From Saprospiraceae bacterium (GTDB lineage Bacteria > Bacteroidota > Bacteroidia > Chitinophagales > Saprospiraceae), in contig JAJCYI010000167.1 in assembly GCA_029263015.1 (NCBI GenBank), forward strand, positions 1-64,000: a stretch of DNA of 64,000 nucleotides, written 5' to 3'. A model generated the notes under the pieces. That model worked only from the letters and a program-made list of their open reading frames with translations, was not told the origin of the DNA and searched no databases. Positions 1 through 64,000 of this stretch are shown one piece after another; the first letter of the stretch is position 1; every line of letters begins with the position of its first letter. Position numbers and translations under genes: made by a program.

Positions 1-8
1 CCTGATAC

Positions 9-38
9 ATTGGCTATTTTTAGTGAAAAATAGCCAAT
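9..38. repeat. Perfect 13-bp stem-loop near the window edge
   Basis: Positions 9-21 and 26-38 are exact reverse complements around a 4-base AGTG loop (arm ATTGGCTATTTTT). It lies downstream of the truncated HNH gene on the minus strand. It could be a terminator or the subterminal hairpin of an insertion that cut the HNH gene; the sequence continues outside the window, so I cannot decide. Apart from a weak hairpin around 84-100, nothing else is recognisable in 39-133. Confidence 0.5.
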
Positions 39-133
39 TTCATAGAAATTCGCTGAAGTCGTGAAATCGAAAAACCTCTGTAACTAACTGATAGTTAATT
101 TTTTACAACGAATTTGTTTTTCTTAACGCAACA

Positions 134-256
134 CTAGTGGTCTATGGTAAATGAACTTGGAGAAAAAGAAGAGTGGGCATAGCAGTATTCACAATAGCCC
201 TTTGCTCTTTTCATAACTTGAGCACGGAGGCTCTTTGGAATAGTGGATTTAGGCAT
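134..256 (-). pseudogene. Truncated HNH endonuclease (N-terminus only)
   Basis: The 40-codon frame starts at ATG 256, overlaps the upstream gene by 8 bases (a translational-coupling arrangement) and ends in TAG at 136-134. It reads MPKSTIPKSLRAQVMKRAKG and then YCEYC, a zinc-type CxxC, ending in TIDH*. That is the usual opening of small HNH nucleases: a helix, a CxxC pair, and the D-H that begins the first HNH strand. The stop falls directly after the catalytic-type DH, so the rest of the ββα-metal fold is missing. In intact relatives the protein continues for roughly 60 or more residues. The sequence beyond the stop does not resume an HNH frame, so I infer truncation by insertion or deletion. 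Confidence 0.6.
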
Positions 257-656
257 TAACTGGAGGAGGCATTAGTCCTAATTCATTCATTAATTGAGGT
301 AATGATATTCCCTTAAGTTGTGACAATTCTATCAATATCCGCAACCGTTCATTACGCAATTTTTCATCTTTTTTGGTCAAAATTAAAAATTCCACACGTT
401 CTGTTTCTGTCATTTCCTCCATTTCCATTTTTTTAAGAAGTTCCTGAAAGCGATTCCTTTTTTCTTTAGGCAAGATAGATTGGTTATGAAGACTTAACAG
501 CTTTGCTTCCCGATAGCTTTTATTCTTTGATCTTTTCCGCGTAATCAGTGCATTTAATTCCTTAGTAAAAGACTCTAAGTCTTTGATCCTCAATTGCGCT
601 GCGTTTTTCAGCAGGTCTTTTAAGTCCAAGTTTGTTTGTACTGATGCTTTTGACAT
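249..656 (-). CDS. Conserved hypothetical protein, partner of an HNH nuclease
   Basis: This is a 135-residue soluble protein, charged and predicted mostly helical, with Lys/Glu-rich stretches (KEKRNRFQEL, MEMEEMTETERVEFL) and a short Pro-rich C-terminus (LMPPPVNA). It has no signal peptide or membrane segment. Its stop codon overlaps the start of a truncated HNH nuclease gene. Small helical proteins encoded just before, and overlapping, HNH nuclease genes are a recurrent pair in Bacteroidota and Cyanobacteria. The pairing suggests a modulator or antitoxin-like role, but that is inference from position only. The start is ATG at 656. I do not recognise a named domain. Confidence 0.7.
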   Translation of the reverse strand: MSKASVQTNLDLKDLLKNAAQLRIKDLESFTKELNALITRKRSKNKSYREAKLLSLHNQSILPKEKRNRFQELLKKMEMEEMTETERVEFLILTKKDEKLRNERLRILIELSQLKGISLPQLMNELGLMPPPVNA

Positions 657-728
657 TTATAATAATTTGACTATCAAAGATAAGAAAATCGATGTATCGG
701 GACAAGCACCGAGTAAGCAATAATCCTC

Positions 729-2504
729 CTATTCCACACTATCCCCTACCCCCACTTGTAAAAACTGCATTTCATATAACTCCCGGTACCGTCCATCCTT
801 GACCTGCAAAAGTTCTTCGTGAGTCCCAAATTCTTTTACTCCCCCTTTTTCCAGCACCAAAATTTTGTCGGCGTGGCGGATAGTAGAAAGGCGGTGGGCG
901 ATGATGATGGAAGTACGTTTAGCGATGAGTTGCTCAATGGCATATTGGATGACCCCTTCCGTTTCGGGGTCGATGGAAGAAGTCGCCTCGTCGAGGATCA
1001 GGATTTCAGGATTGAAGACCAGTGATCGCACGAACGAGATCAACTGCCGCTGCCCCATGCTCAGGGTCGCTCCGCGCTCCATGACCTGGTAATCGTAGCT
1101 GCCGGGCAGTTTTTCAATAAACTCATGTGCACCGATCATTTTGGCAGCGGCCAGTACTTCCTCTTTTGTTATATTCTTATTGCGGAGCGTTATATTTTCC
1201 ATCACCGAACCGGAGAAGAGGAAGACATCTTGGAGTACGACTGCCATGTGGTCGCGGAGGTATTGCAGGTCATAATCCCTGATGTTCACCCCGTCTATTT
1301 CAATGCTGCCTTTTTGGATCTCGTACAATCGGTTGAGGATGCTAATGGTCGAACTTTTGCCAGAACCGGTGCTGCCAACAATTGCCAGCGTTTCGCCAGG
1401 TTTTATTTCAAAACTGAGATCTTTCAAAACATAATTTATCCCGCTATAAGCAAACCAGACATTTTTGAAAACTATCCCACCATTCAGTTTTTCAGGAGTT
1501 TGTTTGCCATTATTGGATATAAAATCTGTGCGGTCGAGAAGCGAAAACACACGTTCTGATGCGACCAATCCCATTTGAAGGGTATTGAATTTATCGGCCA
1601 TCATGCGGATCGGGCGGAACATCATGTTGAGATAAATCGGGAAAGCGACCAACGTTCCAGGCGTAACGCCACCACCCAAACTGTCTCTGGCTCCCCACCA
1701 AATCATTAACCCAAGCGATGCCGCTGAAATGACTTCCACCACAGGATAGAAAATAGAATAATACATGATGCCATCAATATTGGCTTGCGTGTATTTTCGG
1801 TTTATCTGTTTGAATTTGGTCATCTCCTGCTTTTCTGCATTGAAAATTTGCACAACCTTCATCCCCGTAAGGCGCTCTTGCAGAAAAGCGTTCATGCGGG
1901 CAATTTCTTTTCGAACCTGCTGGAATGAGGTTTTTACTTTTTCTTTAAAAACATAAGTGGCAATAATGAGGAAAGGCATAGTGGTCAGGCAGACCAACGT
2001 CAATTCCCAACTAACTGAAAACATCACCCCCAACACCACAAAAACCATCAGAAGGTCAGCGATGATATTGATGACGCCCTGCGAAAATACCTGGTTGATA
2101 CTTTCTATATCGTTGATGGTTCGAGTAGTTGAAATCCCGATGGGAGTACGATCAAAATAAGTGAGCTTGAGTGAAATGATATGCTTGAATACCTTCTGTC
2201 TTAAATCCCTGACTACGGCACCGCCCAGCCAATTGGAAGAATAGAGAAAAGCATACCGCAGCGCACTTTCAACTATCAATACCCCTATGAACAGCATCGA
2301 CATTTTGCCAAGACCTGCAATGTCAAATTTAAAAACATATTCATCCATCATCGTCTGCACCAACCACGGACGCAAAATGGCCACCGGCGCTATCACGACG
2401 GCCATAACCGTTGTGAATGCAAACCGCATCCTATAAGGCCTGGCTTGGGCAATCACCCGTGCCAATATTTTGAAATCCATTTTTTGCTTGGCAGCTGACT
2501 CCAT
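729..2504 (-). CDS. ABC exporter, fused membrane and ATPase domains (MsbA/MdlB type)
   Basis: The 591-residue half-transporter has about six membrane segments in residues 20-310, followed by a nucleotide-binding domain. Walker A is GSTGSGKSS near residue 380, the signature LSMGQRQ is near 490, Walker B ILILDEATSSID follows, and the switch histidine is in IIAHRLSTI. Two copies should form a homodimeric exporter, or a heterodimer with a partner; lipids, drugs or peptides are the usual substrates and nothing here chooses between them. A longer frame would need a TTG at 2525; I prefer ATG 2504 (MESAAK). No partner ABC gene is adjacent, which favours a homodimer. A -7 box lies at 2605-2598. Confidence 0.9.
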   Translation of the reverse strand: MESAAKQKMDFKILARVIAQARPYRMRFAFTTVMAVVIAPVAILRPWLVQTMMDEYVFKFDIAGLGKMSMLFIGVLIVESALRYAFLYSSNWLGGAVVRDLRQKVFKHIISLKLTYFDRTPIGISTTRTINDIESINQVFSQGVINIIADLLMVFVVLGVMFSVSWELTLVCLTTMPFLIIATYVFKEKVKTSFQQVRKEIARMNAFLQERLTGMKVVQIFNAEKQEMTKFKQINRKYTQANIDGIMYYSIFYPVVEVISAASLGLMIWWGARDSLGGGVTPGTLVAFPIYLNMMFRPIRMMADKFNTLQMGLVASERVFSLLDRTDFISNNGKQTPEKLNGGIVFKNVWFAYSGINYVLKDLSFEIKPGETLAIVGSTGSGKSSTISILNRLYEIQKGSIEIDGVNIRDYDLQYLRDHMAVVLQDVFLFSGSVMENITLRNKNITKEEVLAAAKMIGAHEFIEKLPGSYDYQVMERGATLSMGQRQLISFVRSLVFNPEILILDEATSSIDPETEGVIQYAIEQLIAKRTSIIIAHRLSTIRHADKILVLEKGGVKEFGTHEELLQVKDGRYRELYEMQFLQVGVGDSVE

Positions 2505-2597
2505 TGAAATTGAAATGAAAATCAAAAAGGAAATTAAAATGAAGCCGTCACCAGGTCAGCGTATTTCATTTAAATTTAATTTTGATTAAAAAGCCCT

Positions 2598-2605
2598 CAA
2601 AGGTA
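2598..2605 (-). promoter_or_regulatory. Bacteroidota-type -7 box for the ABC exporter gene
   Basis: On the minus strand this reads TACCTTTG, matching the Bacteroidota primary sigma factor -7 consensus TAnnTTTG. It lies about 94 bases upstream of the ABC gene ATG, leaving a fairly long AT-rich leader. I see no clear TTG -33 element at the ideal distance. Confidence 0.45.
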
Positions 2606-2677
2606 GGGTTTTGGATTATGAAAATAATACAGGGAAAAGACTGCATATCAACAGGTGAAATTGAATTGTGTTGGAAT

Positions 2678-3439
2678 TCAAGCCAAGAAATTCTTCACCA
2701 ATTTTAGTAGCTCCACTGGTGCTTCTGCATGTACCCAATGTCCTGCACCGGCTACCGTTTCGATTTCTGCACTGGGAAACATTTTTTTGATCTCATCCTC
2801 ATCTTCATCTTCCATGTGTTTCGATTTTTCACCCCGGATAAATAAAGTCTGTTTTTCGAAAGGATCATCACCTCTGACGGAGTCGAGTATTTCATCATAA
2901 TGCCTGTACAAGACGGGCAGGTTCATTTTAAATTTATATCCCCCTTCTTTGTCGCTGGTAAGGTTTTTCATTAAAAACAATCTAATCCCTTTATCATCAA
3001 TGCTTTGAGCGAGGTGTTCATCCGCTTGTTTCCGGCTTTCGATGGTATCGAGATCAAGGGAGCTGAGAGCTTCAAAAATATCATGATGGCTACCAGGATA
3101 GGCTTTTGGTGAAATGTCAACGACCACCAATTTATCCACCATGTCTGGAAAATCGAGTGCAAACTGCATCGCCGTTTTGCCCCCCATCGAATGACCGATG
3201 AGGTGCGCATTGTATATCCAATTGTCCTCCATGAACTGCCGGAGGTCTTCGGCCATACTTGAATAGTCGTGCGAATCGACATGTGGTGAACGGCCATGAT
3301 TGCGCTGGTCAACAATGTAAACAGTATTTTCCTCCGCCAACTTTTTGGCAATCGTTTGCCAGTTGTCGAGGGTGCCAAACAAGCCGTGCAGGATGATGAC
3401 CGGATCGCCCTGACCAAATTCTTTGTAGTTGAGCTGCAT
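2678..3439 (-). CDS. Alpha/beta-fold hydrolase (YbfF-like esterase family)
   Basis: The protein is 253 residues, the usual size for single-domain hydrolases of this fold. The oxyanion-hole motif HGLFGTLDNW is near residue 19, and the nucleophile elbow GHSMGG near residue 85 carries the catalytic Ser. The motif VDQRNHGRSPH between them is typical of the YbfF group. A C-terminal histidine in GAGHWVHAEAP completes the triad. There is no signal peptide, so it should be cytosolic. The substrate is probably an acyl or thio-ester and is not predictable. It is a single-gene transcript from the box at 3473-3466; a foldback insertion sits directly upstream of that box. Confidence 0.85.
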   Translation of the reverse strand: MQLNYKEFGQGDPVIILHGLFGTLDNWQTIAKKLAEENTVYIVDQRNHGRSPHVDSHDYSSMAEDLRQFMEDNWIYNAHLIGHSMGGKTAMQFALDFPDMVDKLVVVDISPKAYPGSHHDIFEALSSLDLDTIESRKQADEHLAQSIDDKGIRLFLMKNLTSDKEGGYKFKMNLPVLYRHYDEILDSVRGDDPFEKQTLFIRGEKSKHMEDEDEDEIKKMFPSAEIETVAGAGHWVHAEAPVELLKLVKNFLA

Positions 3440-3465
3440 TAAAAAGTCTTATGCTTAAAAAGGGG

Positions 3466-3473
3466 CAAAGGTA
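3466..3473 (-). promoter_or_regulatory. -7 box for the alpha/beta hydrolase gene
   Basis: The minus strand reads TACCTTTG (TAnnTTTG consensus), with a TTG at 3493-3491 about 17 bases further upstream as a possible -33 element. The TTG lies inside the arm of the inserted foldback at 3484-3592. The insertion may therefore have replaced the original upstream half of this promoter. Confidence 0.5.
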
Positions 3474-3604
3474 AATGAACGGGTGTATTTCAAGATGTCG
3501 GTAAGAAGGTAGGCCGGATTTCCCAATCCGGCTGAAAACAGGGCGGATTGGGAAATCCGGCCTACGTTTCCACCGACATTTTGAAATACACCTAAATGAA
3601 CGGG
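3472..3604. mobile_element. 109-bp foldback insertion with 12-bp direct repeats
   Basis: The 12-bp sequence TAAATGAACGGG occurs at 3472-3483 and again at 3593-3604. Between them lies a foldback whose arms, 3482-3502 and 3572-3592, are reverse complements at 20 of 21 positions (arm begins GGTGTATTTCAA). The flanking duplication is what a target-site duplication left by insertion would look like. The element has no coding capacity and carries a second, GC-rich double hairpin in its centre (3509-3565). Confidence 0.65.
3509..3565. repeat. Double hairpin, GTA...TAC family
   Basis: Arms 3509-3530 and 3544-3565 are exact reverse complements for 22 bases, beginning GTAGGCCGGATTTCCC. Each arm is also nearly self-complementary (CCGGATTTCCCAATCCGG). 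The same grammar, GTA(C/G) followed by a [CG]GATTNCC-type palindrome and closed by its inverted copy, recurs at 9512-9566, 16306-16375 and 34313-34374. Confidence 0.7.
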
Positions 3605-3627
3605 GATTTAAGGAGGAAAAAAATTAA

Positions 3628-3645
3628 TAACGTATTATTACGTTA
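3628..3645. promoter_or_regulatory. Candidate BlaI-type operator
   Basis: This is a perfect dyad, TAACGTA-TTAT-TACGTTA, 41 bases upstream of the blaI-like gene's -7 box. BlaI/MecI repressors bind dyads near their own promoters, and the location fits autorepression. The sequence differs from the staphylococcal TACA/TGTA operator, so the assignment rests on symmetry and position. Confidence 0.45.
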
Positions 3646-3685
3646 AAAAACTATAAATTTAGTTTCTTAACTGAAATGTTCATTT

Positions 3686-3693
3686 TATCTTTG
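3686..3693 (+). promoter_or_regulatory. -7 box for the blaI-blaR1-like operon
   Basis: TATCTTTG fits the Bacteroidota -7 consensus TAnnTTTG and lies 28 bases before the ATG at 3722. The 18-bp dyad is just upstream, where a bound repressor could block sigma-factor contact. Confidence 0.55.
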
Positions 3694-3721
3694 CCCAATC
3701 AAAAGCAAAAAGTCACATTTT

Positions 3722-4084
3722 ATGGCACAATTAACAAAGGTAGAAGAAGACATCATGCACATCATCTGGCGGCTGGAGCGCTGCATCGTGAGCGATATTT
3801 TGAACGAGATAAAAGAAGAAAGCGGCAGTAAACCGCCCCACAGCACCATTTCTTCCATTGCCCGCATCCTCGAAACCAAAGGGTTTGTTTCACACAAGGC
3901 TTATGGCCGAACGTATGAATATTTCCCAGTCGTTTCAAAAGAAGAATATACCAAAGCCACGCTCAACAAACTGGTGTCCAATTACTTTGAAGGGTCGATG
4001 AGCAACCTCGTTTCCTATTTGGTAAAAGAAGAAAAGATCAACATGGACGAACTATCGCAGATGGTCGAGAAATTGAAAGATTGA
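3722..4084 (+). CDS. BlaI/MecI/CopY-family transcriptional repressor
   Basis: The 120-residue winged-helix protein matches the family's usual length. It opens with LTKVEEDIMHIIWRLERC, the canonical first helix, and has the recognition-helix region SKPPHSTISSIARILETKGF near residues 35-60. The segment VSHKAYGRTYEYFPVVSKEEY follows as the wing, and a C-terminal dimerisation helix ends ELSQMVEKLKD. Such repressors are cleaved or released when a partner BlaR1 protease senses a signal. The next gene, 66 bases downstream on the same strand, is BlaR1-like, so the two form a typical operon. The gap contains a 7-bp GC hairpin (4099-4127). The signal need not be a beta-lactam: no beta-lactamase gene is nearby. 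Confidence 0.92.
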   Translation: MAQLTKVEEDIMHIIWRLERCIVSDILNEIKEESGSKPPHSTISSIARILETKGFVSHKAYGRTYEYFPVVSKEEYTKATLNKLVSNYFEGSMSNLVSYLVKEEKINMDELSQMVEKLKD

Positions 4085-4150
4085 CAAAAGCGGTTGTCCG
4101 CTGGCCCCGTCAGTCCAATAGCCAGCGGCCAGTAGCAAAAAGCAAATCGA

Positions 4151-6829
4151 ATGCTATCATATATACTAAAAGTCACCCTCTGCTGGTCGCTTTTTTACTT
4201 ATTGTATCAAGCTTGGTTGAGCAAAGAGACTTTTTTTAGCGTCAACCGCTGGTATCTTTTGGGCACTGTTTTATTGAGCCTTGCTATACCGGCCATCGAC
4301 ATACAATGGTTCATTCCTGTGCAGGAAGAATCGACATTGGTTTACTACCTCCAACCAATAACCATTGGCGTGGATCAGCTTGAAAATGTGATTTTTACAG
4401 CCTCTACCGACTCAAAAACCATCAACTGGTGGGCGGGGCTCACCTTAGTTTATTGGATAGGAGTGGTCGTTGCCTTATTCCGCTTTGGGTACGGGCTTTT
4501 TTCAATAAACCATCTTTACCTAAAAGGCGAAAAGATTGTCCAGCAAGGTTATCATTTCGTGAGTACGCCCACTCCTCATGTCCCTTTCTCATTTTTCAAA
4601 AACCTGTTTTGGAGCAAAACATTTGAAGTGGCCGAAACAGACCGACAGAGTATTTTGCGACATGAGGAAGCACATATTTTCCAATGGCATAGTTTGGATA
4701 TTATTTTCTTGGAAATACTGGGCGTTATTTTTTGGTGCAGTCCATTTATTTACCTCTATAAAAAAGCTGTGAAAACCAACCATGAATACCTGGCGGACAA
4801 TTTTGTGCTTGCACATGCCAGCCGCAAAAAATATGGTCGACTGTTATTAAGGCAATCGCAGTCCGGAATGCCGATTGCCATCACCAATTCTTTATTTTCT
4901 TCACAATTAAAACAACGTATTGTTATGATGACTAAAACTAAATCTACTAAAACCGCTTCCCTAAAGTACCTATTTGGACTGCCGCTGATGGCATTAATGC
5001 TATTGGCTTTTTCTTTTGGACAAAAAGCACCTGAGTTACAAGGCCGAATTCATCCAGTTTATAAATCTAAGATAGCTGTTGATACCTTGCCTCACGGCGA
5101 AATTTTCAAAGTAGTGGAAGAGATGCCACAATTCCCAGGCTGCGAAGAAGTAGCTGATCCAGGAAAACGAAACCTCTGTTCCCAAAAGAAAATGCTGGCC
5201 TTCATTTACGAAAACGTGAAATACCCAAAAGAAGCGCGTGAGGCGGGCACTGAGGGCATGGTCGTGGTGAGCTTCATCGTCGAAAAAGATGGCAGCATTG
5301 CCGACGCTGAGATTGTCCGCTCCATTGGTAGCGGTTGCGACGAGGAGGTGCTACGGGTTGTTTATCTGATGCCAAATTGGAAACCCGGAAAGCAAAATGG
5401 GAAAAAAGTGAGGGTGCATTATAACCTCCCCGTGAAATTTAAACTGGATGACGACTCTAAGAAAATTGAAAAAAATTATCTCGGGATTGACATTCCCCCA
5501 GCTTTCCAAGGCTGTGAGCACCTTTCAGGGAATGAACGGCAAGCGTGTACTTCTAAAATGGCAAAACATTTCATTGCCCAGAACGTGAATTTTTCTGAAA
5601 AGGCAGTCAAAGAAAGCATCAGCGATATTTTGCTCGCCAATTTTACAATAGGTGCCGATGGAATAGTCAAAGATGTTGAATTGGAACAGCGGCTCGGCAA
5701 TGGCTGTGATGAAGAAGTAATCCGCACAATCAAAAACATGCCCAAGTGGACCCCTGCCGAAAAGGGTGGCAAACCGACCGAAGTGGTATTTCACGGTATG
5801 CAATTGAAGTTTGATTTCAGGTCAGAACCACATGTTTTCAAAGTGGTGGACGAGATGCCCCTCTTCCCTGGCTGTGAAGAGGTAACTGAAATCGGAAAAC
5901 GAAACCTCTGTTCCCAAAAGAAATTGCTGACCTTCATCTACGAAAACGTGAAATACCCAAAAGAAGCGCGTGAGGCGGGCATCGAAGGCATGGCAGTGGT
6001 GAGATTCGTTGTCGAAAAAGACGGCAGCATCGCAGACGCCGAGATTGTCCGTTCTATTGGCAGTGGCTGTGACGAGGAAGTGCTGAGAGTGGTTTACCTG
6101 ATGCCAAACTGGACACCAGGCAAACAAGAAGGGAAGCCAGTTCGGGTACAATTCAACCTTCCTGTAAGATTCAAATTGGATTCAGAAGCTCCATCCAACA
6201 AGAAAATAGCTGGAGATCACATGCCCCGTTTTGCTGCTTGCGATGATGCTGACGACAAAACAAAATGTGCCAATTCCAAGATGTTCGACTTCATCCTCAA
6301 AAACCTGAAATACCCGGAAACTGCAAAAGAAGATGGCGTGGAAGGCATGGTCGTGGTGAAATTCAAAGTTGCAACCGATGGCGCTATTCAAGAAGCAGAA
6401 GTGATTAAAGGAATCGGTAGCAGTTGCGATGAGGAAGCTTTACGGGTCGTCAACCTTATGCCAAATTGGGTGGCTGGCGTAAAAGGAGGAAAAGCTGTCA
6501 ATGTTGAAATGAAACTTCCTTTCAAATTTGCACTTCCCCAAAAAGCCCCAGCCCAAAAAGTTGAGGTATTCGAGGTCTATCCAAACCCATCGAGCGAGAA
6601 TGGTTTTACGCTGAAATACCAGACCAAAGCAGGCCCGATCCGTTTAAGGATAACCGACATGGCCGGCAGGGAACGATCCAGAATCCCCATTGAGGATTAC
6701 GATGGAACTGTACAGGAAGTCCGCTTCGATTGGGTGTTCCAAAAGAATGCCACACGGGAAAATGTGGTGGTGAGCATCCTGGACGAAAATGGGAAGGTGT
6801 TGAAAAGCACAACGGTCGTCATTCAGTAG
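4151..6829 (+). CDS. BlaR1-like M56 protease with four TonB-C-like domains and a sorting-type tail
   Basis: This 892-residue protein has an N-terminal block of membrane segments (about residues 1-20, 33-53 and 90-115) and the M56 zinc-protease motif HEEAH at 171-175, with a further segment near 275-292. The periplasmic part is not a penicillin sensor. It holds four repeats of roughly 110-120 residues that resemble the TonB C-terminal domain: AREAG(T/I)EGM-V-V-FxVEKDGSI, GCDEEVLR, then MPNWxPGK. Each repeat also carries a CEE...C...K segment. Repeats 1 and 3 are close to identical in DNA (about 5105-5450 and 5845-6175), implying recent internal duplication. The last 80 residues (VYPNPSSENGF...) look like a T9SS type A sorting domain. 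A membrane protease ending in a sorting tail is unusual. Confidence 0.85.
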   Translation: MLSYILKVTLCWSLFYLLYQAWLSKETFFSVNRWYLLGTVLLSLAIPAIDIQWFIPVQEESTLVYYLQPITIGVDQLENVIFTASTDSKTINWWAGLTLVYWIGVVVALFRFGYGLFSINHLYLKGEKIVQQGYHFVSTPTPHVPFSFFKNLFWSKTFEVAETDRQSILRHEEAHIFQWHSLDIIFLEILGVIFWCSPFIYLYKKAVKTNHEYLADNFVLAHASRKKYGRLLLRQSQSGMPIAITNSLFSSQLKQRIVMMTKTKSTKTASLKYLFGLPLMALMLLAFSFGQKAPELQGRIHPVYKSKIAVDTLPHGEIFKVVEEMPQFPGCEEVADPGKRNLCSQKKMLAFIYENVKYPKEAREAGTEGMVVVSFIVEKDGSIADAEIVRSIGSGCDEEVLRVVYLMPNWKPGKQNGKKVRVHYNLPVKFKLDDDSKKIEKNYLGIDIPPAFQGCEHLSGNERQACTSKMAKHFIAQNVNFSEKAVKESISDILLANFTIGADGIVKDVELEQRLGNGCDEEVIRTIKNMPKWTPAEKGGKPTEVVFHGMQLKFDFRSEPHVFKVVDEMPLFPGCEEVTEIGKRNLCSQKKLLTFIYENVKYPKEAREAGIEGMAVVRFVVEKDGSIADAEIVRSIGSGCDEEVLRVVYLMPNWTPGKQEGKPVRVQFNLPVRFKLDSEAPSNKKIAGDHMPRFAACDDADDKTKCANSKMFDFILKNLKYPETAKEDGVEGMVVVKFKVATDGAIQEAEVIKGIGSSCDEEALRVVNLMPNWVAGVKGGKAVNVEMKLPFKFALPQKAPAQKVEVFEVYPNPSSENGFTLKYQTKAGPIRLRITDMAGRERSRIPIEDYDGTVQEVRFDWVFQKNATRENVVVSILDENGKVLKSTTVVIQ

Positions 6830-6841
6830 TAACAAGACAAT

Positions 6842-6875
6842 AAAAAAGGGGGCAGAAAATTCTGCCCCCTTTTTT
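6842..6875. terminator. Bidirectional terminator between convergent genes
   Basis: GGGGGCAGAA and TTCTGCCCCC form a 10-bp stem flanked by A6 on the left and T7 on the right, so it can act as an intrinsic terminator for both the BlaR1-like gene (plus) and the Uma2 gene (minus), which end on either side. Confidence 0.85.
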
Positions 6876-6892
6876 GATTGGAACAATCCCAT

Positions 6893-7459
6893 TTATTCCG
6901 AGAATATACCTTTCACCTCCAGTTCTAAACCTTTGAGCACTTTGGAAGCGACTTTGCCTTCTCCTGCAGCAAAAGAAAAAGGTTCGTAAACGCCTTTTTT
7001 ATTTTCGTAAATTTCAATGGTTTTATTGTTGGGGTCAACGATCCAATATTCCCGGACCCCTCTTTTTTCATAAATGTTTTTTTTGTCAAACCGGTCTTTT
7101 AGCGTGGAACTCGGTGAAAGGATTTCCACGATCAAATCAGGGGCACCCCTGACAATGCCCTCTCCTCCATAATCCAATATATTTTTGTTTTTTTTGCTTA
7201 CAAAAAATAAGTCTGGGATCAGGTGGGTATAGTCGTCCAAGTAAACGTCGGTAGGGGCGGTAAATACTTTCCCCATTTTTTTTGTGCGGACAAATTTCAG
7301 CATTTCAAAATTTATGTTCTGAGACGTTTCTTGATGCCGGAGGCTTGGGGATGATTTTTTCACGATTTCACCATTGATTAATTCATAATATGCGTCCTCG
7401 CCTTCAAACTCCATTTGAAGGAATTCTTTTACCGTTATTTTTTTTTCCGCTACAAGCAT
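6893..7459 (-). CDS. Uma2-family (DUF820) putative endonuclease
   Basis: The 188-residue protein has the typical size and motif order of the Uma2 family, a PD-(D/E)XK-fold group expanded in Cyanobacteria and found in Bacteroidota. It has YYELINGEIVKKSSPSLRHQ near residue 22, then the acidic catalytic region PDLIVEILSPSS near 108, DRFDKKNIYEKRGVREYWIVDP, and a beta-rich C-terminus. Nuclease activity is inferred from the fold and is rarely shown experimentally. It is a single gene with no obvious partner, convergent with the BlaR1-like gene across a shared terminator. The start is ATG at 7459. Confidence 0.85.
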   Translation of the reverse strand: MLVAEKKITVKEFLQMEFEGEDAYYELINGEIVKKSSPSLRHQETSQNINFEMLKFVRTKKMGKVFTAPTDVYLDDYTHLIPDLFFVSKKNKNILDYGGEGIVRGAPDLIVEILSPSSTLKDRFDKKNIYEKRGVREYWIVDPNNKTIEIYENKKGVYEPFSFAAGEGKVASKVLKGLELEVKGIFSE

Positions 7460-7536
7460 AAAAATTGTGTTTTAAAAAACTTCAAGCAAGTTATTAAAAA
7501 ACGCATGAAAAAGAAAATGGATCACTGCACTTCTTT

Positions 7537-9354
7537 TCACCTCACCTCCACATCAATTCCCATCCTCCGCATCAATAGTGTTGCATTGAAACTTTTGCTC
7601 ACACCTTTTTTGAGCTTATAGTCAAAATCCAACTCACCGTTTTTCACCTCCACTTCCATGCAGAGGTTTTCGACCGCCCCGTCTGATTCTGCTTCGAGAC
7701 GACCTAATTCAAGATCGTGTGTAGCGATCAATCCACCTCCTTTTAAATATATGAGCTGTTGAATGAGCGCCGCCGAGCCAGTATGCCTATCGACAGAATT
7801 AGTACCCTTCAAGATTTCATCCAAAAGGAAAAAGACTGGGAGTTCTTGGTGGTCAGGCTCAGCGGCTTCCTTCACCGCTTCGATGATTACTTTCAGGCGC
7901 TTCAGCTCTGCATAAAATGAGGAGGTACTTTCATGCAGGGCATCCACCGTGCGCATACTGCTGTAAACTTGCATCGGCGACAGCACCAGTTTTTCAGCGC
8001 AGACAGGAGCACCAGTCTGTGCCAATACGATATTGATGCCGACGGAGCGTAGGAAGGTGCTTTTGCCAGCCATATTGGAACCTGTAATCAATTTGATATG
8101 GCCCCGCACGGGCATGAACAAATCATTGGATATTCGCTCCTCGGCGTGGATGAGTGGATGTCCCAATTGCTGTGCATCTATTGCTGCTGCTTTATCGATT
8201 TTCGGCAATGTCCAATCTGGGTTATTATACCACATATTAGCGAAGCTGCTCAAGGTCTCAAACTCACACAATGCCTCAAACCAAACAGGCAGGTTTTCAC
8301 GCTGCTGGGCTTTCCAATTTTCCAAACGATACACCCAGCGCAAATCCCACAACAGGATCAGGTTGAGGAAAATAGCAAAAAAATTATAGCGGACATTCAA
8401 CTGGCTGATAATGTAGGACAACCGCTTCATTTCTTCAGATGCAGGTTGGCCGCCTGCGGTCAAAGAACTTGACAGTCGTTTAAGTTTTACGGAAGTAAAT
8501 GCCTGTTTCTCAATTTGTTGCAACAATTCCGCATACCTCGACAGCATTTCATCTGTATAAGTAGTGCGGATATGCACACGGTCAACTTTTTCTTTCGTCT
8601 TGCTCAAAATATAGCCTGGCGGGATCAACCATATCAGCAAAAACACTTGCCAGGGCACATAAAAAACCCAGAGCAACAGACAAATAAGAAACCAAACCGG
8701 AGCCAATAAAAAAGCTACTTTCAACAGTTTATTCCCCCGTACCAAATCTTTATCCTGCAACCAATCCGTCAGCATTTTCAAATGGCTCGGATTGTCTTTG
8801 ACTTCACTGCCAAAAGCCCTGAAATGTTGCCGCCAATCAAGCTGTGGTTTCAGTTCCGAAATAGCTTCTTGCCGCTGGTTTATTTCAGTTACGGGAGCTG
8901 GTTCTGATAAATAATTGGCCAGCCGATCTCGCCCAATAACGGTCGTGGCACGACAGCAATATTGAAAAAAGGAGTAATCCCCAAAAAGGTCAAGATCGAG
9001 GGCATTAGGGTGGTCAACATCGTGGTAAGATTTTCCAGAAGGGAAAACGGAATAGTCGTGCCGGAGTGCATTGTCTTCTTCCCCATTGATCTCGGCCAGC
9101 CGCTCCATATGCTTGGCATCGGACAACATCTGGACATGCCATTTCATCAATTGGTAAAAGCCACCCAGGAACAAGAAAATAAAAACGGTGAGTAAAAGCC
9201 AGTGCAGCGTCCCAAAAAAAATACCGATGCCAACCGACCCAAAAAAAACAGCCAGCCGCACCCAGGAAAAACGGTCGTAACGCTTTCGTAGAATTCTTGC
9301 TTCTTCTGAAAATTGTTGCTGGCGTTGTTGGTATTGTTCGGAGATATTTTGCAC
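7537..9354 (-). CDS. Membrane-anchored MutS-like ATPase
   Basis: This 605-residue protein carries only the ATPase core of MutS. Walker A TGSNMAGKSTFLRS is near residue 425 and Walker B VFFLLDEILKGTNSVDR follows, with the conserved H in LIATHDLELG. The mismatch-recognition and connector domains are absent. Instead the N-terminal half has membrane segments near residues 32-65 (paired) and around 215-255. Such proteins are common in Bacteroidota and are annotated as DNA mismatch repair proteins, but a role in canonical repair is doubtful. The start is GTG at 9354, with a stop just upstream in frame and no in-frame ATG until well inside. It appears monocistronic. Confidence 0.85.
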   Translation of the reverse strand: MQNISEQYQQRQQQFSEEARILRKRYDRFSWVRLAVFFGSVGIGIFFGTLHWLLLTVFIFLFLGGFYQLMKWHVQMLSDAKHMERLAEINGEEDNALRHDYSVFPSGKSYHDVDHPNALDLDLFGDYSFFQYCCRATTVIGRDRLANYLSEPAPVTEINQRQEAISELKPQLDWRQHFRAFGSEVKDNPSHLKMLTDWLQDKDLVRGNKLLKVAFLLAPVWFLICLLLWVFYVPWQVFLLIWLIPPGYILSKTKEKVDRVHIRTTYTDEMLSRYAELLQQIEKQAFTSVKLKRLSSSLTAGGQPASEEMKRLSYIISQLNVRYNFFAIFLNLILLWDLRWVYRLENWKAQQRENLPVWFEALCEFETLSSFANMWYNNPDWTLPKIDKAAAIDAQQLGHPLIHAEERISNDLFMPVRGHIKLITGSNMAGKSTFLRSVGINIVLAQTGAPVCAEKLVLSPMQVYSSMRTVDALHESTSSFYAELKRLKVIIEAVKEAAEPDHQELPVFFLLDEILKGTNSVDRHTGSAALIQQLIYLKGGGLIATHDLELGRLEAESDGAVENLCMEVEVKNGELDFDYKLKKGVSKSFNATLLMRRMGIDVEVR

Positions 9355-9393
9355 GTAAATGGAATAAATTTTTTAGCTAATAGGTGAAACCTC

Positions 9394-9426
9394 AGAAGCG
9401 ACGCTTTTTGAAAAAGCGTCGCTTCT
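9394..9426. repeat. Dispersed palindrome, AGAAGCGACGC family
   Basis: Perfect 16-bp arms (AGAAGCGACGCTTTTT and its complement) around a single G. Near-identical palindromes occur at 30297-30329 and 43224-43256, and sequence variants with the same shape at 12344, 17237, 48463, 57212 and 61406. It sits upstream of the MutS-like gene. Confidence 0.75.
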
Positions 9427-9511
9427 TTATTTTGGCAAATAACGGAAAAAAACGGCGATCAGGTTCTCTCCCCCACGGGCAACGCGACTTCAAGTTGGCG
9501 AACCCAATGTA

Positions 9512-9566
9512 GTACGGATCTCCAGATCCGTACACGGACACTTGCGGATCTGGGGATCCGCTGTAC
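9512..9566. repeat. Double hairpin, GTAC...GTAC family
   Basis: Two palindromes, GTACGGATCTCCAGATCCGTAC (9512-9533, abbreviated GTACGG...CCGTAC) and GCGGATCTGGGGATCCGCTGTAC-type (9544-9566), lie head to head separated by 10 bases. They can fold separately or pair with each other. The grammar matches 3509-3565, 16306-16375 and 34313-34374. The rest of the 9355-9646 gap holds only the AGAAGCGACGC palindrome. Confidence 0.65.
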
Positions 9567-9646
9567 GTTGGTCATTTGTTTTTGACAACGGCACCTGTAT
9601 GATTAAATGATTGAAAATCAAAATGTTGGAAAATATTTTCCAACCA

Positions 9647-12253
9647 CTACTGCACCACAATTTTCCCCACTCCTATTTTTTCACCCTGAGAAGAAATCCG
9701 ATAAAAATAAGTGCCCGCAGCAAGCTCCTCCATTCCGATCTGGCCAGCGTCCTGCAAAGCCGTCCGTTTCACAATCTTGCCCTGTAAATCCATCAGCACA
9801 AATCCAGCTTCGTTCGGGTGGTCCATTTCGATATTCAAAATGCCATTTCTTAAAATTGGATTTGGAAAAATATCAACCTTTATGTTTTTGTCATTTTCGA
9901 AAACAGCAACAGGCGGCCCTTCCACAAAGGTGACTTCAAAATCCCAAACGCCTCGGCCATAGGTGCTGAACCGCACGATGTCCGTGCTGGCGATGTATTC
10001 GACCGATGTGTACCATTGCAACGGGGTGCTTTCACCCAGCAGCGGATACCATTGATCTTCCCAAGTGACATAAACAAATGGCCCAAGCGTCGTGGCAGCA
10101 AACAAAAGGGTTTCATCATTATTGGCCGCCAACTCCTGCACTAATGTTCCGGGCAAACCGTCATCGATTGGCTCGAAAGTGATGCCCCCATCAATAGATT
10201 TGAAAACAGCGGGATTGGAGTAACCGCTGCCTGAAACATACACGACTTCGGGATCTATTTTAGAGGCCAAAATACAAGCCGTGTACAACCATGAAGTAGT
10301 CGGGCCTGAGAAGCCAGGCGACTTTTCCCAGTTCACCCCACCATCGTAAGTCGTGAAAAATGTTCCATCGTCCGCGGCCACGTAAATGCGGTCGCCCTCA
10401 AAAAAGGGAGATTGCTCAATGGCCGAAATCAACCCCTCTCCAGAGTTGGAATTTTCTTTAAAATCAAAATCAAACTGGGTGGTAGATATGTCATAAGGTG
10501 CTCCTGTCGAGGCCGTCAAGGCAATGAGGTAAGAGCCTGGCCCTTCGTCCAAATTGCCACCCCCCACAAAAACAGTATTGCCATCTGGGAATGCCTCAAG
10601 GTTGGCAGTTGGAACGATCCAGCCCACGGCAGGCATGTCCTCCCCTTCCACGTTAAATTCCGATTCCGGCCAAGGATTTGGCGGATTAAATGCAAAATGA
10701 TAATAGTCCATAATGCCCCCTGGGTACTGTGTCCAGTAGCTCTGATTGCCATTCGACATGAGCATTTGACCATAATCCCCTGACCATTGCTGGGTGAAAT
10801 CAACAGGTGTTTCTTCGTCGCCCTCGGCGGTCCATTGCCAGCCTTGATCCTGCGATCCCAGATATATGAAATTAGGAAAATCCTGATTGGTCAGCACGTC
10901 GTAATACTGCCCGATGTTCATGCCCTCCAGGCTTATATTTTGAGTGGTTTCCAAATGGTCATAAGAAATGTGCAGCCCGCCGTGGTTGGCGATGAGGAAA
11001 AAAGGTGTGCTATCCATTTTTTCATAAAACCCGAAATCCATGATGTCAGCATGAAACTTATCAAGGTCATTATAATATTCCCACCATTCGTTCGCCAGTT
11101 CCCAAGTGATACCCCCGTCGATGCTAAAATGGCAATTGACCGCCCCGGAAAACAAACGCAAAGAATCGAAAGGCGAGCAGACCATGCCGACATTCCAAGC
11201 ATTGGCAGGGGTTTCGCCCTGCAAGATCCAGTCTGCCCCACCGTTGTTTGATTTGTAAACTTCGTGATTGTCAATGAGCGCATACAAGATCAAAGTGGAA
11301 TCGGTAGCGTACCCTATCAGTTCAGCATCGCCATCATCAGACAAGCCATTTGTGGGAACAGAAAAAATGGTATCGGCATTGATCGTGTACAAATTTAACC
11401 CTCTTTCCAGCACAAAAACCTGCTCTGTTTTCGGAGATGCCCACAAGCTGACCTTCCATTTATCGGTCTGGTCAAAAACCTTGATCCGTTGAAAATTTTG
11501 CCCGCCATCCGTGGAGCGGTACAGCCAACTGCGGGCAGCCCACGGTTGGGCGTCCCAGGTATGCGCCAGGTAATAGATGGTGTTCAAAGAATCCGACAAG
11601 ATGGACACGTTGTTTGGCGAACCCCAGCCATCATAAAAATCAGGTAAAAAATTGGCGACTTCCCAGGCCTGCCCTTCGTCGTCGGAATACATAAGGTCTT
11701 TGCCCGAAGCACCGATCAACCGCATACCGCTCGTGTCGGTCGGGTAAAATGCTTTCAGCACTGCTGGATTTAATAAAAAGTCATCGTTGAGCACTGTCCA
11801 ATCGCTGCCATCAAGATTGCCGCGCCAGAGGCTGCCACCAGCAGCAATGCCATAGATTTTGTTGAGTTGCGGCACATACTCTACCGTGCGCATGTTGCCC
11901 GCTTGGTTGGCGCTCCCGCGCTCCCGCCACTCGCCTTCCACATTGCCATCGGCAAATGTTTCGGTGCCACGGGTATTGTTCTGTGGTGAAATATATTGGC
12001 GTGTCCGGGCAAGTTCCCTTGCAGCTTGCCGATCCATTTCCCGCCAGTCAGTGCCAGGTGCAGCTTTGTGGATGAGTTCGATCCAAGCTTGGCGACGGTT
12101 TTGGCCATCTTCACCCTCTTCCTGATCTGTTCTGTATTTCTTGCCATTGGTCGGTTCGGGCAAGGGCGGGATGGGGTTTTCATTTTTTTGGAAATAAAAA
12201 AGGGCGGAAACGACAATAAGGAAAAAAGTAAAGAGTGGTAGCGTTTTTTTCAT
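9647..12253 (-). CDS. Secreted beta-propeller (BNR/sortilin-like) protein, T9SS cargo
   Basis: This 868-residue protein has a signal peptide (MKKTLPLFTFFLIVVSALFYF). It then has repeated beta-propeller blades with Asp-box-like signatures such as YSDDEGQAWEV, STDGGQNF, SNNGGADW, SIDGGITW and TYDGGVNW, typical of BNR/VPS10-type propellers. The last about 80 residues (VDIFPNPILRNG, then LAAGTYFYRI and GKIVVQ) form a T9SS type A sorting domain, so the protein should cross the outer membrane and stay at the surface or be released. The enzymatic role is not predictable; sialidase-like catalytic residues are not evident. It is transcribed alone from a -7 box at 12278-12271. Confidence 0.85.
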   Translation of the reverse strand: MKKTLPLFTFFLIVVSALFYFQKNENPIPPLPEPTNGKKYRTDQEEGEDGQNRRQAWIELIHKAAPGTDWREMDRQAARELARTRQYISPQNNTRGTETFADGNVEGEWRERGSANQAGNMRTVEYVPQLNKIYGIAAGGSLWRGNLDGSDWTVLNDDFLLNPAVLKAFYPTDTSGMRLIGASGKDLMYSDDEGQAWEVANFLPDFYDGWGSPNNVSILSDSLNTIYYLAHTWDAQPWAARSWLYRSTDGGQNFQRIKVFDQTDKWKVSLWASPKTEQVFVLERGLNLYTINADTIFSVPTNGLSDDGDAELIGYATDSTLILYALIDNHEVYKSNNGGADWILQGETPANAWNVGMVCSPFDSLRLFSGAVNCHFSIDGGITWELANEWWEYYNDLDKFHADIMDFGFYEKMDSTPFFLIANHGGLHISYDHLETTQNISLEGMNIGQYYDVLTNQDFPNFIYLGSQDQGWQWTAEGDEETPVDFTQQWSGDYGQMLMSNGNQSYWTQYPGGIMDYYHFAFNPPNPWPESEFNVEGEDMPAVGWIVPTANLEAFPDGNTVFVGGGNLDEGPGSYLIALTASTGAPYDISTTQFDFDFKENSNSGEGLISAIEQSPFFEGDRIYVAADDGTFFTTYDGGVNWEKSPGFSGPTTSWLYTACILASKIDPEVVYVSGSGYSNPAVFKSIDGGITFEPIDDGLPGTLVQELAANNDETLLFAATTLGPFVYVTWEDQWYPLLGESTPLQWYTSVEYIASTDIVRFSTYGRGVWDFEVTFVEGPPVAVFENDKNIKVDIFPNPILRNGILNIEMDHPNEAGFVLMDLQGKIVKRTALQDAGQIGMEELAAGTYFYRISSQGEKIGVGKIVVQ

Positions 12254-12270
12254 GCGGTGGAATTGAGAGA

Positions 12271-12278
12271 CAAAAATA
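12271..12278 (-). promoter_or_regulatory. -7 box for the beta-propeller gene
   Basis: The minus strand reads TATTTTTG (TAnnTTTG), 17 bases upstream of the ATG at 12253. It gives a very short leader, as is common in Bacteroidota. Confidence 0.5.
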
Positions 12279-12343
12279 CCTATAATTCTAATATATAGCT
12301 GGTCAGTGAATAGACCTAAAGTGTACTAACCTGGATCTGACCT

Positions 12344-12382
12344 TTCAGAGGTGGCACTTTTTGAAAAGGTGTCACCTCTGAA
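12344..12382. repeat. Palindrome, TTCAGAGGTG variant of the dispersed family
   Basis: Arms 12344-12361 and 12364-12382 (TTCAGAGGTGGCACTTTT against its near-complement) share the shape and TTTT-GAAAA centre of the AGAAGCGACGC palindromes but not their outer sequence. It lies in the 12254-12794 gap, which otherwise contains the GC-run palindrome at 12404 and AT-rich sequence with no gene I can support. Confidence 0.65.
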
Positions 12383-12403
12383 CCAAATTGTTCGTTATTC
12401 ATC

Positions 12404-12448
12404 ATCCCCCCTTCTCCCCTTCCTTTGGAGGGGGCTGGGGGGAGGCTT
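12404..12448. repeat. C-run/G-run palindrome (SPP-PPKG family)
   Basis: The sequence CCCCTTCCTTTGGAGGGGGC forms the middle of a C-rich to G-rich imperfect palindrome. The same repeat type lies inside the glycosyltransferase gene at 44015-44048, where it encodes SPPLAPPKGRG. The repeat is common in Bacteroidota genomes and tends to be tolerated in any frame. Confidence 0.6.
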
Positions 12449-12794
12449 CCTGTGCGGAAAGGGAAAGGCTACAAAGTAGTCAGGCAGAAGATCAGCATTT
12501 TCATCGGCTGAAGTATTTTTTATTAATACCACAAGATACTAAAAGTTATCAGCCAATAGAAATGATAATGAACAAGGAGTATTTAATTGTTCCTTGTTCA
12601 TCTGTCAATTCCTTACAGCACTTGACTATTTTTCAAACCTGCTTGATAGGAGGTTGAAGTTACTGATTTCATTCTTTAGAATCACAATAAATCAATCACT
12701 CCACTGATATAAGTCATTGACTCTTGCTTGATTGATATCCATATTATTCGGAAGTATAAATTGCACCTCTCCCTTGAAATAAATAACTAGTCAC

Positions 12795-15700
12795 ATGAAA
12801 CAGCAGCTTAACCTCCTCCTGACATTCTTATTCCTTTTAATGTCATTTTTAGCTATTGGACAAGTTCCTCAAAGTGTTAATTATCAGGCAGTTGTCAGAG
12901 ATCAGAATCTCATTCCCATCGTAGATCAGATGGTTGCCATAAGGATGAGTATCCGCCAGGGATCGCTAGATGGAGACCAAGTGTACGTGGAAACACATCA
13001 AGTCACTTCCAATGGTTTTGGGCTAATCAACTTGCAAATCGGAGAAGGTAATCTTGTGTCCGGCTCTTTTCCAGACATTGAATGGGGCAACAATACTTTT
13101 TATCTCCAAATTGAAATAGACCCTAACGGTGGGAACGACTTTCTCCTCATGGGAACCGATCAATTGATTTCTGTACCTTATGCTTTACACGCCCAAACTG
13201 CCGACAATATTAACGATGCTGATGCTGATCCAACTAACGAATTAATTACTGGCGTGGAATTGCAGGGCGACTCCCTCATTTTGCAAGAAGGAGGCAATGA
13301 AACGGCTATTAATCTCAGCCCTTATCGACAAACATTGGTTTACGATTCCAGCACATTTGAATTGAGCATTACGCAGGGAAACACCCTCATTATAAATCCA
13401 GGCATTGGCCCCATCGGTCCTCAGGGATCACAAGGTATTCAAGGGCCTCCAGGGCTACAAGGACTACAAGGGCCTAAAGGCGATCAGGGTGAAATTGGAC
13501 CACAGGGACTCAAAGGTGATCAAGGCGAAAAAGGTGATCAGGGCATTCAAGGAATCCCTGGTGAACAAGGTGATCAGGGGCCGATTGGCCCACAAGGCGA
13601 AAAAGGTGATATTGGGCCAGAAGGTCCTCAAGGTATTCAAGGCCCACTCGGCCCCATCCAAACCATCACTAAAGTTGGCGATCAAATTATTTTGTCAGAT
13701 GGTGGTGGCTCAGTGACAGATGAAACTGCCGATGCAGATAACAACCCCACCAATGAAATCCAAACACTTGGCGTGAATGGAAATATCTTGAGTATCAGTG
13801 GTGGCAACAGCATAAACCTTACTTCTTTATCTCCTTGGCAACCCTTTACGAATGGCATTTTTTACGACCAGGGAGAAGTTTGGATAGGTTCAACAAGCAA
13901 CGGCCCTGGCCTACGCATGAACACCAATATTCTGCAAATACGAGATGGTTCAGGACAAGAAACAGTCACTTTAGGAAATCCTGGGATTGTTCAAACCTCC
14001 GCCAATGGTGCTTTTACTACCATATTGGGCGGGAATGCTGCAAATGCAGGGTTCCTCCGTTTGTACAACCCATCCGGCACTCTCAATTTTGACATGAACA
14101 GTATCATGGGACAACCCAATGCCAGTATTTTTTACCAAAACTATAATGGGAATACCAAAATACGAATGGAAGCCAATGCAGATGATGTAGGATTAATTTC
14201 CACTTATGGCCCTGGGGATATTTTCAATACCTATGCCGGCCCCTTTACCGGTACACCAACGATGGGTACCCTGGCTACTTTCAATGGTGGCAATTTAAGA
14301 AACAGGATTGCCAGCAACTCGGAAGATGCTGGGGACATAGCTGTTTTTGGCCCTTCTAATACGATAGCCAGGATTAGCTCTTATATAGGCTACCCTAATT
14401 TGGGTGTTTTAAACTTGTACAATAACGGGAATGTACGTAGCTGGTTAGGCTCCGACCCTACTGATGATTCAGGTCTTTTGACAACGAACGGCCCTGCAAA
14501 TCGAACAGTGAAAATTGGAAATCTTTCCGGGTATCCCAACACAGGTTTAATAGCCTTGTCGAATAATGGCAACATCACCTGCGAAATCACAATTGATGAT
14601 ACCGATGCAGGGACAATAGCAACTTACAGCCCTTCTGGAAATACCAATGTATTGATCGGCACCACTTCAATATGGTCACCGGAAAGTGGGTCTGTAACAG
14701 TTGCAGGTGATGGGAATGAAAAGGTCCTTTTATTTCATGACGGCTTTGACTCTGGCACTGTCCAGACGAAAGGTTCCGGTGATACAATCAATGTCGAATT
14801 AACTAGCGATTTAGGTGAACCGAACAAAGGAGTCATAAATGTAAATCGCAATAACAAACCTGTTGTTCAAATCAGCTCGAATGCGCCCTCAGAAGGCGGT
14901 ATGCTCGAAATTTTAAAAGATTACGAGGAAAGAATGACGCTAAAAGTGTCGGACGACGGAGCAGGTATCTTAATAGCCAAAGGCCCAGCCGGGAATAACA
15001 TTGTTGAAATAACGCCACCCACTGGCGAACCCGATGCCGGTGGCATAGGTTTGAAAAACCCCACAGGAGGTACAAACGTTACCCTCGGTATTGCCCTCAA
15101 TGATCCAAATGCAGGTACAATATCCACCTACCAAAATGATCAACTCATAAGTTTCATAGGCAACAATCCAGGGAATGCTGGAACATTTAGCACCTATGCC
15201 ACCAATGGGGATATCAAAACACTTACTTCTACTTCGCCCTTCAATGAAGCAGGTACTTTCAGCACCTTTTACAACAACATGGAGATTATTGGATTGAATA
15301 CCAGCTCTGGTAATGGAGGTTATATTACCACTTACCGCAACCAACTTCCAATGACACACCTCACCCACAACAGCGTCGGTGCCGGAGGCTTGTGGCTGTC
15401 AAATTCCAACCAATTCTATGATGTTATTTTAACTTCTTCTAGTAACGATCCAAGTAACATTGGGGGGGTACTTCAGCTTTCCAAGAATGGCCAGGAAAAA
15501 ATGCTTTTAGATGGTAGCTCCGATGCCGGAATACTGAAGGTGAAAGGAGCAGCAGGTCAGGTCAATACGCTTATAACTTTCCAGACAGGTGATCAAAATG
15601 GTGGTACTATCGGCACCTACCATACTGGCTCTATAAGGACTGCTCTTATCGGCGATCATGCAAGTGGCGTTATCAGAACCTTTGACAGCAACCTGCTCTA

Positions 15701-16289
15701 CAATGTTGACATTACATCACTTGGGTCCAACACAGACCACGGATACATCTCCGTCAACGACTTTAACGGCTTCCCTCAGGCTGGTGCATATGTCGATGCT
15801 GGCGGCCAGGGTATAGTATTTGGTGACACTAAAAATTTCCGAATGCCACATCCTGAAAAAACTGGGAAAGAAATCTGGTATGCCAGTTTGGAAGGCCCTG
15901 AGGCCGCTGCTTATGTCCGCGGTACCGCAACTCTATCTGATGGCAAAGCCACTATCGAATTCCCAGATCACTTCCACCACGTAGCTAACCCTAAAACCAT
16001 GACCGTTATGATGACGCCTCTTTCCCCCGAATCGAAAGGGCTATGCGTGCTTGAAAAAACGCAAAATGGATTTACCGTACAGGAATTATGGAACGGCCGA
16101 GGCAATTATGAGTTCGACTGGGAAGTAAAATGTATTCGTAATGGATATGAAGACTATCGAGTGATTCGAGACGAAAGAGAAGCTGCACCGGCTGCCACAT
16201 CCTTACCTGCAAAAGTCAAGTCTGGGGAGGGAGGATTACCGCAAGCAGCTGGGAAAGCACATCCTTCTCTATTGAATAATAATAATTAA
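12795..16289 (+). CDS. Secreted collagen-like protein with beta repeats
   Basis: This 1164-residue protein has a signal peptide (to about residue 23, ending AIGQ) and a N-terminal domain shared by many Bacteroidota surface proteins ([14 protein letters not shown], then [12 protein letters not shown]). It then has an uninterrupted collagen-like Gly-X-Y tract at about residues 202-285, rich in GPQG, GIQG and GDQG. Residues about 390-1010 are a run of degenerate beta repeats built around DAGxIxTYxxxG. The C-terminal domain ([24 protein letters not shown], about 1015-1130) resembles the closing domain of phage-tail-like and surface fibre proteins. I see no T9SS sorting domain, so its route to the surface is unclear. 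A fibre or adhesin role is inference. Confidence 0.8.
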
Positions 16290-16305
16290 CGCAAGTTGCG
16301 ATAAA

Positions 16306-16375
16306 TGTACAGCGAATCCCCAGATTCGCAATAAGTCACCCCAAAACCCCAACGAATCTGGGGATTCGTTGTACA
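16306..16375. repeat. Double hairpin, TGTAC...GTACA family
   Basis: Arms 16306-16328 and 16353-16375 pair over 23 bases with one G/T difference (arm begins TGTACAGCGAATCCCC). Each arm is itself a palindrome of the GCGAATCCCCAGATTCGC kind. It follows the collagen-like gene and could also act as its terminator, although no T-run follows. Confidence 0.65.
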
Positions 16376-16507
16376 TAAAGTGCAAAACATTGGGTCAATT
16401 AGACTCACCGAAGGTTTTCACGGAGTTTCACAAAGAAAAAAAATTCGTAAAACCCTGAGTTGATTAATATGCCAAACCTCAATACCGTGAATTTCAAAAT
16501 AACAACC

Positions 16508-16993
16508 ATGCAACGCATAATTTCCATACTCCTAATGAGCTTCACAATTGTCTCAGTCGCAGCCCAGCAACTCTCACCTGCCGTAGTTGCAGGTGCAGGC
16601 AACCATTACTCCAACCAGGAATATCACCTGAGCTGGACACTTGGTGAGACGATCATCACTACTCAAAGCCAGGCTGGTGCTACCCTACTTCAAGGTTTCC
16701 AGCAGCCCAATTATTTGTTCGATGTATTGGTAGAAGAACCTAATAAAGGCTATAAGATCAAGCTCTTCCCAAACCCAACGCCCAATTGGATTACTATCGA
16801 AATAAGTGGTCCCGAACAAGCGATGACCGCCGAATTATTTGACATTTTGGGTCACCTTATTCTCCGTAAAGACATCGAACCACCTCTTACCAACTTCGAC
16901 CTCAGCGGGCTGCCAAGTGCCACTTATCTGCTTGTTGTTTTGGATGATAAAAATGTAAGAGTAGGAGCATGGAGAATTCAGAAGTTGCGGTAA
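16508..16993 (+). CDS. Small secreted protein with T9SS type A sorting domain
   Basis: With the start at ATG 16508 the protein has 161 residues and begins with a clean signal peptide (MQRIISILLMSFTIVSVAAQ). Starting at the in-frame ATG 16460 would place 16 unsuitable residues before it. The short mature part (SPAVVAGAGNHYSNQEYHLSWTLGE...LLQGFQQPNY) is a motif seen in many Bacteroidota proteins that are little more than a carrier for the sorting domain. The C-terminal 75 residues (IKLFPNPTPNW, LFDILGHLI, LPSATYLLVV) are the sorting domain. The function is unknown; it follows the collagen-like gene on the same strand across a double-hairpin repeat. Confidence 0.8.
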   Translation: MQRIISILLMSFTIVSVAAQQLSPAVVAGAGNHYSNQEYHLSWTLGETIITTQSQAGATLLQGFQQPNYLFDVLVEEPNKGYKIKLFPNPTPNWITIEISGPEQAMTAELFDILGHLILRKDIEPPLTNFDLSGLPSATYLLVVLDDKNVRVGAWRIQKLR

Positions 16994-17236
16994 TTCGTGA
17001 CCAATTGTTTGTTTTAATTCGTTAAACTAATCCTCGAAAAAATTGCCATGAAAAACAATGGTGGGTCTTTGTGTATTTACTTATTCCCCGGCCCACCAGG
17101 CTGCATTTCCGTTTTAGCGAATAAAGAAAAAACGCGCACCGTACATTTTGGTTTGTTAGTTTCTTGCAATACCATATAGATAAGGAAAGTTATCAGGAAG
17201 CGATGAGAAATTGGGAAATTGATGGATTTCAGAAGC

Positions 17237-17253
17237 GACGCTTTGAAAGCGTC
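17237..17253. repeat. Hybrid short palindrome
   Basis: GACGCTTT-G-AAAGCGTC is a perfect 8-bp stem. To its left the sequence reads TCAGAAGC, as in the AGAAGCGACGC family, and to its right GGACACC, as in the palindrome at 57212-57242. It looks like a junction of two variants. I see nothing else in the 16994-17284 gap. Confidence 0.55.
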
Positions 17254-17284
17254 GGACACCTACTAGAACGAGGTACAAAACCAA

Positions 17285-19096
17285 TCAAATCGGCAACAAC
17301 TTAACCCTCGGCAATTTGATCCGTAAATGCAAAATTTTTGCAACCATTTTCCCGATACGCACCCCCAGCCTGATCCAGCCGATCGGGTTGCTCAGGTTTC
17401 TGATGGTCGAAATAACGAGGCCAGCAATTTCGAGGAAGATTTTGAGTCCAAAACTCAAATTTCGGATCAAGCGCCCGTGCCGCTGAAAAACAGCTGGCGG
17501 GAGTTCAGCACTTTTTACAATCTTTACATCACTGTCGAGGTCGAAACGAGTCATTATGATGGACGTGTCCAGTGGCATCTGCCGGAAATTTTCGGGGGAA
17601 ATGATGGGCTTCCGTAAAACAAAAATGGTGAAACGCCGCAGTGCGCGGTAAAAAATCAAGATGCCTTCCCTGATCCGTTTGGTGATGCTTTTAAAAAAAC
17701 TGATGACCGCTCCGGCCACCTTTTTTACCTGCTTTTTGATCCAGCGTCCGATTCGCTTGATGCCTTTCATGGCCGATGCGATGATGGACTTGATACCGTT
17801 GTAAATACGCCTTTTACCTTGGTGGCCTTCAGCCAAGAAAGCAGTGACCTCTTCTGGTTGGTGTTCCATTTCCGATTGAAGCACCCGGTCTTCTGTATCT
17901 TCTGGAATGTGGTTGATCAGTTCCTCTTCCTGCGCCTCCGAGTCTTCGACTTTTTCATCGTACTCGGCCAAAAGCTCCGCAGTTTTTGGCAGGTTAACTG
18001 CCCAAAAACCATCTTCTAAAGGCAGTAGGAAATCGTCGTGCTTTTTGGGTTTTTCTTCTTGATCCAGCAAATCCAAAAAGGCATCGTGGCTCAATTTTCT
18101 GTAGTGCCCGTCAATACGGCCAAAATAGAACCCGAACATCCAAAGTTTCAATTGGAGCAAATGCATACCAAAAATATTCGAACCCGTACCGGTCTTGCCA
18201 CGGCCTTTTATATGTTTTTGCACCTGGTCAAAATCCAAGTTCTTTCGCACCACCCTTCTTTTGAATTGTTTGTCGTTTTTACCAAAAATAAATTTGTCTT
18301 TAAACACGATCATGCGTTCATAAGCAGCTTTCGGTTTCATGCCTTCTTGTGGGCATTTATAGACCAACATTTTCTTGTTGTGATGCTTCGCAAATTCCCG
18401 GAAAAGCACATGGACATTGCCCGTCAGGGCAAACTGTTCAGGCGTTATTTCTCCAACCGTAAAATCAATTTCCCATCTCTTTTTCCTGCCCAGCAATAGG
18501 CTGATTTTCAAAGTTTGAATCAAGGTTTGTCGACTGACCGGCGCTGAAATATTATCGTCTTTGATAAACAGTCCAAACGCATCCAAACGGTAATGGAGCA
18601 CCCTGCTAAAAATGCCTTCTTCTCCTATCTTCAAGGGTGCGTCAGTGGTGCATTCCCCGTCGAGGGAAGTCAGTAAATTGAGTCGTTGCACCACGATGGT
18701 AAGTAAATCATTGGCAGAAATGAGGTCGTCCCAGTCGAGGTCTTCGATAGAAAGGCCTGCCTCTTCAAGTGCATCGTCTTCGGTGAAATAGGTTTTCACC
18801 GCATCACTTATTTTTTGGGAAAAAACAGGCGGCATGATGTCGCCCACATTTTGATGATAGTCACCATAAAAACTGACAGGGAGGTAGTTCAAATCAACCA
18901 AGTGCTGCACCAATTCATCCATCAACCCTTTTAATGGCTGAACCAGTCGGGAACCAGCATGCCGAGCCACCATTTTCTGATCGAAGGGGATCCCATATCG
19001 GAGGGGGAAATCTTGCTTAACCAATGACTCCACGTCACTGACACCTCCCTTGGACTCAAGGGAAAGAGTACGGCAGGTATCAATTAAGTCTTTCAT
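17285..19096 (-). CDS. Conserved hypothetical protein with a peptidoglycan-binding-like segment
   Basis: I place the start at ATG 19096 (MKDLIDTCRTLS), giving 603 residues; further upstream the frame runs only through an 8-bp tandem repeat. No signal peptide or membrane segment is evident. The segment LLQLKLWMFGFYFGRIDGHYRKLSHDAFLDLL (about residues 340-371) has the pattern of the PG_binding_1 fold (hydrophobic repeat, then G.IDG....... A..). The C-terminal third is very basic (KGIKRIGRWIKKQVKKVAG; RKPIISPENF) with amphipathic helices that may contact membranes or nucleic acid. It is downstream of, and likely co-transcribed with, the 122-residue gene at 19256-19624. I do not recognise the overall family. 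Confidence 0.7.
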   Translation of the reverse strand: MKDLIDTCRTLSLESKGGVSDVESLVKQDFPLRYGIPFDQKMVARHAGSRLVQPLKGLMDELVQHLVDLNYLPVSFYGDYHQNVGDIMPPVFSQKISDAVKTYFTEDDALEEAGLSIEDLDWDDLISANDLLTIVVQRLNLLTSLDGECTTDAPLKIGEEGIFSRVLHYRLDAFGLFIKDDNISAPVSRQTLIQTLKISLLLGRKKRWEIDFTVGEITPEQFALTGNVHVLFREFAKHHNKKMLVYKCPQEGMKPKAAYERMIVFKDKFIFGKNDKQFKRRVVRKNLDFDQVQKHIKGRGKTGTGSNIFGMHLLQLKLWMFGFYFGRIDGHYRKLSHDAFLDLLDQEEKPKKHDDFLLPLEDGFWAVNLPKTAELLAEYDEKVEDSEAQEEELINHIPEDTEDRVLQSEMEHQPEEVTAFLAEGHQGKRRIYNGIKSIIASAMKGIKRIGRWIKKQVKKVAGAVISFFKSITKRIREGILIFYRALRRFTIFVLRKPIISPENFRQMPLDTSIIMTRFDLDSDVKIVKSAELPPAVFQRHGRLIRNLSFGLKIFLEIAGLVISTIRNLSNPIGWIRLGVRIGKMVAKILHLRIKLPRVKLLPI

Positions 19097-19100
19097 CGAA

Positions 19101-19180
19101 GTGTTTGAGTTTCTGAGTGTTTGAGTGTTTGAGTGTTTGAGTTTCTGAGTTTCTGAGTTTCTGAGTTTCTGAGTTTCTGA
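19101..19180. repeat. 8-bp tandem repeat, ten units
   Basis: Ten tandem octamers of the form GTKTYTGA: five alternating GTGTTTGA/GTTTCTGA units (19101-19140) and five identical GTTTCTGA units (19141-19180). Two copies of a 16-bp CACGAACTCAAAAACT repeat follow at about 19219-19250. The array lies between two genes of one probable operon, so unit number would change the length of the leader of the 603-residue gene. Confidence 0.8.
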
Positions 19181-19255
19181 GTGTTCAAGAGCCTGAGTTT
19201 GATAGAAAACACAGTCCCTCACGAACTCAAAAACTCACGAACTCAAAAACTCATA

Positions 19256-19624
19256 CTACCCCCTAACCAGGCTGAGGAGCATTTCAAAAGTAGCTTTACG
19301 GGCTTCTTGAGCATACTGGATAGCCTGCACGTGCATGTTGAACAATTCCTTATCCTCCGTGGACATACCCTCTTTGACAAACTGTTGGATGTCTTTGTCA
19401 ATATCAATGTTCGTAGCAGCCACGATATTGATTGCAGAATCATCAGTTGCGGCGCCTTTGATACTATCCATCACTTTTTTGAAATCGATCTTTTCATCTC
19501 CCGCCAATGTGATGTCCCCAACTGTCAAGTTGCCACTGAGCGTGACCACTTCCAGCGTGGTGATATCTTTGATAAAATTGAAAAGTTTTTTGTGCGCTTC
19601 ATCTCTCCATTTCAGTTCTGCCAT
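19256..19624 (-). CDS. Conserved hypothetical protein (122 aa), partner of the 603-residue protein
   Basis: This soluble acidic protein has predicted alpha/beta content and no signal peptide. It begins MAELKWRDEAHKKLFNFIKD, has a central beta stretch (LEVVTLSGNLTVGDITL), and ends with a helix (AIQYAQEARKATFEMLLSLVRG). The central and following parts (DFKKVMDSIKG, SAINIVAATNIDIDKD) suggest a small binding domain. It is the first gene of a two-gene minus-strand unit with the 603-residue protein. I do not recognise a family or assign a function. Confidence 0.65.
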   Translation of the reverse strand: MAELKWRDEAHKKLFNFIKDITTLEVVTLSGNLTVGDITLAGDEKIDFKKVMDSIKGAATDDSAINIVAATNIDIDKDIQQFVKEGMSTEDKELFNMHVQAIQYAQEARKATFEMLLSLVRG

Positions 19625-19851
19625 GGTTTAATTTTAATGGTGAAAAAATATTGGTTTTGTCATTCGGCTCAAATATAGCAAAATTTCGATGTGAAGATTT
19701 TCGGCAACCAAAAAATTAGCTTTGCAATTCGTTAACTATCTTTTCAACACTTTCTGCGTCCCAAAGCTGTTATAAATAAATCCCCAGCTTTCTTTTCAGC
19801 AAACAAATAGAACCGTTACTTTGTATTCTTTTCTGAAAAACAAAATCGTCC

Positions 19852-20295
19852 ATGAAAAAACTATTGGTATTCCTTCCAGCTTTCTTTTTGTTGAGCCTCA
19901 CCGCCCCGCTGTTTTCCCAAAACAACACCATGTGGAAAACCCTTTCAAAGATCACCTACAAAAAGGAGTACGACGAAATGCTCGGCTTCAAGGTCGATGT
20001 GCCAGTGTTCAGTCAGGATGTCCACTCCTTGGAAGGCACAGAGGTTACGATCACCGGCTACATCATTCCTGTAGAAGGCTATAAAAGCCACAAGGAATTT
20101 ATCTTTTCTGCCTATCCTTACAACATGTGTTTTTTCTGTGGCGGCGCTGGGCCAGAAACAGTCATGGAAGTCGTGTCACTCGAGCCAGTATCCTATACCG
20201 CTGATCCAATAACTATAAAAGGCATCCTCCACCTCAATGCGACCGACATCAACCGATTGATGTATTCGTTGGAGGAAGTTGAATTGATAAATTGA
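19852..20295 (+). CDS. Secreted DUF3299-like protein
   Basis: The 147-residue protein has a signal peptide (MKKLLVFLPAFFLLSLTAPLFSQ). The mature part has VFSQDVHSLEGTEVTITGYIIPVEG followed by a cysteine motif MCFFCGGAGPETVMEV near residues 85-100. That pattern, a short beta domain with an (F/Y)xMCFFCGGAGPE-type loop, is seen in DUF3299-like proteins of many bacteria and is often linked to copper or membrane-complex genes. Here no such genes are adjacent. The paired cysteines could bind metal or form a disulfide. A near -7 box (TACTTTG) lies about 35 bases upstream. The next gene, on the same strand, begins 61 bases downstream, across a short GC palindrome. Confidence 0.7.
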   Translation: MKKLLVFLPAFFLLSLTAPLFSQNNTMWKTLSKITYKKEYDEMLGFKVDVPVFSQDVHSLEGTEVTITGYIIPVEGYKSHKEFIFSAYPYNMCFFCGGAGPETVMEVVSLEPVSYTADPITIKGILHLNATDINRLMYSLEEVELIN

Positions 20296-20313
20296 TTCTG
20301 GCTTGTTTACTTT

Positions 20314-20329
20314 CCTGTCGGCCGGCAGG
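20314..20329. repeat. CCTG...CAGG palindrome inside a TTACTTTT tract
   Basis: CCTGTCGGCCGGCAGG is a 16-base palindrome with one wobble position. It interrupts a TTTACTTT/TTACTTTTTACTTTT simple-sequence tract. Related palindromes at 43170-43189 and 63701-63721 also sit inside simple repeats, as if inserted into them. Confidence 0.6.
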
Positions 20330-20356
20330 TTACTTTTTACTTTTATCTGAACTAAC

Positions 20357-20830
20357 ATGAAAAATCTATTCAACCGTCTCCTTGGCAAAACAAAAGAAAC
20401 CATTGAGCATGCATCAGAGGACATTAAAGAAGTGGTGGACGCTATTTCTGAAGATGCAAGTAAAATGGCTGAACAAGCCAAAACAGAATTTACTGAAAAT
20501 TTTGGCGAACCATCCGAGCTGGTCGAAAAGGCCAAGCAATCATTTTCCGAAACCAGTGAAAGGGTAAAGGAAGCCGCACAGGGTGGCATGGAAGGGGCAA
20601 CCGAACTTTTCAAAGAAGTCAAAGAAAAAGTAAAAGAGGAATTCACCGAACATGTTGGTGACCCAAACGATGTTTTCGATAAAGCTAAAAAAACTGCAGC
20701 AGAGACCAGTGAAAAACTATCCAACGCAGCCAAAGAAGAATGGAAAAATGCCAGTGAAAAGTTTGAGGATTTGAAGGAGGAGTTAAAGAAAGAGGAAGAT
20801 ACTACTGGCGAAGAAGAAACCAAAACTTAA
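20357..20830 (+). CDS. LEA-like / YtxH-like amphipathic helical protein
   Basis: This 157-residue, highly charged protein has no signal peptide. It is built from 11-residue-type amphipathic repeats (EHASEDIKEVVDAISEDASK, EKAKQSFSETSERVKE, EKLSNAAKEEWKNASE), as in late-embryogenesis-abundant-like stress proteins and YtxH-family proteins. The N-terminus (MKNLFNRLLGKTKE) is a short amphipathic helix that could touch membranes. It resembles the 405-residue protein at 35044-36261 in its N-terminus and repeat style, so the two are probably paralogues. A role in desiccation, osmotic or membrane stress is inference from composition. Confidence 0.7.
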   Translation: MKNLFNRLLGKTKETIEHASEDIKEVVDAISEDASKMAEQAKTEFTENFGEPSELVEKAKQSFSETSERVKEAAQGGMEGATELFKEVKEKVKEEFTEHVGDPNDVFDKAKKTAAETSEKLSNAAKEEWKNASEKFEDLKEELKKEEDTTGEEETKT

Positions 20831-20862
20831 TACAAATTGCTACTCTCAGAAGTCAATCTCCA

Positions 20863-21482
20863 GCCCTGAAAGGGCAACAGCAAAAACATTGGGCAGCGCC
20901 CTGTGTGACAGCACGAATCTCCAAAAGCCCTGAAAGGGCGGAAGCCCTTAATCCCATACATACCGCTCATCAAACTCCACTCTGTACTTTTTCAAAAAGG
21001 CCCTAAACTCATTCTTAAAGGCTCGCCTTTCGTGATGCTTTTTCTGGCTTTTAATATAGCTGATGACCATATCCACTTCTGCGGGGTTGACCGAAAAAAT
21101 GCCATATCCATTTTGCCAATAAAAATTACGGTAAGCCAGCCCTTTGGTTTTTATCCATTTTGAAGATCGCTTTTTTAATTCTTCAAGCAAGTTCGCTTGG
21201 GTGATTTTTCTGGATAAAAGACAAAGGATATGCACGTGGTTTCGATAGCCGCCTATTTGAACGGGGTTGCATTCCAAGCCTTTGCAGATGCCTCCAAGGT
21301 ATTCATAGAGGCTTTTTTCGATAGGTTCGTCAATTTGGTTGGCTCGGTGTTTTGTGCTGAACACGATGTGTACGTACACTTTTGATAGTGATTGGGGCAT
21401 GGCTTTTTGTTTGCGCCCTTTCAGGGCTGGGTTAATTAACACTGGGCGCTGCCCCGTGTTAATGGTGTCGCCCTTTCAGGGC
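20863..21482. mobile_element. IS200/REP-type unit: Y1 transposase bracketed by palindromes
   Basis: The transposase gene (20948-21400) is enclosed by two matching cassettes. Left: GCCCTGAAAGGGC at 20863-20875 and 20927-20939 with a GGGCAGCGCCC hairpin between them (20887-20906). Right: the inverted counterparts GCCCTTTCAGGGC at 21415-21427 and 21470-21482, with the hairpin ACTGGGCGCTGCCCCGTGT-like between them (21438-21460). Single-strand hairpins of this kind are the recognition sites of IS200/TnpA-REP transposases. Confidence 0.75.
20948..21400 (-). CDS. IS200/REP-associated Y1 (HUH) transposase
   Basis: With ATG 21400 (MPQSLSKVYVHIVFSTKHR) the protein has 150 residues, the standard size. 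A longer reading to 21442 would add residues encoded by the flanking palindrome itself (NPALKGRK). The HUH metal motif is NHVHIL near residue 70, and the catalytic tyrosine is in QNGYGIFSVNP or the following SYIKSQKKHH helix. The enzyme nicks and joins single-stranded DNA at hairpins. Only one copy is present in the window, with no accessory tnpB. It may be domesticated, as REP-associated transposases usually are, since I see no target-site change. Confidence 0.88.
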   Translation of the reverse strand: MPQSLSKVYVHIVFSTKHRANQIDEPIEKSLYEYLGGICKGLECNPVQIGGYRNHVHILCLLSRKITQANLLEELKKRSSKWIKTKGLAYRNFYWQNGYGIFSVNPAEVDMVISYIKSQKKHHERRAFKNEFRAFLKKYRVEFDERYVWD

Positions 21483-21511
21483 TTTTAAGTCACTGAATTA
21501 GAATACTTCTC

Positions 21512-24500
21512 CTACCTCAATATCATCACATTTCCCTTTTTCGCAAAAGTCTGCCCGTTGTGGCAATCTGCGGTGAGGTAAATGCCAAACACATCGGGTG
21601 CCAGTCGTTTGCCTTTGTACGTGCCGTCCCAACCGATGGTCTGGTCGTTGGTACGGAAAACGAGTTCGCCCCAGCGATCATAGATGGACAGTTCCATTTG
21701 GGCGATGATATTGCTGCGGACAAATAGCATGTCGTTGTCACCATCGCCATTCGGAGTAAAGGCATTGGGGAGGAAAATATATGGCTCATCGCAATCAGGG
21801 TTCAAGACCACGATGGTATCAGTTCTCGTCGCTGAACAGCCTTCTTCATTGGTGATAATCAAAGTATAAATCGTCGTTTCCGTAGGTTCAGCAGTTGGGT
21901 CGGAGATGAATGGATCATTCAATCCGTCCTGAGGTATCCACTCATAAAAGTAGGTTGGGCTGAAATCAGTGATCCCAAGTTGTGAAAAATCACCAGAGTT
22001 GAAATAAATGGTATCCAGCGTAGAGGTTATTTCACCAACCGTAAGGTCAATGTCGAAATAAAAAACCACTGCGCTGTCGGTTGCGGTGCAACCAAACTGG
22101 TTCTCGATGTCCACGGTGAAAAGCGACACATCCGGTACATTGTCAACCGCAATACTACTACTGTCAGGAGAGGCATCAATGATGTATTGATGATCCTGCC
22201 AGTTGCTGAATGTCAATTCCTGGATTGGATCATTATTCACAACCGTGATTATCAATTCTTCATCTTCCTCGCAAAAAACAATTTCTTCATCAAGAAAAGT
22301 ATTGATCGGAAAAGCATTGACCGTGACAATCGCTGTGTCCATGCAAGCAAGTGTATCGCTTGCCACTGCAAAATAAGTCACCTCCCCATTTGGTGTGACA
22401 GTTACATCAGGGCCACATGCAATTAAGTTATCCAGCGTGCCTTCGTACCAGCAAATTGAATCAACAATGGCAGAAACCATATTTGCCGACAACGTAACAT
22501 CCGTAGGCTCGCACAGGGAGGTATCGGGCGATGGTATTGTCGAAATTTCAATTAATGGATTTACAAAAACCTGCACGGATTGCATGAACGAACAGGTATC
22601 CGCTCCGTTGAATCCCATTATCATCACTTGATACTGTTGGCTGACATCCAATGTCGCTTCGGGGTTTGGGCAATCGTCGCAACTCAACCCAATATCGGGG
22701 GTCCATTTATAGGTTAAGTCTGAATTAGCAGCCTCTGGATTGATTGGCGTTGGCACATTCGGGCAAATGGTCAGGAACTCACGGATGAGCGGATCAAAAG
22801 TATAAGTTTCAATGGTCGCATCTTCCACCTGCGTGCAGCCCCATTGGTTCGTCACGGTTACCGTAAAAATGGCCGTCGTGCCCTGAACGGTGGTCACTTC
22901 TGGGCAGGCGAGGGTGTCGCCGCTGAGTATTTGGCCATTTGTAATAGCTTCCCAATTGTAAGTCAGGAAGTCGTTTGGATCAATATTATTGACACAGATA
23001 TTATAGGAATCCTGTGGGCAGGTGTCAATCACGCCAGCGCCGTCGAGCAAAATGTCCAGCTGGTAATTGTAAACAGAAAAGGTATCCGATTCCAGACACC
23101 CATATTCATCTTCAGCCACCACGACATAAGTTTCTTCTATTTCAGGGTCTGTTTGAAATGAATTGCCTGTTTGCAATAAGACACCTTGGAGGTCATACCA
23201 ATTGATCTCTGTATCGACATTCGTGGTTGCTGTCAAATCAATGGCCGTACCACAAGTGAAGGTATCCACGGCTCCAATTATCTCGATGGGAAGCGGCACA
23301 AATGCCAGCACATCTATCGTATCTGCACAGTTGTCAAAACCAAATATATCGGAAACAACAACCGTGAAAGTATCCGTCTGCGAAAGCATAACAATAGGGT
23401 TGGGTTCGGTAGAAGTGAAACCTGATGGAGATGACCACTGATAACTTAAATTTGGATTCGCTCCAGGATTCAGTTCGGTGGGCACGTTGATACAAACCGT
23501 CACTTCTTCCTGAACTGTTGGAACAAAATCATATCCATCAATGGTAATGGAGAGCGTGTCCCCGCACCCATGTTGGTTTTGTAAAGCAACCGAATAAGTT
23601 GACGAAGAGCCAGCAGTTGGGGTAAGTATGACAGGCGTCGCAGTCATCCCACCCGAAACGATTGCTCCGGGAAGTGTGGCTGACCAATTATATATTAAGT
23701 CATGGTCTTGGACATTATTGGTTGCCGTAAGGGTAATTTCACTTTCAGGACAGGCCGCACCTGTGCCACTCAAATCAACATCTATGGCTTCATTCGCCAC
23801 AAAATGCAGGGCAGAATCACGGCAGCCATACTGGTCAATGGCCAATAGTTCGTACCAGGTATCTTCCGTTGGATAGTGCGTCAGTGCAGCATCCATACCT
23901 ACCGTTCCTCCTGGCATTGCTGTCCAAGTATAGTCGAGCGGTGAAACAGGAGAGGAGGCGACCAATGTGACTGGATCGCCACAGGACAATGTGCCGCCAA
24001 CAATTTCAAGCATTATTTCATCAGGAACAAAAACCGTAATTTCTTTCAAGATCGTGCAAGTGTCAGGAACGTAACTCGTGACCTCCACAAAATAAGTCAT
24101 TGTCTCCGAAGGCCAGACTTGTGGGTTGGCCACATTTGTGCTGTCAATGGATTCGTCAGGAAACCAATTGTAAACAAAACTGACATCGCCCGTGGGATTG
24201 AGGAGGATGGAATCTCCAGGGCACATCACAATCGTATCTGCAAGCGGGATATTTGGAAACTCAAATTTGATAAATTCAGAGGCCGAACCAGTACAGTCGT
24301 TAGATGTCCAAATAGTAAATGTCACCCCCAAGTCTTCGTCCGTAAAAATGGTGAAAATCGGATTTTGCTCCGTGGAAGTCCCCCCATTGTTCAGTTCCCA
24401 ATAAAAACTATCAATGGTAATGTTATTAACGAAAAAATTGGTTTCATCAAGAAATTGAATAATCACGCTGTCCTCACCACAATCAACATATTCGAACCCA

Positions 24501-27500
24501 AAATCCACAACAAATTGGGTCGTGGCTATTTCTACTTCTTTCTGTATTGGGTTTACACAATCAAGGTCAAAATCGATGGTCAGTTCCACCACATAAGTTC
24601 CTGTATCTGGATAATTGTAAGTGGGGTTGTCGAGGTGCGAAGTATCATCAGTGACCGTTGGGTCACCAAATTCCCAGAAGAAACTATACGCCCCCGTACT
24701 CTGATTGATAAACAACACCTCACTGCCATTGCAGGCCACCTCGAAATCAAAGTCGAGCATATTGTCGGCATCTATGATGTCCACCTCCACAGTGTCGAGC
24801 ATTTCACAACCAAACTGGTTAACGGCGTGTACATAAAGCGTCTGATGGCCAAAGGCTACAATAAAATCAGGATCGTTGGAAGTGTCGGTGCCTGGTTCGA
24901 ATGCATCTATTGGCGTCCATTGCCATGTCAACGTATCATTGGGGTCAAGGTTGGTAGCAAAAACATCAATCAAGTCATCAGAGCAAGCAATGATCTGGCC
25001 TACCGCTTCAATATCAGCAGGTCCTCCCACTACTTGCACCGTGTCATAATAGTGGCAGCCAAACCCATCTGTCGCACGCACGATGTAAGTACTATAACCC
25101 GACACATCTACCGTAATAGCGTTTGTACCTGCTGCGATGAGAGTACCGCTGGCATCAAACCAATTGAAAGTAACAGGCATCAAATCGGTAGTAGCAGAAA
25201 TAGTAGCGGTTGAATCACAAGTAAGCACATCGTCGCTGGCCACCAATCCAACATCGTCGGGCACAACTACTGATACCTCACGGATGATCGTGCAGGTATC
25301 GGCCGAAATGTTCTCCACTACAACCGTGTACGTGGTCGTTTCTGTTAGATTAGCAATCGGATTGGGACAATCGGCACAAGTTAAACCATCAGCAGGACTC
25401 CAATGATAAATATAGGATGGATCACCGCAAGCATTAAGTTGTACGCCCCCTACCAAACAACCAATCATTTCACCATCCACCAAGCAGGGTAGCTCAGTTA
25501 GGTCTATTTCCAAAACTACCTCATCGGTGGCAGCCACGCAATTTTCATCTGTCGTGATAGTCAAAACAACAGTTAGTTCCCCTTCTTGAGTAACAATAAT
25601 GGTTGGGTTGGGCTGGTTGGAAGTGCCATTGTAAACACCACTGAATTCCCAGAGCCATTGAGTAGTATTAAATTGGTTATTGGTGGAAATATCAAAAAAG
25701 GTGATGGCCACTTGCCCATCCTCACAGGCCGTAAAATCATAATCAAAAGCCGCTTCCAGTATTTTCTCTTCTATGATAATTTCTTTGGTGATTGTGTCTG
25801 TACACACAGAACCTTGCGCAGTCATTAGTGTGACAAGGTACGATCCATAATCAGGGTAGGTATAGGTCGGATCAGACAAACCTGAAGTATCATTGGTCGT
25901 AGATAGATCTCCAAAATCCCAAAAATAACCACCTGCTGCATTCGAACTTGTATTGACAAAATGCACAACTCTTGCATCGCAATCCGTATCTGGTTCAAAA
26001 TCCAAATCCACTTCCTGAAAAACTTCAACCGTCACTTCACCCTCAGATTGGCACAGCCCATCAAAGCCAGTTATGGTTACGGCATAGGTCGTAGTCAACG
26101 TTGGTGCAACGACTGGGTTAACAAGCGTTTGCTGATCGACTGGAACTGGCGGTGCCCATTGATAGGTATAACCATTGTCCAGTCCATTCGGATTGAGTTC
26201 AGCTGATTCACCAATACATATTTGAATCAGGTCGGGCAATAAATCCACCGGGTTATTCAGGCCAGTTTCAAAATCAACTGTCTTTGTTTGCACACACCCA
26301 TTTACCGAACTGACAGTCAAAGTGATCGTGCCGCTCGAAGGGTTCGGTAAAACGAAAACTGTATCCTGCGCGGTTGAAGTCCAGACGGTTGAACCAAACG
26401 CCACCTCCCAAAGCCATTCATTGGGTGGCGAAACAAGGTCAACAGATAAGTCTTCCAAGACCAGCACCGACTCATTGGTGCAATCAAATATTTCCCAAGA
26501 AAAATCTGCGGTTAGGGAATTGTATTGCAAAAACAAAGCCTGGGAGACCGTATCCACGCAATCATAACCTGGCTCGGCAATAAGGATAATTTCATATTTT
26601 CCCGTATCCGGAAATGTAAAAGTGGGTTCAACCTCGTTCGAAAAAACAACCGTATCCATGCCATGCACATACAACCACAAGAAGTTATCCGGACCATTTG
26701 TTCCATTTCCAAAAGTGACTGTCAGATCATCACATTGGGCAGTATCAGCAACTATTTCCGCTTCTATTTTCACACACTCACCAACATTGTACTGGAAATC
26801 CCGGCGGATAATGGAAAGTAAAGTATCGTTTCGGTATTCTTCCACCAGCACACCTACCACGAACTGTCCCATTATTTCAGGAAAACCAGTAATAAACCCT
26901 GTGTTTTGATCAATGGTCAATTCAGCAATGCTGCTCGGCCCGAGCAAACTGTCCAAGTCGTAAGGTGGGTCGATCCATGCCACATTATCGTAAGGCGGTG
27001 AAGTCATTTGGTAGCCTGGGGGATCGGGCATATCGAAAGATGCCCCAACAAAAGGAGTATAAAATTTATACACCAAACTGTCATGTTCACTGTTGACGGT
27101 ATCAATAGCAGAGTGGTCGTGCTCAATTGCCTTGTTTAAACATACAAAAACAGGTGGGTAAAAATCGAACTTCGGACTGCTGTTGCACACCGCCCTTGAT
27201 TCTGGTGAAATATAAACAAAATAGGTTGAGCCAGTAATAAGTGGGTCATGGATATTGGTAATTGTAGCATTGCGGCAGCAGCGTTGGTAAACAATGTATA
27301 TGCCCCCTGGCCTCGTCAGTTCAACAATGCCTTCGTATTGCGCCCGCTCCACACAAACATTGGGCGGAGGCAACAAGCAAGGGTCATTGGAGATGTTATT
27401 GGGCAATATCTCTTTGAAAAGCAGGCTCATTGTCAGGTCTTCGTTCATTTCTGGGATATAATCACCGGCTACCGTAAAAGCTGCCAATTGTGCGGGGTCG

Positions 27501-27673
27501 TCAAAAGGTGCATTCCCGGAGTTACAATCGCGGTAAACATCAAGCGTGATCCTGTAAAGGTTGTTGCCCAAACACTCGTACCTAACTTCCGCACCGATGA
27601 TGTGCGTCGCATGAGCCTGGACGAAAAAGCTCATCCCAAATACAACTAATACTAGTTTTAAAATATTCCGCAT
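21512..27673 (-). CDS. Giant PKD-repeat surface adhesin with gliding-type (T9SS type B) C-terminus
   Basis: This protein is about 2053 residues from ATG 27673, with a signal peptide (MRNILKLVLVVFGMSFFVQAHA). An alternative start at ATG 27694 adds MNEPIKI. After an N-terminal domain (THIIGAEVRYECLGNN) it is an array of PKD-like domains (for example FVNTSSNAAGGYFWDFGDLS and STGAYSFFWEFGDPT) alternating with SprB-like repeats containing the motifs CPGDSILLNP and PTETTTYTV. The last 90 residues (IFLPNAFTPNGDGDND, IYDRWGELVF, WDGTYKGKRLAPDVFGIYL) form the CHU_C/gliding-associated sorting domain. It should be an outer-membrane-exported adhesin, last in the PorP/SprF - OmpA - adhesin operon. No motor genes are present, so gliding is not shown. 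Confidence 0.9.
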   Translation of the reverse strand: MRNILKLVLVVFGMSFFVQAHATHIIGAEVRYECLGNNLYRITLDVYRDCNSGNAPFDDPAQLAAFTVAGDYIPEMNEDLTMSLLFKEILPNNISNDPCLLPPPNVCVERAQYEGIVELTRPGGIYIVYQRCCRNATITNIHDPLITGSTYFVYISPESRAVCNSSPKFDFYPPVFVCLNKAIEHDHSAIDTVNSEHDSLVYKFYTPFVGASFDMPDPPGYQMTSPPYDNVAWIDPPYDLDSLLGPSSIAELTIDQNTGFITGFPEIMGQFVVGVLVEEYRNDTLLSIIRRDFQYNVGECVKIEAEIVADTAQCDDLTVTFGNGTNGPDNFLWLYVHGMDTVVFSNEVEPTFTFPDTGKYEIILIAEPGYDCVDTVSQALFLQYNSLTADFSWEIFDCTNESVLVLEDLSVDLVSPPNEWLWEVAFGSTVWTSTAQDTVFVLPNPSSGTITLTVSSVNGCVQTKTVDFETGLNNPVDLLPDLIQICIGESAELNPNGLDNGYTYQWAPPVPVDQQTLVNPVVAPTLTTTYAVTITGFDGLCQSEGEVTVEVFQEVDLDFEPDTDCDARVVHFVNTSSNAAGGYFWDFGDLSTTNDTSGLSDPTYTYPDYGSYLVTLMTAQGSVCTDTITKEIIIEEKILEAAFDYDFTACEDGQVAITFFDISTNNQFNTTQWLWEFSGVYNGTSNQPNPTIIVTQEGELTVVLTITTDENCVAATDEVVLEIDLTELPCLVDGEMIGCLVGGVQLNACGDPSYIYHWSPADGLTCADCPNPIANLTETTTYTVVVENISADTCTIIREVSVVVPDDVGLVASDDVLTCDSTATISATTDLMPVTFNWFDASGTLIAAGTNAITVDVSGYSTYIVRATDGFGCHYYDTVQVVGGPADIEAVGQIIACSDDLIDVFATNLDPNDTLTWQWTPIDAFEPGTDTSNDPDFIVAFGHQTLYVHAVNQFGCEMLDTVEVDIIDADNMLDFDFEVACNGSEVLFINQSTGAYSFFWEFGDPTVTDDTSHLDNPTYNYPDTGTYVVELTIDFDLDCVNPIQKEVEIATTQFVVDFGFEYVDCGEDSVIIQFLDETNFFVNNITIDSFYWELNNGGTSTEQNPIFTIFTDEDLGVTFTIWTSNDCTGSASEFIKFEFPNIPLADTIVMCPGDSILLNPTGDVSFVYNWFPDESIDSTNVANPQVWPSETMTYFVEVTSYVPDTCTILKEITVFVPDEIMLEIVGGTLSCGDPVTLVASSPVSPLDYTWTAMPGGTVGMDAALTHYPTEDTWYELLAIDQYGCRDSALHFVANEAIDVDLSGTGAACPESEITLTATNNVQDHDLIYNWSATLPGAIVSGGMTATPVILTPTAGSSSTYSVALQNQHGCGDTLSITIDGYDFVPTVQEEVTVCINVPTELNPGANPNLSYQWSSPSGFTSTEPNPIVMLSQTDTFTVVVSDIFGFDNCADTIDVLAFVPLPIEIIGAVDTFTCGTAIDLTATTNVDTEINWYDLQGVLLQTGNSFQTDPEIEETYVVVAEDEYGCLESDTFSVYNYQLDILLDGAGVIDTCPQDSYNICVNNIDPNDFLTYNWEAITNGQILSGDTLACPEVTTVQGTTAIFTVTVTNQWGCTQVEDATIETYTFDPLIREFLTICPNVPTPINPEAANSDLTYKWTPDIGLSCDDCPNPEATLDVSQQYQVMIMGFNGADTCSFMQSVQVFVNPLIEISTIPSPDTSLCEPTDVTLSANMVSAIVDSICWYEGTLDNLIACGPDVTVTPNGEVTYFAVASDTLACMDTAIVTVNAFPINTFLDEEIVFCEEDEELIITVVNNDPIQELTFSNWQDHQYIIDASPDSSSIAVDNVPDVSLFTVDIENQFGCTATDSAVVFYFDIDLTVGEITSTLDTIYFNSGDFSQLGITDFSPTYFYEWIPQDGLNDPFISDPTAEPTETTIYTLIITNEEGCSATRTDTIVVLNPDCDEPYIFLPNAFTPNGDGDNDMLFVRSNIIAQMELSIYDRWGELVFRTNDQTIGWDGTYKGKRLAPDVFGIYLTADCHNGQTFAKKGNVMILR

Positions 27674-27785
27674 TATTTTTATAGGTTCATTCATGGTATA
27701 GGTTAGGTGTCAGGGGTCAGGTAGGATCGGATAAAAACAAAGCTGTTTGTTCAATTTTACATCGGCCCCCTGACTCCTCAAACAA

Positions 27786-30224
27786 TTAATTCTCAGCCAC
27801 TTTCCTTGCGCCAATAATGGCCACCTTCCTCTCGACCGATGCAACCACTGAATAAATACTCCCTCGCTCATCGTCGAGACGGTCACTGACGAATTGGGGC
27901 GCCAATTTTTCACCGTAGCCAATCACTTCTAATGTGATGCGACCACTATCAAGGTAAGGTTTCAGCACACCTCCCTGCCAGCGTTCAAAATGGTTTTTCA
28001 AACAATCAGAGCGGCGCTGCGATAGGTTGAAATTGTAATCGGCACTTGCCCTAGGGCTTGTAAACCCTTGTATCACAAGCTCCACTTTGAACCCTCCATC
28101 GTCCATTATTTCTAAAATATTGGCAGAAAAAGCTTCGAGGTTCAGGAAATTATTATAGACCTCACGGTCAAAAAAAGCTGTCATACGACGGGAGGAGGTA
28201 GTGCTGTCAAAACCAACCAGCGATTTTACATATTCTTTCACATATAAATCTTTTTTGGCCATGTATGTCTTGAAGGTTTCCCCGTAGTCCAGTTCAGTAG
28301 TTGTTTTGTAAGTCTTCGGATTTGGGTTGTCATTGTCAAAATAAATGATGAGAGGCGGGAAATCCTCAATCTCTTTTGGCTTCAACAGCAGCTTCTCAAT
28401 GAGTTTTGTAATCGTCACGTCCGTGCTCAGATCAATGACAACGGTATCAGAAAAATACGCTACTTTCGATCCAATCAGTTCATAAACGTTACCTCTCTCA
28501 AGCGTAAAATTCACGTCATTGCCTGTTTTATTTTTTTTGAAGTCCACTTCCTGTCCATCAAACACCAATCGCACTTCGACTCCCTTCAACGGGTTCATTG
28601 TTTTTTTATTAAACGAAAGTGCATTGAGGTCTACCGTGGTAGGGGTCAGATGGAGTTTGCGTTCAAGAGTACGCTTGGCGGTGTTTTCCGAAAGGCTCAT
28701 ATCAATGGTATCGCGTACCGGCAGGAAGCCTGGACGGGTAGCCAATAAAACATATTCAGACCCCTTTCTCAATTCAAATCCAAAATCATTGCCCTCCTCT
28801 TTGGTGAGGGTTGACAAATTCAAATCCCCTGTGGCTGTCAATTCGCTCAACTCGACCGTCACACCATTCAGGGGTTCGTTGTTCTTTTTGTTAAACGTCA
28901 AAACATCCAGGTCAACCACCTGTACTTCAAACTTGTAGATGTCGTTGCAGCAAGCTTCAAATTCTGGTTCAAGTACATGGCTGCCCAGCCGGCTCGAAGC
29001 AAAATACCCCATGGTGCGTTCCTGATTGATCCAAAAATGGGTATCATCATAACTGGTATTGTATGGTGCCGAAAGATGTTTTTCATTTTCCCATTTGCCG
29101 TCTTTCCGCTCGATACTATAGATGTCGTACCCTCCGAACCCTTTCCGCCCATTTGAACTGAAATACATCGTTTGGCTATGGCTATGAAACATGGGTGTGA
29201 GGTCGTCGCCAGGCGTATTGATATCTGTCAAGTTAGATGGTTTGGAAAAACCCGCACTGTCAGAAACAATAGAATACCAAATGTCCAATCCTCCCAAACC
29301 ACCATCTCGGTTGGACACAAAATAGAGCCAGGTTTCCCCCGACATTTTGTCGAAACCAAGTCGTGGATCGGTTGTGGTAAATCCAGGTTTGTTGATGCTT
29401 TCTGGTAATTTTACAGGGTCAGATATTTCGCCGTCCAAAGGATCTAAATTCCTGTAATACAACTGGCAGCGTATCTCCCCGCTCTCTCCCACATAGTCGC
29501 AAAGAGTATAATAAACCCGATCCATTTCATCTGTAAAAACAGTGTGCGCAGTGAGGCGGTCATCGTCATTCCAGGCGACCCCTTCGATATTATTCCCATC
29601 AACACTGGTTTTCATCACCCTGGAAAACGGTCTTTTGGGTATTCCTTTTTTTATTTCCTTTAAATAATTCTGAGTGGAAAAATAAACGTCGTTGCCGACC
29701 TGGACAGGCGCAAATTCGGAATATGGTGAGTTGATGGATTCGTCCAATTGCTCGATGGTAACATCATCCTTTATTTCGGTGATCGCTTTAATGGCCCAAT
29801 TCAAACTTTCAATTTCTTCCTTTGCTTTTTGGGCTTGTTCTGGAAAACCTTTGGAATAACCATCAGTGAATAATTGGTAGTATTGTTGGGAAGCCAAATA
29901 TTCCCCTTGCTTCTTTTTTACTTCCCCTAACGAAAAAAGCGCCAGCGGGTAAACACCTGCTGTATCCGCTGAAACTACTTTGGTGTAAGCGGTATCGGCA
30001 TAAGTATAGGAAGCAAACATCCTTGCCGACTCAGCATATTTGTAAAGCACCTCCAGGGTCTCGCCTTCAATGGACATGGCCTCCTGGTAATGTTTCATGG
30101 CAGAATAAAACAGCTGGTCGTTGTACTCCGCGTCGGCGGCCTTTATGTATTGGCGATATGTTTGTCCATTTACCAAGCCAAAGGCAAAAGCCCAAAGGCC
30201 CATGGTAAGGAAAAAATGTTTCAT
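27786..30224 (-). CDS. PorE-like OmpA-family protein with TPR and PD40 propeller
   Basis: The 812-residue protein has a signal peptide (MKHFFLTMGLWAFAFGLVNGQ), a TPR region (about 22-160), and a beta-propeller with PD40-type blades (SEFAPVQVGNDVYFSTQN, DPRLGFDKMSGETWLYFVSN, YFSSNGRKGFGGYDIYS). It then has two repeated carboxypeptidase-like regulatory domains (LNGVTVELSE, LKGVEVRLVF) and a C-terminal OmpA domain with the peptidoglycan-binding motif NFNLSQRRSDCL. This layout matches PorE/SprE-type T9SS accessory proteins, which tie the outer-membrane complex to peptidoglycan. It sits between the PorP/SprF-like and adhesin genes and is probably dedicated to that adhesin. Confidence 0.88.
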   Translation of the reverse strand: MKHFFLTMGLWAFAFGLVNGQTYRQYIKAADAEYNDQLFYSAMKHYQEAMSIEGETLEVLYKYAESARMFASYTYADTAYTKVVSADTAGVYPLALFSLGEVKKKQGEYLASQQYYQLFTDGYSKGFPEQAQKAKEEIESLNWAIKAITEIKDDVTIEQLDESINSPYSEFAPVQVGNDVYFSTQNYLKEIKKGIPKRPFSRVMKTSVDGNNIEGVAWNDDDRLTAHTVFTDEMDRVYYTLCDYVGESGEIRCQLYYRNLDPLDGEISDPVKLPESINKPGFTTTDPRLGFDKMSGETWLYFVSNRDGGLGGLDIWYSIVSDSAGFSKPSNLTDINTPGDDLTPMFHSHSQTMYFSSNGRKGFGGYDIYSIERKDGKWENEKHLSAPYNTSYDDTHFWINQERTMGYFASSRLGSHVLEPEFEACCNDIYKFEVQVVDLDVLTFNKKNNEPLNGVTVELSELTATGDLNLSTLTKEEGNDFGFELRKGSEYVLLATRPGFLPVRDTIDMSLSENTAKRTLERKLHLTPTTVDLNALSFNKKTMNPLKGVEVRLVFDGQEVDFKKNKTGNDVNFTLERGNVYELIGSKVAYFSDTVVIDLSTDVTITKLIEKLLLKPKEIEDFPPLIIYFDNDNPNPKTYKTTTELDYGETFKTYMAKKDLYVKEYVKSLVGFDSTTSSRRMTAFFDREVYNNFLNLEAFSANILEIMDDGGFKVELVIQGFTSPRASADYNFNLSQRRSDCLKNHFERWQGGVLKPYLDSGRITLEVIGYGEKLAPQFVSDRLDDERGSIYSVVASVERKVAIIGARKVAEN

Positions 30225-30296
30225 AATATTTTACGTTCGTTTTCGGATAAAAACACTTTCAGTTTTCTGGATATGGGATAATGTTCAAAGTTGCTC

Positions 30297-30329
30297 AGAA
30301 GCGTCGCTTTTTAGAAAAGCGTCGCTTCT
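30297..30329. repeat. Palindrome, AGAAGCG(T/A)CGC family
   Basis: Arms AGAAGCGTCGCTTTT (30297-30311) and AAAAGCGTCGCTTCT (30315-30329) pair with one A/T mismatch. It lies in the 110-bp gap between the PorP/SprF-like and PorE-like genes of one operon, so it would be transcribed as a hairpin in the message. Confidence 0.75.
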
Positions 30330-30334
30330 AACCC

Positions 30335-31390
30335 CTAAATCAATGGGCACGCTTTGAATGCCCGCAACGGATATACTTTTTTAATGATGTAACGAATGGA
30401 TATTTCCGGCCCGCCGTTGCGGTTGGTTGCTGCTGAAAAATCGGACACGTTGATGTCCCAACTCAAACCTACCTTCAAACTGTGATAGTGCAATTCCGCA
30501 GCAGGGACAAAGGCATCGCCAATGCTGCTGAAACGAAAACCAAGTACAAATTGAATAGCCAATTCTTTAGCTTTTTTGGTACTCAGATAATGCCTGTACC
30601 CAGCACCTGCCAAGGCCTCCCTGTACTCTCCCTGCAATTGGTAGGAAGCATGCCCCACTATGTCGCCTGTTTTGTTCAACTGGAAAGTCGGCAACAGATA
30701 AATATTCATTCTTACCGGAAGTTCGCTTTTGTCTGTTTTATCAAAGCTTTGGTTTGGACGGGAAAGATGGTGGCCCGCAGCGCCAAGGTCTATCTTCGTC
30801 CTTTCCTTGCCCATAAATTTGGAGCCTTGCCCACGCCAATTAAAGCCCACGCCAAAATCAGGATAAGCAAGGTTGGTGTCGTTGAACGATTCGCTGACTG
30901 GGCGGGAAGGATCAAATATTTGCCCATTCCATTGGTTGTCGAATGTGAGGTTGGCAAAATCAAACTTTCGTTGTCCAAAACCTGCGTAAGCCCCCAAGGT
31001 CATAAAGTTCTGTTTGTCCAACATTTTAGTATAAGAACCACTCAACTGCACATTGGTGGTTTCCAAATTGGAATCTCCAGCTCGGTCATAAAAGACATTG
31101 ATGCCCCCGCTCACCCACCAATCGGTATGAGCCATGGTATAAAATCTTTTATCGGCTGTTATCTGAAATGTTCGGAAGGGAGAATTGGCAGTGTTCCATT
31201 GGCTGCGGTAAATACCACTGAACCTCAGGTCTCCAGAAGAAATGCCTGTCAGGGCAGGATTAATCGTTAAAGGTGCATTGTAATATTGGGAAAAATGGAT
31301 GTCCTGTGCGAACGACGATACAACGCCAAACAACAGGCACATGGGAAGAAGGGTAAATAGGTAGTGTTTGGTTTTCAAATTTATGTTCAT
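30335..31390 (-). CDS. PorP/SprF-family T9SS outer-membrane protein
   Basis: The 351-residue protein has a signal peptide (FTLLPMCLLFGVVSSFAQ) and the signature of the PorP/SprF family: QDIHFSQYYNAPLTINPALTG directly after cleavage, then alternating beta strands ending in IRYIIKKVYPL. Family members form a 14-strand-like beta-barrel and bind or export type B (CHU_C) cargo; SprF with SprB in Flavobacterium johnsoniae is the model. Here it opens a three-gene minus-strand operon whose last gene encodes a CHU_C adhesin. The last nine residues (RAFKACPLI) extend past the usual end and lie close to a palindrome. No sharp promoter box is visible upstream. Confidence 0.9.
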   Translation of the reverse strand: MNINLKTKHYLFTLLPMCLLFGVVSSFAQDIHFSQYYNAPLTINPALTGISSGDLRFSGIYRSQWNTANSPFRTFQITADKRFYTMAHTDWWVSGGINVFYDRAGDSNLETTNVQLSGSYTKMLDKQNFMTLGAYAGFGQRKFDFANLTFDNQWNGQIFDPSRPVSESFNDTNLAYPDFGVGFNWRGQGSKFMGKERTKIDLGAAGHHLSRPNQSFDKTDKSELPVRMNIYLLPTFQLNKTGDIVGHASYQLQGEYREALAGAGYRHYLSTKKAKELAIQFVLGFRFSSIGDAFVPAAELHYHSLKVGLSWDINVSDFSAATNRNGGPEISIRYIIKKVYPLRAFKACPLI

Positions 31391-31833
31391 ATTGGCCCAA
31401 GCTTTTTAGAAGTGCATCGTGTGAGGCACAACACACTTCCATTATGCATGGGGGGATACAAAAAATCGGTTATGGTTATGTTTTACTTAGGAATGCGAAA
31501 AAAATAAATTCAGAATTCACAAATTTTAACTTCTTGATTATCAAGTGTTTGAAAAATAAAAATTCTGAATCCATTTTGTCACTATTCCTTACAAAGGAAA
31601 AAGTAAAAGGGTTAATCTCTGTTTTACTTTCCAGCCTTAGCATGCTCCCCTATTTAAAACAATTATCTTTTTGCTGCAATTTATTGCATAATTCCTTTAT
31701 AGTAAACCTTTTAAGGTAGAGATTGCCTTTTCTGCAACTACATAAGCAATTATTCGCCTATCATCTACCTTGGAATGCTCATGTTATGGTCAAGTCAAAC
31801 ACCACATACCTTTTGGATGAGCAGGTTTCCTTA

Positions 31834-31994
31834 GAGGTTGTTAGGAATTTAGGTTTCGAGTGAAAAATTGACAATCTTTTGATGAGACGAGGCAAAAAAG
31901 TGGGAGCATAGTGGCTCTATTTGACCAAATTTTTAACACAGTATCATCAAAAAAGTGGCGGGTTTTCGCCGGAAGCTAAATTCTTAACAACCTC
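31834..31994 (+). repeat. GCATAG-core foldback element, copy 1
   Basis: The 161-bp element has terminal arms GAGGTTGTTAGGAATTTAG (31834-31852) and its near-complement ending TTCTTAACAACCTC (to 31994). Inner arms continue through TTTTGATGA/TCATCAAAA. The centre reads GGCAAAAAAGTGGGAGCATAG and then TGGCTCTAT, followed by TTTTTAACAC. The core matches four other copies in the window. It has no open frame and sits in the longest gene-free stretch (31391-32429), where I see no other structure; the AT-rich frames there are too short and unlike proteins. Confidence 0.8.
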
Positions 31995-32400
31995 GTATGT
32001 ACAGTTGGTTATAATTTGAAAATAGTAATTCCCTAAGTGGAAGGATCCTTAAATCAATTTCTTACTTCAAAAGGGTATTTAATTGGATGTATCACGCAGT
32101 CAGACAAAATCATTTGTCCTTGAATATTCAAAAAGCGAATCGTAAAAGTAATAGTTAATTCTGATATTTCAATAAAAATAATGTTAGTAAATGGCCACAG
32201 AATTGGCAGCCTATTATCATTCATTTAATCACACTTATTAAAATGGAGGGGAATACTGGTCAATGCCTATTATTAATTGGAGGGAGTTTTAGGACTTAGA
32301 AAGAATAGATGAGTTGCTTTCTTTAAACAACCATGCATCTGACCCAATGAGATAGAGCGGAGGCCAAGACGTTTTCCACAATAAGGTCAAGATGGGTTTA

Positions 32401-32408
32401 TATATTTG
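32401..32408 (+). promoter_or_regulatory. -7 box for the glycosyltransferase gene at 32430
   Basis: TATATTTG fits TAnnTTTG. Transcription should start about 7 bases downstream, after the in-frame TTG-like upstream start but before ATG 32430, which is why I choose the ATG. Confidence 0.5.
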
Positions 32409-32429
32409 CCGCTCCAACTGACAACCTAT

Positions 32430-33179
32430 ATGTATAAAAATAAAAAAGTCATAGCCGTACTACCTGCCTATAATGCGGCTTTGACGCTGGAGAAAACTTT
32501 CCAAGAGATTCCTTTCCCACTTGTCGATGAAGTCATCCTTTGCGATGATGCTAGCAAAGACGATACTGCCAAACTTGCCAAGCGCCTGGGCATCCAACAT
32601 GTAATCATTCACGAACAAAACAAGGGTTACGGCGGCAATCAAAAATCGCTTTACAACAAAGCCCTCGAACTTGGCGGCGACATCGTCATAATGCTGCACC
32701 CTGACTATCAGTACACCCCCAAGCTGATTCCTTCTTTTGTCAATATAATAGGGGAAGGCTTGTATCCTGTCGTGCTGGGCAGCAGGATTTTGGGCAAAGG
32801 CGCTTTGCGGGGAGGTATGCCTTATTATAAATATATTTCCAACCGCTTTCTCACATTTACTCAAAATCTGTTGATAGATTACAAGTTATCAGAGTACCAT
32901 ACAGGCTACCGGGCTTTCTCGCGGGAAGTTTTGGAATCCATCCTTTTTAATGGAAATTCAGACGATTTTGTATTCGATAATGAAATGTTGTCACAGATCG
33001 TTTATGCCGGGTTCGATATTGCTGAAGTGACCTGTCCAACCAAATACTTTGAGGAAGCATCTTCCATCAATTTCAAACGGAGCATGAAGTATGGGCTGGG
33101 AGTATTGCGGGTATCGCTCTGCCATTTCCTGCAACGGAAAGGAATATCAAAATTTGAAATGTACCAAAAAGGGAAGTAA
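32430..33179 (+). CDS. Family 2 glycosyltransferase (dolichol-phosphate-mannose-synthase-like)
   Basis: From ATG 32430 (MYKNKKVIAVLPAYNAALT) the protein has 249 residues. An earlier in-frame start would lie inside the promoter. The GT-A fold is complete: AYNAALTLEKTF at the nucleotide-binding start, the first Asp pair in VILCDDASKDDTAK, NKGYGGNQKSLYNKAL, and a DxD-like motif in MLHPDYQYTP. It lacks the C-terminal membrane pair found in the paralogue at 42225, so it is probably soluble or peripheral. The sugar and acceptor are unknown. The stop codon TAA (33177-33179) is the first three bases of a foldback element. Confidence 0.88.
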   Translation: MYKNKKVIAVLPAYNAALTLEKTFQEIPFPLVDEVILCDDASKDDTAKLAKRLGIQHVIIHEQNKGYGGNQKSLYNKALELGGDIVIMLHPDYQYTPKLIPSFVNIIGEGLYPVVLGSRILGKGALRGGMPYYKYISNRFLTFTQNLLIDYKLSEYHTGYRAFSREVLESILFNGNSDDFVFDNEMLSQIVYAGFDIAEVTCPTKYFEEASSINFKRSMKYGLGVLRVSLCHFLQRKGISKFEMYQKGK

Positions 33180-33339
33180 GTAGTCGGACATATTTATGTT
33201 GATATTTTGGCGAGTTTATTTTTAGTGAGGACAAGACAAAAAAATTAAGCATAGCCGTAGCTACGGTTCCTTTTTTTAACGCAGTCATCGCTGAAAAGAA
33301 GCCGCCAAAAATGTTAAGATAATTGTGTCCGACTACTTA
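33177..33339 (+). repeat. GCATAG-core foldback element, copy 2
   Basis: The 163-bp element has perfect 14-bp terminal inverted repeats, TAAGTAGTCGGACA (33177-33190) and TGTCCGACTACTTA (33326-33339). Inner arms are imperfect (TTTTGGCGAG... against ...GCCGCCAAAA). The core is GACAAAAAAATTAAGCATAG, then CCGTAGCTACGG, then TTTTTTTAACGCAGTC. The first three bases of the element are the glycosyltransferase stop codon. Copy 3 has the same length and TAAGTAGTCG ends. Confidence 0.85.
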
Positions 33340-33341
33340 GT

Positions 33342-33428
33342 TCAATCCTTTTGATCAATTATTTCAATGGCTTTCAGGCCAAAATAGATGGCGGCAAGTA
33401 TAAGTGTATAGGTAAGGGTAGCGATCAT
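33342..33428 (-). CDS. Possible 28-residue single-span membrane peptide
   Basis: The frame MIATLTYTLILAAIYFGLKA then EIIDQKD has a hydrophobic helix followed by a short charged tail, like many small membrane proteins. There is no promoter box or ribosome-binding site I can support and the coding length is short, so this may be chance. Its 5' side faces the TIGR02757 gene, divergently oriented. Confidence 0.25.
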   Translation of the reverse strand: MIATLTYTLILAAIYFGLKAIEIIDQKD

Positions 33429-33548
33429 ATTCAGTTGGCTGTTTGTAATCAGCAGTTCCGATTTGGACGGCAAATGTCGGAATTCTGGTGTGAATAACGG
33501 AAAACACGGCAGGTTTCTTTTGTCTTTTTTGGCAAAACCATTTTTAAA

Positions 33549-34316
33549 ATGCAAAGCAACTTAAAAGCACTGCTCGACGAATGTATCGGAAAATACAACC
33601 AACCCAGCTTCATCGAAAGCGATCCCATTTGCATACCCCACCGTTTCACCAAAAAACAAGATATAGAAATCACGGCATTTTGGACGGCCACATTCGCCTG
33701 GGGGCAGCGAAAGACCATCATCAATAAAGCCGACGAATTATTTGAGTTGATGGATCATGCCCCATTTGATTTCATTAAAAACCACGAAGAAAAAGACCGG
33801 AAGCGGTTTCTTGAATTCAAACACCGAACTTTCCAGCCGACCGACACGCTTTATTTTTTAGCATTTTTGCAGTGGTTTTACCAAAACCATACATCGTTGG
33901 AGGAAGCATTTTTATTGAACTTAAAAAAAGAAGATGCCCATGTCGGCAATGCATTGATTGGGTTTCAAAACTTGTTTTTTTCACTGCCAGATGCGCCCAA
34001 GCGAACACGGAAACACGTCGCTTCGCCTACTACCAAATCCACATGCAAACGCCTCAACATGTTCTTACGTTGGATGGTCAGAAATGATGGGAAAGGTGTG
34101 GACTTTGGCATTTGGAAAAAGATAAAAACCTCGCAACTGCTCATCCCGTTGGACGTACATGTTGATCGGATCGCTCGTAAATTTGGGCTGTTGCAGCGCA
34201 AACAAACTGACTGGTTGGCTGTTTTGGAATTAACAGAAAAATTGAAAAAATTTGACTCGGACGATCCTGCAAAATATGATTTTGCCTTGTTCGGGTTGGG
34301 GGTTTTGGAAAAGTAG
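33549..34316 (+). CDS. TIGR02757 (DUF2400) family protein
   Basis: The 255-residue protein is of the usual length for this Bacteroidota-widespread family. Characteristic parts are the N-terminal helix block (LLDECIGKYNQPSFIESDPI, HRFTKKQDIEITAFWTATFAWGQR), the central region, and near the end IPLDVHVDRIARKFGLLQRKQ. The last motif (P-x-D-x-H-V-x-R) resembles the substrate-lysine/aspartate region of HhH-GPD DNA glycosylases, so a link to DNA repair is possible but unproven. There is no signal peptide. The TAG stop (34314-34316) lies at the first bases of a double-hairpin repeat. Confidence 0.85.
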   Translation: MQSNLKALLDECIGKYNQPSFIESDPICIPHRFTKKQDIEITAFWTATFAWGQRKTIINKADELFELMDHAPFDFIKNHEEKDRKRFLEFKHRTFQPTDTLYFLAFLQWFYQNHTSLEEAFLLNLKKEDAHVGNALIGFQNLFFSLPDAPKRTRKHVASPTTKSTCKRLNMFLRWMVRNDGKGVDFGIWKKIKTSQLLIPLDVHVDRIARKFGLLQRKQTDWLAVLELTEKLKKFDSDDPAKYDFALFGLGVLEK

Positions 34317-34374
34317 CGCGGATTTCCAAATCCGTAAACCGAATAAATATTACGGACTCGGAAGTCCGTTCTAC
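34313..34374. repeat. Double hairpin filling an intergenic gap
   Basis: The unit begins GTAG (34313) with CGCGGATTTCCAAATCCG and closes with CGGACTCGGAAGTCCG then CTAC (34374). The TAG of the first four bases is the stop of the upstream gene, and the next gene's ATG is 2 bases after the end. It belongs to the GTA...TAC family. Confidence 0.65.
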
Positions 34375-34376
34375 CA

Positions 34377-34955
34377 ATGCACGAAATAGAACCATATCAC
34401 CGTTGGCAGGACAATTACAACTCCACAGAGGATCAGCTTTCTCCATTTTTTGGCAGAACCTACGATGAGTTTTATTATTCTCAGAAGATTTACAACTACT
34501 TCATCCACCCGCAATGGGACAATTTTGGTTCAGCGACCCTTTACATGAAAATCCTTTACACCGATTATGAAAATGGCTATGCTGTTTTTGAAATGCTCGG
34601 CGAATGGAATGACTGCCTGCACAACGACGTGATGTTTTTAAAACGGGACGTGGTGGACGAGATCATGCAGCATGGTATTAACAAGTTCGTCCTCCTCGCC
34701 GAGAATGTCCTCAACTTCCACGCCTCCGATGACTGCTATTATGAAGAATGGTACGAAGATGTGAACGACGGTGCAGGATGGGTCTGCTTATTGAATTTAT
34801 TGCCACACGTGGAGGAAGAAATGAAAGACGCCCACCTCGATCATTTTATCCATTTTGGAGGTCCTCTCAGTAATATCAATTGGCGAGGGATGTCGCCAAA
34901 TAATTTTCTCAAAGCTGTTGAAGGACTGATGGCAATGCAGCGGCGGCTGGCATAG
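34377..34955 (+). CDS. Conserved hypothetical protein (192 aa)
   Basis: This acidic, aromatic-rich cytosolic protein has no signal or membrane segment. Notable parts are YHRWQDNYNSTEDQLSPFFG, TLYMKILYTDYENGYAVFEMLGEWNDCLHND and FGGPLSNINWRGMSPNNFLKAVEG. It is probably a beta-rich single domain. It starts 2 bases after a double-hairpin repeat that separates it from the TIGR02757 gene, so the two may share a transcript. I do not recognise a named family; it appears conserved in style, without frameshifts, so I regard it as a real gene. Confidence 0.75.
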   Translation: MHEIEPYHRWQDNYNSTEDQLSPFFGRTYDEFYYSQKIYNYFIHPQWDNFGSATLYMKILYTDYENGYAVFEMLGEWNDCLHNDVMFLKRDVVDEIMQHGINKFVLLAENVLNFHASDDCYYEEWYEDVNDGAGWVCLLNLLPHVEEEMKDAHLDHFIHFGGPLSNINWRGMSPNNFLKAVEGLMAMQRRLA

Positions 34956-35043
34956 TACTTTGTCAACATTAAATGTCCTAACTTTATACCCCAACCTCAT
35001 TAATTTCACCAAAAAAAAATAGAAACCACTAAAACTCAGAGAC

Positions 35044-36261
35044 ATGTTAAGTTCACTAAAAAAATTATTGTTCGGTGCAAAAGCCGTTACCAAATCAGCG
35101 GCTGACAAGGCCGTGCAAGCAGGGAAAGGAGCTGGGAAAGATTTGTCCGATGCTGCTGGAGACCTGTTTGATGATACAAAAAATACCGTCTCAGAAATTG
35201 GTAGCGACCTGTTGGATAAAGCTACCGACCTGAGCGATAAAGCCATCGATAAAAGCCAAGAATTCGCTCATAAAGCTGAAGACATGGCCGAAGCCGCTGG
35301 AGACAAAGCAATAGATTTTGGGAACAATATTATGGAAAAGGCCGGCGACCTATCCAAAAAGGTGATTGAAAAAGGAAACGAATTTGTCAACCCAACAGAT
35401 GATGTGCCAGAAGCAGTGAAAGATCAGGTTGAAGAATCAGAAAATGACCTTATGGCCAGCCTTTTCGATAATGAGGAATTTCCTGACGAGGAAACCGAAA
35501 GCCCCCTTGACCAAGCTGTAGACATAGCTGAGGAGACTGGCAAAAAAGTAGCGGATAAGAGTAGCGACCTCGCCAATAAAGCTGGTGATCTTACGGAAAA
35601 TATCGGAGGCAAAGTAATCGAGACAGGAAGCAACCTTGTAAAAAAAGCTGGCAACATAGCTGAAGATGTTGGCAAACAGGTGCTGGACACTGGCAGCGAT
35701 CTCGGCAACAAAGCTGCTGGGGTGGCTGAAAATATTGGAAGCAAAGTAATTGAAACCAGCAGCGAGACCCTTGATAAATTTGGCGAATCAGCTGAACAAA
35801 TTGGCAAGACCATCATAGATAAAGGCGGCGATGCTTTGGATATGGCAAAAGACCTCGCTGGCGACCTCGGTTCTAAAATCACTGGTTCTGCCGAAGAGCT
35901 TTTCAGCAAAGCACAGGAAGAAGCTGCCAAATCGGAAAAATCTGCCGACAGTTTAATCGACTCTGCCAAGGACATGGCTCAAAAACTCGAAGACAAGATC
36001 ACAGGCAACAACACCCCATTTTCCGACAAACCAATGGACGTTGGCGATAGTGAACTTGGCAAGCACGATAGCTTCTGGGACAAAGCCTCCAAATATGCCG
36101 AAGGCGATTACCACATGGAAGGCGAAAAACCTAAAGAAGGAGAAATGACCATCGGAGAAAATCCTGATTATACTGCTCCAGAAAAAGGAAAAATAAAAGG
36201 ATTCGACGATCTTGACGGAGATGGTGATGAGCTGATCGACGATGCAATTATTGATGAATGA
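35044..36261 (+). CDS. Long LEA-like amphipathic repeat protein
   Basis: The 405-residue protein has no signal peptide. Its first residues (MLSSLKKLLFGAKAVTKSAA) form an amphipathic helix. Most of the rest is a degenerate 11-residue-type repeat: KATDLSDKAIDKSQEFAHKA, DKSSDLANKAGDLTENIGGK, DTGSDLGNKAAGVAENIGSK. These are typical of LEA group 3-like helices that fold on drying or at membranes. The C-terminal 70 residues are acidic and lack the repeat (DSELGKHDSFWDKASKYAEGDYHMEG...). It resembles the smaller protein at 20357, suggesting paralogy. It sits alone; function is inferred from composition. Confidence 0.75.
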   Translation: MLSSLKKLLFGAKAVTKSAADKAVQAGKGAGKDLSDAAGDLFDDTKNTVSEIGSDLLDKATDLSDKAIDKSQEFAHKAEDMAEAAGDKAIDFGNNIMEKAGDLSKKVIEKGNEFVNPTDDVPEAVKDQVEESENDLMASLFDNEEFPDEETESPLDQAVDIAEETGKKVADKSSDLANKAGDLTENIGGKVIETGSNLVKKAGNIAEDVGKQVLDTGSDLGNKAAGVAENIGSKVIETSSETLDKFGESAEQIGKTIIDKGGDALDMAKDLAGDLGSKITGSAEELFSKAQEEAAKSEKSADSLIDSAKDMAQKLEDKITGNNTPFSDKPMDVGDSELGKHDSFWDKASKYAEGDYHMEGEKPKEGEMTIGENPDYTAPEKGKIKGFDDLDGDGDELIDDAIIDE

Positions 36262-36434
36262 ATGAAAGCCAATGAACAACGAGTAACGAATAATGAGTAA
36301 TTGTTCATTATTCATTATTCATCGGCTGAGTCCCTTCCATACATTTCAAACAGGCGATTCGACACTTCAGTCGTAAAAATTTTACCGTTCCCCCTAATCG
36401 CTGCACCTTGCGGGCAAATTCAACTTTATTCAGA

Positions 36435-38606
36435 ATGAAAAAACCCGCCTTCCTTTTTATTGCCGTTTTTATCTCCTCTTTCCTTTGGTCACAAACAACT
36501 GTCAAAGGCATCGTTACCAGCCAAAATGGCGATCCGGTAATCGGTGCAAATGTCTTTTTGAAAGACACTTACGATGGCACTTCTACGGAGGTAGATGGCC
36601 GTTTTGAATTTACGACCACGGAAACGGGCGAGGCCATTTTGGCTATCACCTATATCGGTTTCAAAGATTTTGAGCAAACCATTCATCTCAGTGCCAACAA
36701 GGTGGAAGTCAACCCACAGATTGAAGAAATCCCCAACGAACTCAATATGGTGGTCATTTCTGCTGGGGCTTTTGAAGCGAGCGATGAGAAAAAAGCCGTC
36801 ATGCTCAGTTCGCTCGACATCGTGACCACCGCAGGTGCCACTGCCGACATCGCCGGAGCACTGAATACCTTGCCGGGTACACAGACGGTCGGCGAAGAAG
36901 GGCAGCTATTTGTGAGAGGTGGGGCGGCCTATGAAACCCGAACCTTTATTGACGGATTGTTTGTCCAAAACCCATACAGCAGCAGGGTGCCGGACATTCC
37001 GGCAAGAGGACGGTTTTCGCCTTTTTTGTTCAAAGGGACGATGTTCAGCACGGGCGGTTACTCGGCAGAATATGGGCAGGCACTTTCCTCTGCGCTCATC
37101 CTCAACACCAATGACCTGGCGCCAGCAACCACAACTGGGGTTTCCCTTATGACGGTTGGCCTCGGTGCATCACATACCCACCTTTGGAACAAATCATCGC
37201 TCGCCGTTTCGGGCAATTACATCAACATCGCTCCTTATAATACCATTATTCCGCAAGACCGGGAATGGGACAAACCTTATCGGGGCGTGGATGGACAAAT
37301 TATTTTCAGGCAAGAAGTATCGGAAACGGGCATTTTTAAATTGAACATCAATGGCAGCCACGGCTCGTTAGGCTTACAAACGCCAGGTTTTGAAGATGTC
37401 ACACAGACGAACCCTTTATCATTGGACAATAACAATTTTTACCTCAATTCTTCTTTCAAAGAAATCTTAGACGATCATTGGACTTTGTGGACAGGTATTT
37501 CTTATAGCGATGACCAAGAGAACATCAACGAACTGTTTTCGGTAAATACCAACGAGCGGTCGGCACAGGCAAAAGTCACGCTGACCAATAATGTGAGCCA
37601 GTATTTTAAAATAAAATTTGGAGGGGAATACCTGCGGAATAATTTTGACGAAAAATTTATTTCCTCCACTGGAGAGGAATTTACCACGGAACTAACCGAC
37701 GACTATGGGGCAGGTTTTGTGGAAGCCGATATTTATTTGAGCAAAGATTTTGTTGCCCGTATCGGTACACGGGCGGAATTTTCGGATATGCTGGAAAAAT
37801 GGAACATGGCTCCACGGATTTCATTGGCATATAAAACAGGGGAGAAAGGGCAGTTTTCGCTCGCTTACGGTCAGTTTTTCCAAACGCCCGAACACGAACT
37901 ACTCCGCTTCGGCACTGGCCTTGATTATGAAAAGGCAGACCACTATCTACTCAATTATCAGGTGATGGGGGAAAAGCGAACTTTCCGCATTGAGGGGTAT
38001 TTTAAAAAATACAACAACTTGGTAAAACAATACGATGAGATGGAAGGGATATTCACCAATAATGGGGGCGACGGTCATGCCCGCGGGGTGGATATATTTT
38101 ACCGGGACAAAGGCGGTACGCTGAAAAAAGCGGACTTCTGGATTTCTTATTCCTTCCTCGATACAGAGCGGGATTGGCGGGATTACCCGCAGGCAGCAAC
38201 GCCCACTTTTGCATCCAAGCACAATGCGTCCATCGTGTACAAACAGTGGCTTCCAAAAATCACAAGTTCTATCGGCTTCACTTATTCTTATGCAAGTCCT
38301 CGGCCTTATAACGACCCCAATACTGGAGGATTTAATGACAACCGTACTCCCTCATACCACGACCTGAGTTTCAATGTCAGTCACCTTACCAATATTGGAC
38401 GCCATTTCACAGTACTGTATGCGTCGATAAATAATATACCAGGTTTCGACAACACCTTCGGCTACCGATATAGCAGCACCTCAAACCCTGACGGCAGTTT
38501 TACAGGCATCCCTGTCAAGCCGGCAGCCAAAAGATTTTTCTTCATCGGTTGCTTCATTTCCATCGGGCAAAGGTTCTCGAAGGACAATGGGGTAACTAGT
38601 GATTAG
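36435..38606 (+). CDS. TonB-dependent receptor with carboxypeptidase-like N-terminal domain
   Basis: From ATG 36435 (MKKPAFLFIAVFISSFLWSQ) the protein has 723 residues. After the signal peptide comes a carboxypeptidase-like regulatory domain (TVKGIVTSQNGDPVIGANVFL, about 20-100). A plug follows (ADIAGALNTLPGTQTVGEEG, LFVRGGAAYETRTFIDGLFV), then a beta-barrel that ends with GCFISIGQRFSK. This is a substrate-specific outer-membrane receptor energised by TonB. The ligand is not predictable, as no SusD-like partner is adjacent. It may be a metal or siderophore receptor rather than a glycan one. The longer frame beginning at 36408 is less likely. Confidence 0.9.
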   Translation: MKKPAFLFIAVFISSFLWSQTTVKGIVTSQNGDPVIGANVFLKDTYDGTSTEVDGRFEFTTTETGEAILAITYIGFKDFEQTIHLSANKVEVNPQIEEIPNELNMVVISAGAFEASDEKKAVMLSSLDIVTTAGATADIAGALNTLPGTQTVGEEGQLFVRGGAAYETRTFIDGLFVQNPYSSRVPDIPARGRFSPFLFKGTMFSTGGYSAEYGQALSSALILNTNDLAPATTTGVSLMTVGLGASHTHLWNKSSLAVSGNYINIAPYNTIIPQDREWDKPYRGVDGQIIFRQEVSETGIFKLNINGSHGSLGLQTPGFEDVTQTNPLSLDNNNFYLNSSFKEILDDHWTLWTGISYSDDQENINELFSVNTNERSAQAKVTLTNNVSQYFKIKFGGEYLRNNFDEKFISSTGEEFTTELTDDYGAGFVEADIYLSKDFVARIGTRAEFSDMLEKWNMAPRISLAYKTGEKGQFSLAYGQFFQTPEHELLRFGTGLDYEKADHYLLNYQVMGEKRTFRIEGYFKKYNNLVKQYDEMEGIFTNNGGDGHARGVDIFYRDKGGTLKKADFWISYSFLDTERDWRDYPQAATPTFASKHNASIVYKQWLPKITSSIGFTYSYASPRPYNDPNTGGFNDNRTPSYHDLSFNVSHLTNIGRHFTVLYASINNIPGFDNTFGYRYSSTSNPDGSFTGIPVKPAAKRFFFIGCFISIGQRFSKDNGVTSD

Positions 38607-38712
38607 TCGCCTAGTCCTCAAATATGTAGCTATTCAATAGGCAACCTATTTCTGGACTATGCTACTGACTACTGTTCACTAATCAACTAATCACTAATCA
38701 ACTAATTCAAAA

Positions 38713-39363
38713 ATGAAAAAAACCATCATCTTCCTCCTTTCTTTTGCAATCTGTTCAACAACGTTTGCACAAAATGACAAATACACAGCTGCTATGGAAA
38801 AGGCTGTTGCACAAACGGACACGGCACGCAACCTTGAGGGCTTTAAAGCAGCAGGCAATATGTTTGAGCGCATCGCCAATGCGGAACAAGAGCAGTGGCT
38901 ACCCTTTTATTACCATGCCTTTTGCCAAGTGCGACAGGCCATAATCGTGATGAACGATGGTGACGGAAAAGCGACTGTTCCCTATCTTGATAAGGCTCAG
39001 GAATCGATCGATATAGCCCAAAAACTATCGCCTAACAATTCCGAAATAGTCACCATGCAAGGATATATCTATCAAGGCAGGATATGGGAAAACCCAATGA
39101 CAAAAGGCGCAAAATACGGCCCTAAATCAGGCGGTGTCCTCGACAAAGCAATCGAATTGAATCCTGAAAACCCGCGTGCATATTATGTAAAAGGGCAAGG
39201 CATTTTTTATACCCCCGCTTTTTTTGGTGGCGGTGCAGACAATGCAAGACCACTTTTGGAGAAAGCTAAAGAATTGTACGACAAAGAGGAAAGAGAAAAC
39301 GCTTTGTCTCCAGCATGGGGAAGCTATTACAATAACTACCTGTTGGAAGAGGCGAATAAGTAA
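38713..39363 (+). CDS. Secreted TPR-like protein
   Basis: The 216-residue protein has a signal peptide (MKKTIIFLLSFAICSTTFAQ) and a helical-repeat region (YTAAMEKAVAQTDTARNLEG, PYLDKAQESIDIAQKLSPNN, GGVLDKAIELNPENPRAYYV) with the spacing of tetratricopeptide repeats. It ends YNNYLLEEANK. It should be periplasmic. It follows the TonB-dependent receptor by 106 bases that contain a simple repeat (CTAATCA units), so co-transcription is possible. TPR scaffolds are usually adaptors; no partner is shown. Confidence 0.75.
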   Translation: MKKTIIFLLSFAICSTTFAQNDKYTAAMEKAVAQTDTARNLEGFKAAGNMFERIANAEQEQWLPFYYHAFCQVRQAIIVMNDGDGKATVPYLDKAQESIDIAQKLSPNNSEIVTMQGYIYQGRIWENPMTKGAKYGPKSGGVLDKAIELNPENPRAYYVKGQGIFYTPAFFGGGADNARPLLEKAKELYDKEERENALSPAWGSYYNNYLLEEANK

Positions 39364-39450
39364 AATATTAAATGCCGGCGTACCACAATCCCAAAAAAGT
39401 GTTAGCTACTTCCAATTTAGGCACGCTGATTATCAAGAGGTTGTGAATAC

Positions 39451-39483
39451 AGCGTTGTCAATTTTTAAAAAGTTGACAACGCT
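39451..39483. terminator. 11-bp stem-loop between TPR and kinase genes
   Basis: AGCGTTGTCAA (39451-39461) and TTGACAACGCT (39473-39483) are exact reverse complements around an A/T-rich loop. A T-run does not follow directly, so it may be a terminator or another dispersed palindrome; it belongs to no family I could match. Confidence 0.45.
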
Positions 39484-39601
39484 AGCTCCCCGATTTTCAA
39501 TAAGCATCGAGTTTCAATACCTGATTTGCATTATTTATCATTTTACATTTTTTCGGAAATCAGCAAGGTCAACAAATCCGCTATCAGACGTAACTGTAGC
39601 A

Positions 39602-40621
39602 ATGAAAAATACCATCAGAATATTTCTTGGCTTCGGCATTGTGATGACAATCCTGTTTTTACCGTGGAACAGCGGTCTGGACCCCATCGTGTTGTTAAAA
39701 ATAGCATTTTTTAATGGCCTCATTGGCGTGGTGCTTTGGTATGGGAATGGGCATATTGGAAATTGGATTTCAAAAAATCATTCATGGCTCGACAATCCGG
39801 TACGAACATTCATCATTGCCCTTGTCGCCACTTTGACTTATACGTTGTCGGCTGCTCAGATATTTTGGGCGGTGCTTCATTGGGCACTCTCAGGAGCACC
39901 ATTTTTAAGGACATTAGGCCATCTTGATTATTCATTTTTATTGACGGTCACCATTGTTACGCTCATCATCGGATTGTTTATGTACGGGCTACAGTTTTTT
40001 AAATTATGGAAACAGACCTTCCTCGAAACAGAGAAACTAAAACGGGCACATGTTGAGGCGCAGTACGAGGCATTAAAAAACCAAGTCAACCCTCATTTTT
40101 TATTCAACAGTTTTAATGTCCTCTCTACTTTGGTTTACAAGGATCCTGATTTGGCAGCAAAATTCATCAAGCAATTGTCGATAACCTATCGTTATGTTTT
40201 GGACACGCGGGAGCAGGAAATTATTCCCCTCAAAGAAGAATTGAAAGCACTCGAAGCCTACGCCTTTTTAATGAAAATCCGTTTTGGTGAAAACCTGGAC
40301 GTCCACTTAAAGGTATCTGATTCCAACGGGGAAATGATCGTGCCGCTTACCCTGCAAATACTAGTGGAAAACGCGGTAAAGCACAATGAGATTTCAAAAT
40401 CCAACCCGCTGAAAGTGAAGGTGGTGAGGGAAGGGTCAGGTTACATTTCCGTCCGGAATAACCTCCAGGAAAAAGTTCAGGCACAACACAAATCAGGCAT
40501 CGGACTGGAAAATATCAAGGCGAGGTATCGATTTGTTTCAAAAAAAGAAATAGAAGTGAAGAAAGAAAACGGACAGTTTGAAGTTCGGGTGCCGGTGGTG
40601 AGAGTGAACAGTGAACAGTGA
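39602..40621 (+). CDS. LytS-type sensor histidine kinase (His_kinase / HATPase)
   Basis: I place the start at ATG 39602 (MKNTIRIFLGFG), giving 339 residues; the open frame continues upstream but with no protein-like content. About four membrane segments (residues 5-20, 27-45, 67-90, 115-140) precede the kinase core. The phospho-acceptor motif is NPHFLFNSFN near residue 160 and the nucleotide-binding motif is ILVENAVKHN. Its partner is the LytTR regulator 116 bases downstream. Its last codons lie inside a GTGAACA array, so the C-terminus VNSEQ and the stop are repeat-encoded. Confidence 0.9.
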   Translation: MKNTIRIFLGFGIVMTILFLPWNSGLDPIVLLKIAFFNGLIGVVLWYGNGHIGNWISKNHSWLDNPVRTFIIALVATLTYTLSAAQIFWAVLHWALSGAPFLRTLGHLDYSFLLTVTIVTLIIGLFMYGLQFFKLWKQTFLETEKLKRAHVEAQYEALKNQVNPHFLFNSFNVLSTLVYKDPDLAAKFIKQLSITYRYVLDTREQEIIPLKEELKALEAYAFLMKIRFGENLDVHLKVSDSNGEMIVPLTLQILVENAVKHNEISKSNPLKVKVVREGSGYISVRNNLQEKVQAQHKSGIGLENIKARYRFVSKKEIEVKKENGQFEVRVPVVRVNSEQ

Positions 40622-40673
40622 ACAGTGAACAGTGAACAGTGAACAGTGAACAGTGAACAGTGAACAGTGAACA
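40604..40673 (+). repeat. 7-bp tandem repeat, GTGAACA x 10
   Basis: Ten perfect tandem copies of GTGAACA run from 40604 to 40673. The kinase stop codon (TGA 40619-40621) is inside the array and the array then fills half of the gap to the regulator gene. Because 7 is not a multiple of 3, any gain or loss of units in the coding part would shift the reading frame, but only for the last few residues. Confidence 0.9.
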
Positions 40674-40736
40674 ATTGTAAATGATTCATCCCGCATTGTT
40701 ACTTTAAATTCACCATTTTTCATTCACCATTAAATC

Positions 40737-41495
40737 ATGACTATATTAATCATAGAAGACGAAGTTCTCGCTGCCGAAGGGCTTGCCAAGCTCATCCGTC
40801 AATACGACCCGGCGATTGAAATACTCGCCTGTGTGGACAGCGTTAGGGAAGCCGTTGAGTGGTTTCAAAACAACCCTGCTCCCGACCTCGCCTTTTTGGA
40901 TATCCAGCTTGCTGATGGTTTGAGTTTTGATATTTTTGAAAAAACAAAAGTCCACTGTCCCGTGATTTTCACTACTGCTTATGATGAATATGCACTGAAA
41001 GCATTCAAAGTCCACTCTGTTGATTATTTATTGAAACCCATTGATTTAGAAGAACTTAGCACTGCTTTTAGTCAATATTTCAAAATGAAAAAGAATCCCA
41101 GCACACCGGATTTGAATCTCATTCGGCAGGCCATGCAAATGATGGCGAACAAGTATAAAAACCGTTTTATCGTTAAAGTTGGTCATCATATTTCAGCAGT
41201 GGCAACATTGGAGATTCTCTACTTTTTCACGGAACACCGAACGACTTGGTTGAGAACAAAATCACTAAAAAAACATGCCATCGACTACACCCTCGAACAA
41301 CTTTCCGACCTGCTCGACCCAGCTCGGTTTTTTCGGCTGAACCGAAAATACATAGTCTCCATTGATGCCATTGAAACGGCAACGAACTACTCCAATAGCC
41401 GACTGAAAGTACAGTTGACCGATAGTCAGAAAAACGAAAAAATATTGATAAGCCGGGAAAGGGTTCGGGAATTTAAAGAGTGGTTGGACAAATGA
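40737..41495 (+). CDS. LytTR-family response regulator
   Basis: The 252-residue protein has an N-terminal receiver domain with the acidic pair in IIEDEVLAAEGL, the phospho-acceptor Asp near residue 55 (LAFLDIQLADG), and the conserved KPI (LLKPIDLEEL). A LytTR DNA-binding domain follows from about residue 150 (IVKVGHHISAVATLEILYFF, then PARFFRLNRKYIVSIDAIE). It is paired with the LytS-type kinase just upstream. In Bacteroidota such pairs often regulate cell-surface or membrane functions; the targets are not visible here. Confidence 0.92.
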   Translation: MTILIIEDEVLAAEGLAKLIRQYDPAIEILACVDSVREAVEWFQNNPAPDLAFLDIQLADGLSFDIFEKTKVHCPVIFTTAYDEYALKAFKVHSVDYLLKPIDLEELSTAFSQYFKMKKNPSTPDLNLIRQAMQMMANKYKNRFIVKVGHHISAVATLEILYFFTEHRTTWLRTKSLKKHAIDYTLEQLSDLLDPARFFRLNRKYIVSIDAIETATNYSNSRLKVQLTDSQKNEKILISRERVREFKEWLDK

Positions 41496-41523
41496 TACCC
41501 GGCAAGTTCTATAGAACAATTGC

Positions 41524-41829
41524 CTACCTACTCAACCCTCTTCCCTCCCAACTATCAGGATTTCGGCTTGTATGAAAAATAGCCAATACAAAAACAGTAT
41601 CCTCTTGTATCTCAAAGATGATGATATACGGGAACTTCTTAACAACGGCTTTTCGGATATTGTCTTTTACCGTAGGAAAACGGGCTGGGTGTTCCCAGAC
41701 AGTTTTCATAATCGCCCGCAGTTCCTGTGCAAATTCCTGCCCTAGCTGCTTGCGTTTTTCATCATAATAGTCCATGGCATCCCACAACTCCTGCTCTGCC
41801 TGTTCATGGAGTTCAAGGTTGTAGGCCAT
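41524..41829 (-). CDS. ParE/RelE-type toxin of a type II TA module
   Basis: The 101-residue protein fits the ParE/RelE superfamily: AEQELWDAMDYYDEKRKQLG (conserved helices), EFAQELRAIMKTVWEHPARFP, and the C-terminal strand IIIFEIQEDTVFVLAIFHTSRNP. ParE members poison gyrase and RelE members cleave ribosomal mRNA; the motif set here, with HTSRNP, is closest to the plasmid-stabilisation ParE group. The upstream antitoxin gene overlaps it by 17 bases, the usual coupled arrangement (antitoxin first). Confidence 0.85.
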   Translation of the reverse strand: MAYNLELHEQAEQELWDAMDYYDEKRKQLGQEFAQELRAIMKTVWEHPARFPTVKDNIRKAVVKKFPYIIIFEIQEDTVFVLAIFHTSRNPDSWEGRGLSR

Positions 41830-42055
41830 AGCGTTTGATTAAAGCGATTTCAACAACGTCCCATGAAACTGTTTTCGCAGTTCCATTTGCGATTGTTTGC
41901 GAACGTTTTTCCACTTCTGTCGTTTGTTTTTTGGTCAATTCAATGGACGTTTGACCCTGTGCAGCCTCTGTAGAAATTGTGGACAATATTTCCTGAACCA
42001 AGCGGATGCGCTCGGCGATGCTCAATTTGGTTATTGCTGTTATTAATTCTGCCAT
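41813..42055 (-). CDS. Antitoxin of the ParE/RelE module
   Basis: The 80-residue protein is the upstream, overlapping partner of the toxin gene. It starts MAELITAITKLSIAERIRLV, as in the 'addiction module component' antitoxins that have no classical DNA-binding domain, and has a Lys/Thr-rich middle (ELTKKQTTEVEKRSQ). Intergenic sequence upstream (42056-42224) contains no clear promoter box that I can defend. Confidence 0.75.
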   Translation of the reverse strand: MAELITAITKLSIAERIRLVQEILSTISTEAAQGQTSIELTKKQTTEVEKRSQTIANGTAKTVSWDVVEIALIKRYGLQP

Positions 42056-42224
42056 ATAAAAAATATTAAGAAATGGGTTGGAAAATAAATAACCTATGCA
42101 AATTAAGGCTTGAACTTTGGAAGGAAAAAAAACGAGTTAGAATTGGTAGGTTATTTGTTTCCCGTTTCCCTACCATCAAAAATAATGAAAAATGCCGACA
42201 GGACAAAGGTAATCCCTGCGGTGT

Positions 42225-43154
42225 TCACCCCTCATAAATTTTCCTCACTTTATAAGGTCGTTTATTTTGCGATTCATAATAGGTCCGCATTTGAATTTCC
42301 ACCACAATTCCGATGGTGACTAATTGTATGCCGGCGATGACAAGCAGGATGCCGAGCAGGAGGAGCGGTTTCCCCCAAATGTCATTGCCCATCAATTTCA
42401 ATAAACCCAAATAAAGGTTGATTGCTGCACCGATCAGGAACAGGAAGACCCCCACGTTACCAAAAAGGTGCATGGGTTTCTGTAAATATTTTTTCAAAAA
42501 CAACATCAGCAGCAAATCACTGACGACCTTGAAAGTGCGGCTCAATCCATATTTGGACTTGCCAAAACGGCGAGCGTGATGTTTCACATCTACCTGCGTG
42601 ATCTTTGCCCCTTCCAAATGGGCGAGCACAGGAATAAAGCGGTGCAGCTCACCATATAAACCGAGGTCTTTTGCTATTTCTTTTTTGAAAACTTTCAGGG
42701 CGCAACCATAATCTTTCATCCTGACATTGGTTGTGGTGCGGATGATCCAATTGGCAATCAGGCTGGGTACTTTCCTTAAAAAAAAACCATCTTTCCTTTT
42801 TGCCCGGAGGCCCGCCACCAAGTCCCAGTCGCCCTTTTCTGCTATTTCCAACATCATCGGAATGTCAGTCGGGTCGTTTTGTAGGTCGCCGTCCATGGTG
42901 ATGATGTAGTCACCCACTGCTTCGTCAATCCCTGCCATCAGAGCGAGGCTTTGACCATAATTTTTGCGAAGCTCAATGAACTTGAGGCATTTATTTTTAA
43001 TGGATTTCAATTCGGCCAAAGTGCCATCCGTCGAACCATCGTCCACATAAATTATCTCATAATCATACCCTTCCAGTGCTATACTTACCTGCTCCACCAG
43101 CGGGCGGATGTTTTCCTCTTCGTTGAACACGGATATGATGATGGATAACTTCAT
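42225..43154 (-). CDS. Membrane-bound family 2 glycosyltransferase (DPM1/GtrB-like)
   Basis: From ATG 43154 (MKLSIIISVFNEEEN) the protein has 309 residues. The longer frame starting at 43196 would read through a palindrome. The GT-A fold has FNEEENIRPLV, the D-D motif YVDDGSTDGT, and the metal motif DGDLQNDP. Two C-terminal membrane segments are present (FLFLIGAAINLYLGLL, LLLGILLVIAGIQLVTIG). GtrB-like enzymes load a sugar onto polyprenyl phosphate at the inner membrane face. The neighbouring GT39-type gene (43276) could use such a lipid-linked sugar, and the two minus-strand genes may form a pathway pair. A -7 box lies at 43201-43194. Confidence 0.9.
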   Translation of the reverse strand: MKLSIIISVFNEEENIRPLVEQVSIALEGYDYEIIYVDDGSTDGTLAELKSIKNKCLKFIELRKNYGQSLALMAGIDEAVGDYIITMDGDLQNDPTDIPMMLEIAEKGDWDLVAGLRAKRKDGFFLRKVPSLIANWIIRTTTNVRMKDYGCALKVFKKEIAKDLGLYGELHRFIPVLAHLEGAKITQVDVKHHARRFGKSKYGLSRTFKVVSDLLLMLFLKKYLQKPMHLFGNVGVFLFLIGAAINLYLGLLKLMGNDIWGKPLLLLGILLVIAGIQLVTIGIVVEIQMRTYYESQNKRPYKVRKIYEG

Positions 43155-43169
43155 TTCTTGACAAGTAAA

Positions 43170-43189
43170 CCTGCCTGACGGTAGGCAGG
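43170..43189. repeat. CCTGCCT...AGGCAGG palindrome near a GTAAA tract
   Basis: CCTGCCTGACGGTAGGCAGG has 7-bp arms, sits 16 bases before the glycosyltransferase ATG and just downstream of its -7 box, so it would be a hairpin in the 5' leader. Simple repeats (GTAAA, AAAAGTAAAAAGT) flank it, as at 20314-20329 and 63701-63721. Confidence 0.6.
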
Positions 43190-43193
43190 AAGG

Positions 43194-43201
43194 CAAAAGT
43201 A
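43194..43201 (-). promoter_or_regulatory. -7 box for the GtrB-like gene
   Basis: The minus strand reads TACTTTTG (TAnnTTTG), 40 bases upstream of ATG 43154. The leader would begin inside or at the edge of the palindrome at 43170-43189. Confidence 0.45.
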
Positions 43202-43223
43202 AAAAGTAAAAAAGTAGTTGCCC

Positions 43224-43256
43224 AGAAGCGACGCTTTTTAGAAAAGCGTCGCTTCT
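43224..43256. repeat. Palindrome, AGAAGCGACGC family
   Basis: Perfect 15-bp arms AGAAGCGACGCTTTT (43224-43238) and AAAAGCGTCGCTTCT (43242-43256). It is identical to the 9394 copy over most of its length, in the gap between two glycosyltransferase genes. Confidence 0.75.
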
Positions 43257-43275
43257 TGACTACGGGTTTTCTCTC

Positions 43276-44928
43276 TCACTTTTTCAGTTTCCCAAAGATC
43301 AACTCCCCGCACTCCCACTTTATTTTCACATTCATTATTTTATCGAAAGGCCTGGGATCGTAAAGGGTAGGATCAATGAGGTAATAGGCAGCAGAGTCAA
43401 TGCCCTCATGTTGCCTAGTCAAGATCCTCCCTGTCTCCCTGCTAAAATAATAGCCCGTCATGGGTTGGAAGCCAAGGCTGTTTTTATAAATATAAATAGG
43501 TTGTCCTGCTGCCTTTTCAACGGCTTCGAGCGTGGAGGCCCTCACATTGGTGCTGCACTCGACTGTCAAGCGACTGGGCAAAACGAACCAATTGAACCCT
43601 ATCCGAGCAACGAGCAATACCAGCACAAAAACCAACATCCGGTGCTCCTTCCATTGCCAAAACAGGAGTGCCAAAACAGCCATTGCGGCGGCGATACCTA
43701 TCGACTTAAGGTATAAGAACGGAACGTCCTGTACGACCTCCAAAGCCATTGGCAGCAATGCTGCAACAACTGCCATACAAGTGGCCGAAAAGAAAATCAT
43801 TTCTACTGTTTTTGCCAGCGCTCCACCTTCTTTTTTGTTTTTAATATAAAAATAAAACAATCCCGAAAATACCAACGGCACGTACATGAACAAGTAGCGA
43901 GGGTACACCTCCACCGACGACCAATAAGGCAACACAGTGACGAGGAAAACCAATAAATTCCAAGTGATGAATTTGTTTTCCGTTCCCTTCAGCAGATTGC
44001 TGCCAAAACTCAATCTTCCCCTCCCTTTGGGGGGGGCAAGGGGGGGGCTAAAAAAGCAAACAACGAGCAGCGTCCACGGAAGGAAGTGCCACCACATTTC
44101 AAAAGGAAAAGTAAAGAAGTGCAGTACAGTCTCGCCAAAGCCATGTTCCACAAAAGTACGCTTGGCCGATTCATTGAAAAGGGTATTAAAAACCACCTCC
44201 AAGCCATTCTGTTTTGAGTACAAAAAATAATAACTCCCCACAATTGCCACAAATACCAACCCACCTGCCACATGCAACAATGAGAATAGTTTTTTTATCT
44301 TTTTTTGCCATATGAAATAAGTCAGCAAGGCAAGGCCCAGGAAAACCACCGCTGGCAGACCTTTCAGCATAAAACCGATGCCCGTCAGCAAATAGGCGTG
44401 GCCGAACAGGCGTCCGTATCGCTGCTTTTCTCCCTCCTGATAAATAACCATGAACAGTAAAAACATGACCCAGGAAAAACATAAATCTATCAGCCCCAGC
44501 ATAGAATCCCAAAAAAGGATGCGTCCACAAGTGATGAGGGCAAGAGAGGCGAGAAGCGATAGGTAAGGAAAGCGCGAGGGGGGGAGGTTTTTTCTAAAAT
44601 TAGTATACACGGAGCCTGAAAAGGCCAATAAAAAGAACACTGTAACCAGTCGGCAAATGAATTCATCACTGCGGCCAAAGATCTCAAAAACAGCGAGCAG
44701 TATCCAATTGTAAAGCGGGGGTTTGTTGTAATAAAATTCGCCAAACATAGTTGGCGTAATGTAATTACCGGAAATTTGCATTTCCATAGCGACCAGCGCA
44801 CGGATGCCCTCGTCGTCGTAAAAGGCGATGAGGCCGAGGTTGGTGAGCAGCGCCGGAATCAGCAAAATGAGGGCTACTGCCAGCAGGATGCTTTGTTTTG
44901 TGGAAAAATGTTGGACTTTTACAGGCAA
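43276..44928 (-). CDS. ArnT/GT39-like membrane glycosyltransferase
   Basis: The 550-residue protein has about 10-11 membrane segments and the family signature of a lumenal acidic motif after the first segment (YDDEGIRALVAMEM, where D-E is the expected catalytic pair), followed by FYYNKPPLYNW. It transfers a sugar from polyprenyl phosphate, as in ArnT or a dolichol-P-mannose-type mannosyltransferase. Two features are odd. The start is TTG at 44928, with no in-frame ATG nearby. A GC-run palindrome has inserted residues SPPLAPPKGRGRLS in a loop between membrane segments. A -7 box lies at 44959-44952. Confidence 0.85.
   Translation of the reverse strand: MPVKVQHFSTKQSILLAVALILLIPALLTNLGLIAFYDDEGIRALVAMEMQISGNYITPTMFGEFYYNKPPLYNWILLAVFEIFGRSDEFICRLVTVFFLLAFSGSVYTNFRKNLPPSRFPYLSLLASLALITCGRILFWDSMLGLIDLCFSWVMFLLFMVIYQEGEKQRYGRLFGHAYLLTGIGFMLKGLPAVVFLGLALLTYFIWQKKIKKLFSLLHVAGGLVFVAIVGSYYFLYSKQNGLEVVFNTLFNESAKRTFVEHGFGETVLHFFTFPFEMWWHFLPWTLLVVCFFSPPLAPPKGRGRLSFGSNLLKGTENKFITWNLLVFLVTVLPYWSSVEVYPRYLFMYVPLVFSGLFYFYIKNKKEGGALAKTVEMIFFSATCMAVVAALLPMALEVVQDVPFLYLKSIGIAAAMAVLALLFWQWKEHRMLVFVLVLLVARIGFNWFVLPSRLTVECSTNVRASTLEAVEKAAGQPIYIYKNSLGFQPMTGYYFSRETGRILTRQHEGIDSAAYYLIDPTLYDPRPFDKIMNVKIKWECGELIFGKLKK
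44015..44048 (-). repeat. C-run/G-run palindrome in frame within the GT39-like gene
   Basis: The plus-strand sequence CCCCTCCCTTTGGGGGGGGC resembles the palindrome at 12404-12448, and here it lies inside the reading frame, encoding SPPLAPPKGRGRLS. The insertion keeps the frame open and falls in a polar stretch between membrane segments, so the enzyme may tolerate it. Confidence 0.7.
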
Positions 44929-44951
44929 ATTGGACGAACATTTAGAGCGGG

Positions 44952-44959
44952 CAAAGGTA
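44952..44959 (-). promoter_or_regulatory. -7 box for the GT39-like gene
   Basis: The minus strand reads TACCTTTG (TAnnTTTG), about 23 bases upstream of the TTG start at 44928. It also helps justify that start, since transcription would begin about 15 bases before the TTG. Confidence 0.5.
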
Positions 44960-45005
44960 TTACTAAACGCTGGATAGCCATCACTTTTTTTATTTTCTCC
45001 TGACT

Positions 45006-47624
45006 ATGCGTGATTTTAAGTATCTCATTCAAAAAGGATTCTGGTTGGAAAAACTCCGACCTGTTAAGGAGAAACTATGGCCTTACCTCGGACCTGTTGT
45101 CGTAAAAGCAAGGATCTACAAAGCAAAAGTAAAAGCGAAACTTTATCCATATTTAAAACCCGCACTGCTTCGCTATCGAGCATTTGAGGCTAAACATCCT
45201 GTAACGGCAAGAGTAACGTTGTTCACTGGAATTGCTGGATTCATAGGCATTTCTTTTATTTTCTTTTTAGTCAGTTTAATTTACATGGGAGCATTCGGGG
45301 CACTACCTTCCACTGAAGCCATCCGCAACATTGACCAGAATATCGCCTCCGAAATTTACGCTGCTGATGACGTTTTGTTGGGCAAATATTTCATCGAAAA
45401 CCGCTTGCCTTCAGACATCGAGGACATTTCACCATATATTATAGATGGCTTGGTCGCCACCGAGGATGCCCGCTTTTTTGAGCACGGCGGAGTGGACATG
45501 AGAGCTTGGGTGCGCGTCTTGCTCGTGACGGTGCTGATGCAGGACGAATCGGGCGGCGGCGGCAGTACCCTGAGTCAGCAGCTAGCCAAAAATCTGTTTC
45601 CAAGAAAAAACCATGGCCTCCTGACCATCCCTGTGGTCAAGGTCAAAGAAATATTCATTGCCCGGCGACTTGAAAATATTTACGATAAGAACCAATTGCT
45701 GGCCCTGTACCTCAACAAGGTTCCCTTTGGCGAAAGCGTATTCGGCATCCGCATGGCCGCCAAACGTTTTTTCAATACCACCCCCAAAGACATCAAATTG
45801 GAAGAAGCCGCTGTATTGGTAGGCATGCTCAAGGCCACCTCCTATTACAACCCCAAGCGGTTTCCCGAAAGGGCAAAAAGACGGCGCAATACCGTGCTGG
45901 GGCAAATGGTAAAATACCAAAAACTGGACACTCTGGCTTTCGATTCACTTTCGCAAATGCCCATAGAACTCGAATATGAACACGAAAGCCACAACGAAGG
46001 ACTGGCCACTTATTTCCGTGAGCATTTGCGGCTGGAACTAGAAAAAGAACTGGCAAACCATACCAAGCCTGATGGCAACCCTTACAATCTTTACACTGAT
46101 GGATTAAAGATATACACCACGATTGACTCCAGAATGCAGCGCCATGCCGAGCAGGCCGTCAACACGCAAATGGCCTACCTCCAGGAACGGTTCCTCAAAC
46201 ATTTCAAAAATTACCGGAGAGCCATACCATGGGGCAGCAAGCAACTTTTGGAGCAATCCAAAAAGGCTTCCCGCAGGTATAAACAATTGAAAAAGAAGGG
46301 TTTGAATAAAACCGAAATTGATTCTATTTTTTCTGATACAGTCAAAATGAGGGTTTTTACATGGGACACAAATGGGTTCGAGAGAGACACCTTGATGACT
46401 CCGCTCGACTCTATCAAGCATTATCTTTCTTTATTGCAAACGGGCTTCCTCGCTGCCGAACCACAAACTGGGAAAGTATTTGCCTGGGTCGGTGGCATCA
46501 ATTTTAAACATTTCAAATACGATCATATCCGTTCGCGCAGACAGGTCGGCTCTACTTTTAAGCCGTTCGTTTATGCCCATGCCCTGCAAAGCGGGGTCTC
46601 GCCATGTGAACGGTTCGCCAATGACTTGGTGGAATACGCTGACGGCTATGAGCCAAAAAATGCCGATGGGGAATATGGCGGCAATTACAGCATGGCAGGA
46701 GCACTCTATAATTCGGTGAACGTGATCGCTGTGCAACTGCTGCAAAGAATTGGGGTGGATGGCGTTCGGGATTTGGTCAAACAAATGGGCATCACTTCCA
46801 AAATACCAAGAGAACTAGGCATCGCGCTTGGCTCAGCCGATATTTCTTTGTTTGAAATGGTGCAGGCGTTCAGCACTTTTCCGAATCGCGGCCTGACACC
46901 AGAATTATTTTATCTGACCCGCATTGAAACTGCTGACGGGGAAGTGCTTTTTGAAAGGCCGGAAACTGACCGCAATAAATTTCCCCGCGTGCTGGAGGAA
47001 GAAAATGCCGATATCATGGCCCAAATGATGCGGGCAGTCGTGGACAGCGGCACTGCCAAACGCCTGCGTTATCTTTACAAATTCCAATATCCGGTTGCTG
47101 GCAAAACCGGCACCTCCAACAACAATACAGACGGCTGGTTCATTGGCTACACTCCCACCCTCATCACTGGGGCTTGGGTCGGTGCTGAACAGCCTGCCGT
47201 GCATTGGTACTCAACCAATCAGGGACAGGGGGCAGCTACGGCACTGCCCATTTGTGCACAGTTCCTCAACAGTGTTTACAGGGATAAATCATTTCGCAAC
47301 TATCGCAAAAAAGTGTTCGCCCCGCTCGATACCGCAGCCATTGACGCCCTCCAATGTCCCGACTTCATTCATCCTGATTCGCTCCTTGCCGACTCCATCC
47401 GCATGGCCTTGATGGAACAGGAGTTCAGCCAAGACCACCTCATCCAGATCATAAAAGAAGCATTTCGGGTCGGTGAGTCCGACCGTAACCGCAAATCTTC
47501 GGACCGCAAAAAAAACGATGCTTCGGACCGCGTCAGAAAGCAAAATGAAAAACTGAAAAAGAAGCGGGAAAGACAACGGAAGATTCGGGTGTTGAAGGAT
47601 AAGATTAAAGGGAAACGGAATTGA
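45006..47624 (+). CDS. Class A penicillin-binding protein (PBP1A-like)
   Basis: The 872-residue bifunctional peptidoglycan synthase has a basic cytosolic N-terminus, one membrane segment (about residues 78-98), then a glycosyltransferase domain. The GT51 glutamate is in EDARFFEHGG at residue 153, followed by STLSQQLAKNL. The transpeptidase domain has the SxxK motif STFK at 516-519, SVN near 580, and KTGTS at 700-704. The last 60 residues (ESDRNRKSSDRKKNDASDRV...) are strongly basic and repetitive, unlike most family members. The periplasmic enzyme polymerises and crosslinks glycan strands. It is divergent from the GT39-like gene. Confidence 0.95.
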   Translation: MRDFKYLIQKGFWLEKLRPVKEKLWPYLGPVVVKARIYKAKVKAKLYPYLKPALLRYRAFEAKHPVTARVTLFTGIAGFIGISFIFFLVSLIYMGAFGALPSTEAIRNIDQNIASEIYAADDVLLGKYFIENRLPSDIEDISPYIIDGLVATEDARFFEHGGVDMRAWVRVLLVTVLMQDESGGGGSTLSQQLAKNLFPRKNHGLLTIPVVKVKEIFIARRLENIYDKNQLLALYLNKVPFGESVFGIRMAAKRFFNTTPKDIKLEEAAVLVGMLKATSYYNPKRFPERAKRRRNTVLGQMVKYQKLDTLAFDSLSQMPIELEYEHESHNEGLATYFREHLRLELEKELANHTKPDGNPYNLYTDGLKIYTTIDSRMQRHAEQAVNTQMAYLQERFLKHFKNYRRAIPWGSKQLLEQSKKASRRYKQLKKKGLNKTEIDSIFSDTVKMRVFTWDTNGFERDTLMTPLDSIKHYLSLLQTGFLAAEPQTGKVFAWVGGINFKHFKYDHIRSRRQVGSTFKPFVYAHALQSGVSPCERFANDLVEYADGYEPKNADGEYGGNYSMAGALYNSVNVIAVQLLQRIGVDGVRDLVKQMGITSKIPRELGIALGSADISLFEMVQAFSTFPNRGLTPELFYLTRIETADGEVLFERPETDRNKFPRVLEEENADIMAQMMRAVVDSGTAKRLRYLYKFQYPVAGKTGTSNNNTDGWFIGYTPTLITGAWVGAEQPAVHWYSTNQGQGAATALPICAQFLNSVYRDKSFRNYRKKVFAPLDTAAIDALQCPDFIHPDSLLADSIRMALMEQEFSQDHLIQIIKEAFRVGESDRNRKSSDRKKNDASDRVRKQNEKLKKKRERQRKIRVLKDKIKGKRN

Positions 47625-47772
47625 TAGGCAGTGAGCAGTAAACAGTCGGCAGTTTGCAGTCTATAACCTTGATTTTAAAATCTAAATTAGGCGTGTTTTC
47701 TCATTGAAAATTTTGTCCTGTCTAACCGAGGATAATCCATGATATTGATTTTTTCGTTATTGTAAGTTTTAG

Positions 47773-48441
47773 TCATCCCAAATCCTCCACGTATTCCAAC
47801 AATTTCACTATCCCTTCCATTGATTCGACCTTGATTTTATTTTTTTTCAAAAAAGATTCAATTTCTTTTTTATGCCCAAACTGCTGAATTATATTTTTCT
47901 TTTTTAATTTAAAAATACTCAACTCTCCATCTTCCAATATAAAATAACGATCCTTTGGAGCGAAGCGTTTGACGATGACAGTCTGGCCCGGGGTTTCCGT
48001 TTTGTGCTGCGATATGGTCACCAAAAAATCATTGAAGACCTTCCGCTTTTCGCCATCATATATCAGTTGTACAAAACGGCCATCAAATTCTGCAATGTTG
48101 GTAGCCACAAAAACATTTTTTATTATTTTCCCCTCTTTATTATCGGTTTCCACTTCTACCTTATAATAAGAACGCTCTTCCAATTCGATAAAATCATCTC
48201 CTCTTCTGAGTTCAATGTTTTGGGTATAACCGTTAAGGTTCAACAATATGTTTTTGGAAACCTTTCCGTCAGTATCATAAACATTCCCTGCCACAAAATC
48301 TTTAAAAATGAAGGGACTCCCCTTTATTTCTGAATAACGATTTTCGTCCCATTTTTGGGGATTATTGAACAGGGTGAATTTTTGAGAAAACAGGGCGAAT
48401 CCCATTAAGAAGAAGCAGGTGACAAATGTGTATTTTTTCAT
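47773..48441 (-). CDS. Secreted conserved hypothetical protein
   Basis: From ATG 48441 (MKKYTFVTCFFLMGFALFSQ) the protein has 222 residues with a signal peptide. The mature part is rich in beta strands (SPFIFKDFVAGNVYDTDGKV, KNILLNLNGYTQNIELRRGD, RFVQLIYDGEKRKVFNDFLV) and ends with a Lys-rich helix (KKNIIQQFGHKKEIESFLKK). There is no lipobox or sorting domain, so it is probably periplasmic. I do not recognise a family. The gap before it (47625-47772) holds only a degenerate CAGTNNGCAGT-type repeat. Confidence 0.65.
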   Translation of the reverse strand: MKKYTFVTCFFLMGFALFSQKFTLFNNPQKWDENRYSEIKGSPFIFKDFVAGNVYDTDGKVSKNILLNLNGYTQNIELRRGDDFIELEERSYYKVEVETDNKEGKIIKNVFVATNIAEFDGRFVQLIYDGEKRKVFNDFLVTISQHKTETPGQTVIVKRFAPKDRYFILEDGELSIFKLKKKNIIQQFGHKKEIESFLKKNKIKVESMEGIVKLLEYVEDLG

Positions 48442-48462
48442 TTTTTCGGAGAAAGATATTGA

Positions 48463-48478
48463 ACGCCTTTCAAGGCGT
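48463..48478. repeat. Short palindrome ACGCCTT-TC-AAGGCGT
   Basis: A perfect 7-bp stem upstream of the secreted hypothetical gene at 48441. It is a short member of the GACGCC/GGCGTC palindromes seen at 17237 and 57212. Confidence 0.5.
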
Positions 48479-48522
48479 CCCAAACTTGGATTTTTTCCAA
48501 ATATCCATTTTTATTTCAAAAG

Positions 48523-48550
48523 AAAAAACCCCGGAAGAAATCTTCCGAGG
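48523..48550 (-). terminator. Terminator of the mscS-like gene
   Basis: On the minus strand CCTCGGAAGA and TCTTCCGGGG form a stem (one mismatch), followed by TTTTTT. It lies 39 bases after the stop of the MscS-family gene, an ordinary intrinsic terminator. Confidence 0.7.
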
Positions 48551-48588
48551 CCATTGAGTTTTAGATATTTCAGTTTGTGCCGTTCAAT

Positions 48589-49413
48589 CTATTTCATCGC
48601 CCCGCCGGGAAAATGTACATCCATTTGTGGGAACGGAATACTGACACCTTCTTTGTCAAATGCCTTTTTCACATGTTCCTGCATGTAAAACCTTGTTTGC
48701 CAGTAGTGTTCGCTATTGCAGAAAGGCCGGGTAACGAGATTTACCGAACTGTCCCCCAACTCAGCAACCACCACCTCCTGTGCAGGATCATCAAGGATAT
48801 ACGGGCATTCTTTTCCGATTTTCAAAATGATCTCCCTCGCTATGTCTATATCATCTCCATAACCAATGCCAAAAGTCAGCTCAATGCCGACCGCTTTTTC
48901 GCCAGTAATATTGGTGATCACATTGCTTGTTACAACTCCATTCGGCACAATGATCCGCTGATTATCCAAGGTTGCCAATACCGTATTAAAAACCTGGATT
49001 TCTTCTACTGTACCGATATTCCCACCTCCGACATCCACCAAATCTCCAACTTTATAAGGTTTAAAAGTCAAAAGCAAAACGCCACTTGCAAAATGCCCCA
49101 AACTCCCCTGCAAAGCCATGCCAACAGCAAAGGCCAAAGCACCAAAAATGGCAACGAAGGAGGTGGTCTCTATGCCAAACATCCCGGCAACTGCCAATAG
49201 CAACATCACCTTCAATCCAACACTTACCAATGATTTCAAAAAAGGAAGGACGGATTCATCCACACCTTTCTTTTTCATTGACCTATCAACTAAACCTACA
49301 ATTTTAGCAATAATCCAAAATCCAATAATGAGGGTTAGAATGGCACCAATAGCTTTTGGCGCATATGCCGTGAAAAGATTCGAAAGTACTTCAATGTTGA
49401 AAAGAGATTCCAT
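48589..49413 (-). CDS. Small-conductance mechanosensitive channel (MscS family)
   Basis: The 274-residue protein matches the minimal MscS length. Three N-terminal membrane segments are present (about 15-35, 60-80, 85-105), then the pore-lining helix with the Gly/Ala pattern AIFGALAFAVGMALQGSLGHFASGVLL and the motif FKPYKVGDLVDVGG typical of the beta domain. The C-terminal cytosolic vestibule ends VSIPFPQMDVHFP. It releases osmolytes on membrane tension. It is not obviously in an operon with the hydrolase at 49552, which is on the same strand but 139 bases away. Confidence 0.92.
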   Translation of the reverse strand: MESLFNIEVLSNLFTAYAPKAIGAILTLIIGFWIIAKIVGLVDRSMKKKGVDESVLPFLKSLVSVGLKVMLLLAVAGMFGIETTSFVAIFGALAFAVGMALQGSLGHFASGVLLLTFKPYKVGDLVDVGGGNIGTVEEIQVFNTVLATLDNQRIIVPNGVVTSNVITNITGEKAVGIELTFGIGYGDDIDIAREIILKIGKECPYILDDPAQEVVVAELGDSSVNLVTRPFCNSEHYWQTRFYMQEHVKKAFDKEGVSIPFPQMDVHFPGGAMK

Positions 49414-49506
49414 TAATTGATATGTTTTAATATTAGAATTAGAGATGAGAATAAAAATGAGACGGTATCCAATTTGAAAAGTAACTTATAAGTAGATGGG
49501 GCTTTA

Positions 49507-49530
49507 TTAAGTAACAAAGCCTAATTATTT
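49507..49530. repeat. 24-bp direct repeat, copy A
   Basis: TTAAGTAACAAAGCCTAATT (first 20 of 24 bases) is repeated exactly at 50586-50609. The two copies enclose the hydrolase gene, each just past a gene's stop codon. Confidence 0.75.
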
Positions 49531-49551
49531 GGGTATTTTGAGAAGGTTGAT

Positions 49552-50475
49552 TTAATTTTCTAAAAAAAACCTCACATCCTTCGCTGTTTCTACCGCAATT
49601 TCTTCCATTGGTACATGTCCTGCATTTTCATAAACCATCAGTTTTGAATTCGCAATCGCTTTGTCAAAATAATGAGCATCTTCCAAAGGCACCCACTGAT
49701 CATGTTCTCCCCACATGATTAAAGTGGGGCAATCAATTTTTTCAAGTTTATATGTTTCGTCGGCGAATTTCATATTTGCCCGATCAATAAAAGCTTGTCG
49801 GTTGCCCGTGCGAAGCGCAAGGTTGTGATAGCGGTCAACCAATTCTGGAGTAATTTTGACATCGTCAAAATAAACCTCGTTTATGTTTTTTTCGATAAAT
49901 CCTTTCGGTAGTATATTTTTTAATAAAAATGCAGTAAAAGGATTTCGGGCAAGTTTAAATACCATTGGCATTTCTCCTTTATGCGGAACACCGGCAGCAT
50001 CCAATAAAATTAATTTTTTAACTTGCCCTGGATAAGCGTATGTATAATTCCAAGCGATCCTACCTCCCAACGAATTTCCGACGAGACAAAAACTGTCAAT
50101 ATTTAATTGCTCTATAAATCGATGCAAAAAATCAACGTAATATTCCGGAGTATAATCCCCCCTTGGATTAGGTCCAGTAAGTCCGAAAGCTGGAATATCC
50201 ATCCTAATTATCTGGAAAGAATCTTTCAACAAATTTGTCCATTCATCCCAAGTATGGAGTGATGCACCAGTTCCATGCACAAGCACAATTGGTTGCCCCT
50301 CCCCCTCTATTCGATAATGCACCTCCATGCCGTCCAAATCCATAAACCTCGATTCGGCATTTGCATATTTCAGTTTTAATTCTTCTATTGGTTTATCGGC
50401 CTGATAGCCTATGGCAAAAAGGAGTATGGAGAATAAAGCAATCCCAACAGCAATCTTGATTAGTGATTTTAGCAT
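49552..50475 (-). CDS. Membrane-anchored alpha/beta hydrolase
   Basis: The 307-residue protein has an N-terminal membrane anchor (LIKIAVGIALFSILLFAIGY), then the hydrolase fold. The oxyanion motif HGTGASLHTW is near residue 68, the nucleophile elbow GNSLGG near 138, an acid-side motif MWGEHDQWVPL near 245, and the catalytic His in ENAGHVPMEE. The substrate is unknown. Proteins of this kind are often close to haloalkane-dehalogenase- or epoxide-hydrolase-like families. It is enclosed by a 24-bp direct repeat at 49507 and 50586, which could allow its deletion or mark its arrival. Confidence 0.85.
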   Translation of the reverse strand: MLKSLIKIAVGIALFSILLFAIGYQADKPIEELKLKYANAESRFMDLDGMEVHYRIEGEGQPIVLVHGTGASLHTWDEWTNLLKDSFQIIRMDIPAFGLTGPNPRGDYTPEYYVDFLHRFIEQLNIDSFCLVGNSLGGRIAWNYTYAYPGQVKKLILLDAAGVPHKGEMPMVFKLARNPFTAFLLKNILPKGFIEKNINEVYFDDVKITPELVDRYHNLALRTGNRQAFIDRANMKFADETYKLEKIDCPTLIMWGEHDQWVPLEDAHYFDKAIANSKLMVYENAGHVPMEEIAVETAKDVRFFLEN

Positions 50476-50585
50476 TTAATGAAGAGTCTCATGAAAACAA
50501 TCCCACAAGATAGAAATATCCCACAGTATTAGACTTGTTAAATGATATTTAATCGAAAAGCGAAAAAGACAGTAGAAAATCCGAG

Positions 50586-50609
50586 TTAAGTAACAAAGCC
50601 TAATTATTT
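50586..50609. repeat. 24-bp direct repeat, copy B
   Basis: This matches 49507-49530 exactly. It includes the TAG stop codon (50602-50600) and the last codons of the gene at 50600-51823, so in this copy the repeat is partly coding. Confidence 0.75.
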
Positions 50610-51823
50610 ATTTTCAACAAAGCACAACCCAATACAACAATTAAAAGCACCGATAATAATTGAAATGTTACCCGCCAATTTGAATCAACTTTCATATCTT
50701 CTTTATTCGTCTCCAAAGAATTGCTCCACGCAATAAACGCATCTGCCATTGGCAATTGGCCAAAAATATATTTCTTCTTCCCATTCACTGTGTATGCTGC
50801 TCCAAAAGCCTCAAGGCAATTTCTCAAACCTTCACATATTTCCCAGTTTCCGTATTCGCCCATTGTCCTTTGCCCCACTATTGAAGCGGCTCCTCCGATG
50901 CCCAAGATTACTGGGCCTGAATCAATATCCCCTTTTCCTTTTTGCCCTTTCGGATATTCCCTTATCCCAGGCAAGCCAAACCTCCAATCCAGAAATAGTT
51001 CTTTGTAAATGCCAAACTGTTTTTTTGAAAGATCTTCGTCAATATCTCTTAAAAAATGCAATATCAAACTTTGAGATGACCCTCTTGCACCCTCCATTGT
51101 TTCCCCATTAATTGAATTAACTGAATGGGGGATTAATCCTGTTTCGGGATCTAATCTATTTATTACTTTAATTAGCCATTCGTCAATCTGATATTGATAT
51201 AGTGGATCAAACATCTTATCGTGGATACTCAAAGAAGCGACCCCAACAATTATATCTGCGGGCCAAGCCTGGCCAATATAAGATTCCAAATATGGGTTCG
51301 CTGAATGGCTCAAAGCAGTTGCAATACGGTCGCAATTTTTCTTGAACATTTTGACTTCGACAGAATCCCTACTATTATGCGATTGAAGCATTAATTTATT
51401 TCCCAATAAATAATTGCTCCAACCGCTATAGAATGCGCCATATTCCAATGGCAGTTTTTTATCAAAAGTCATTTTGGCACTCTGCGAATTAATTTCATTT
51501 AATGCCCAACTTATCTGGCTCTCTCCTTCTTTATATTTGGAAGAGTTTCTATCGAGATTATAAACCAAGTTACACCAACTCAACGCATACAACGCATTAA
51601 TAAAAACAAATCCTTCAGGAAACATTTTTTGCATTTCAGCACCTGCCCCATTCTGAAGTTCTGCTTTTAAAAAATTGAGTTGGTTGTAAACATCTTCGTT
51701 ATACTCAACGCCATTTTCCTCAATAAATTTAGGTGAATAATAAAGTGAAGCATTCAAATAGCCAATTCCGATAATTATTGCAACAAGTGCTGATTTAATA
51801 AATATTTTTATTGCTTTTTTCAT
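50600..51823 (-). CDS. Membrane-anchored protein of unknown function (407 aa)
   Basis: There is an N-terminal membrane segment (IFIKSALVAIIIGIGYLNA) and a second at the C-terminus (FQLLSVLLIVVLGCALLKI). The body is helical, with conserved-looking stretches YIGQAWPADIIVGVASLSIH, GLIPHSVNSINGETMEGARG, SSQSLILHFLRDIDED and IDSGPVILGIGGAASIVGQR. That pattern resembles alpha/alpha-toroid enzymes (linalool dehydratase/isomerase-like and related), but I cannot assign a reaction. The stop lies in a 24-bp repeat shared with the next gene's end. The hydrolase gene downstream may be co-transcribed (125-base gap). Confidence 0.7.
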   Translation of the reverse strand: MKKAIKIFIKSALVAIIIGIGYLNASLYYSPKFIEENGVEYNEDVYNQLNFLKAELQNGAGAEMQKMFPEGFVFINALYALSWCNLVYNLDRNSSKYKEGESQISWALNEINSQSAKMTFDKKLPLEYGAFYSGWSNYLLGNKLMLQSHNSRDSVEVKMFKKNCDRIATALSHSANPYLESYIGQAWPADIIVGVASLSIHDKMFDPLYQYQIDEWLIKVINRLDPETGLIPHSVNSINGETMEGARGSSQSLILHFLRDIDEDLSKKQFGIYKELFLDWRFGLPGIREYPKGQKGKGDIDSGPVILGIGGAASIVGQRTMGEYGNWEICEGLRNCLEAFGAAYTVNGKKKYIFGQLPMADAFIAWSNSLETNKEDMKVDSNWRVTFQLLSVLLIVVLGCALLKINN

Positions 51824-51957
51824 CGTGCAGATAAGAACCGGTTGCAGGCAAGCGCCATCGGAAAGTTTAATTCAAATATTTCGAAAAGCCCATTTCAAAA
51901 ACAAAAAACGTTTACTAAACTTAAACGTAAGCCACAGTATTTTGACAATTCTCAAAA

Positions 51958-54627
51958 TCAAACCTCTTTTCGCAGCACCTCCAACGGCGGTTTTGTCACC
52001 ACCTCTCGGCTGTTCAGCAACCCGATCAACATCGTCAATCCGGTTATGCCGAGAAAGACGTAAACGGCTGGCATCAAATTCGGCTTGTAAGGGATTTCGA
52101 GCGACCAGGTTGCCAATGCCCAACTGGCAACTATAGAAAGGCCAATGCCCGTCAATGTCGCCAATGACCCAAGGAAGAAATATTCGATGGCATTGATGCG
52201 GACAATTTGACGACGCCTGGCACCGAGGGTACGGAGCAGCACAGATTCCTGGATGCGCTGGAATTTTGTCAACACCACCGAACTGATTAGGACTACCAGC
52301 CCCGTGAGGATGCTGAACAAGGCCATAAAACGGATCACAAATGAAATCTTATTCAAGACTGATTCGACTGATTTCAATATCTGGGTAAGGTCAATGACCG
52401 AGACGTTAGGGTAATCCTTGACCAGTTGTTGCTGGTAACGGGCGGATTGCTCTTCCGATTCTACTTTTGAAACCACGACATAAATCTGTGGTGCCTGCTC
52501 CAAAACACCGACCGGAAACACCACAAAAAAGTTGGTCTGCACACGTTTGAAATCAACTTCCCGGATGCTGCCAACGACCGTTTCGATCAGCGCTCCCTGC
52601 ACATTGAAAGTGATCTTGGTGCCGGCCTTAGCTTTCATGGAGCGGGCAATCCGTTCGGAAAGGGAAACATAGATAATACCGTCCTCGCCAACTGTGCCGT
52701 GCCACTCTCCTTCGATGATCTTTTCCGTTTCGATCATAGTGTCCCGATAGGTCACCCGATACTCCCGTTCATACACCCAACTGCTGCGAAAACGCCGTTC
52801 CTGGGGTTCTCCGTCCTCGCCGCGTTGTTGTGGTCGGTCTGGCTCACGGCCTTCCTCTCGGGCGCGTTTCCGCTCTTCCCGCCAAGCGATCCTTGCCGTG
52901 TCCCGATTGTGCATCTCATGGGTAATGCCATCAATGTCGTCCACTCGTATGGTGACAATGGGGACAAGTTGTTTTACAGGAAGGTGATTAGCTTTGGTCA
53001 ACTCTACAACACCCTCTTTTTGAGGAGGCTGAATGTCAAAGACGATCATATTGGGCACATCGCCCGAACCCGTGTATTCCACCTGTTTCAACAAAAGGTC
53101 TTGTACCAAAAACAAAGTCGAAATAAGTGCCGAACCTAATCCAATGGTTACGACAAGAATTAGTGTTTGGTTATTGGGTCGATAAAGATTAGCAATACCC
53201 TGCCGCCAAACAAAGCTCCAGTTTCTTGGGAAAAACTTTCGCACAGCCCAGGTCAATGCTTTAGCAACGCCGGTCAACGCCAAAAAGGCGACGCCGATGC
53301 CGACAGGGAAAAACAGGGTTTCCAAACTCCGCGTTTGCAGGAGCGTAAAACCACAAACAAAAAGAAAGATCAGCAGGTAAACCATCCAACGAAGTGGATC
53401 CCTTGCACTCGTATCTTCTTCATACGATGCCCGCAATGTACGCAGTGGAGAAACCTTTCTGATGGCCAACAAGGGCAACAATGCAAATAAAACTGTGATG
53501 CCCAAACCTGTCAGAATGCCTATACCCATTGCTTTCCATGAAATTTCAGCACTGACATTTTGCACAGGTAAAAAATCACCAAGCACCGCCGGGAGGCTGA
53601 TTTGCAGGAAGCTGCCCAGAGCTGCGCCCAGCAAGCCTCCGGCCAAGCCCAAAGTCACTACCTGGATAAAATAAATCTGGAACGCCTGCCACCCTTTCAC
53701 CCCCAAGCATCGAAGTACAGCAATGCTCGCCATTTTGTCCCTGATATAAATATGGACGGAACTCGCCACACCGATACACCCCAGCAACAATGCGATGAAC
53801 CCAACCAAGTTCAAGAAGACATTCATATTGGCAAATGCTTCACTGACATTCTCTTGCCGTTCGGCCACCGTGTCGAATTCAAATGAAGTGTTTTCGAGCG
53901 CTGGGCGCAATATCGTGACCACATCGTCTTCCACATTGGCTTCTTCAGGAAATTCAAAATGGTATTGGTACTCTACCAAGCTGCCCGGCTGAATCAGGTT
54001 GGTCTGTTGGATATATGCTTTCGGAATGTAAACCACTGGAGCTATTGCACCAGCAATGCCTGATCGCCCTGGTGCAGCGTTCAACCGTCCCTCGATCACA
54101 AACGGCACGTTGCCCACCCGCACCGTATCGCCTACTTCGAGCGAGAATTGCAGCATCAAGGTTTTCTCGACCAAAGCAATGGCCGGCGGCATTTCACCTT
54201 CTGGAAGAGAGGCCATTTTCCGAAATGTTGTTTCTGCTTCAATAGGCTCAGTAGCCAGTTTTCCAAAAAAAGGAAAAGCACCTTCTTGCGCCCTGATCTG
54301 TGAGAGTCTTGTTCCGCCGTTTTTTGGGAAATAAGCCATTGAGACAAGACTCACCGTCTCCGATTGGCGGATCGGCCCCAACAGGTCGAACACTTGTTGG
54401 ATACTATCGGGAGCTGACTGATTGCCATTCACGATGAGGTCTGCACCGAGCAGGCTCTTGGCTTCGTTGCCAATGTCTCTCTGAAGGTTTTCGCTAAAAG
54501 AGTTGATCGCCACCAAAGCTGCTATGCCGATGACGATGGATGCGATGAAAAGAAGTAGGCGGCTCCGGTTGCGTCGGCTGTCCCGCCACGCCATCTTCAA
54601 GAGCCATGTAGTTGTTGGTTTGGACAA
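51958..54627 (-). CDS. FtsX-type ABC permease (YbbP-like, large)
   Basis: The 889-residue protein has the two-FtsX-domain layout of YbbP/LolE-related permeases: an N-terminal segment (LLLFIASIVIGIAALVAINS), a periplasmic MacB-like domain, three-segment FtsX blocks around residues 275-395 and 765-870, and pairs of membrane helices between. The first residues TTTWLLKMAWRDSRRNRSRL are typical, but the start is TTG at 54627; an ATG at residue 12 would also keep MAWRDSRRN. A long polar insert around residues 590-640 is unusual (RKRAREEGREPDRPQQRGED). The partner ATPase is not adjacent, so it must be encoded elsewhere or this permease acts without one. Confidence 0.87.
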   Translation of the reverse strand: MSKPTTTWLLKMAWRDSRRNRSRLLLFIASIVIGIAALVAINSFSENLQRDIGNEAKSLLGADLIVNGNQSAPDSIQQVFDLLGPIRQSETVSLVSMAYFPKNGGTRLSQIRAQEGAFPFFGKLATEPIEAETTFRKMASLPEGEMPPAIALVEKTLMLQFSLEVGDTVRVGNVPFVIEGRLNAAPGRSGIAGAIAPVVYIPKAYIQQTNLIQPGSLVEYQYHFEFPEEANVEDDVVTILRPALENTSFEFDTVAERQENVSEAFANMNVFLNLVGFIALLLGCIGVASSVHIYIRDKMASIAVLRCLGVKGWQAFQIYFIQVVTLGLAGGLLGAALGSFLQISLPAVLGDFLPVQNVSAEISWKAMGIGILTGLGITVLFALLPLLAIRKVSPLRTLRASYEEDTSARDPLRWMVYLLIFLFVCGFTLLQTRSLETLFFPVGIGVAFLALTGVAKALTWAVRKFFPRNWSFVWRQGIANLYRPNNQTLILVVTIGLGSALISTLFLVQDLLLKQVEYTGSGDVPNMIVFDIQPPQKEGVVELTKANHLPVKQLVPIVTIRVDDIDGITHEMHNRDTARIAWREERKRAREEGREPDRPQQRGEDGEPQERRFRSSWVYEREYRVTYRDTMIETEKIIEGEWHGTVGEDGIIYVSLSERIARSMKAKAGTKITFNVQGALIETVVGSIREVDFKRVQTNFFVVFPVGVLEQAPQIYVVVSKVESEEQSARYQQQLVKDYPNVSVIDLTQILKSVESVLNKISFVIRFMALFSILTGLVVLISSVVLTKFQRIQESVLLRTLGARRRQIVRINAIEYFFLGSLATLTGIGLSIVASWALATWSLEIPYKPNLMPAVYVFLGITGLTMLIGLLNSREVVTKPPLEVLRKEV

Positions 54628-54766
54628 AATGGTGGATTAGTGGTTAGTGAATAGATGAATAGTGATTAGTTGGCTGGAGAAACAAATTTGTCTTTCTTAT
54701 ATACTTTGGGGTTTGCCATTTGATAAATAGCTGCGAAAATAATGATTTTGAACACAATGTGATTAT

Positions 54767-54929
54767 TAAGTAGTCGAGTCTAAATACATTCCGTTTTTAT
54801 CGGCTGCTTTTTCCATATAGCTGCGTTAATAAAAAGTTCACGTAGCCAGGCTATGCTCACTTTTTTTGCCTTGCTGTACGAAAAGATCAACTCGCTAAAA
54901 TTCGGAAATTATTTAATCTCGACTACTTA
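54767..54929 (-). repeat. GCATAG-core foldback element, copy 3
   Basis: The 163-bp element is the same length as copy 2, with terminal arms TAAGTAGTCGAG and CTCGACTACTTA. The minus strand core reads GGCAAAAAAAGTGAGCATAG, then CCTGGCTACGTG, then CTTTTTATTAACGCAG, and aligns throughout with copy 2. The 54628-55053 gap contains this element and simple AGTGATTAG-type repeats, nothing else I can identify. Confidence 0.85.
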
Positions 54930-55017
54930 CATCGATCAACCCTAATCACTGTTCAACTAATCACTAGTCTCTACCCAACTAATCCTCTAATTTTACCACC
55001 CCTAAACAACACAAGTG

Positions 55018-55025
55018 TACTTTTG
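55018..55025 (+). promoter_or_regulatory. -7 box for the BatC-like gene
   Basis: TACTTTTG (TAnnTTTG) lies 28 bases before ATG 55054. The leader is short. A TTG six bases before the ATG is unlikely to be the start. Confidence 0.55.
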
Positions 55026-55053
55026 TATTTAACAGGCAACAACTTTTTTGACA

Positions 55054-55770
55054 ATGAAAGCTATTTTCAAGATAAACTTATTGGTTTGGGCGGTTTTAGC
55101 CGCGTTTTCGCTCCCCGCCCAAAATGACCACAAGCACCTTCTCAAAGGTGACCAATCTTATGAAGACCAAAACTTCGAGCAGGCCGAACTCAGTTATCGC
55201 CGGGCGCTCGAACAACAAAATTCGACTAAGGGAATCTACAACCTTGGCAATACGACCTACCGTCAAGAACGCTACGATGAAGCCATCAGCCATTACGAAG
55301 CTGCCGCAGAATCGGCAAATGACAATATTTCGAAATCGAAAGCATTTCACAACCTTGGCAATGCCCATTTCCAAGCCGAACAATACAAAGAAAGTGTGGA
55401 AGCCTATAAAAATGCCCTTCGTCTAAACCCAGGCGATCTCTCCACGAAACAAAACCTTCTCCGCGCTATTCGGAACCTGCCTCCCCCACAGCAACAACAG
55501 CAGCAACCCCAAGATGGAGAAAACCAAGAAAACCAGGATCAGCAACCACAGGATCAAAATCAGCAAGAACAAGAGGAAGATCAGCAGCCACAGGAACAAG
55601 ATAACGAGCAGCAACAAGACCAATCACCTAAAGGGCAAAAGGAACAAAGCAAAGACCTGAGCAAAGAAGAAGCTGAAAAATTGCTCGAAATCATGGATCA
55701 AGAGGAACAAAAAGTCCAGGAAAAATTGCGGAAAGCTGGGACGAAAGGGAAGCAGAAAAAGGATTGGTGA
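55054..55770 (+). CDS. BatC-like TPR protein with Gln-rich tail
   Basis: From ATG 55054 the protein has 238 residues, a signal-like N-terminus (MKAIFKINLLVWAVLAAFSL) and three TPRs in residues 25-135 (SYEDQNFEQAELSYRRALEQ, YDEAISHYEAAAESANDNIS, YKESVEAYKNALRLNPGD). A low-complexity Gln/Glu/Asp-rich tail follows from about residue 140 to 200, then a charged helix ending GKQKKDW. BatC proteins of Bacteroides and Leptospira have this layout and are linked to aerotolerance (Bat) clusters. The other bat genes are not nearby here. Two small lipoproteins follow on the same strand. Confidence 0.8.
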   Translation: MKAIFKINLLVWAVLAAFSLPAQNDHKHLLKGDQSYEDQNFEQAELSYRRALEQQNSTKGIYNLGNTTYRQERYDEAISHYEAAAESANDNISKSKAFHNLGNAHFQAEQYKESVEAYKNALRLNPGDLSTKQNLLRAIRNLPPPQQQQQQPQDGENQENQDQQPQDQNQQEQEEDQQPQEQDNEQQQDQSPKGQKEQSKDLSKEEAEKLLEIMDQEEQKVQEKLRKAGTKGKQKKDW

Positions 55771-55797
55771 GGCAGTTGGCAGTTAAAAAATGAGGAA

Positions 55798-56112
<315 letters not shown>

Positions 56113-56113
56113 G

Positions 56114-56473
56114 ATGAAATGCACCTTCCCATATATGCTAATTATATTCATAACCGTTTTGGGGACTGCTTGTGAAAAACCTCCTTCCAAAACCAAGTCC
56201 GAGGTCATGCAGGAAAGGTTAGACGGCCGCCTCGACCGTTGGAGGAAAGGGGTGAAAAGGGTTTGCCTTAAAAAAGTACTGGAGGACGCAGAGGCCATAG
56301 TGGACTCTACCTTACTGGCTAATGCCCGTTTCAAAAGGGACACTTCTGACATCCCAATTGTTCCTGAGAGACCGGACAGACCTGATTTTGTGCCACCTGA
56401 AGATTCGGTGGCCGTGGAGCCGATATTTGGAAAGGAAGATACTTTGAATGGAGAATTGAAAATTGAAAATTGA
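56114..56473 (+). CDS. Small lipoprotein
   Basis: The 119-residue protein has a clear lipobox, LGTAC, in MKCTFPYMLIIFITVLGTAC. The mature part is polar, with basic and acidic helices (RLDGRLDRWRKGVKRVCLKK, DAEAIVDSTLLANARFKRD), then a Pro-rich stretch (IPIVPERPDRPDFVPPED) near the C-terminus. There is no recognised domain. It begins two bases after the previous lipoprotein's stop, so the two are almost certainly co-transcribed, with the BatC-like gene upstream. Both small proteins may act as accessory envelope proteins for it; this is inference from spacing. Confidence 0.75.
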   Translation: MKCTFPYMLIIFITVLGTACEKPPSKTKSEVMQERLDGRLDRWRKGVKRVCLKKVLEDAEAIVDSTLLANARFKRDTSDIPIVPERPDRPDFVPPEDSVAVEPIFGKEDTLNGELKIEN

Positions 56474-56487
56474 AAAGTACCTGCCAG

Positions 56488-57183
56488 TCATTTTACCATC
56501 TCATAATACTCCTCTAACCGCTTTTGGAGTTTCACCACCATTTCATTATAAAATTCACTCTCCTCTTTTTTGTTGAAGAATTTGGCCAAGGCTCGCTTTA
56601 TCGTCGATATTCCCGAAAAAAAAGGAAACGGTTCAACAAGCTCCTTTAAATTGGAATCCAGCATCACTAATCCATCAACCCCTGACTTCCTTGAAGAAAT
56701 GGGGTTTCCATAATACAAAACCAAATAAGGTTTTCCGTCCAATGAGATGCCAGGATCCAACTTCATATTTTCATTAAGAAAATACCCTTCCTGCACGCCA
56801 TTTTTCAGTTGGATGGCAGAAGTATCGAGCATGTAAATGGTTTCTGAAAAGGAATAATGGTCTCTCAAAGCTTGTATCAACCTTTCATTTTCCAGCCGTA
56901 CTTCGCGTTGGTAATCAACTATTTTTTTTTCAAATTTTTCACGATCATATTCCGCTACATTTTGGCTGCTGACAACTTGCTGCATCGCTTTTATTTTGCT
57001 ATTGCCTGTTTTGAGGCGGACGACCAGCACACCCTTTTTTAAGTCTTTGATGGCCTGTTGTGCGATGGTCTGCCGATTTAGAGTTCCGAGGATATCGTAA
57101 TTAGCACCAGTATCATATCCTTGGCCAAGAAGATGAGTTGTCGAAAAACTGACCAATGAAAAAATAAAAATCAGAGCTTTCAT
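56488..57183 (-). CDS. Secreted conserved hypothetical protein
   Basis: From ATG 57183 (MKALIFIFSLVSFSTTHLLGQ) the protein has 231 residues with a signal peptide. The longer frame to 57300 would read through the palindrome at 57212. The mature part opens GYDTGANYDILGTLNRQTIA, has a basic helix (VDYQREVRLENERLIQALRD), a repeat-free beta segment with KPYLVLYYGNPISSRKSGVD, and ends with a helix (FFNKKEESEFYNEMVVKLQK). It is convergent with the lipoprotein gene. I do not recognise a family. Confidence 0.65.
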   Translation of the reverse strand: MKALIFIFSLVSFSTTHLLGQGYDTGANYDILGTLNRQTIAQQAIKDLKKGVLVVRLKTGNSKIKAMQQVVSSQNVAEYDREKFEKKIVDYQREVRLENERLIQALRDHYSFSETIYMLDTSAIQLKNGVQEGYFLNENMKLDPGISLDGKPYLVLYYGNPISSRKSGVDGLVMLDSNLKELVEPFPFFSGISTIKRALAKFFNKKEESEFYNEMVVKLQKRLEEYYEMVK

Positions 57184-57211
57184 TCCCAATAGCTTTATTT
57201 GATTTGGCGCA

Positions 57212-57242
57212 GGTGTCGGACGCCTTGGAGGCGTCCGACACC
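57212..57242. repeat. Palindrome touching the RluA-type stop codon
   Basis: GGTGTCGGACGCC and GGCGTCCGACACC are perfect 13-bp arms around TTGGA. The last base (57242) is also the third base of the RluA-type gene's TAG stop on the minus strand. The half GGCGTCCGACACC recurs in the hybrid palindrome at 17237. Confidence 0.75.
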
Positions 57243-57970
57243 TAATCCGCCAATTTGTCCCGAAAAAAATCCCATACCGGATCAGGAGGAGGATCAGCAA
57301 CCAACGTTTCCAATTCTTTCGAAATGGGATGCTTGAAACTCAACTTCCACGCATGCAAATGAATGGATCGATCCTTATTGCTGCGACGGAAACCATATTT
57401 TACATCACCTTTTACGGGGTTTTCGATGGCAGCCAATTGTGCCCTGATCTGGTGGTGGCGACCAGTGAGCAGTTCCATTTCCAACAGGTGGTAATTGTCG
57501 CTACTGCCCTTTAGCTGGAATTTCAACTCCGCCACTTTGCTACTAGGCAGTTCTTCTTCCAGCGCTTCCGACTTATTTGCTTTTTGGTTCTTGATCAAAA
57601 AATGACGGAGCGTAAATTCCTCTTCTGGCGGTTTGTTTTTAACGACAGCGAGATAGGTTTTGCGCACCGTCCGCTCCTTGAATTGGTCGGTCAGCGAACC
57701 AATGGCCTTTTTGTTTTTTGCAAAAACCACCACCCCGCTTGCCGGGCGGTCAATCCGATGGATGAGGTAAAGTTTTGACTTAGAGTAGATTTCAGCAAGC
57801 TGGTGCAATGATTTATCCCCAGTTTTATCTGCTTGCACAGGTATGCCGGGCGGTTTGTTGAAAGCAATGAGCTGATTGTTTTTATAAATAACCCAATCGC
57901 CGATGTTCGAGGCCGGCTGGTCTTCCCCGGATTTATTTTGCGATTCCTCGTTGTTAGTTGCTGGATTCAT
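57242..57970 (-). CDS. RluA-family pseudouridine synthase
   Basis: The 242-residue protein is of the single-domain RluA type. The catalytic motif is HRIDRPASGVVVFAKN near residue 75, with the catalytic Asp in RIDR. Other family motifs are NKPPGIPVQADKTG, LTGRHHQIRAQLA and the C-terminal RSIHLHAWKLSFKHP. It isomerises uridine in rRNA or tRNA; the exact target cannot be told. Its start overlaps the DUF4834-like gene by 17 bases, implying coupling. A palindrome begins at the stop codon. Confidence 0.92.
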   Translation of the reverse strand: MNPATNNEESQNKSGEDQPASNIGDWVIYKNNQLIAFNKPPGIPVQADKTGDKSLHQLAEIYSKSKLYLIHRIDRPASGVVVFAKNKKAIGSLTDQFKERTVRKTYLAVVKNKPPEEEFTLRHFLIKNQKANKSEALEEELPSSKVAELKFQLKGSSDNYHLLEMELLTGRHHQIRAQLAAIENPVKGDVKYGFRRSNKDRSIHLHAWKLSFKHPISKELETLVADPPPDPVWDFFRDKLAD

Positions 57971-58157
57971 TTTTCTGTTTTATCTCCTCGAAATCAATGT
58001 AATCGTCCTTGTTCTCCTTTTTATGTGCCTTTTTCTCATTGTAATGATGGTGGTGGACGGTGGTCTTGTTCCCGTCATCTTTTAGTTTCACTCTTTCTTG
58101 AAACCAAGAATAGACGATGTACCCAATGATGGCCCAAAGCAATATTTTAAAAAGCAT
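57954..58157 (-). CDS. DUF4834-like small membrane protein
   Basis: The 67-residue protein starts with one membrane segment (LFKILLWAIIGYIVYSWFQE) and continues as a charged tail containing HHHHYNEKKAHKKENKDDYI. Small proteins of this layout (DUF4834) are widespread in Bacteroidota and are often encoded beside tRNA- or rRNA-modification genes. It overlaps the RluA-type gene and is preceded by a -7 box at 58179-58172. The function is unknown; a His/Lys-rich tail could bind metal or RNA. Confidence 0.7.
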   Translation of the reverse strand: MLFKILLWAIIGYIVYSWFQERVKLKDDGNKTTVHHHHYNEKKAHKKENKDDYIDFEEIKQKNESSN

Positions 58158-58171
58158 AACTTGATTTTTTG

Positions 58172-58179
58172 CAAAGATA
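58172..58179 (-). promoter_or_regulatory. -7 box for the DUF4834-RluA operon
   Basis: The minus strand reads TATCTTTG (TAnnTTTG), 14 bases upstream of ATG 58157, close to ideal. A foldback element starts at 58197, so its arm may supply the -33 region. Confidence 0.55.
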
Positions 58180-58196
58180 AATGATTACGAGCTTGT

Positions 58197-58363
58197 TAAG
58201 TGCCACGTACTAATTAATTCGGTAATTTTTAAAACATCTTTTTCCGCTATTTTTTCTTAAAAAATACTTCCGTAGGACACAGCTATGCAAGTATTTTTTA
58301 AGGAAAACTATCGAAAAAATCTTGCTTAAAAATTTTACCGAATTAATCACTACGTGGCACTTA
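58197..58363 (-). repeat. GCATAG-core foldback element, copy 4
   Basis: The 167-bp element has terminal arms TAAGTGCCACGTA (58197-58209) and TACGTGGCACTTA (58351-58363), perfect for 13 bases, continuing as TTAATTCGGTAA against TTACCGAATTAA. The minus-strand core reads AAAAAATACTTGCATAG, CTGTGTCCTACGG, then AAGTATTTTTTAAG. It is the most divergent copy outside the core. Its last three bases are shared with the start of copy 5. Confidence 0.8.
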
Positions 58364-58516
58364 GGGATTTAAGTTTCGGTGAAAACCCCCCACTTTTTTG
58401 ATAATACTTCGTTGGAAAATTGGTCGCATAGAACCACTATGCTCGCAATTTCCGCCTCGCCTCATCAAAGAATTGACAACTTTTCTCTCGAAACCTAAAT
58501 CCTTAACAATCTCTAA
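58361..58516 (-). repeat. GCATAG-core foldback element, copy 5
   Basis: The minus-strand core reads AAATTGCGAGCATAG, TGGTTCTATG, then CGACCAATTTTCC, and matches copy 1. The intact end on the right (to 58516) continues TTGTTAAGGATTTAGG like copy 1, but the left arm begins abruptly at TTAGGGATTTAAG where copy 4 ends, so about 7-10 bases of its arm are missing. The 58158-58551 gap holds only copies 4 and 5. Confidence 0.8.
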
Positions 58517-58551
58517 ATGGTTGGATGGCAGAATGCAGGATGGTACAGCGA

Positions 58552-59886
58552 TTAAATCTTCAACGTAAAGACAGTTCCTTCCCCCAGTACCGACTGTACA
58601 CTGATTCGCCCTTTGTGCGTGCGCATGATCTGACGGGAGAGACTAAGACCGATGCCGCTACCCTCTTCTTTTGTGGTATAAAACGGCACAAATATCTGCT
58701 CGATCATTTCCTGTTCGATGCCTTTTCCGTTGTCGGCCACTTTTATGATGGCTTTCCCCTCTTTCGTGCGCTGCGTGCTGATGGTGATGGTCGGATTTTC
58801 TACTTCCTTTGCAGCATCAACCGCATTTTTCAATAAATTGATGAGCACCTGTTCTATCAATTCCACATCTGCTTGAAAGATGACTGGGGCTTGGGAAAGC
58901 TGTGTTTTGAATTGGACATTGTTCTTTTCAAATACAGGACGGTATAGAACCTGGACGCGCTCGACAAGATCGTTGGCATCTACTATTTGAAATTTAGGAG
59001 GTGGTAGGCGGGTCAGGTTTCGGTATGTTTCTGTAAAATGCATCAAGCCTTCACTCCGCCCTCTAATAACAATAATGGCTTCTCGGATATCTTCCGATTG
59101 CTCTTTGGTGATTTCTCCAGATGAACCAGCCAACATGTTATCAATTGTAGAAGTCAAGGAGACGATCGGCGTGATAGAATTCATTATCTCGTGGCGCAGG
59201 ATGCGTATCAGTTTTTGCCAGGCATCAAGTTCCTGTTCTTCCAGCTCACCCTGAATATTTTGAAATGAAACAAGTTTGAGTTTTTGGTCCCTCAACGCAA
59301 ATTCAGTTGCCTGCAACGATAGTTGCATCGTCTTGTTTTCAATGACAACTTTCACCATATCCCTTTCTCCTGTTTTTATGCCCTTAACAATCGTAAGTAA
59401 CTGACTATCAATCTGCCTCAATGACTCTACATGCACCAAATATGGTTTGCTCAACAGTTTTTGGAGGGCTTTGTTCATCATGAATATGCCTCCATCCTCA
59501 TCAATGCAAAGCAGCCCGACACTAACTGATTCAACAATGGTTTGCAGATATTGGTGATTGGCCTCTTTTTCCGCCCGGATGTTTAAAAACTTCCGGTTTA
59601 TATCGTTGAAAGCGCCATACATTTCACCAAACGACTTGCCTTTGTGGTGGCCGGAATAAGTGGCTGAAAAATCATCGTATTTTATACCCAACAAAAACGC
59701 TGTAAAGTCTCGGTTCGAGTGGTCAACATACCTCACCATATCCACCACCGTTAAAACAAGTACCACAAAAAGAATGAATATGGTAATATAAAACTCTGTT
59801 TTCGCCACGCAGTAAACCAAAGCCAGCACCAGCGCTATGAGCGTAAGAATGCGAAAAGTGACATTTACCCTAAAGGATTTGAGCAT
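58552..59886 (-). CDS. NtrY-like sensor histidine kinase
   Basis: The 444-residue kinase has two N-terminal membrane segments (about 10-27 and 30-50), a HAMP-like linker and a PAS-like region (about 105-215: IVESVSVGLLCIDEDGGIFM). Then the HisKA domain has the phospho-His near 232 (LIRILRHEIMNSITP) and the HATPase has LINLLKNAVDAAKE and GSGIGLSLSRQIM. It is the second gene of an operon with the NtrC-type regulator at 59926-61299, the order reversed relative to many kinases, with a 39-base gap. NtrY-type kinases respond to membrane or metabolic signals; the specific signal is not predictable. Confidence 0.9.
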   Translation of the reverse strand: MLKSFRVNVTFRILTLIALVLALVYCVAKTEFYITIFILFVVLVLTVVDMVRYVDHSNRDFTAFLLGIKYDDFSATYSGHHKGKSFGEMYGAFNDINRKFLNIRAEKEANHQYLQTIVESVSVGLLCIDEDGGIFMMNKALQKLLSKPYLVHVESLRQIDSQLLTIVKGIKTGERDMVKVVIENKTMQLSLQATEFALRDQKLKLVSFQNIQGELEEQELDAWQKLIRILRHEIMNSITPIVSLTSTIDNMLAGSSGEITKEQSEDIREAIIVIRGRSEGLMHFTETYRNLTRLPPPKFQIVDANDLVERVQVLYRPVFEKNNVQFKTQLSQAPVIFQADVELIEQVLINLLKNAVDAAKEVENPTITISTQRTKEGKAIIKVADNGKGIEQEMIEQIFVPFYTTKEEGSGIGLSLSRQIMRTHKGRISVQSVLGEGTVFTLKI

Positions 59887-59925
59887 TTTGATATTGTTGA
59901 TTTATTTTTTCAAATGAACCATTAA

Positions 59926-61299
59926 TCAAAGGCCGTATTTTTCCAAACGCCGATAAAGTGCAGCTCTCGTCAGCCCCAACTCATCGGCGGCGCGAGTAAT
60001 ATTGCCTTGGTGGCGGGTCATGGATTTTTGGATGGCCCATTTTTCCAGATCATCAAGATTATAGGACGGCAGGGCTGTTTCCCCTTCATCCTCGATTAGG
60101 TTTTGCAACATAAAATCCCCTGGCCCCAGACAATCTCCATCACAAAGGATGACAGCCCGCTCGACGGCGTGGCGAAGTTCCCGGATATTGCCAGGCCAGT
60201 TATAAGCCTGAAGCCTCTTGAGGGTTTCAGCAGCAAATCCCAAGCTAGGTTTTTGATATTTCCGGGCATACATTTTCAGGAAATGTTCTGCTAGTAAGGG
60301 AATGTCAGTAACCCGTTCACGAAGAGGAGGAAGCTGTATTTCCACGGTGTTGATTCGATACAGCAGATCCTGCCGGAAAGCCTTTTCCCGCACCTTCTCA
60401 TACAAAGGCACATTGGTCGCACAGACCAAGCGGATGTTGATTGGTGTGGGCTGCACTGCACCGACCCTTACCACTTCTCTGTTTTGTAAAACGGTGAGCA
60501 ATTTTGATTGCGACTGCATAACCAGGTTACCGATTTCATCCAAAAACAAGGTGCCACCACTTGCGGCCTCAAAACGCCCGGTACGATCCTCTTTGGCATC
60601 GGTGAACGACCCTCTTTTATGGCCAAACAGTTCGCTTTCAAAGAGCGAATCAGGAATGGCCCCCAAATCCACATTTATGAAAACTTCATCCGCCCGTAGT
60701 GACTGGCGGTGAATTGCACGAGCCACCAGTTCTTTCCCCGTGCCGTTTTCACCTAGGATCAAAACATCGGCATCCGTTTTCGCAACTTTGTCGATGGTTT
60801 GGAGCACCTGCTTCATGGCTGTTGACTGGCCCACCATTTCAGCGAATTTTTGATCCATATCGGCACTGAGCAATCGCTGCCGGGACTGTAATTGCTGAAC
60901 CTCCTGCTTTGATTGGCTGAGTTGTACAACAGCGTTGATGGTGGCAAGCAATTTCTCGTTGCGCCAAGGTTTTTCGATAAAATCAACCGCTCCGTTCTTC
61001 AGGCATTTTACTGCCACTTTCACATCGCCGTAAGCCGTTATCATAATGACATTGGCATTCGGATCAAGCTCCACCGCTTTTTTGAGCCACCGCATCCCTT
61101 CTGATCCACTAGTGTCCCCCTTGCGGAAATTCATGTCCAACAGGATGACGTTGGGTTCATGCTGCCGCATCATACGGGGCAATAAGTTAGGGTTACGCTC
61201 GGTGACAACTCTTTCAAAATGTTGTTTGAGAAATAGCTTAAGGGACAGGAGTATGTCTTCCTCATCATCTATTATAAGGATGGTCGCGTCTTTCTTCAT
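59926..61299 (-). CDS. Sigma-54-dependent NtrC-family response regulator
   Basis: From ATG 61299 (MKKDATILIIDDEED) the protein has 457 residues. The receiver domain's phospho-acceptor is Asp-55 (VILLDMNFRK). The AAA+ domain follows: Walker A ILGENGTGKE near residue 181, the sigma-54 contact loop GSFTDA (a variant of GAFTGA), Walker B GGTLFLDEIG, and the arginine-finger region. A Fis-type helix-turn-helix ends the protein (GNITRAADELGLTRAALYRR). It should activate sigma-54 promoters once phosphorylated by the kinase at 58552. The GSFTDA loop is a Bacteroidota-typical variant. The longer TTG-initiated frame to 61335 is not needed. Confidence 0.93.
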   Translation of the reverse strand: MKKDATILIIDDEEDILLSLKLFLKQHFERVVTERNPNLLPRMMRQHEPNVILLDMNFRKGDTSGSEGMRWLKKAVELDPNANVIMITAYGDVKVAVKCLKNGAVDFIEKPWRNEKLLATINAVVQLSQSKQEVQQLQSRQRLLSADMDQKFAEMVGQSTAMKQVLQTIDKVAKTDADVLILGENGTGKELVARAIHRQSLRADEVFINVDLGAIPDSLFESELFGHKRGSFTDAKEDRTGRFEAASGGTLFLDEIGNLVMQSQSKLLTVLQNREVVRVGAVQPTPINIRLVCATNVPLYEKVREKAFRQDLLYRINTVEIQLPPLRERVTDIPLLAEHFLKMYARKYQKPSLGFAAETLKRLQAYNWPGNIRELRHAVERAVILCDGDCLGPGDFMLQNLIEDEGETALPSYNLDDLEKWAIQKSMTRHQGNITRAADELGLTRAALYRRLEKYGL

Positions 61300-61405
61300 A
61301 AAATTGGTGCCGTCTTTTGTTTCTAAAAGGGACACAAGTTAGGACGAAAGGTGGTCTTAGAAATGGTTTTTAGGCAAGGAATGTGAAATGATGGATAAAA
61401 GCATA

Positions 61406-61438
61406 AAATGTGACACCTTTCAGAAAGGTGTCACATTT
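61406..61438. repeat. Palindrome AAATGTGACACCTTT
   Basis: Perfect 15-bp arms AAATGTGACACCTTT (61406-61420) and AAAGGTGTCACATTT (61424-61438) with a CAG loop. Its inner half GACACC matches the 12344 palindrome (GGTGTCACC). Confidence 0.65.
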
Positions 61439-61530
61439 GGGGACGCCAGAGCCACAGGTGATTGAATATCAACTAATTAAAATCAACACAGCCTAATACA
61501 CTATGCAAATAGTTTCTTTCCATTTTAGGC

Positions 61531-61599
61531 TTTCTCCAAGGGGTTTCAACCCCTTGTCGTCATATAAAAACAAGGGGTTGAAACCACTTGGAGGAGAAA
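61531..61599. repeat. AAGGGGTTTCAACCCCTT double hairpin
   Basis: The left arm CTCCAAGGGGTTTCAACCCC (61534-61553) and a right arm with CAAGGGGTTGAAACCACTTG (61571-61590) can pair with each other or fold separately. It lies in the 61300-61664 gap between the NtrC-type gene and the VOC gene, upstream of the latter's promoter box. Confidence 0.6.
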
Positions 61600-61631
61600 C
61601 CAAAAACACAACTTGTTTTTTACATGATCCT

Positions 61632-61639
61632 TATCTTTG
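61632..61639 (+). promoter_or_regulatory. -7 box for the VOC-family gene
   Basis: TATCTTTG (TAnnTTTG) lies 25 bases before ATG 61665, with TTG at 61613-61615 about 16 bases upstream. It shows that the in-frame start at 61503, which would lie upstream of the promoter, is wrong. Confidence 0.55.
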
Positions 61640-61664
61640 GCTTCAAATAATCAAAAAAAGATAT

Positions 61665-62078
61665 ATGCAACCATTCCACCTCGCATTCCCCGTCACCGTC
61701 CTGGACAAAACATTTGACTTTTACCACACCCTCCTCGGATGTCCAACTGGCCGTACTGCCGACCGCTGGATTGATTTCAATTTTTGGGGCAACCAAATCA
61801 CCGCACACCTCGTGGAGGACGTTGGCGAAAAAGCCCCCTCCAATCAAGTGGATGGCAAAAATGTGCCTGTAAAACACTTTGGTGCGATACTAGAAATGAC
61901 AGAATGGGAAGCACTTGCAAAGAAGTTGCAAGCATACGGCATTGAATTCGTGATCGAACCTTATGTCCGTTTTAAAGGAGAAGTTGGAGAGCAAGCGACT
62001 ATGTTTTTTTTAGACCCAAGTGGGAATGCCATTGAATTTAAATCTTTTAAAAATTTTGAACAGATTTTCGCTTCTTGA
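61665..62078 (+). CDS. VOC-family (glyoxalase/bleomycin-resistance-like) protein
   Basis: From ATG 61665 ([20 protein letters not shown]) the protein has 137 residues, the usual size for one VOC unit pair. The paired beta-alpha-beta-beta-beta motifs are visible: [20 protein letters not shown] and the C-terminal [20 protein letters not shown]. Metal ligands are plausibly His-5, then Glu-126 in the [11 protein letters not shown] motif. Members include glyoxalase I, dioxygenases and antibiotic-binding proteins; the substrate is unknown. It is the only plus-strand gene in this part of the window. Confidence 0.88.
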
Positions 62079-62093
62079 CAAATCGATCTTTCG

Positions 62094-62939
62094 TCAAAAT
62101 TTACATTTCGAATTATCAGCTTGCACATTATACGATTTATAATTACTGGCCTTTTTATCCATACAGCCACATAAATCCAATAATTCTACTTTCCGGAATT
62201 CGACCGGATGACTTTCACTTTGCAAAGCAATATATCCCTCTGTAAGAGGCCGGCCATCTATTTTTATTTTTTCATCAAAATCATGAACAACCCCACCACC
62301 GATTTGTGGTTTCGTATATTCCATTACTAATTCACTTTCGACAAAATGCTGAATTAAAGAATCCCCTAAAACAATAAATTCCGTGGCAACCCACTGCTCT
62401 CCATGGTAGGTTTTAGATGTGGAATTAATACAATGATTGGTGAATAAAGTATCGCTCATATAAACATGCGTCCCTGGTGTACACAAATTAGCTGTCGGGC
62501 GATCGCCCTCCCCATTGCCTCCTAAAAACTGTGCTTCAATACTTATTGGAAAATCCTGATCTTTAGCCATGCTCGCCGCTGACTGAGAGTGCAACATCAC
62601 ACCGCTATTTCGCAATGCCCATCCTTCGCCACCACTCGCTTGCTCTCCCACAAAGCGGTACTCTATTTTTAATTTATAATGCGAATATTTATTTTTATGA
62701 ATAATATGGCCATAGCGGTAATTAAAAGTATCGTATGCTTCGTATTTAATTTTTATTACACTATTCTCCACATAAAATGTTTCACCAAAATTATCATTTA
62801 ATTCATACCCTCTTATTTTCACGTCCCAATTGTTCAGGTTTTCTCCATTAAATAATGGAAGCCATTCTTCTTTGTTTGGGTCATAATTATTGCAACTAAA
62901 AAAGAAAATAACTGAAAATAAAAAAAGAAGGAATTTCAT
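62094..62939 (-). CDS. DUF1080 (3-keto-disaccharide hydrolase-like) lipoprotein
   Basis: From ATG 62939 (MKFLLFLFSVIFFFSC) the protein has 281 residues with the lipobox FFFSC. The body is a concanavalin-like DUF1080 domain (WLPLFNGENLNNWDVKIRGY, then GWALRNSGVMLHSQSAASMA and IEAQFLGGNGEGDRPTANLC, ending HPVEFRKVELLDL). The C-terminal segment CGCMDKKASNYKSYNVQADN is the Cys-rich motif seen in many Bacteroidota surface lipoproteins. It probably hydrolyses or binds sugar derivatives at the outer membrane. No sugar-use genes are nearby. Confidence 0.88.
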   Translation of the reverse strand: MKFLLFLFSVIFFFSCNNYDPNKEEWLPLFNGENLNNWDVKIRGYELNDNFGETFYVENSVIKIKYEAYDTFNYRYGHIIHKNKYSHYKLKIEYRFVGEQASGGEGWALRNSGVMLHSQSAASMAKDQDFPISIEAQFLGGNGEGDRPTANLCTPGTHVYMSDTLFTNHCINSTSKTYHGEQWVATEFIVLGDSLIQHFVESELVMEYTKPQIGGGVVHDFDEKIKIDGRPLTEGYIALQSESHPVEFRKVELLDLCGCMDKKASNYKSYNVQADNSKCKF

Positions 62940-62972
62940 TATGTTTGTTTTTAAATTCATAAATCATAAATT

Positions 62973-63680
62973 TCAACACCTCGCTATTTTTCGTTTTTTT
63001 CCGAGCCGGCCAGCATCTATTATTTTCTGGATATACGGCCCAGCAGGTGGCACTTTGCAGGCAGTGCCGCCCATTTCTACATTTACCTTTCCGATAGCTT
63101 CAGCGGTTTCGGAAGCTTTGCTTGTTAAGGCTGGCACATAAGCTCCAGCCGCTATTACAAAGCCATTCATGGTATACCTCACTCTATTCTTAGAATCGTG
63201 GATCGTATTTTTTATTCGATCCAATAAGCTACTTAAAACATTAATATCCAATTCTTCATCTTGTTTTATGGACATTAAACCAGAAAGTGTTGCCCATCCT
63301 GACGAGGCAATGTTTTCTTTATCGGACTCGATCCACTCCATCGCCATCTCAAACCCATGTTTACTTTCAGCAGCAATCGCGGCAACAGCATATTCACTGA
63401 GAAAATACCAATATGCTTTTTTTACCCAGTTGTTCAAGTCTTTTTTGGTAATTTTATTTTCATCTCCTATCAAACCCGCCAAATACATGGCATCGCTATT
63501 CCCAGTATTAAAAAGCTCCAGCGACAATTCGTGGTTCTTTTTTGTTTTTTTAATGATCTTTTTCATATCACCGACTTTCACACCCCAAAATGGTTCTTTC
63601 GCACCGTGTCTCATCAAGACTTTTTTAGTGCCGGCATTGCCATACCCTTTTAATTCGTCGAGAATTTCTTGTACTGTCAT
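62973..63680 (-). CDS. AlkD-like DNA alkylation repair protein
   Basis: The 235-residue protein matches the HEAT-like repeat glycosylase family. It opens MTVQEILDELKGYGNAGTKK, then VLMRHGAKEPFWGVKVGDMK, and has the helix block (AYWYFLSEYAVAAIAAESKH). The C-terminal region reads GFVIAAGAYVPALTSKASET. AlkD-type enzymes remove alkylated purines by flexible DNA binding without base flipping into a deep pocket. It is cytosolic, no signal peptide. It lies 33 bases upstream of the DUF1080 gene on the same strand, but a functional link is not evident. Confidence 0.88.
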   Translation of the reverse strand: MTVQEILDELKGYGNAGTKKVLMRHGAKEPFWGVKVGDMKKIIKKTKKNHELSLELFNTGNSDAMYLAGLIGDENKITKKDLNNWVKKAYWYFLSEYAVAAIAAESKHGFEMAMEWIESDKENIASSGWATLSGLMSIKQDEELDINVLSSLLDRIKNTIHDSKNRVRYTMNGFVIAAGAYVPALTSKASETAEAIGKVNVEMGGTACKVPPAGPYIQKIIDAGRLGKKRKIARC

Positions 63681-63700
63681 TTTTTAGAAATTAGAAATTA

Positions 63701-63721
63701 CCTGCCTGCCGGCAAGACAGG
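63701..63721. repeat. CCTGCC...CAGG palindrome inside a GAAATTA repeat
   Basis: CCTGCCTGCCGGCAAGACAG followed by G interrupts a GAAATTAGAAATTA simple repeat, which continues after it. This is the third palindrome of this kind lying inside a simple repeat (compare 20314-20329 and 43170-43189). It lies just upstream of the AlkD-like gene. Confidence 0.6.
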
Positions 63722-63761
63722 GAAATTAGAAATTATTCAACCCAATCAATTGCCGAAGGTT

Positions 63762-64000
63762 TCAAAATTTATTATTCCAATATTTATTATTTACCACCCG
63801 AACCAATCTTAACCCTATTACTACAACCAACAATACTACCAGTGGTATATATTCAGATTCCGTGGTCGCCCTTTTCACATAACTCCGTATAAATATATAC
63901 CATATCCAATATCCTCCTACCGTGTGCAAAATAGTCCATTGTTTTTTTGACAAGTATTTTGAAAAAGCAGAAAAAGAAGTCAGCAGCATCAATACCAAAA
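63762..64000 (-). CDS. Membrane protein fragment (ferric-reductase-like TM region?), truncated by window end
   Basis: The open frame continues past the window end, so this is only the C-terminal part (about 79 residues) of a gene. It has two or three membrane segments (LTSFSAFSKYLSKKQWTILH, VGGYWIWYIFIRSYVKRA, YIPLVVLLVVVIGLRLVRVV). The KQWTILHTVGGYWIWYIF segment resembles the K-W-x-x-L-H-x-x-x-Y histidine pattern of ferric-reductase-like membrane domains. The assignment is weak and needs the missing part. Confidence 0.45.
   Translation of the reverse strand, partial: LVLMLLTSFSAFSKYLSKKQWTILHTVGGYWIWYIFIRSYVKRATTESEYIPLVVLLVVVIGLRLVRVVNNKYWNNKF

What the first reader, a model, noticed from the sequence alone, without database searches (positions are those of the whole stretch)
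31834..58516. A five-copy family of 146-167 bp foldback elements with a conserved GCATAG core and variable pairing arms
Copies lie at 31834-31994, 33177-33339, 54767-54929, 58197-58363 and 58361-58516. Each folds back on itself end to end. The centre is conserved: an A-run, then GCATAG, 4-7 variable bases, CTAYG, a T-run and (in three copies) AACGCAGT or AACACAGT. Copies 2 and 3 are exactly 163 bp and align throughout although they lie in opposite orientations. The outer arms fall into at least three types (GAGGTTGTTA, TAAGTAGTCG, TAAGTGCCACGTA), yet both arms agree within each copy, which implies selection for pairing or copying of one arm from the other. None has coding capacity. This could be a non-autonomous transposable element (MITE-like) or a structured RNA or protein-binding element. 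I know of no name for it, but I cannot search.
Basis: partly seen in the sequence, partly recalled or inferred. Interest (0 to 1): 0.82.

Follow-up and report, generated by a model that had tools for sequence, protein, structure and literature searches.

The report
Mobile DNA hairpins with swappable ends
The five repeats belong to a large family of jumping DNA hairpins about 160 letters long that keep the same core while carrying the end sequences of different transposon families, and one of whose strands appears to be selected to fold on its own, which makes it testable whether such elements spread through a single-stranded form.

Summary
The window holds five strong copies; one (58199-58361) is inserted inside another with a TA duplication. 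The genome search returned 150 matches, its cap. The same core (A-run, GCATAG, CTACG, T-run) occurs in 25 of 59 relatives, in named Bacteroidota (Aquimarina, Arenibacter, Saprospiraceae and others) and in two gammaproteobacterial records. From 180 elements I chose 35 representatives with different terminal arms; all 35 are 156-164 bp. Flanks show target duplications: TA/TA in 35 of 38 with IS630-like ends, identical TNA in 91 of 102 of a second group. Four transposons of the host (three IS630, one ISAzo13-like) have ends matching four arm types, so these are MITEs apparently moved in trans by different transposases. The new part is strand bias: on the core-defined strand G.T pairs far outnumber A.C (outer 28 bp: 76 against 11), that strand folds better in 33 of 35 types, rare variants within copy families show no significant bias, and 33 core-less palindromes show none. 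I infer selection on a single-stranded form of one strand. Whether it is DNA or RNA, and what reads the core, is unknown. Rfam and the papers searched gave no matching description; ISfinder was not available.

The parts
31834..31994 (+). Copy 1, type B (GAGGTTGTTAGG ends); flanks TTA 31831-31833 and GTA 31995-31997 are not identical
   Evidence: Core match 31867-31956 +; sequence
33179..33337 (+). Copy 2, type A1 (AGTAGTCGGACA ends), between TA duplications 33177-33178 and 33338-33339
   Evidence: Core match 33211-33299 +; fold z -10.5; sequence
54769..54927 (-). Copy 3, type A2 (AGTAGTCGAG ends), between TA duplications 54767-54768 and 54928-54929
   Evidence: Core match 54806-54894 -; minus strand folds at -54.7, plus strand at -49.4 kcal/mol
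58199..58361 (-). Copy 4, type D (AGTGCCACGTA ends), inserted into copy 5, between TA duplications 58197-58198 and 58362-58363
   Evidence: Core match 58237-58326 -; sequence
58189..58513 (-). Copy 5, type B/C, interrupted by copy 4: pieces 58189-58198 and 58364-58513; flanks TAC 58186-58188 and TAA 58514-58516
   Evidence: Core match 58392-58480 -; uninterrupted relative L013

Best explanation
These are non-autonomous transposons (MITEs) of one superfamily that is not tied to one transposase. A hairpin core of about 100 bp is flanked by terminal arms of about 28-33 bp that resemble the ends of different transposons: IS630 family (TA duplication), ISAzo13-like (TNA duplication) and others not identified. 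Shown: the copies, exchangeable ends, near-constant length, target duplications, matching transposon ends, covariation, and a strand-specific bias for stable pairing that includes the terminal arms. Inferred: the transposase of the matching transposon moves the element in trans, and the core-bearing strand passes through a single-stranded folded form (more likely ssDNA than RNA) whose base is a double-stranded copy of the transposon end. A cis-acting role fits best, because in a multi-copy non-autonomous family selection keeps in each copy what helps that copy. The strongly conserved GCATAG..CTACG tip between A and T runs would be read by a factor common to the hosts; that factor is not known.
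For: 35 end types around one core, 156-164 bp. TA/TA in 35 of 38 and identical TNA in 91 of 102. IS630 and ISAzo13-like ends match four arm types, 20-24 of 28 bases, reached by 0 or 1 of 2000 shuffled ends. Changes on both sides in 31 of 40 pairs; 90.1% of cells paired against 66.2% shuffled and at most 52.5% slid. G.T to A.C 170 to 78 over 35 types, 76 to 11 in the outer 28 bp; core strand more stable in 33 of 35 (RNA parameters) and 34 of 35 (DNA parameters); 12 of 13 end clusters agree, 1 tie; rare variants 51 to 41, p 0.35; 33 core-less palindromes show no bias. Orientation to flanking genes 32 same, 31 opposite.
Against: No experiment. No transposon with matching ends was found for the numerous types A, B/C and T1; PF13358 gave no match in element-rich G010, G028 and G037. 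In the middle and inner arms of the 35 types the G.T excess is not significant (27 to 20, p 0.38; 67 to 47, p 0.075), and 8 of 35 types have more A.C than G.T over the whole arm. G.G+T.T also exceed A.A+C.C in the outer arms (40 to 7), so a composition skew of that strand is not fully excluded. B/C flanks are identical in only 6 of 9 and T2 in 7 of 11. DNA and RNA are not separated by these tests.
Confidence: 0.55

Rival explanations
1. Ordinary double-stranded MITEs: the core is shared by descent, new ends were picked up by recombination, and palindromy is kept by copying of one arm onto the other. No single-stranded form matters.
For: Target duplications and transposon ends are explained without it. 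Core-deleted mini-elements show that hairpin-linked rearrangement happens.
Against: Arm copying and neutral decay predict equal G.T and A.C; observed 76 to 11 in the outer arms, with no significant bias among rare variants and none in core-less palindromes. Near-constant length across 13 end clusters is not predicted.
Confidence: 0.2
2. The element makes a structured RNA of about 160 nt that acts in cis or is itself the propagated form; transposases only insert it.
For: G.T (G-U) tolerance and purine-rich internal mismatches (A.G 97 against C.T 21, A.A 38 against T.T 4 in the inner arms) look like a structured RNA; compensatory changes.
Against: No orientation bias towards flanking gene transcription; no Rfam match; a trans-acting RNA would not be kept copy by copy in a non-autonomous family (argument).
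Confidence: 0.2
3. The core is a bidirectional intrinsic terminator that makes insertions less harmful.
For: A-run, stem-loop, T-run anatomy; the scan flags copy 2 on both strands and copy 3 on one.
Against: Terminator-like sites do not exceed shuffles in those regions (2 against 2.1; 6 against 5.0). No consistent preference for convergent gaps: 18 of 63, 1 of 28 and 2 of 21 against 14-17% expected by gap length. It does not explain pairing bias in the outer 28 bp.
Confidence: 0.05

Closest known systems
Bacterial MITEs such as Correia, ERIC, RUP, Nezha (recalled) and QMITE2 (passages of PMC10969869)
   Same: Short, no coding capacity, terminal inverted repeats, target duplications, intergenic, transcripts or strands fold into stable stem-loops
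   Different: Those families, as far as I know them, each go with one kind of end; here one core occurs with 35 kinds of arms (13 clusters) and at least two transposase families, and one strand is favoured for folding
IS630 and ISAzo13 family transposons
   Same: Arm types I, D and L299 match IS630 ends, type G matches ISAzo13-like ends; TA or TNA duplications
   Different: No transposase gene; the core is not found in those transposons
Integron attC sites (recalled)
   Same: Works like: one strand folds, structure is kept while stem sequence varies, conserved unpaired positions
   Different: No attC boxes recognised by eye, target duplications present, ends shared with DDE transposons; not tested as a member
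REP elements with RAYT (Y1) transposases
   Same: Repeated intergenic hairpins in many copies
   Different: Target duplications are present, elements are far longer than 20-40 bp, and Y1 is not detected in element-rich G026, G013 and G002

Membership tests
MITE (non-autonomous DNA transposon) | Short element with terminal inverted repeats and no coding capacity | tested here: met
   156-164 bp, paired end to end; up to about 185 bp with short inserts
MITE (non-autonomous DNA transposon) | Target site duplication | tested here: met
   TA/TA 35 of 38; identical TNA 91 of 102; 2 further classified elements neither; 38 of 180 not classified
MITE (non-autonomous DNA transposon) | Ends shared with an autonomous transposon | tested here: met
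   Four arm types match three IS630 and one ISAzo13-like element of the host; not found for the other types
MITE (non-autonomous DNA transposon) | Mobilised in trans by that transposase | not testable with these tools
   Needs a transposition assay
REP element of a RAYT/Y1 system | Associated Y1 transposase gene in the genome | tested here: not met
   No Y1 match in G026 (50 element matches), G013 (9), G002 (12); no element beside the six over-cut-off Y1 genes of the host; against this, in G016 one element lies about 1 kb from a Y1 gene (C37)
REP element of a RAYT/Y1 system | No target duplication | tested here: not met
   Duplications present
Known RNA family (Rfam 15) | Match at or above a family's gathering score | tested here: not met
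   0 in the window; on copy 2 only hits far below gathering, best 22 bits against 90
Integron attC site | attC boxes recombined by IntI as a folded bottom strand | not tested
   Named as an analogy only

The most novel reading that the evidence does not exclude
A transposase-agnostic class of mobile element whose unit of propagation is one folded single strand: a fixed-length ssDNA (or RNA) hairpin with a conserved tip, the base of which mimics a pre-cut transposon end, so that any compatible transposase can insert it. It has switched between transposase families, in Bacteroidota and in at least some Gammaproteobacteria, while keeping its core.
Probability: 0.38. Interest if true: 0.93.

Novelty: new variant of a known kind. 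Interest (0 to 1): 0.82.

Why it matters
MITEs are usually read as decayed transposons that follow one helper. Here one core has outlived changes of ends and of transposase family, so something in the core or the fold seems worth keeping. The G.T against A.C comparison gives sequence evidence that one strand is selected to fold. That makes an old idea about small inverted-repeat elements, amplification through a single-stranded hairpin (recalled, not found in my paper searches), directly testable in cultured Flavobacteriia. The elements also probably break genome assemblies: by my count of the list at least 38 of the 150 matches start within 50 bases of the low end of a contig.

Tried and rejected
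Autonomous partners at twelve lone-end or mini-element loci (L043-L054): inverted-repeat search in a script and sequence reading found only truncated remnants and core-deleted minis; ORFs were listed for two of them. RAYT/Y1 partnership: rejected, with one neighbouring pair in G016 noted above. IS5-like element L140 as helper of type B/C: ends no better than chance. A transposon for Aquimarina T1 ends inside the held loci: none convincing. IS630 loci of relatives: G016 locus L344 has type-G-like ends, the others showed no convincing match. Carriage by viruses, plasmids or phages: one pattern scan of viral contigs and one distant blastn with copy 3 in each of plasmids and phages, no match. Gene-context preference: none consistent; one of 25 elements had an 81-aa ORF across its centre, with ORFs of 100 aa or more 0 of 112. 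Curvature from phased A/T runs: resultant 0.55 at 10.5 bp against 0.39 by chance (maximum 0.50), but higher, 0.64, at 11 bp; left open. Papers: listings (two found none); passages only of PMC9769881 and PMC10969869. None that I saw describes this core or MITEs with exchangeable ends; no paper was read in full.

Limits of sampling: the core searches used GCATAG. Searches scored at most 150, 73 and 14 candidates per genome. At contig ends one physical copy may be seen twice. The element finder required a GCATAG-like core with flanking runs and an arm alignment score of at least 60, and kept 180 of 213 hits after removing duplicates. For model R1, 44 candidate cores were found, 16 were dropped (5 false, 11 with inserts) and 3 more left out as near-duplicates, so 25 were used. 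The 35 representatives were picked by hand for different ends and for absence of inserts; types E, I and B/C also have copies of 179-185 bp.
Full report
What is there. The window is part of contig C167 of a 6.95-Mb draft genome in 245 contigs. A covariance model built from 25 cores finds five strong copies in the window and no sixth. In the whole genome it returns 150 matches, the cap, the weakest at E 8.5e-8. A short exact pattern occurs 105 times against 4 for its reversed control. By my count at least 38 of the 150 start within 50 bases of the low end of a contig, so the repeats probably broke the assembly, and some copies at contig ends may be counted twice.

Boundaries. In copies 2, 3 and 4 the palindrome is TA + AGT...ACT + TA. 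Copy 4 lies inside copy 5: setting aside 58199-58361 and one TA leaves GAGCTTGT-TA-GGGATTTAAG, and L013 shows that kind of sequence uninterrupted. This is a within-genome empty site; no orthologous empty site was examined.

One core, many ends. The 80 listed named loci are 52 from Aquimarina sp. RZ0 and 28 from Arenibacter, Aquimarina agarilytica, Marinifilum, Cyclobacteriaceae, Flammeovirgaceae, Chitinophagales, Saprospiraceae and other records, with two labelled gammaproteobacterial: Leucothrix MAG contig L232, 56.6 bits, and methanotroph endosymbiont contig L226, 46.3 bits. L232 carries genes that I read as gammaproteobacterial, such as an IscR-like regulator (own reading); the ends of the L226 element were not worked out. 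Held loci gave 180 distinct elements. I chose 35 representatives with different terminal arms. By single linkage at 60% identity of the outer 28 bp they fall into 13 clusters, so they are not 35 independent lines. They are 156-164 bp, mean 159.9, sd 1.8, with CATAG 71-75 bases from the 5' end. Between types, identity is 0.54-0.76 in the conserved core blocks, 0.44 and 0.36 in two covarying stem blocks, and 0.31-0.50 further out, against 0.27 expected from composition. The consensus is TATTTTTnnnTnnGACAAGGCAAAAAAnnnnnGCATAGCnnnAGCTACGGnAnnnTTTTTTAACGAAGTnnnnnGGAAAAAGA (within). GCATAG was in my search terms, so its constancy is partly built in; copies with AAATAG and GTATAG exist.

Mobility. 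Of 142 elements with a recognised end motif (38 of 180 were not classified), those with IS630-like ends (types A, I, F, E, D) have TA on both sides in 35 of 38. The second group (T1, T2, T3, T4, H, G, B/C, P, Q, Q2, Q3, Q4) has identical TNA in 91 of 102; 2 further elements had neither. In T1 the pairs are TTA 31, TAA 21, TCA 5, TGA 4 and 2 mismatched, of 63. In the host, PF13358 finds four transposases, one of them below the family cut-off. NCBIfam puts three above the IS630 cut-off; the fourth fits ISAzo13 best, 189.6 bits against a cut-off of 200. Their ends match arm types I, D, L299 and G with 20-24 of 28 bases; 0 or 1 of 2000 shuffled ends did as well. The core model has no significant match inside these transposons. 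Counted between predicted genes, 0 of 112 elements lay within an ORF of 100 aa or more.

Structure and strand. On the 35-row alignment 31 of 40 predicted pairs have changes on both sides. 90.1% of cells pair, against 66.2% when partners are shuffled and at most 52.5% when slid. A palindrome pairs by construction, so this alone does not prove a folded strand. The discriminating test is strand asymmetry: a G.T pair on one strand is an A.C mismatch on the other, so without strand-specific selection or mutation both should be equally frequent. On the strand that carries GCATAG first, G.T to A.C is 170 to 78 over 35 types: outer 28 bp 76 to 11 (p 4e-13), middle 27 to 20 (p 0.38), inner 67 to 47 (p 0.075); by type 25 have more G.T, 8 more A.C, 2 tie. 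Over copies, which are not independent, it is 250 to 101 (own genome, 47 elements), 515 to 112 (named, 81) and 192 to 71 (relatives, 40; 29 elements for, 10 against, 1 tie). G.G+T.T against A.A+C.C is 40 to 7 in the outer arms, 17 to 26 in the middle and 20 to 39 in the inner arms; the frequent outer mismatches are the more stable kinds (recalled), but a keto-rich composition of that strand would look similar. The core strand is more stable in 33 of 35 types with RNA parameters (mean -67.6 against -52.8 kcal/mol), also 33 of 35 for the outer arms alone, and 34 of 35 with DNA parameters.

Controls on the strand bias. Rare variants within five copy families show 51 G.T-making and 41 A.C-making changes (p 0.35), with T1 alone leaning the other way, 6 to 14, so mutation bias does not explain it. 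33 core-less palindromes from the same DNA show no asymmetry (larger counts sum to 79, 81.1 expected; chi2/df 0.85, against 1.79 for the elements). By end cluster 12 of 13 agree, one ties, none opposes. Orientation relative to flanking tandem genes is 32 same, 31 opposite, so the bias is unlikely to come from host transcripts.

Reading. The elements are MITEs by anatomy, with ends of at least two transposase families. The unusual parts are the exchange of ends around a kept core, the near-fixed length, and the bias for folding of one strand that includes the transposon ends. I infer a single-stranded step in propagation, because a cis-acting feature is what selection can keep in a multi-copy parasite. 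ssDNA is my first choice, as target duplications and transposon ends point to DNA transposition; an RNA form is not excluded. What recognises the tip is open.

What is weak.

Noticed in passing
window 33177-33179: The stop codon TAA of the gene 32430-33179 (glycosyltransferase-like by my reading) is made of the TA duplication plus the first base of copy 2, so the insertion sits exactly at the gene end.
   Followed up: partly
L012, L014, L036-L040, L091, L144; degenerate site at window 43170-43189: A 20-bp palindrome CCTGCCTGCCGGCAGGCAGG occurs exactly in 9 of 344 loci, in several cases inserted in one arm of an element of type B or E; a variant does so in type I. One site with 2 mismatches lies in the window. 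It may be a separate mini-repeat.
   Followed up: partly
L049 1221-1268, L050 1280-1326, L054 998-1051: Mini-elements of about 47-54 bp consisting of the two terminal arms with the core deleted.
   Followed up: partly
window 21044-21388 (- strand): A Y1 (PF01797) transposase-like gene, 82.6 bits, with its own inverted repeats nearby; no element of this family beside it.
   Followed up: partly
L140 about 1390-2420 (contig C167, beyond the window): A DDE_Tnp_1 (PF01609) transposon with GAAGTTGTTTAAA ends, bordered by short inverted repeats of GGGGTTTNAACC type; not matched to any element type. A separate hairpin element lies at L140 2500-2588.
   Followed up: partly
L327 749-2040: In relative G021 an IS630-like transposon (ends AGTACAAAC) appears inserted at the TA next to an element with GAAGCCATCTC ends, and another end of that type follows it.
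   Followed up: partly
L166, L176, L193, L197, L208, L224 and other named loci: Single loci of Marinifilum, Cyclobacteriaceae, Flammeovirgaceae, Chitinophagales, Saprospiraceae and Flavobacteriales records carry the core with yet other ends; their helper transposons were not sought.
   Followed up: no
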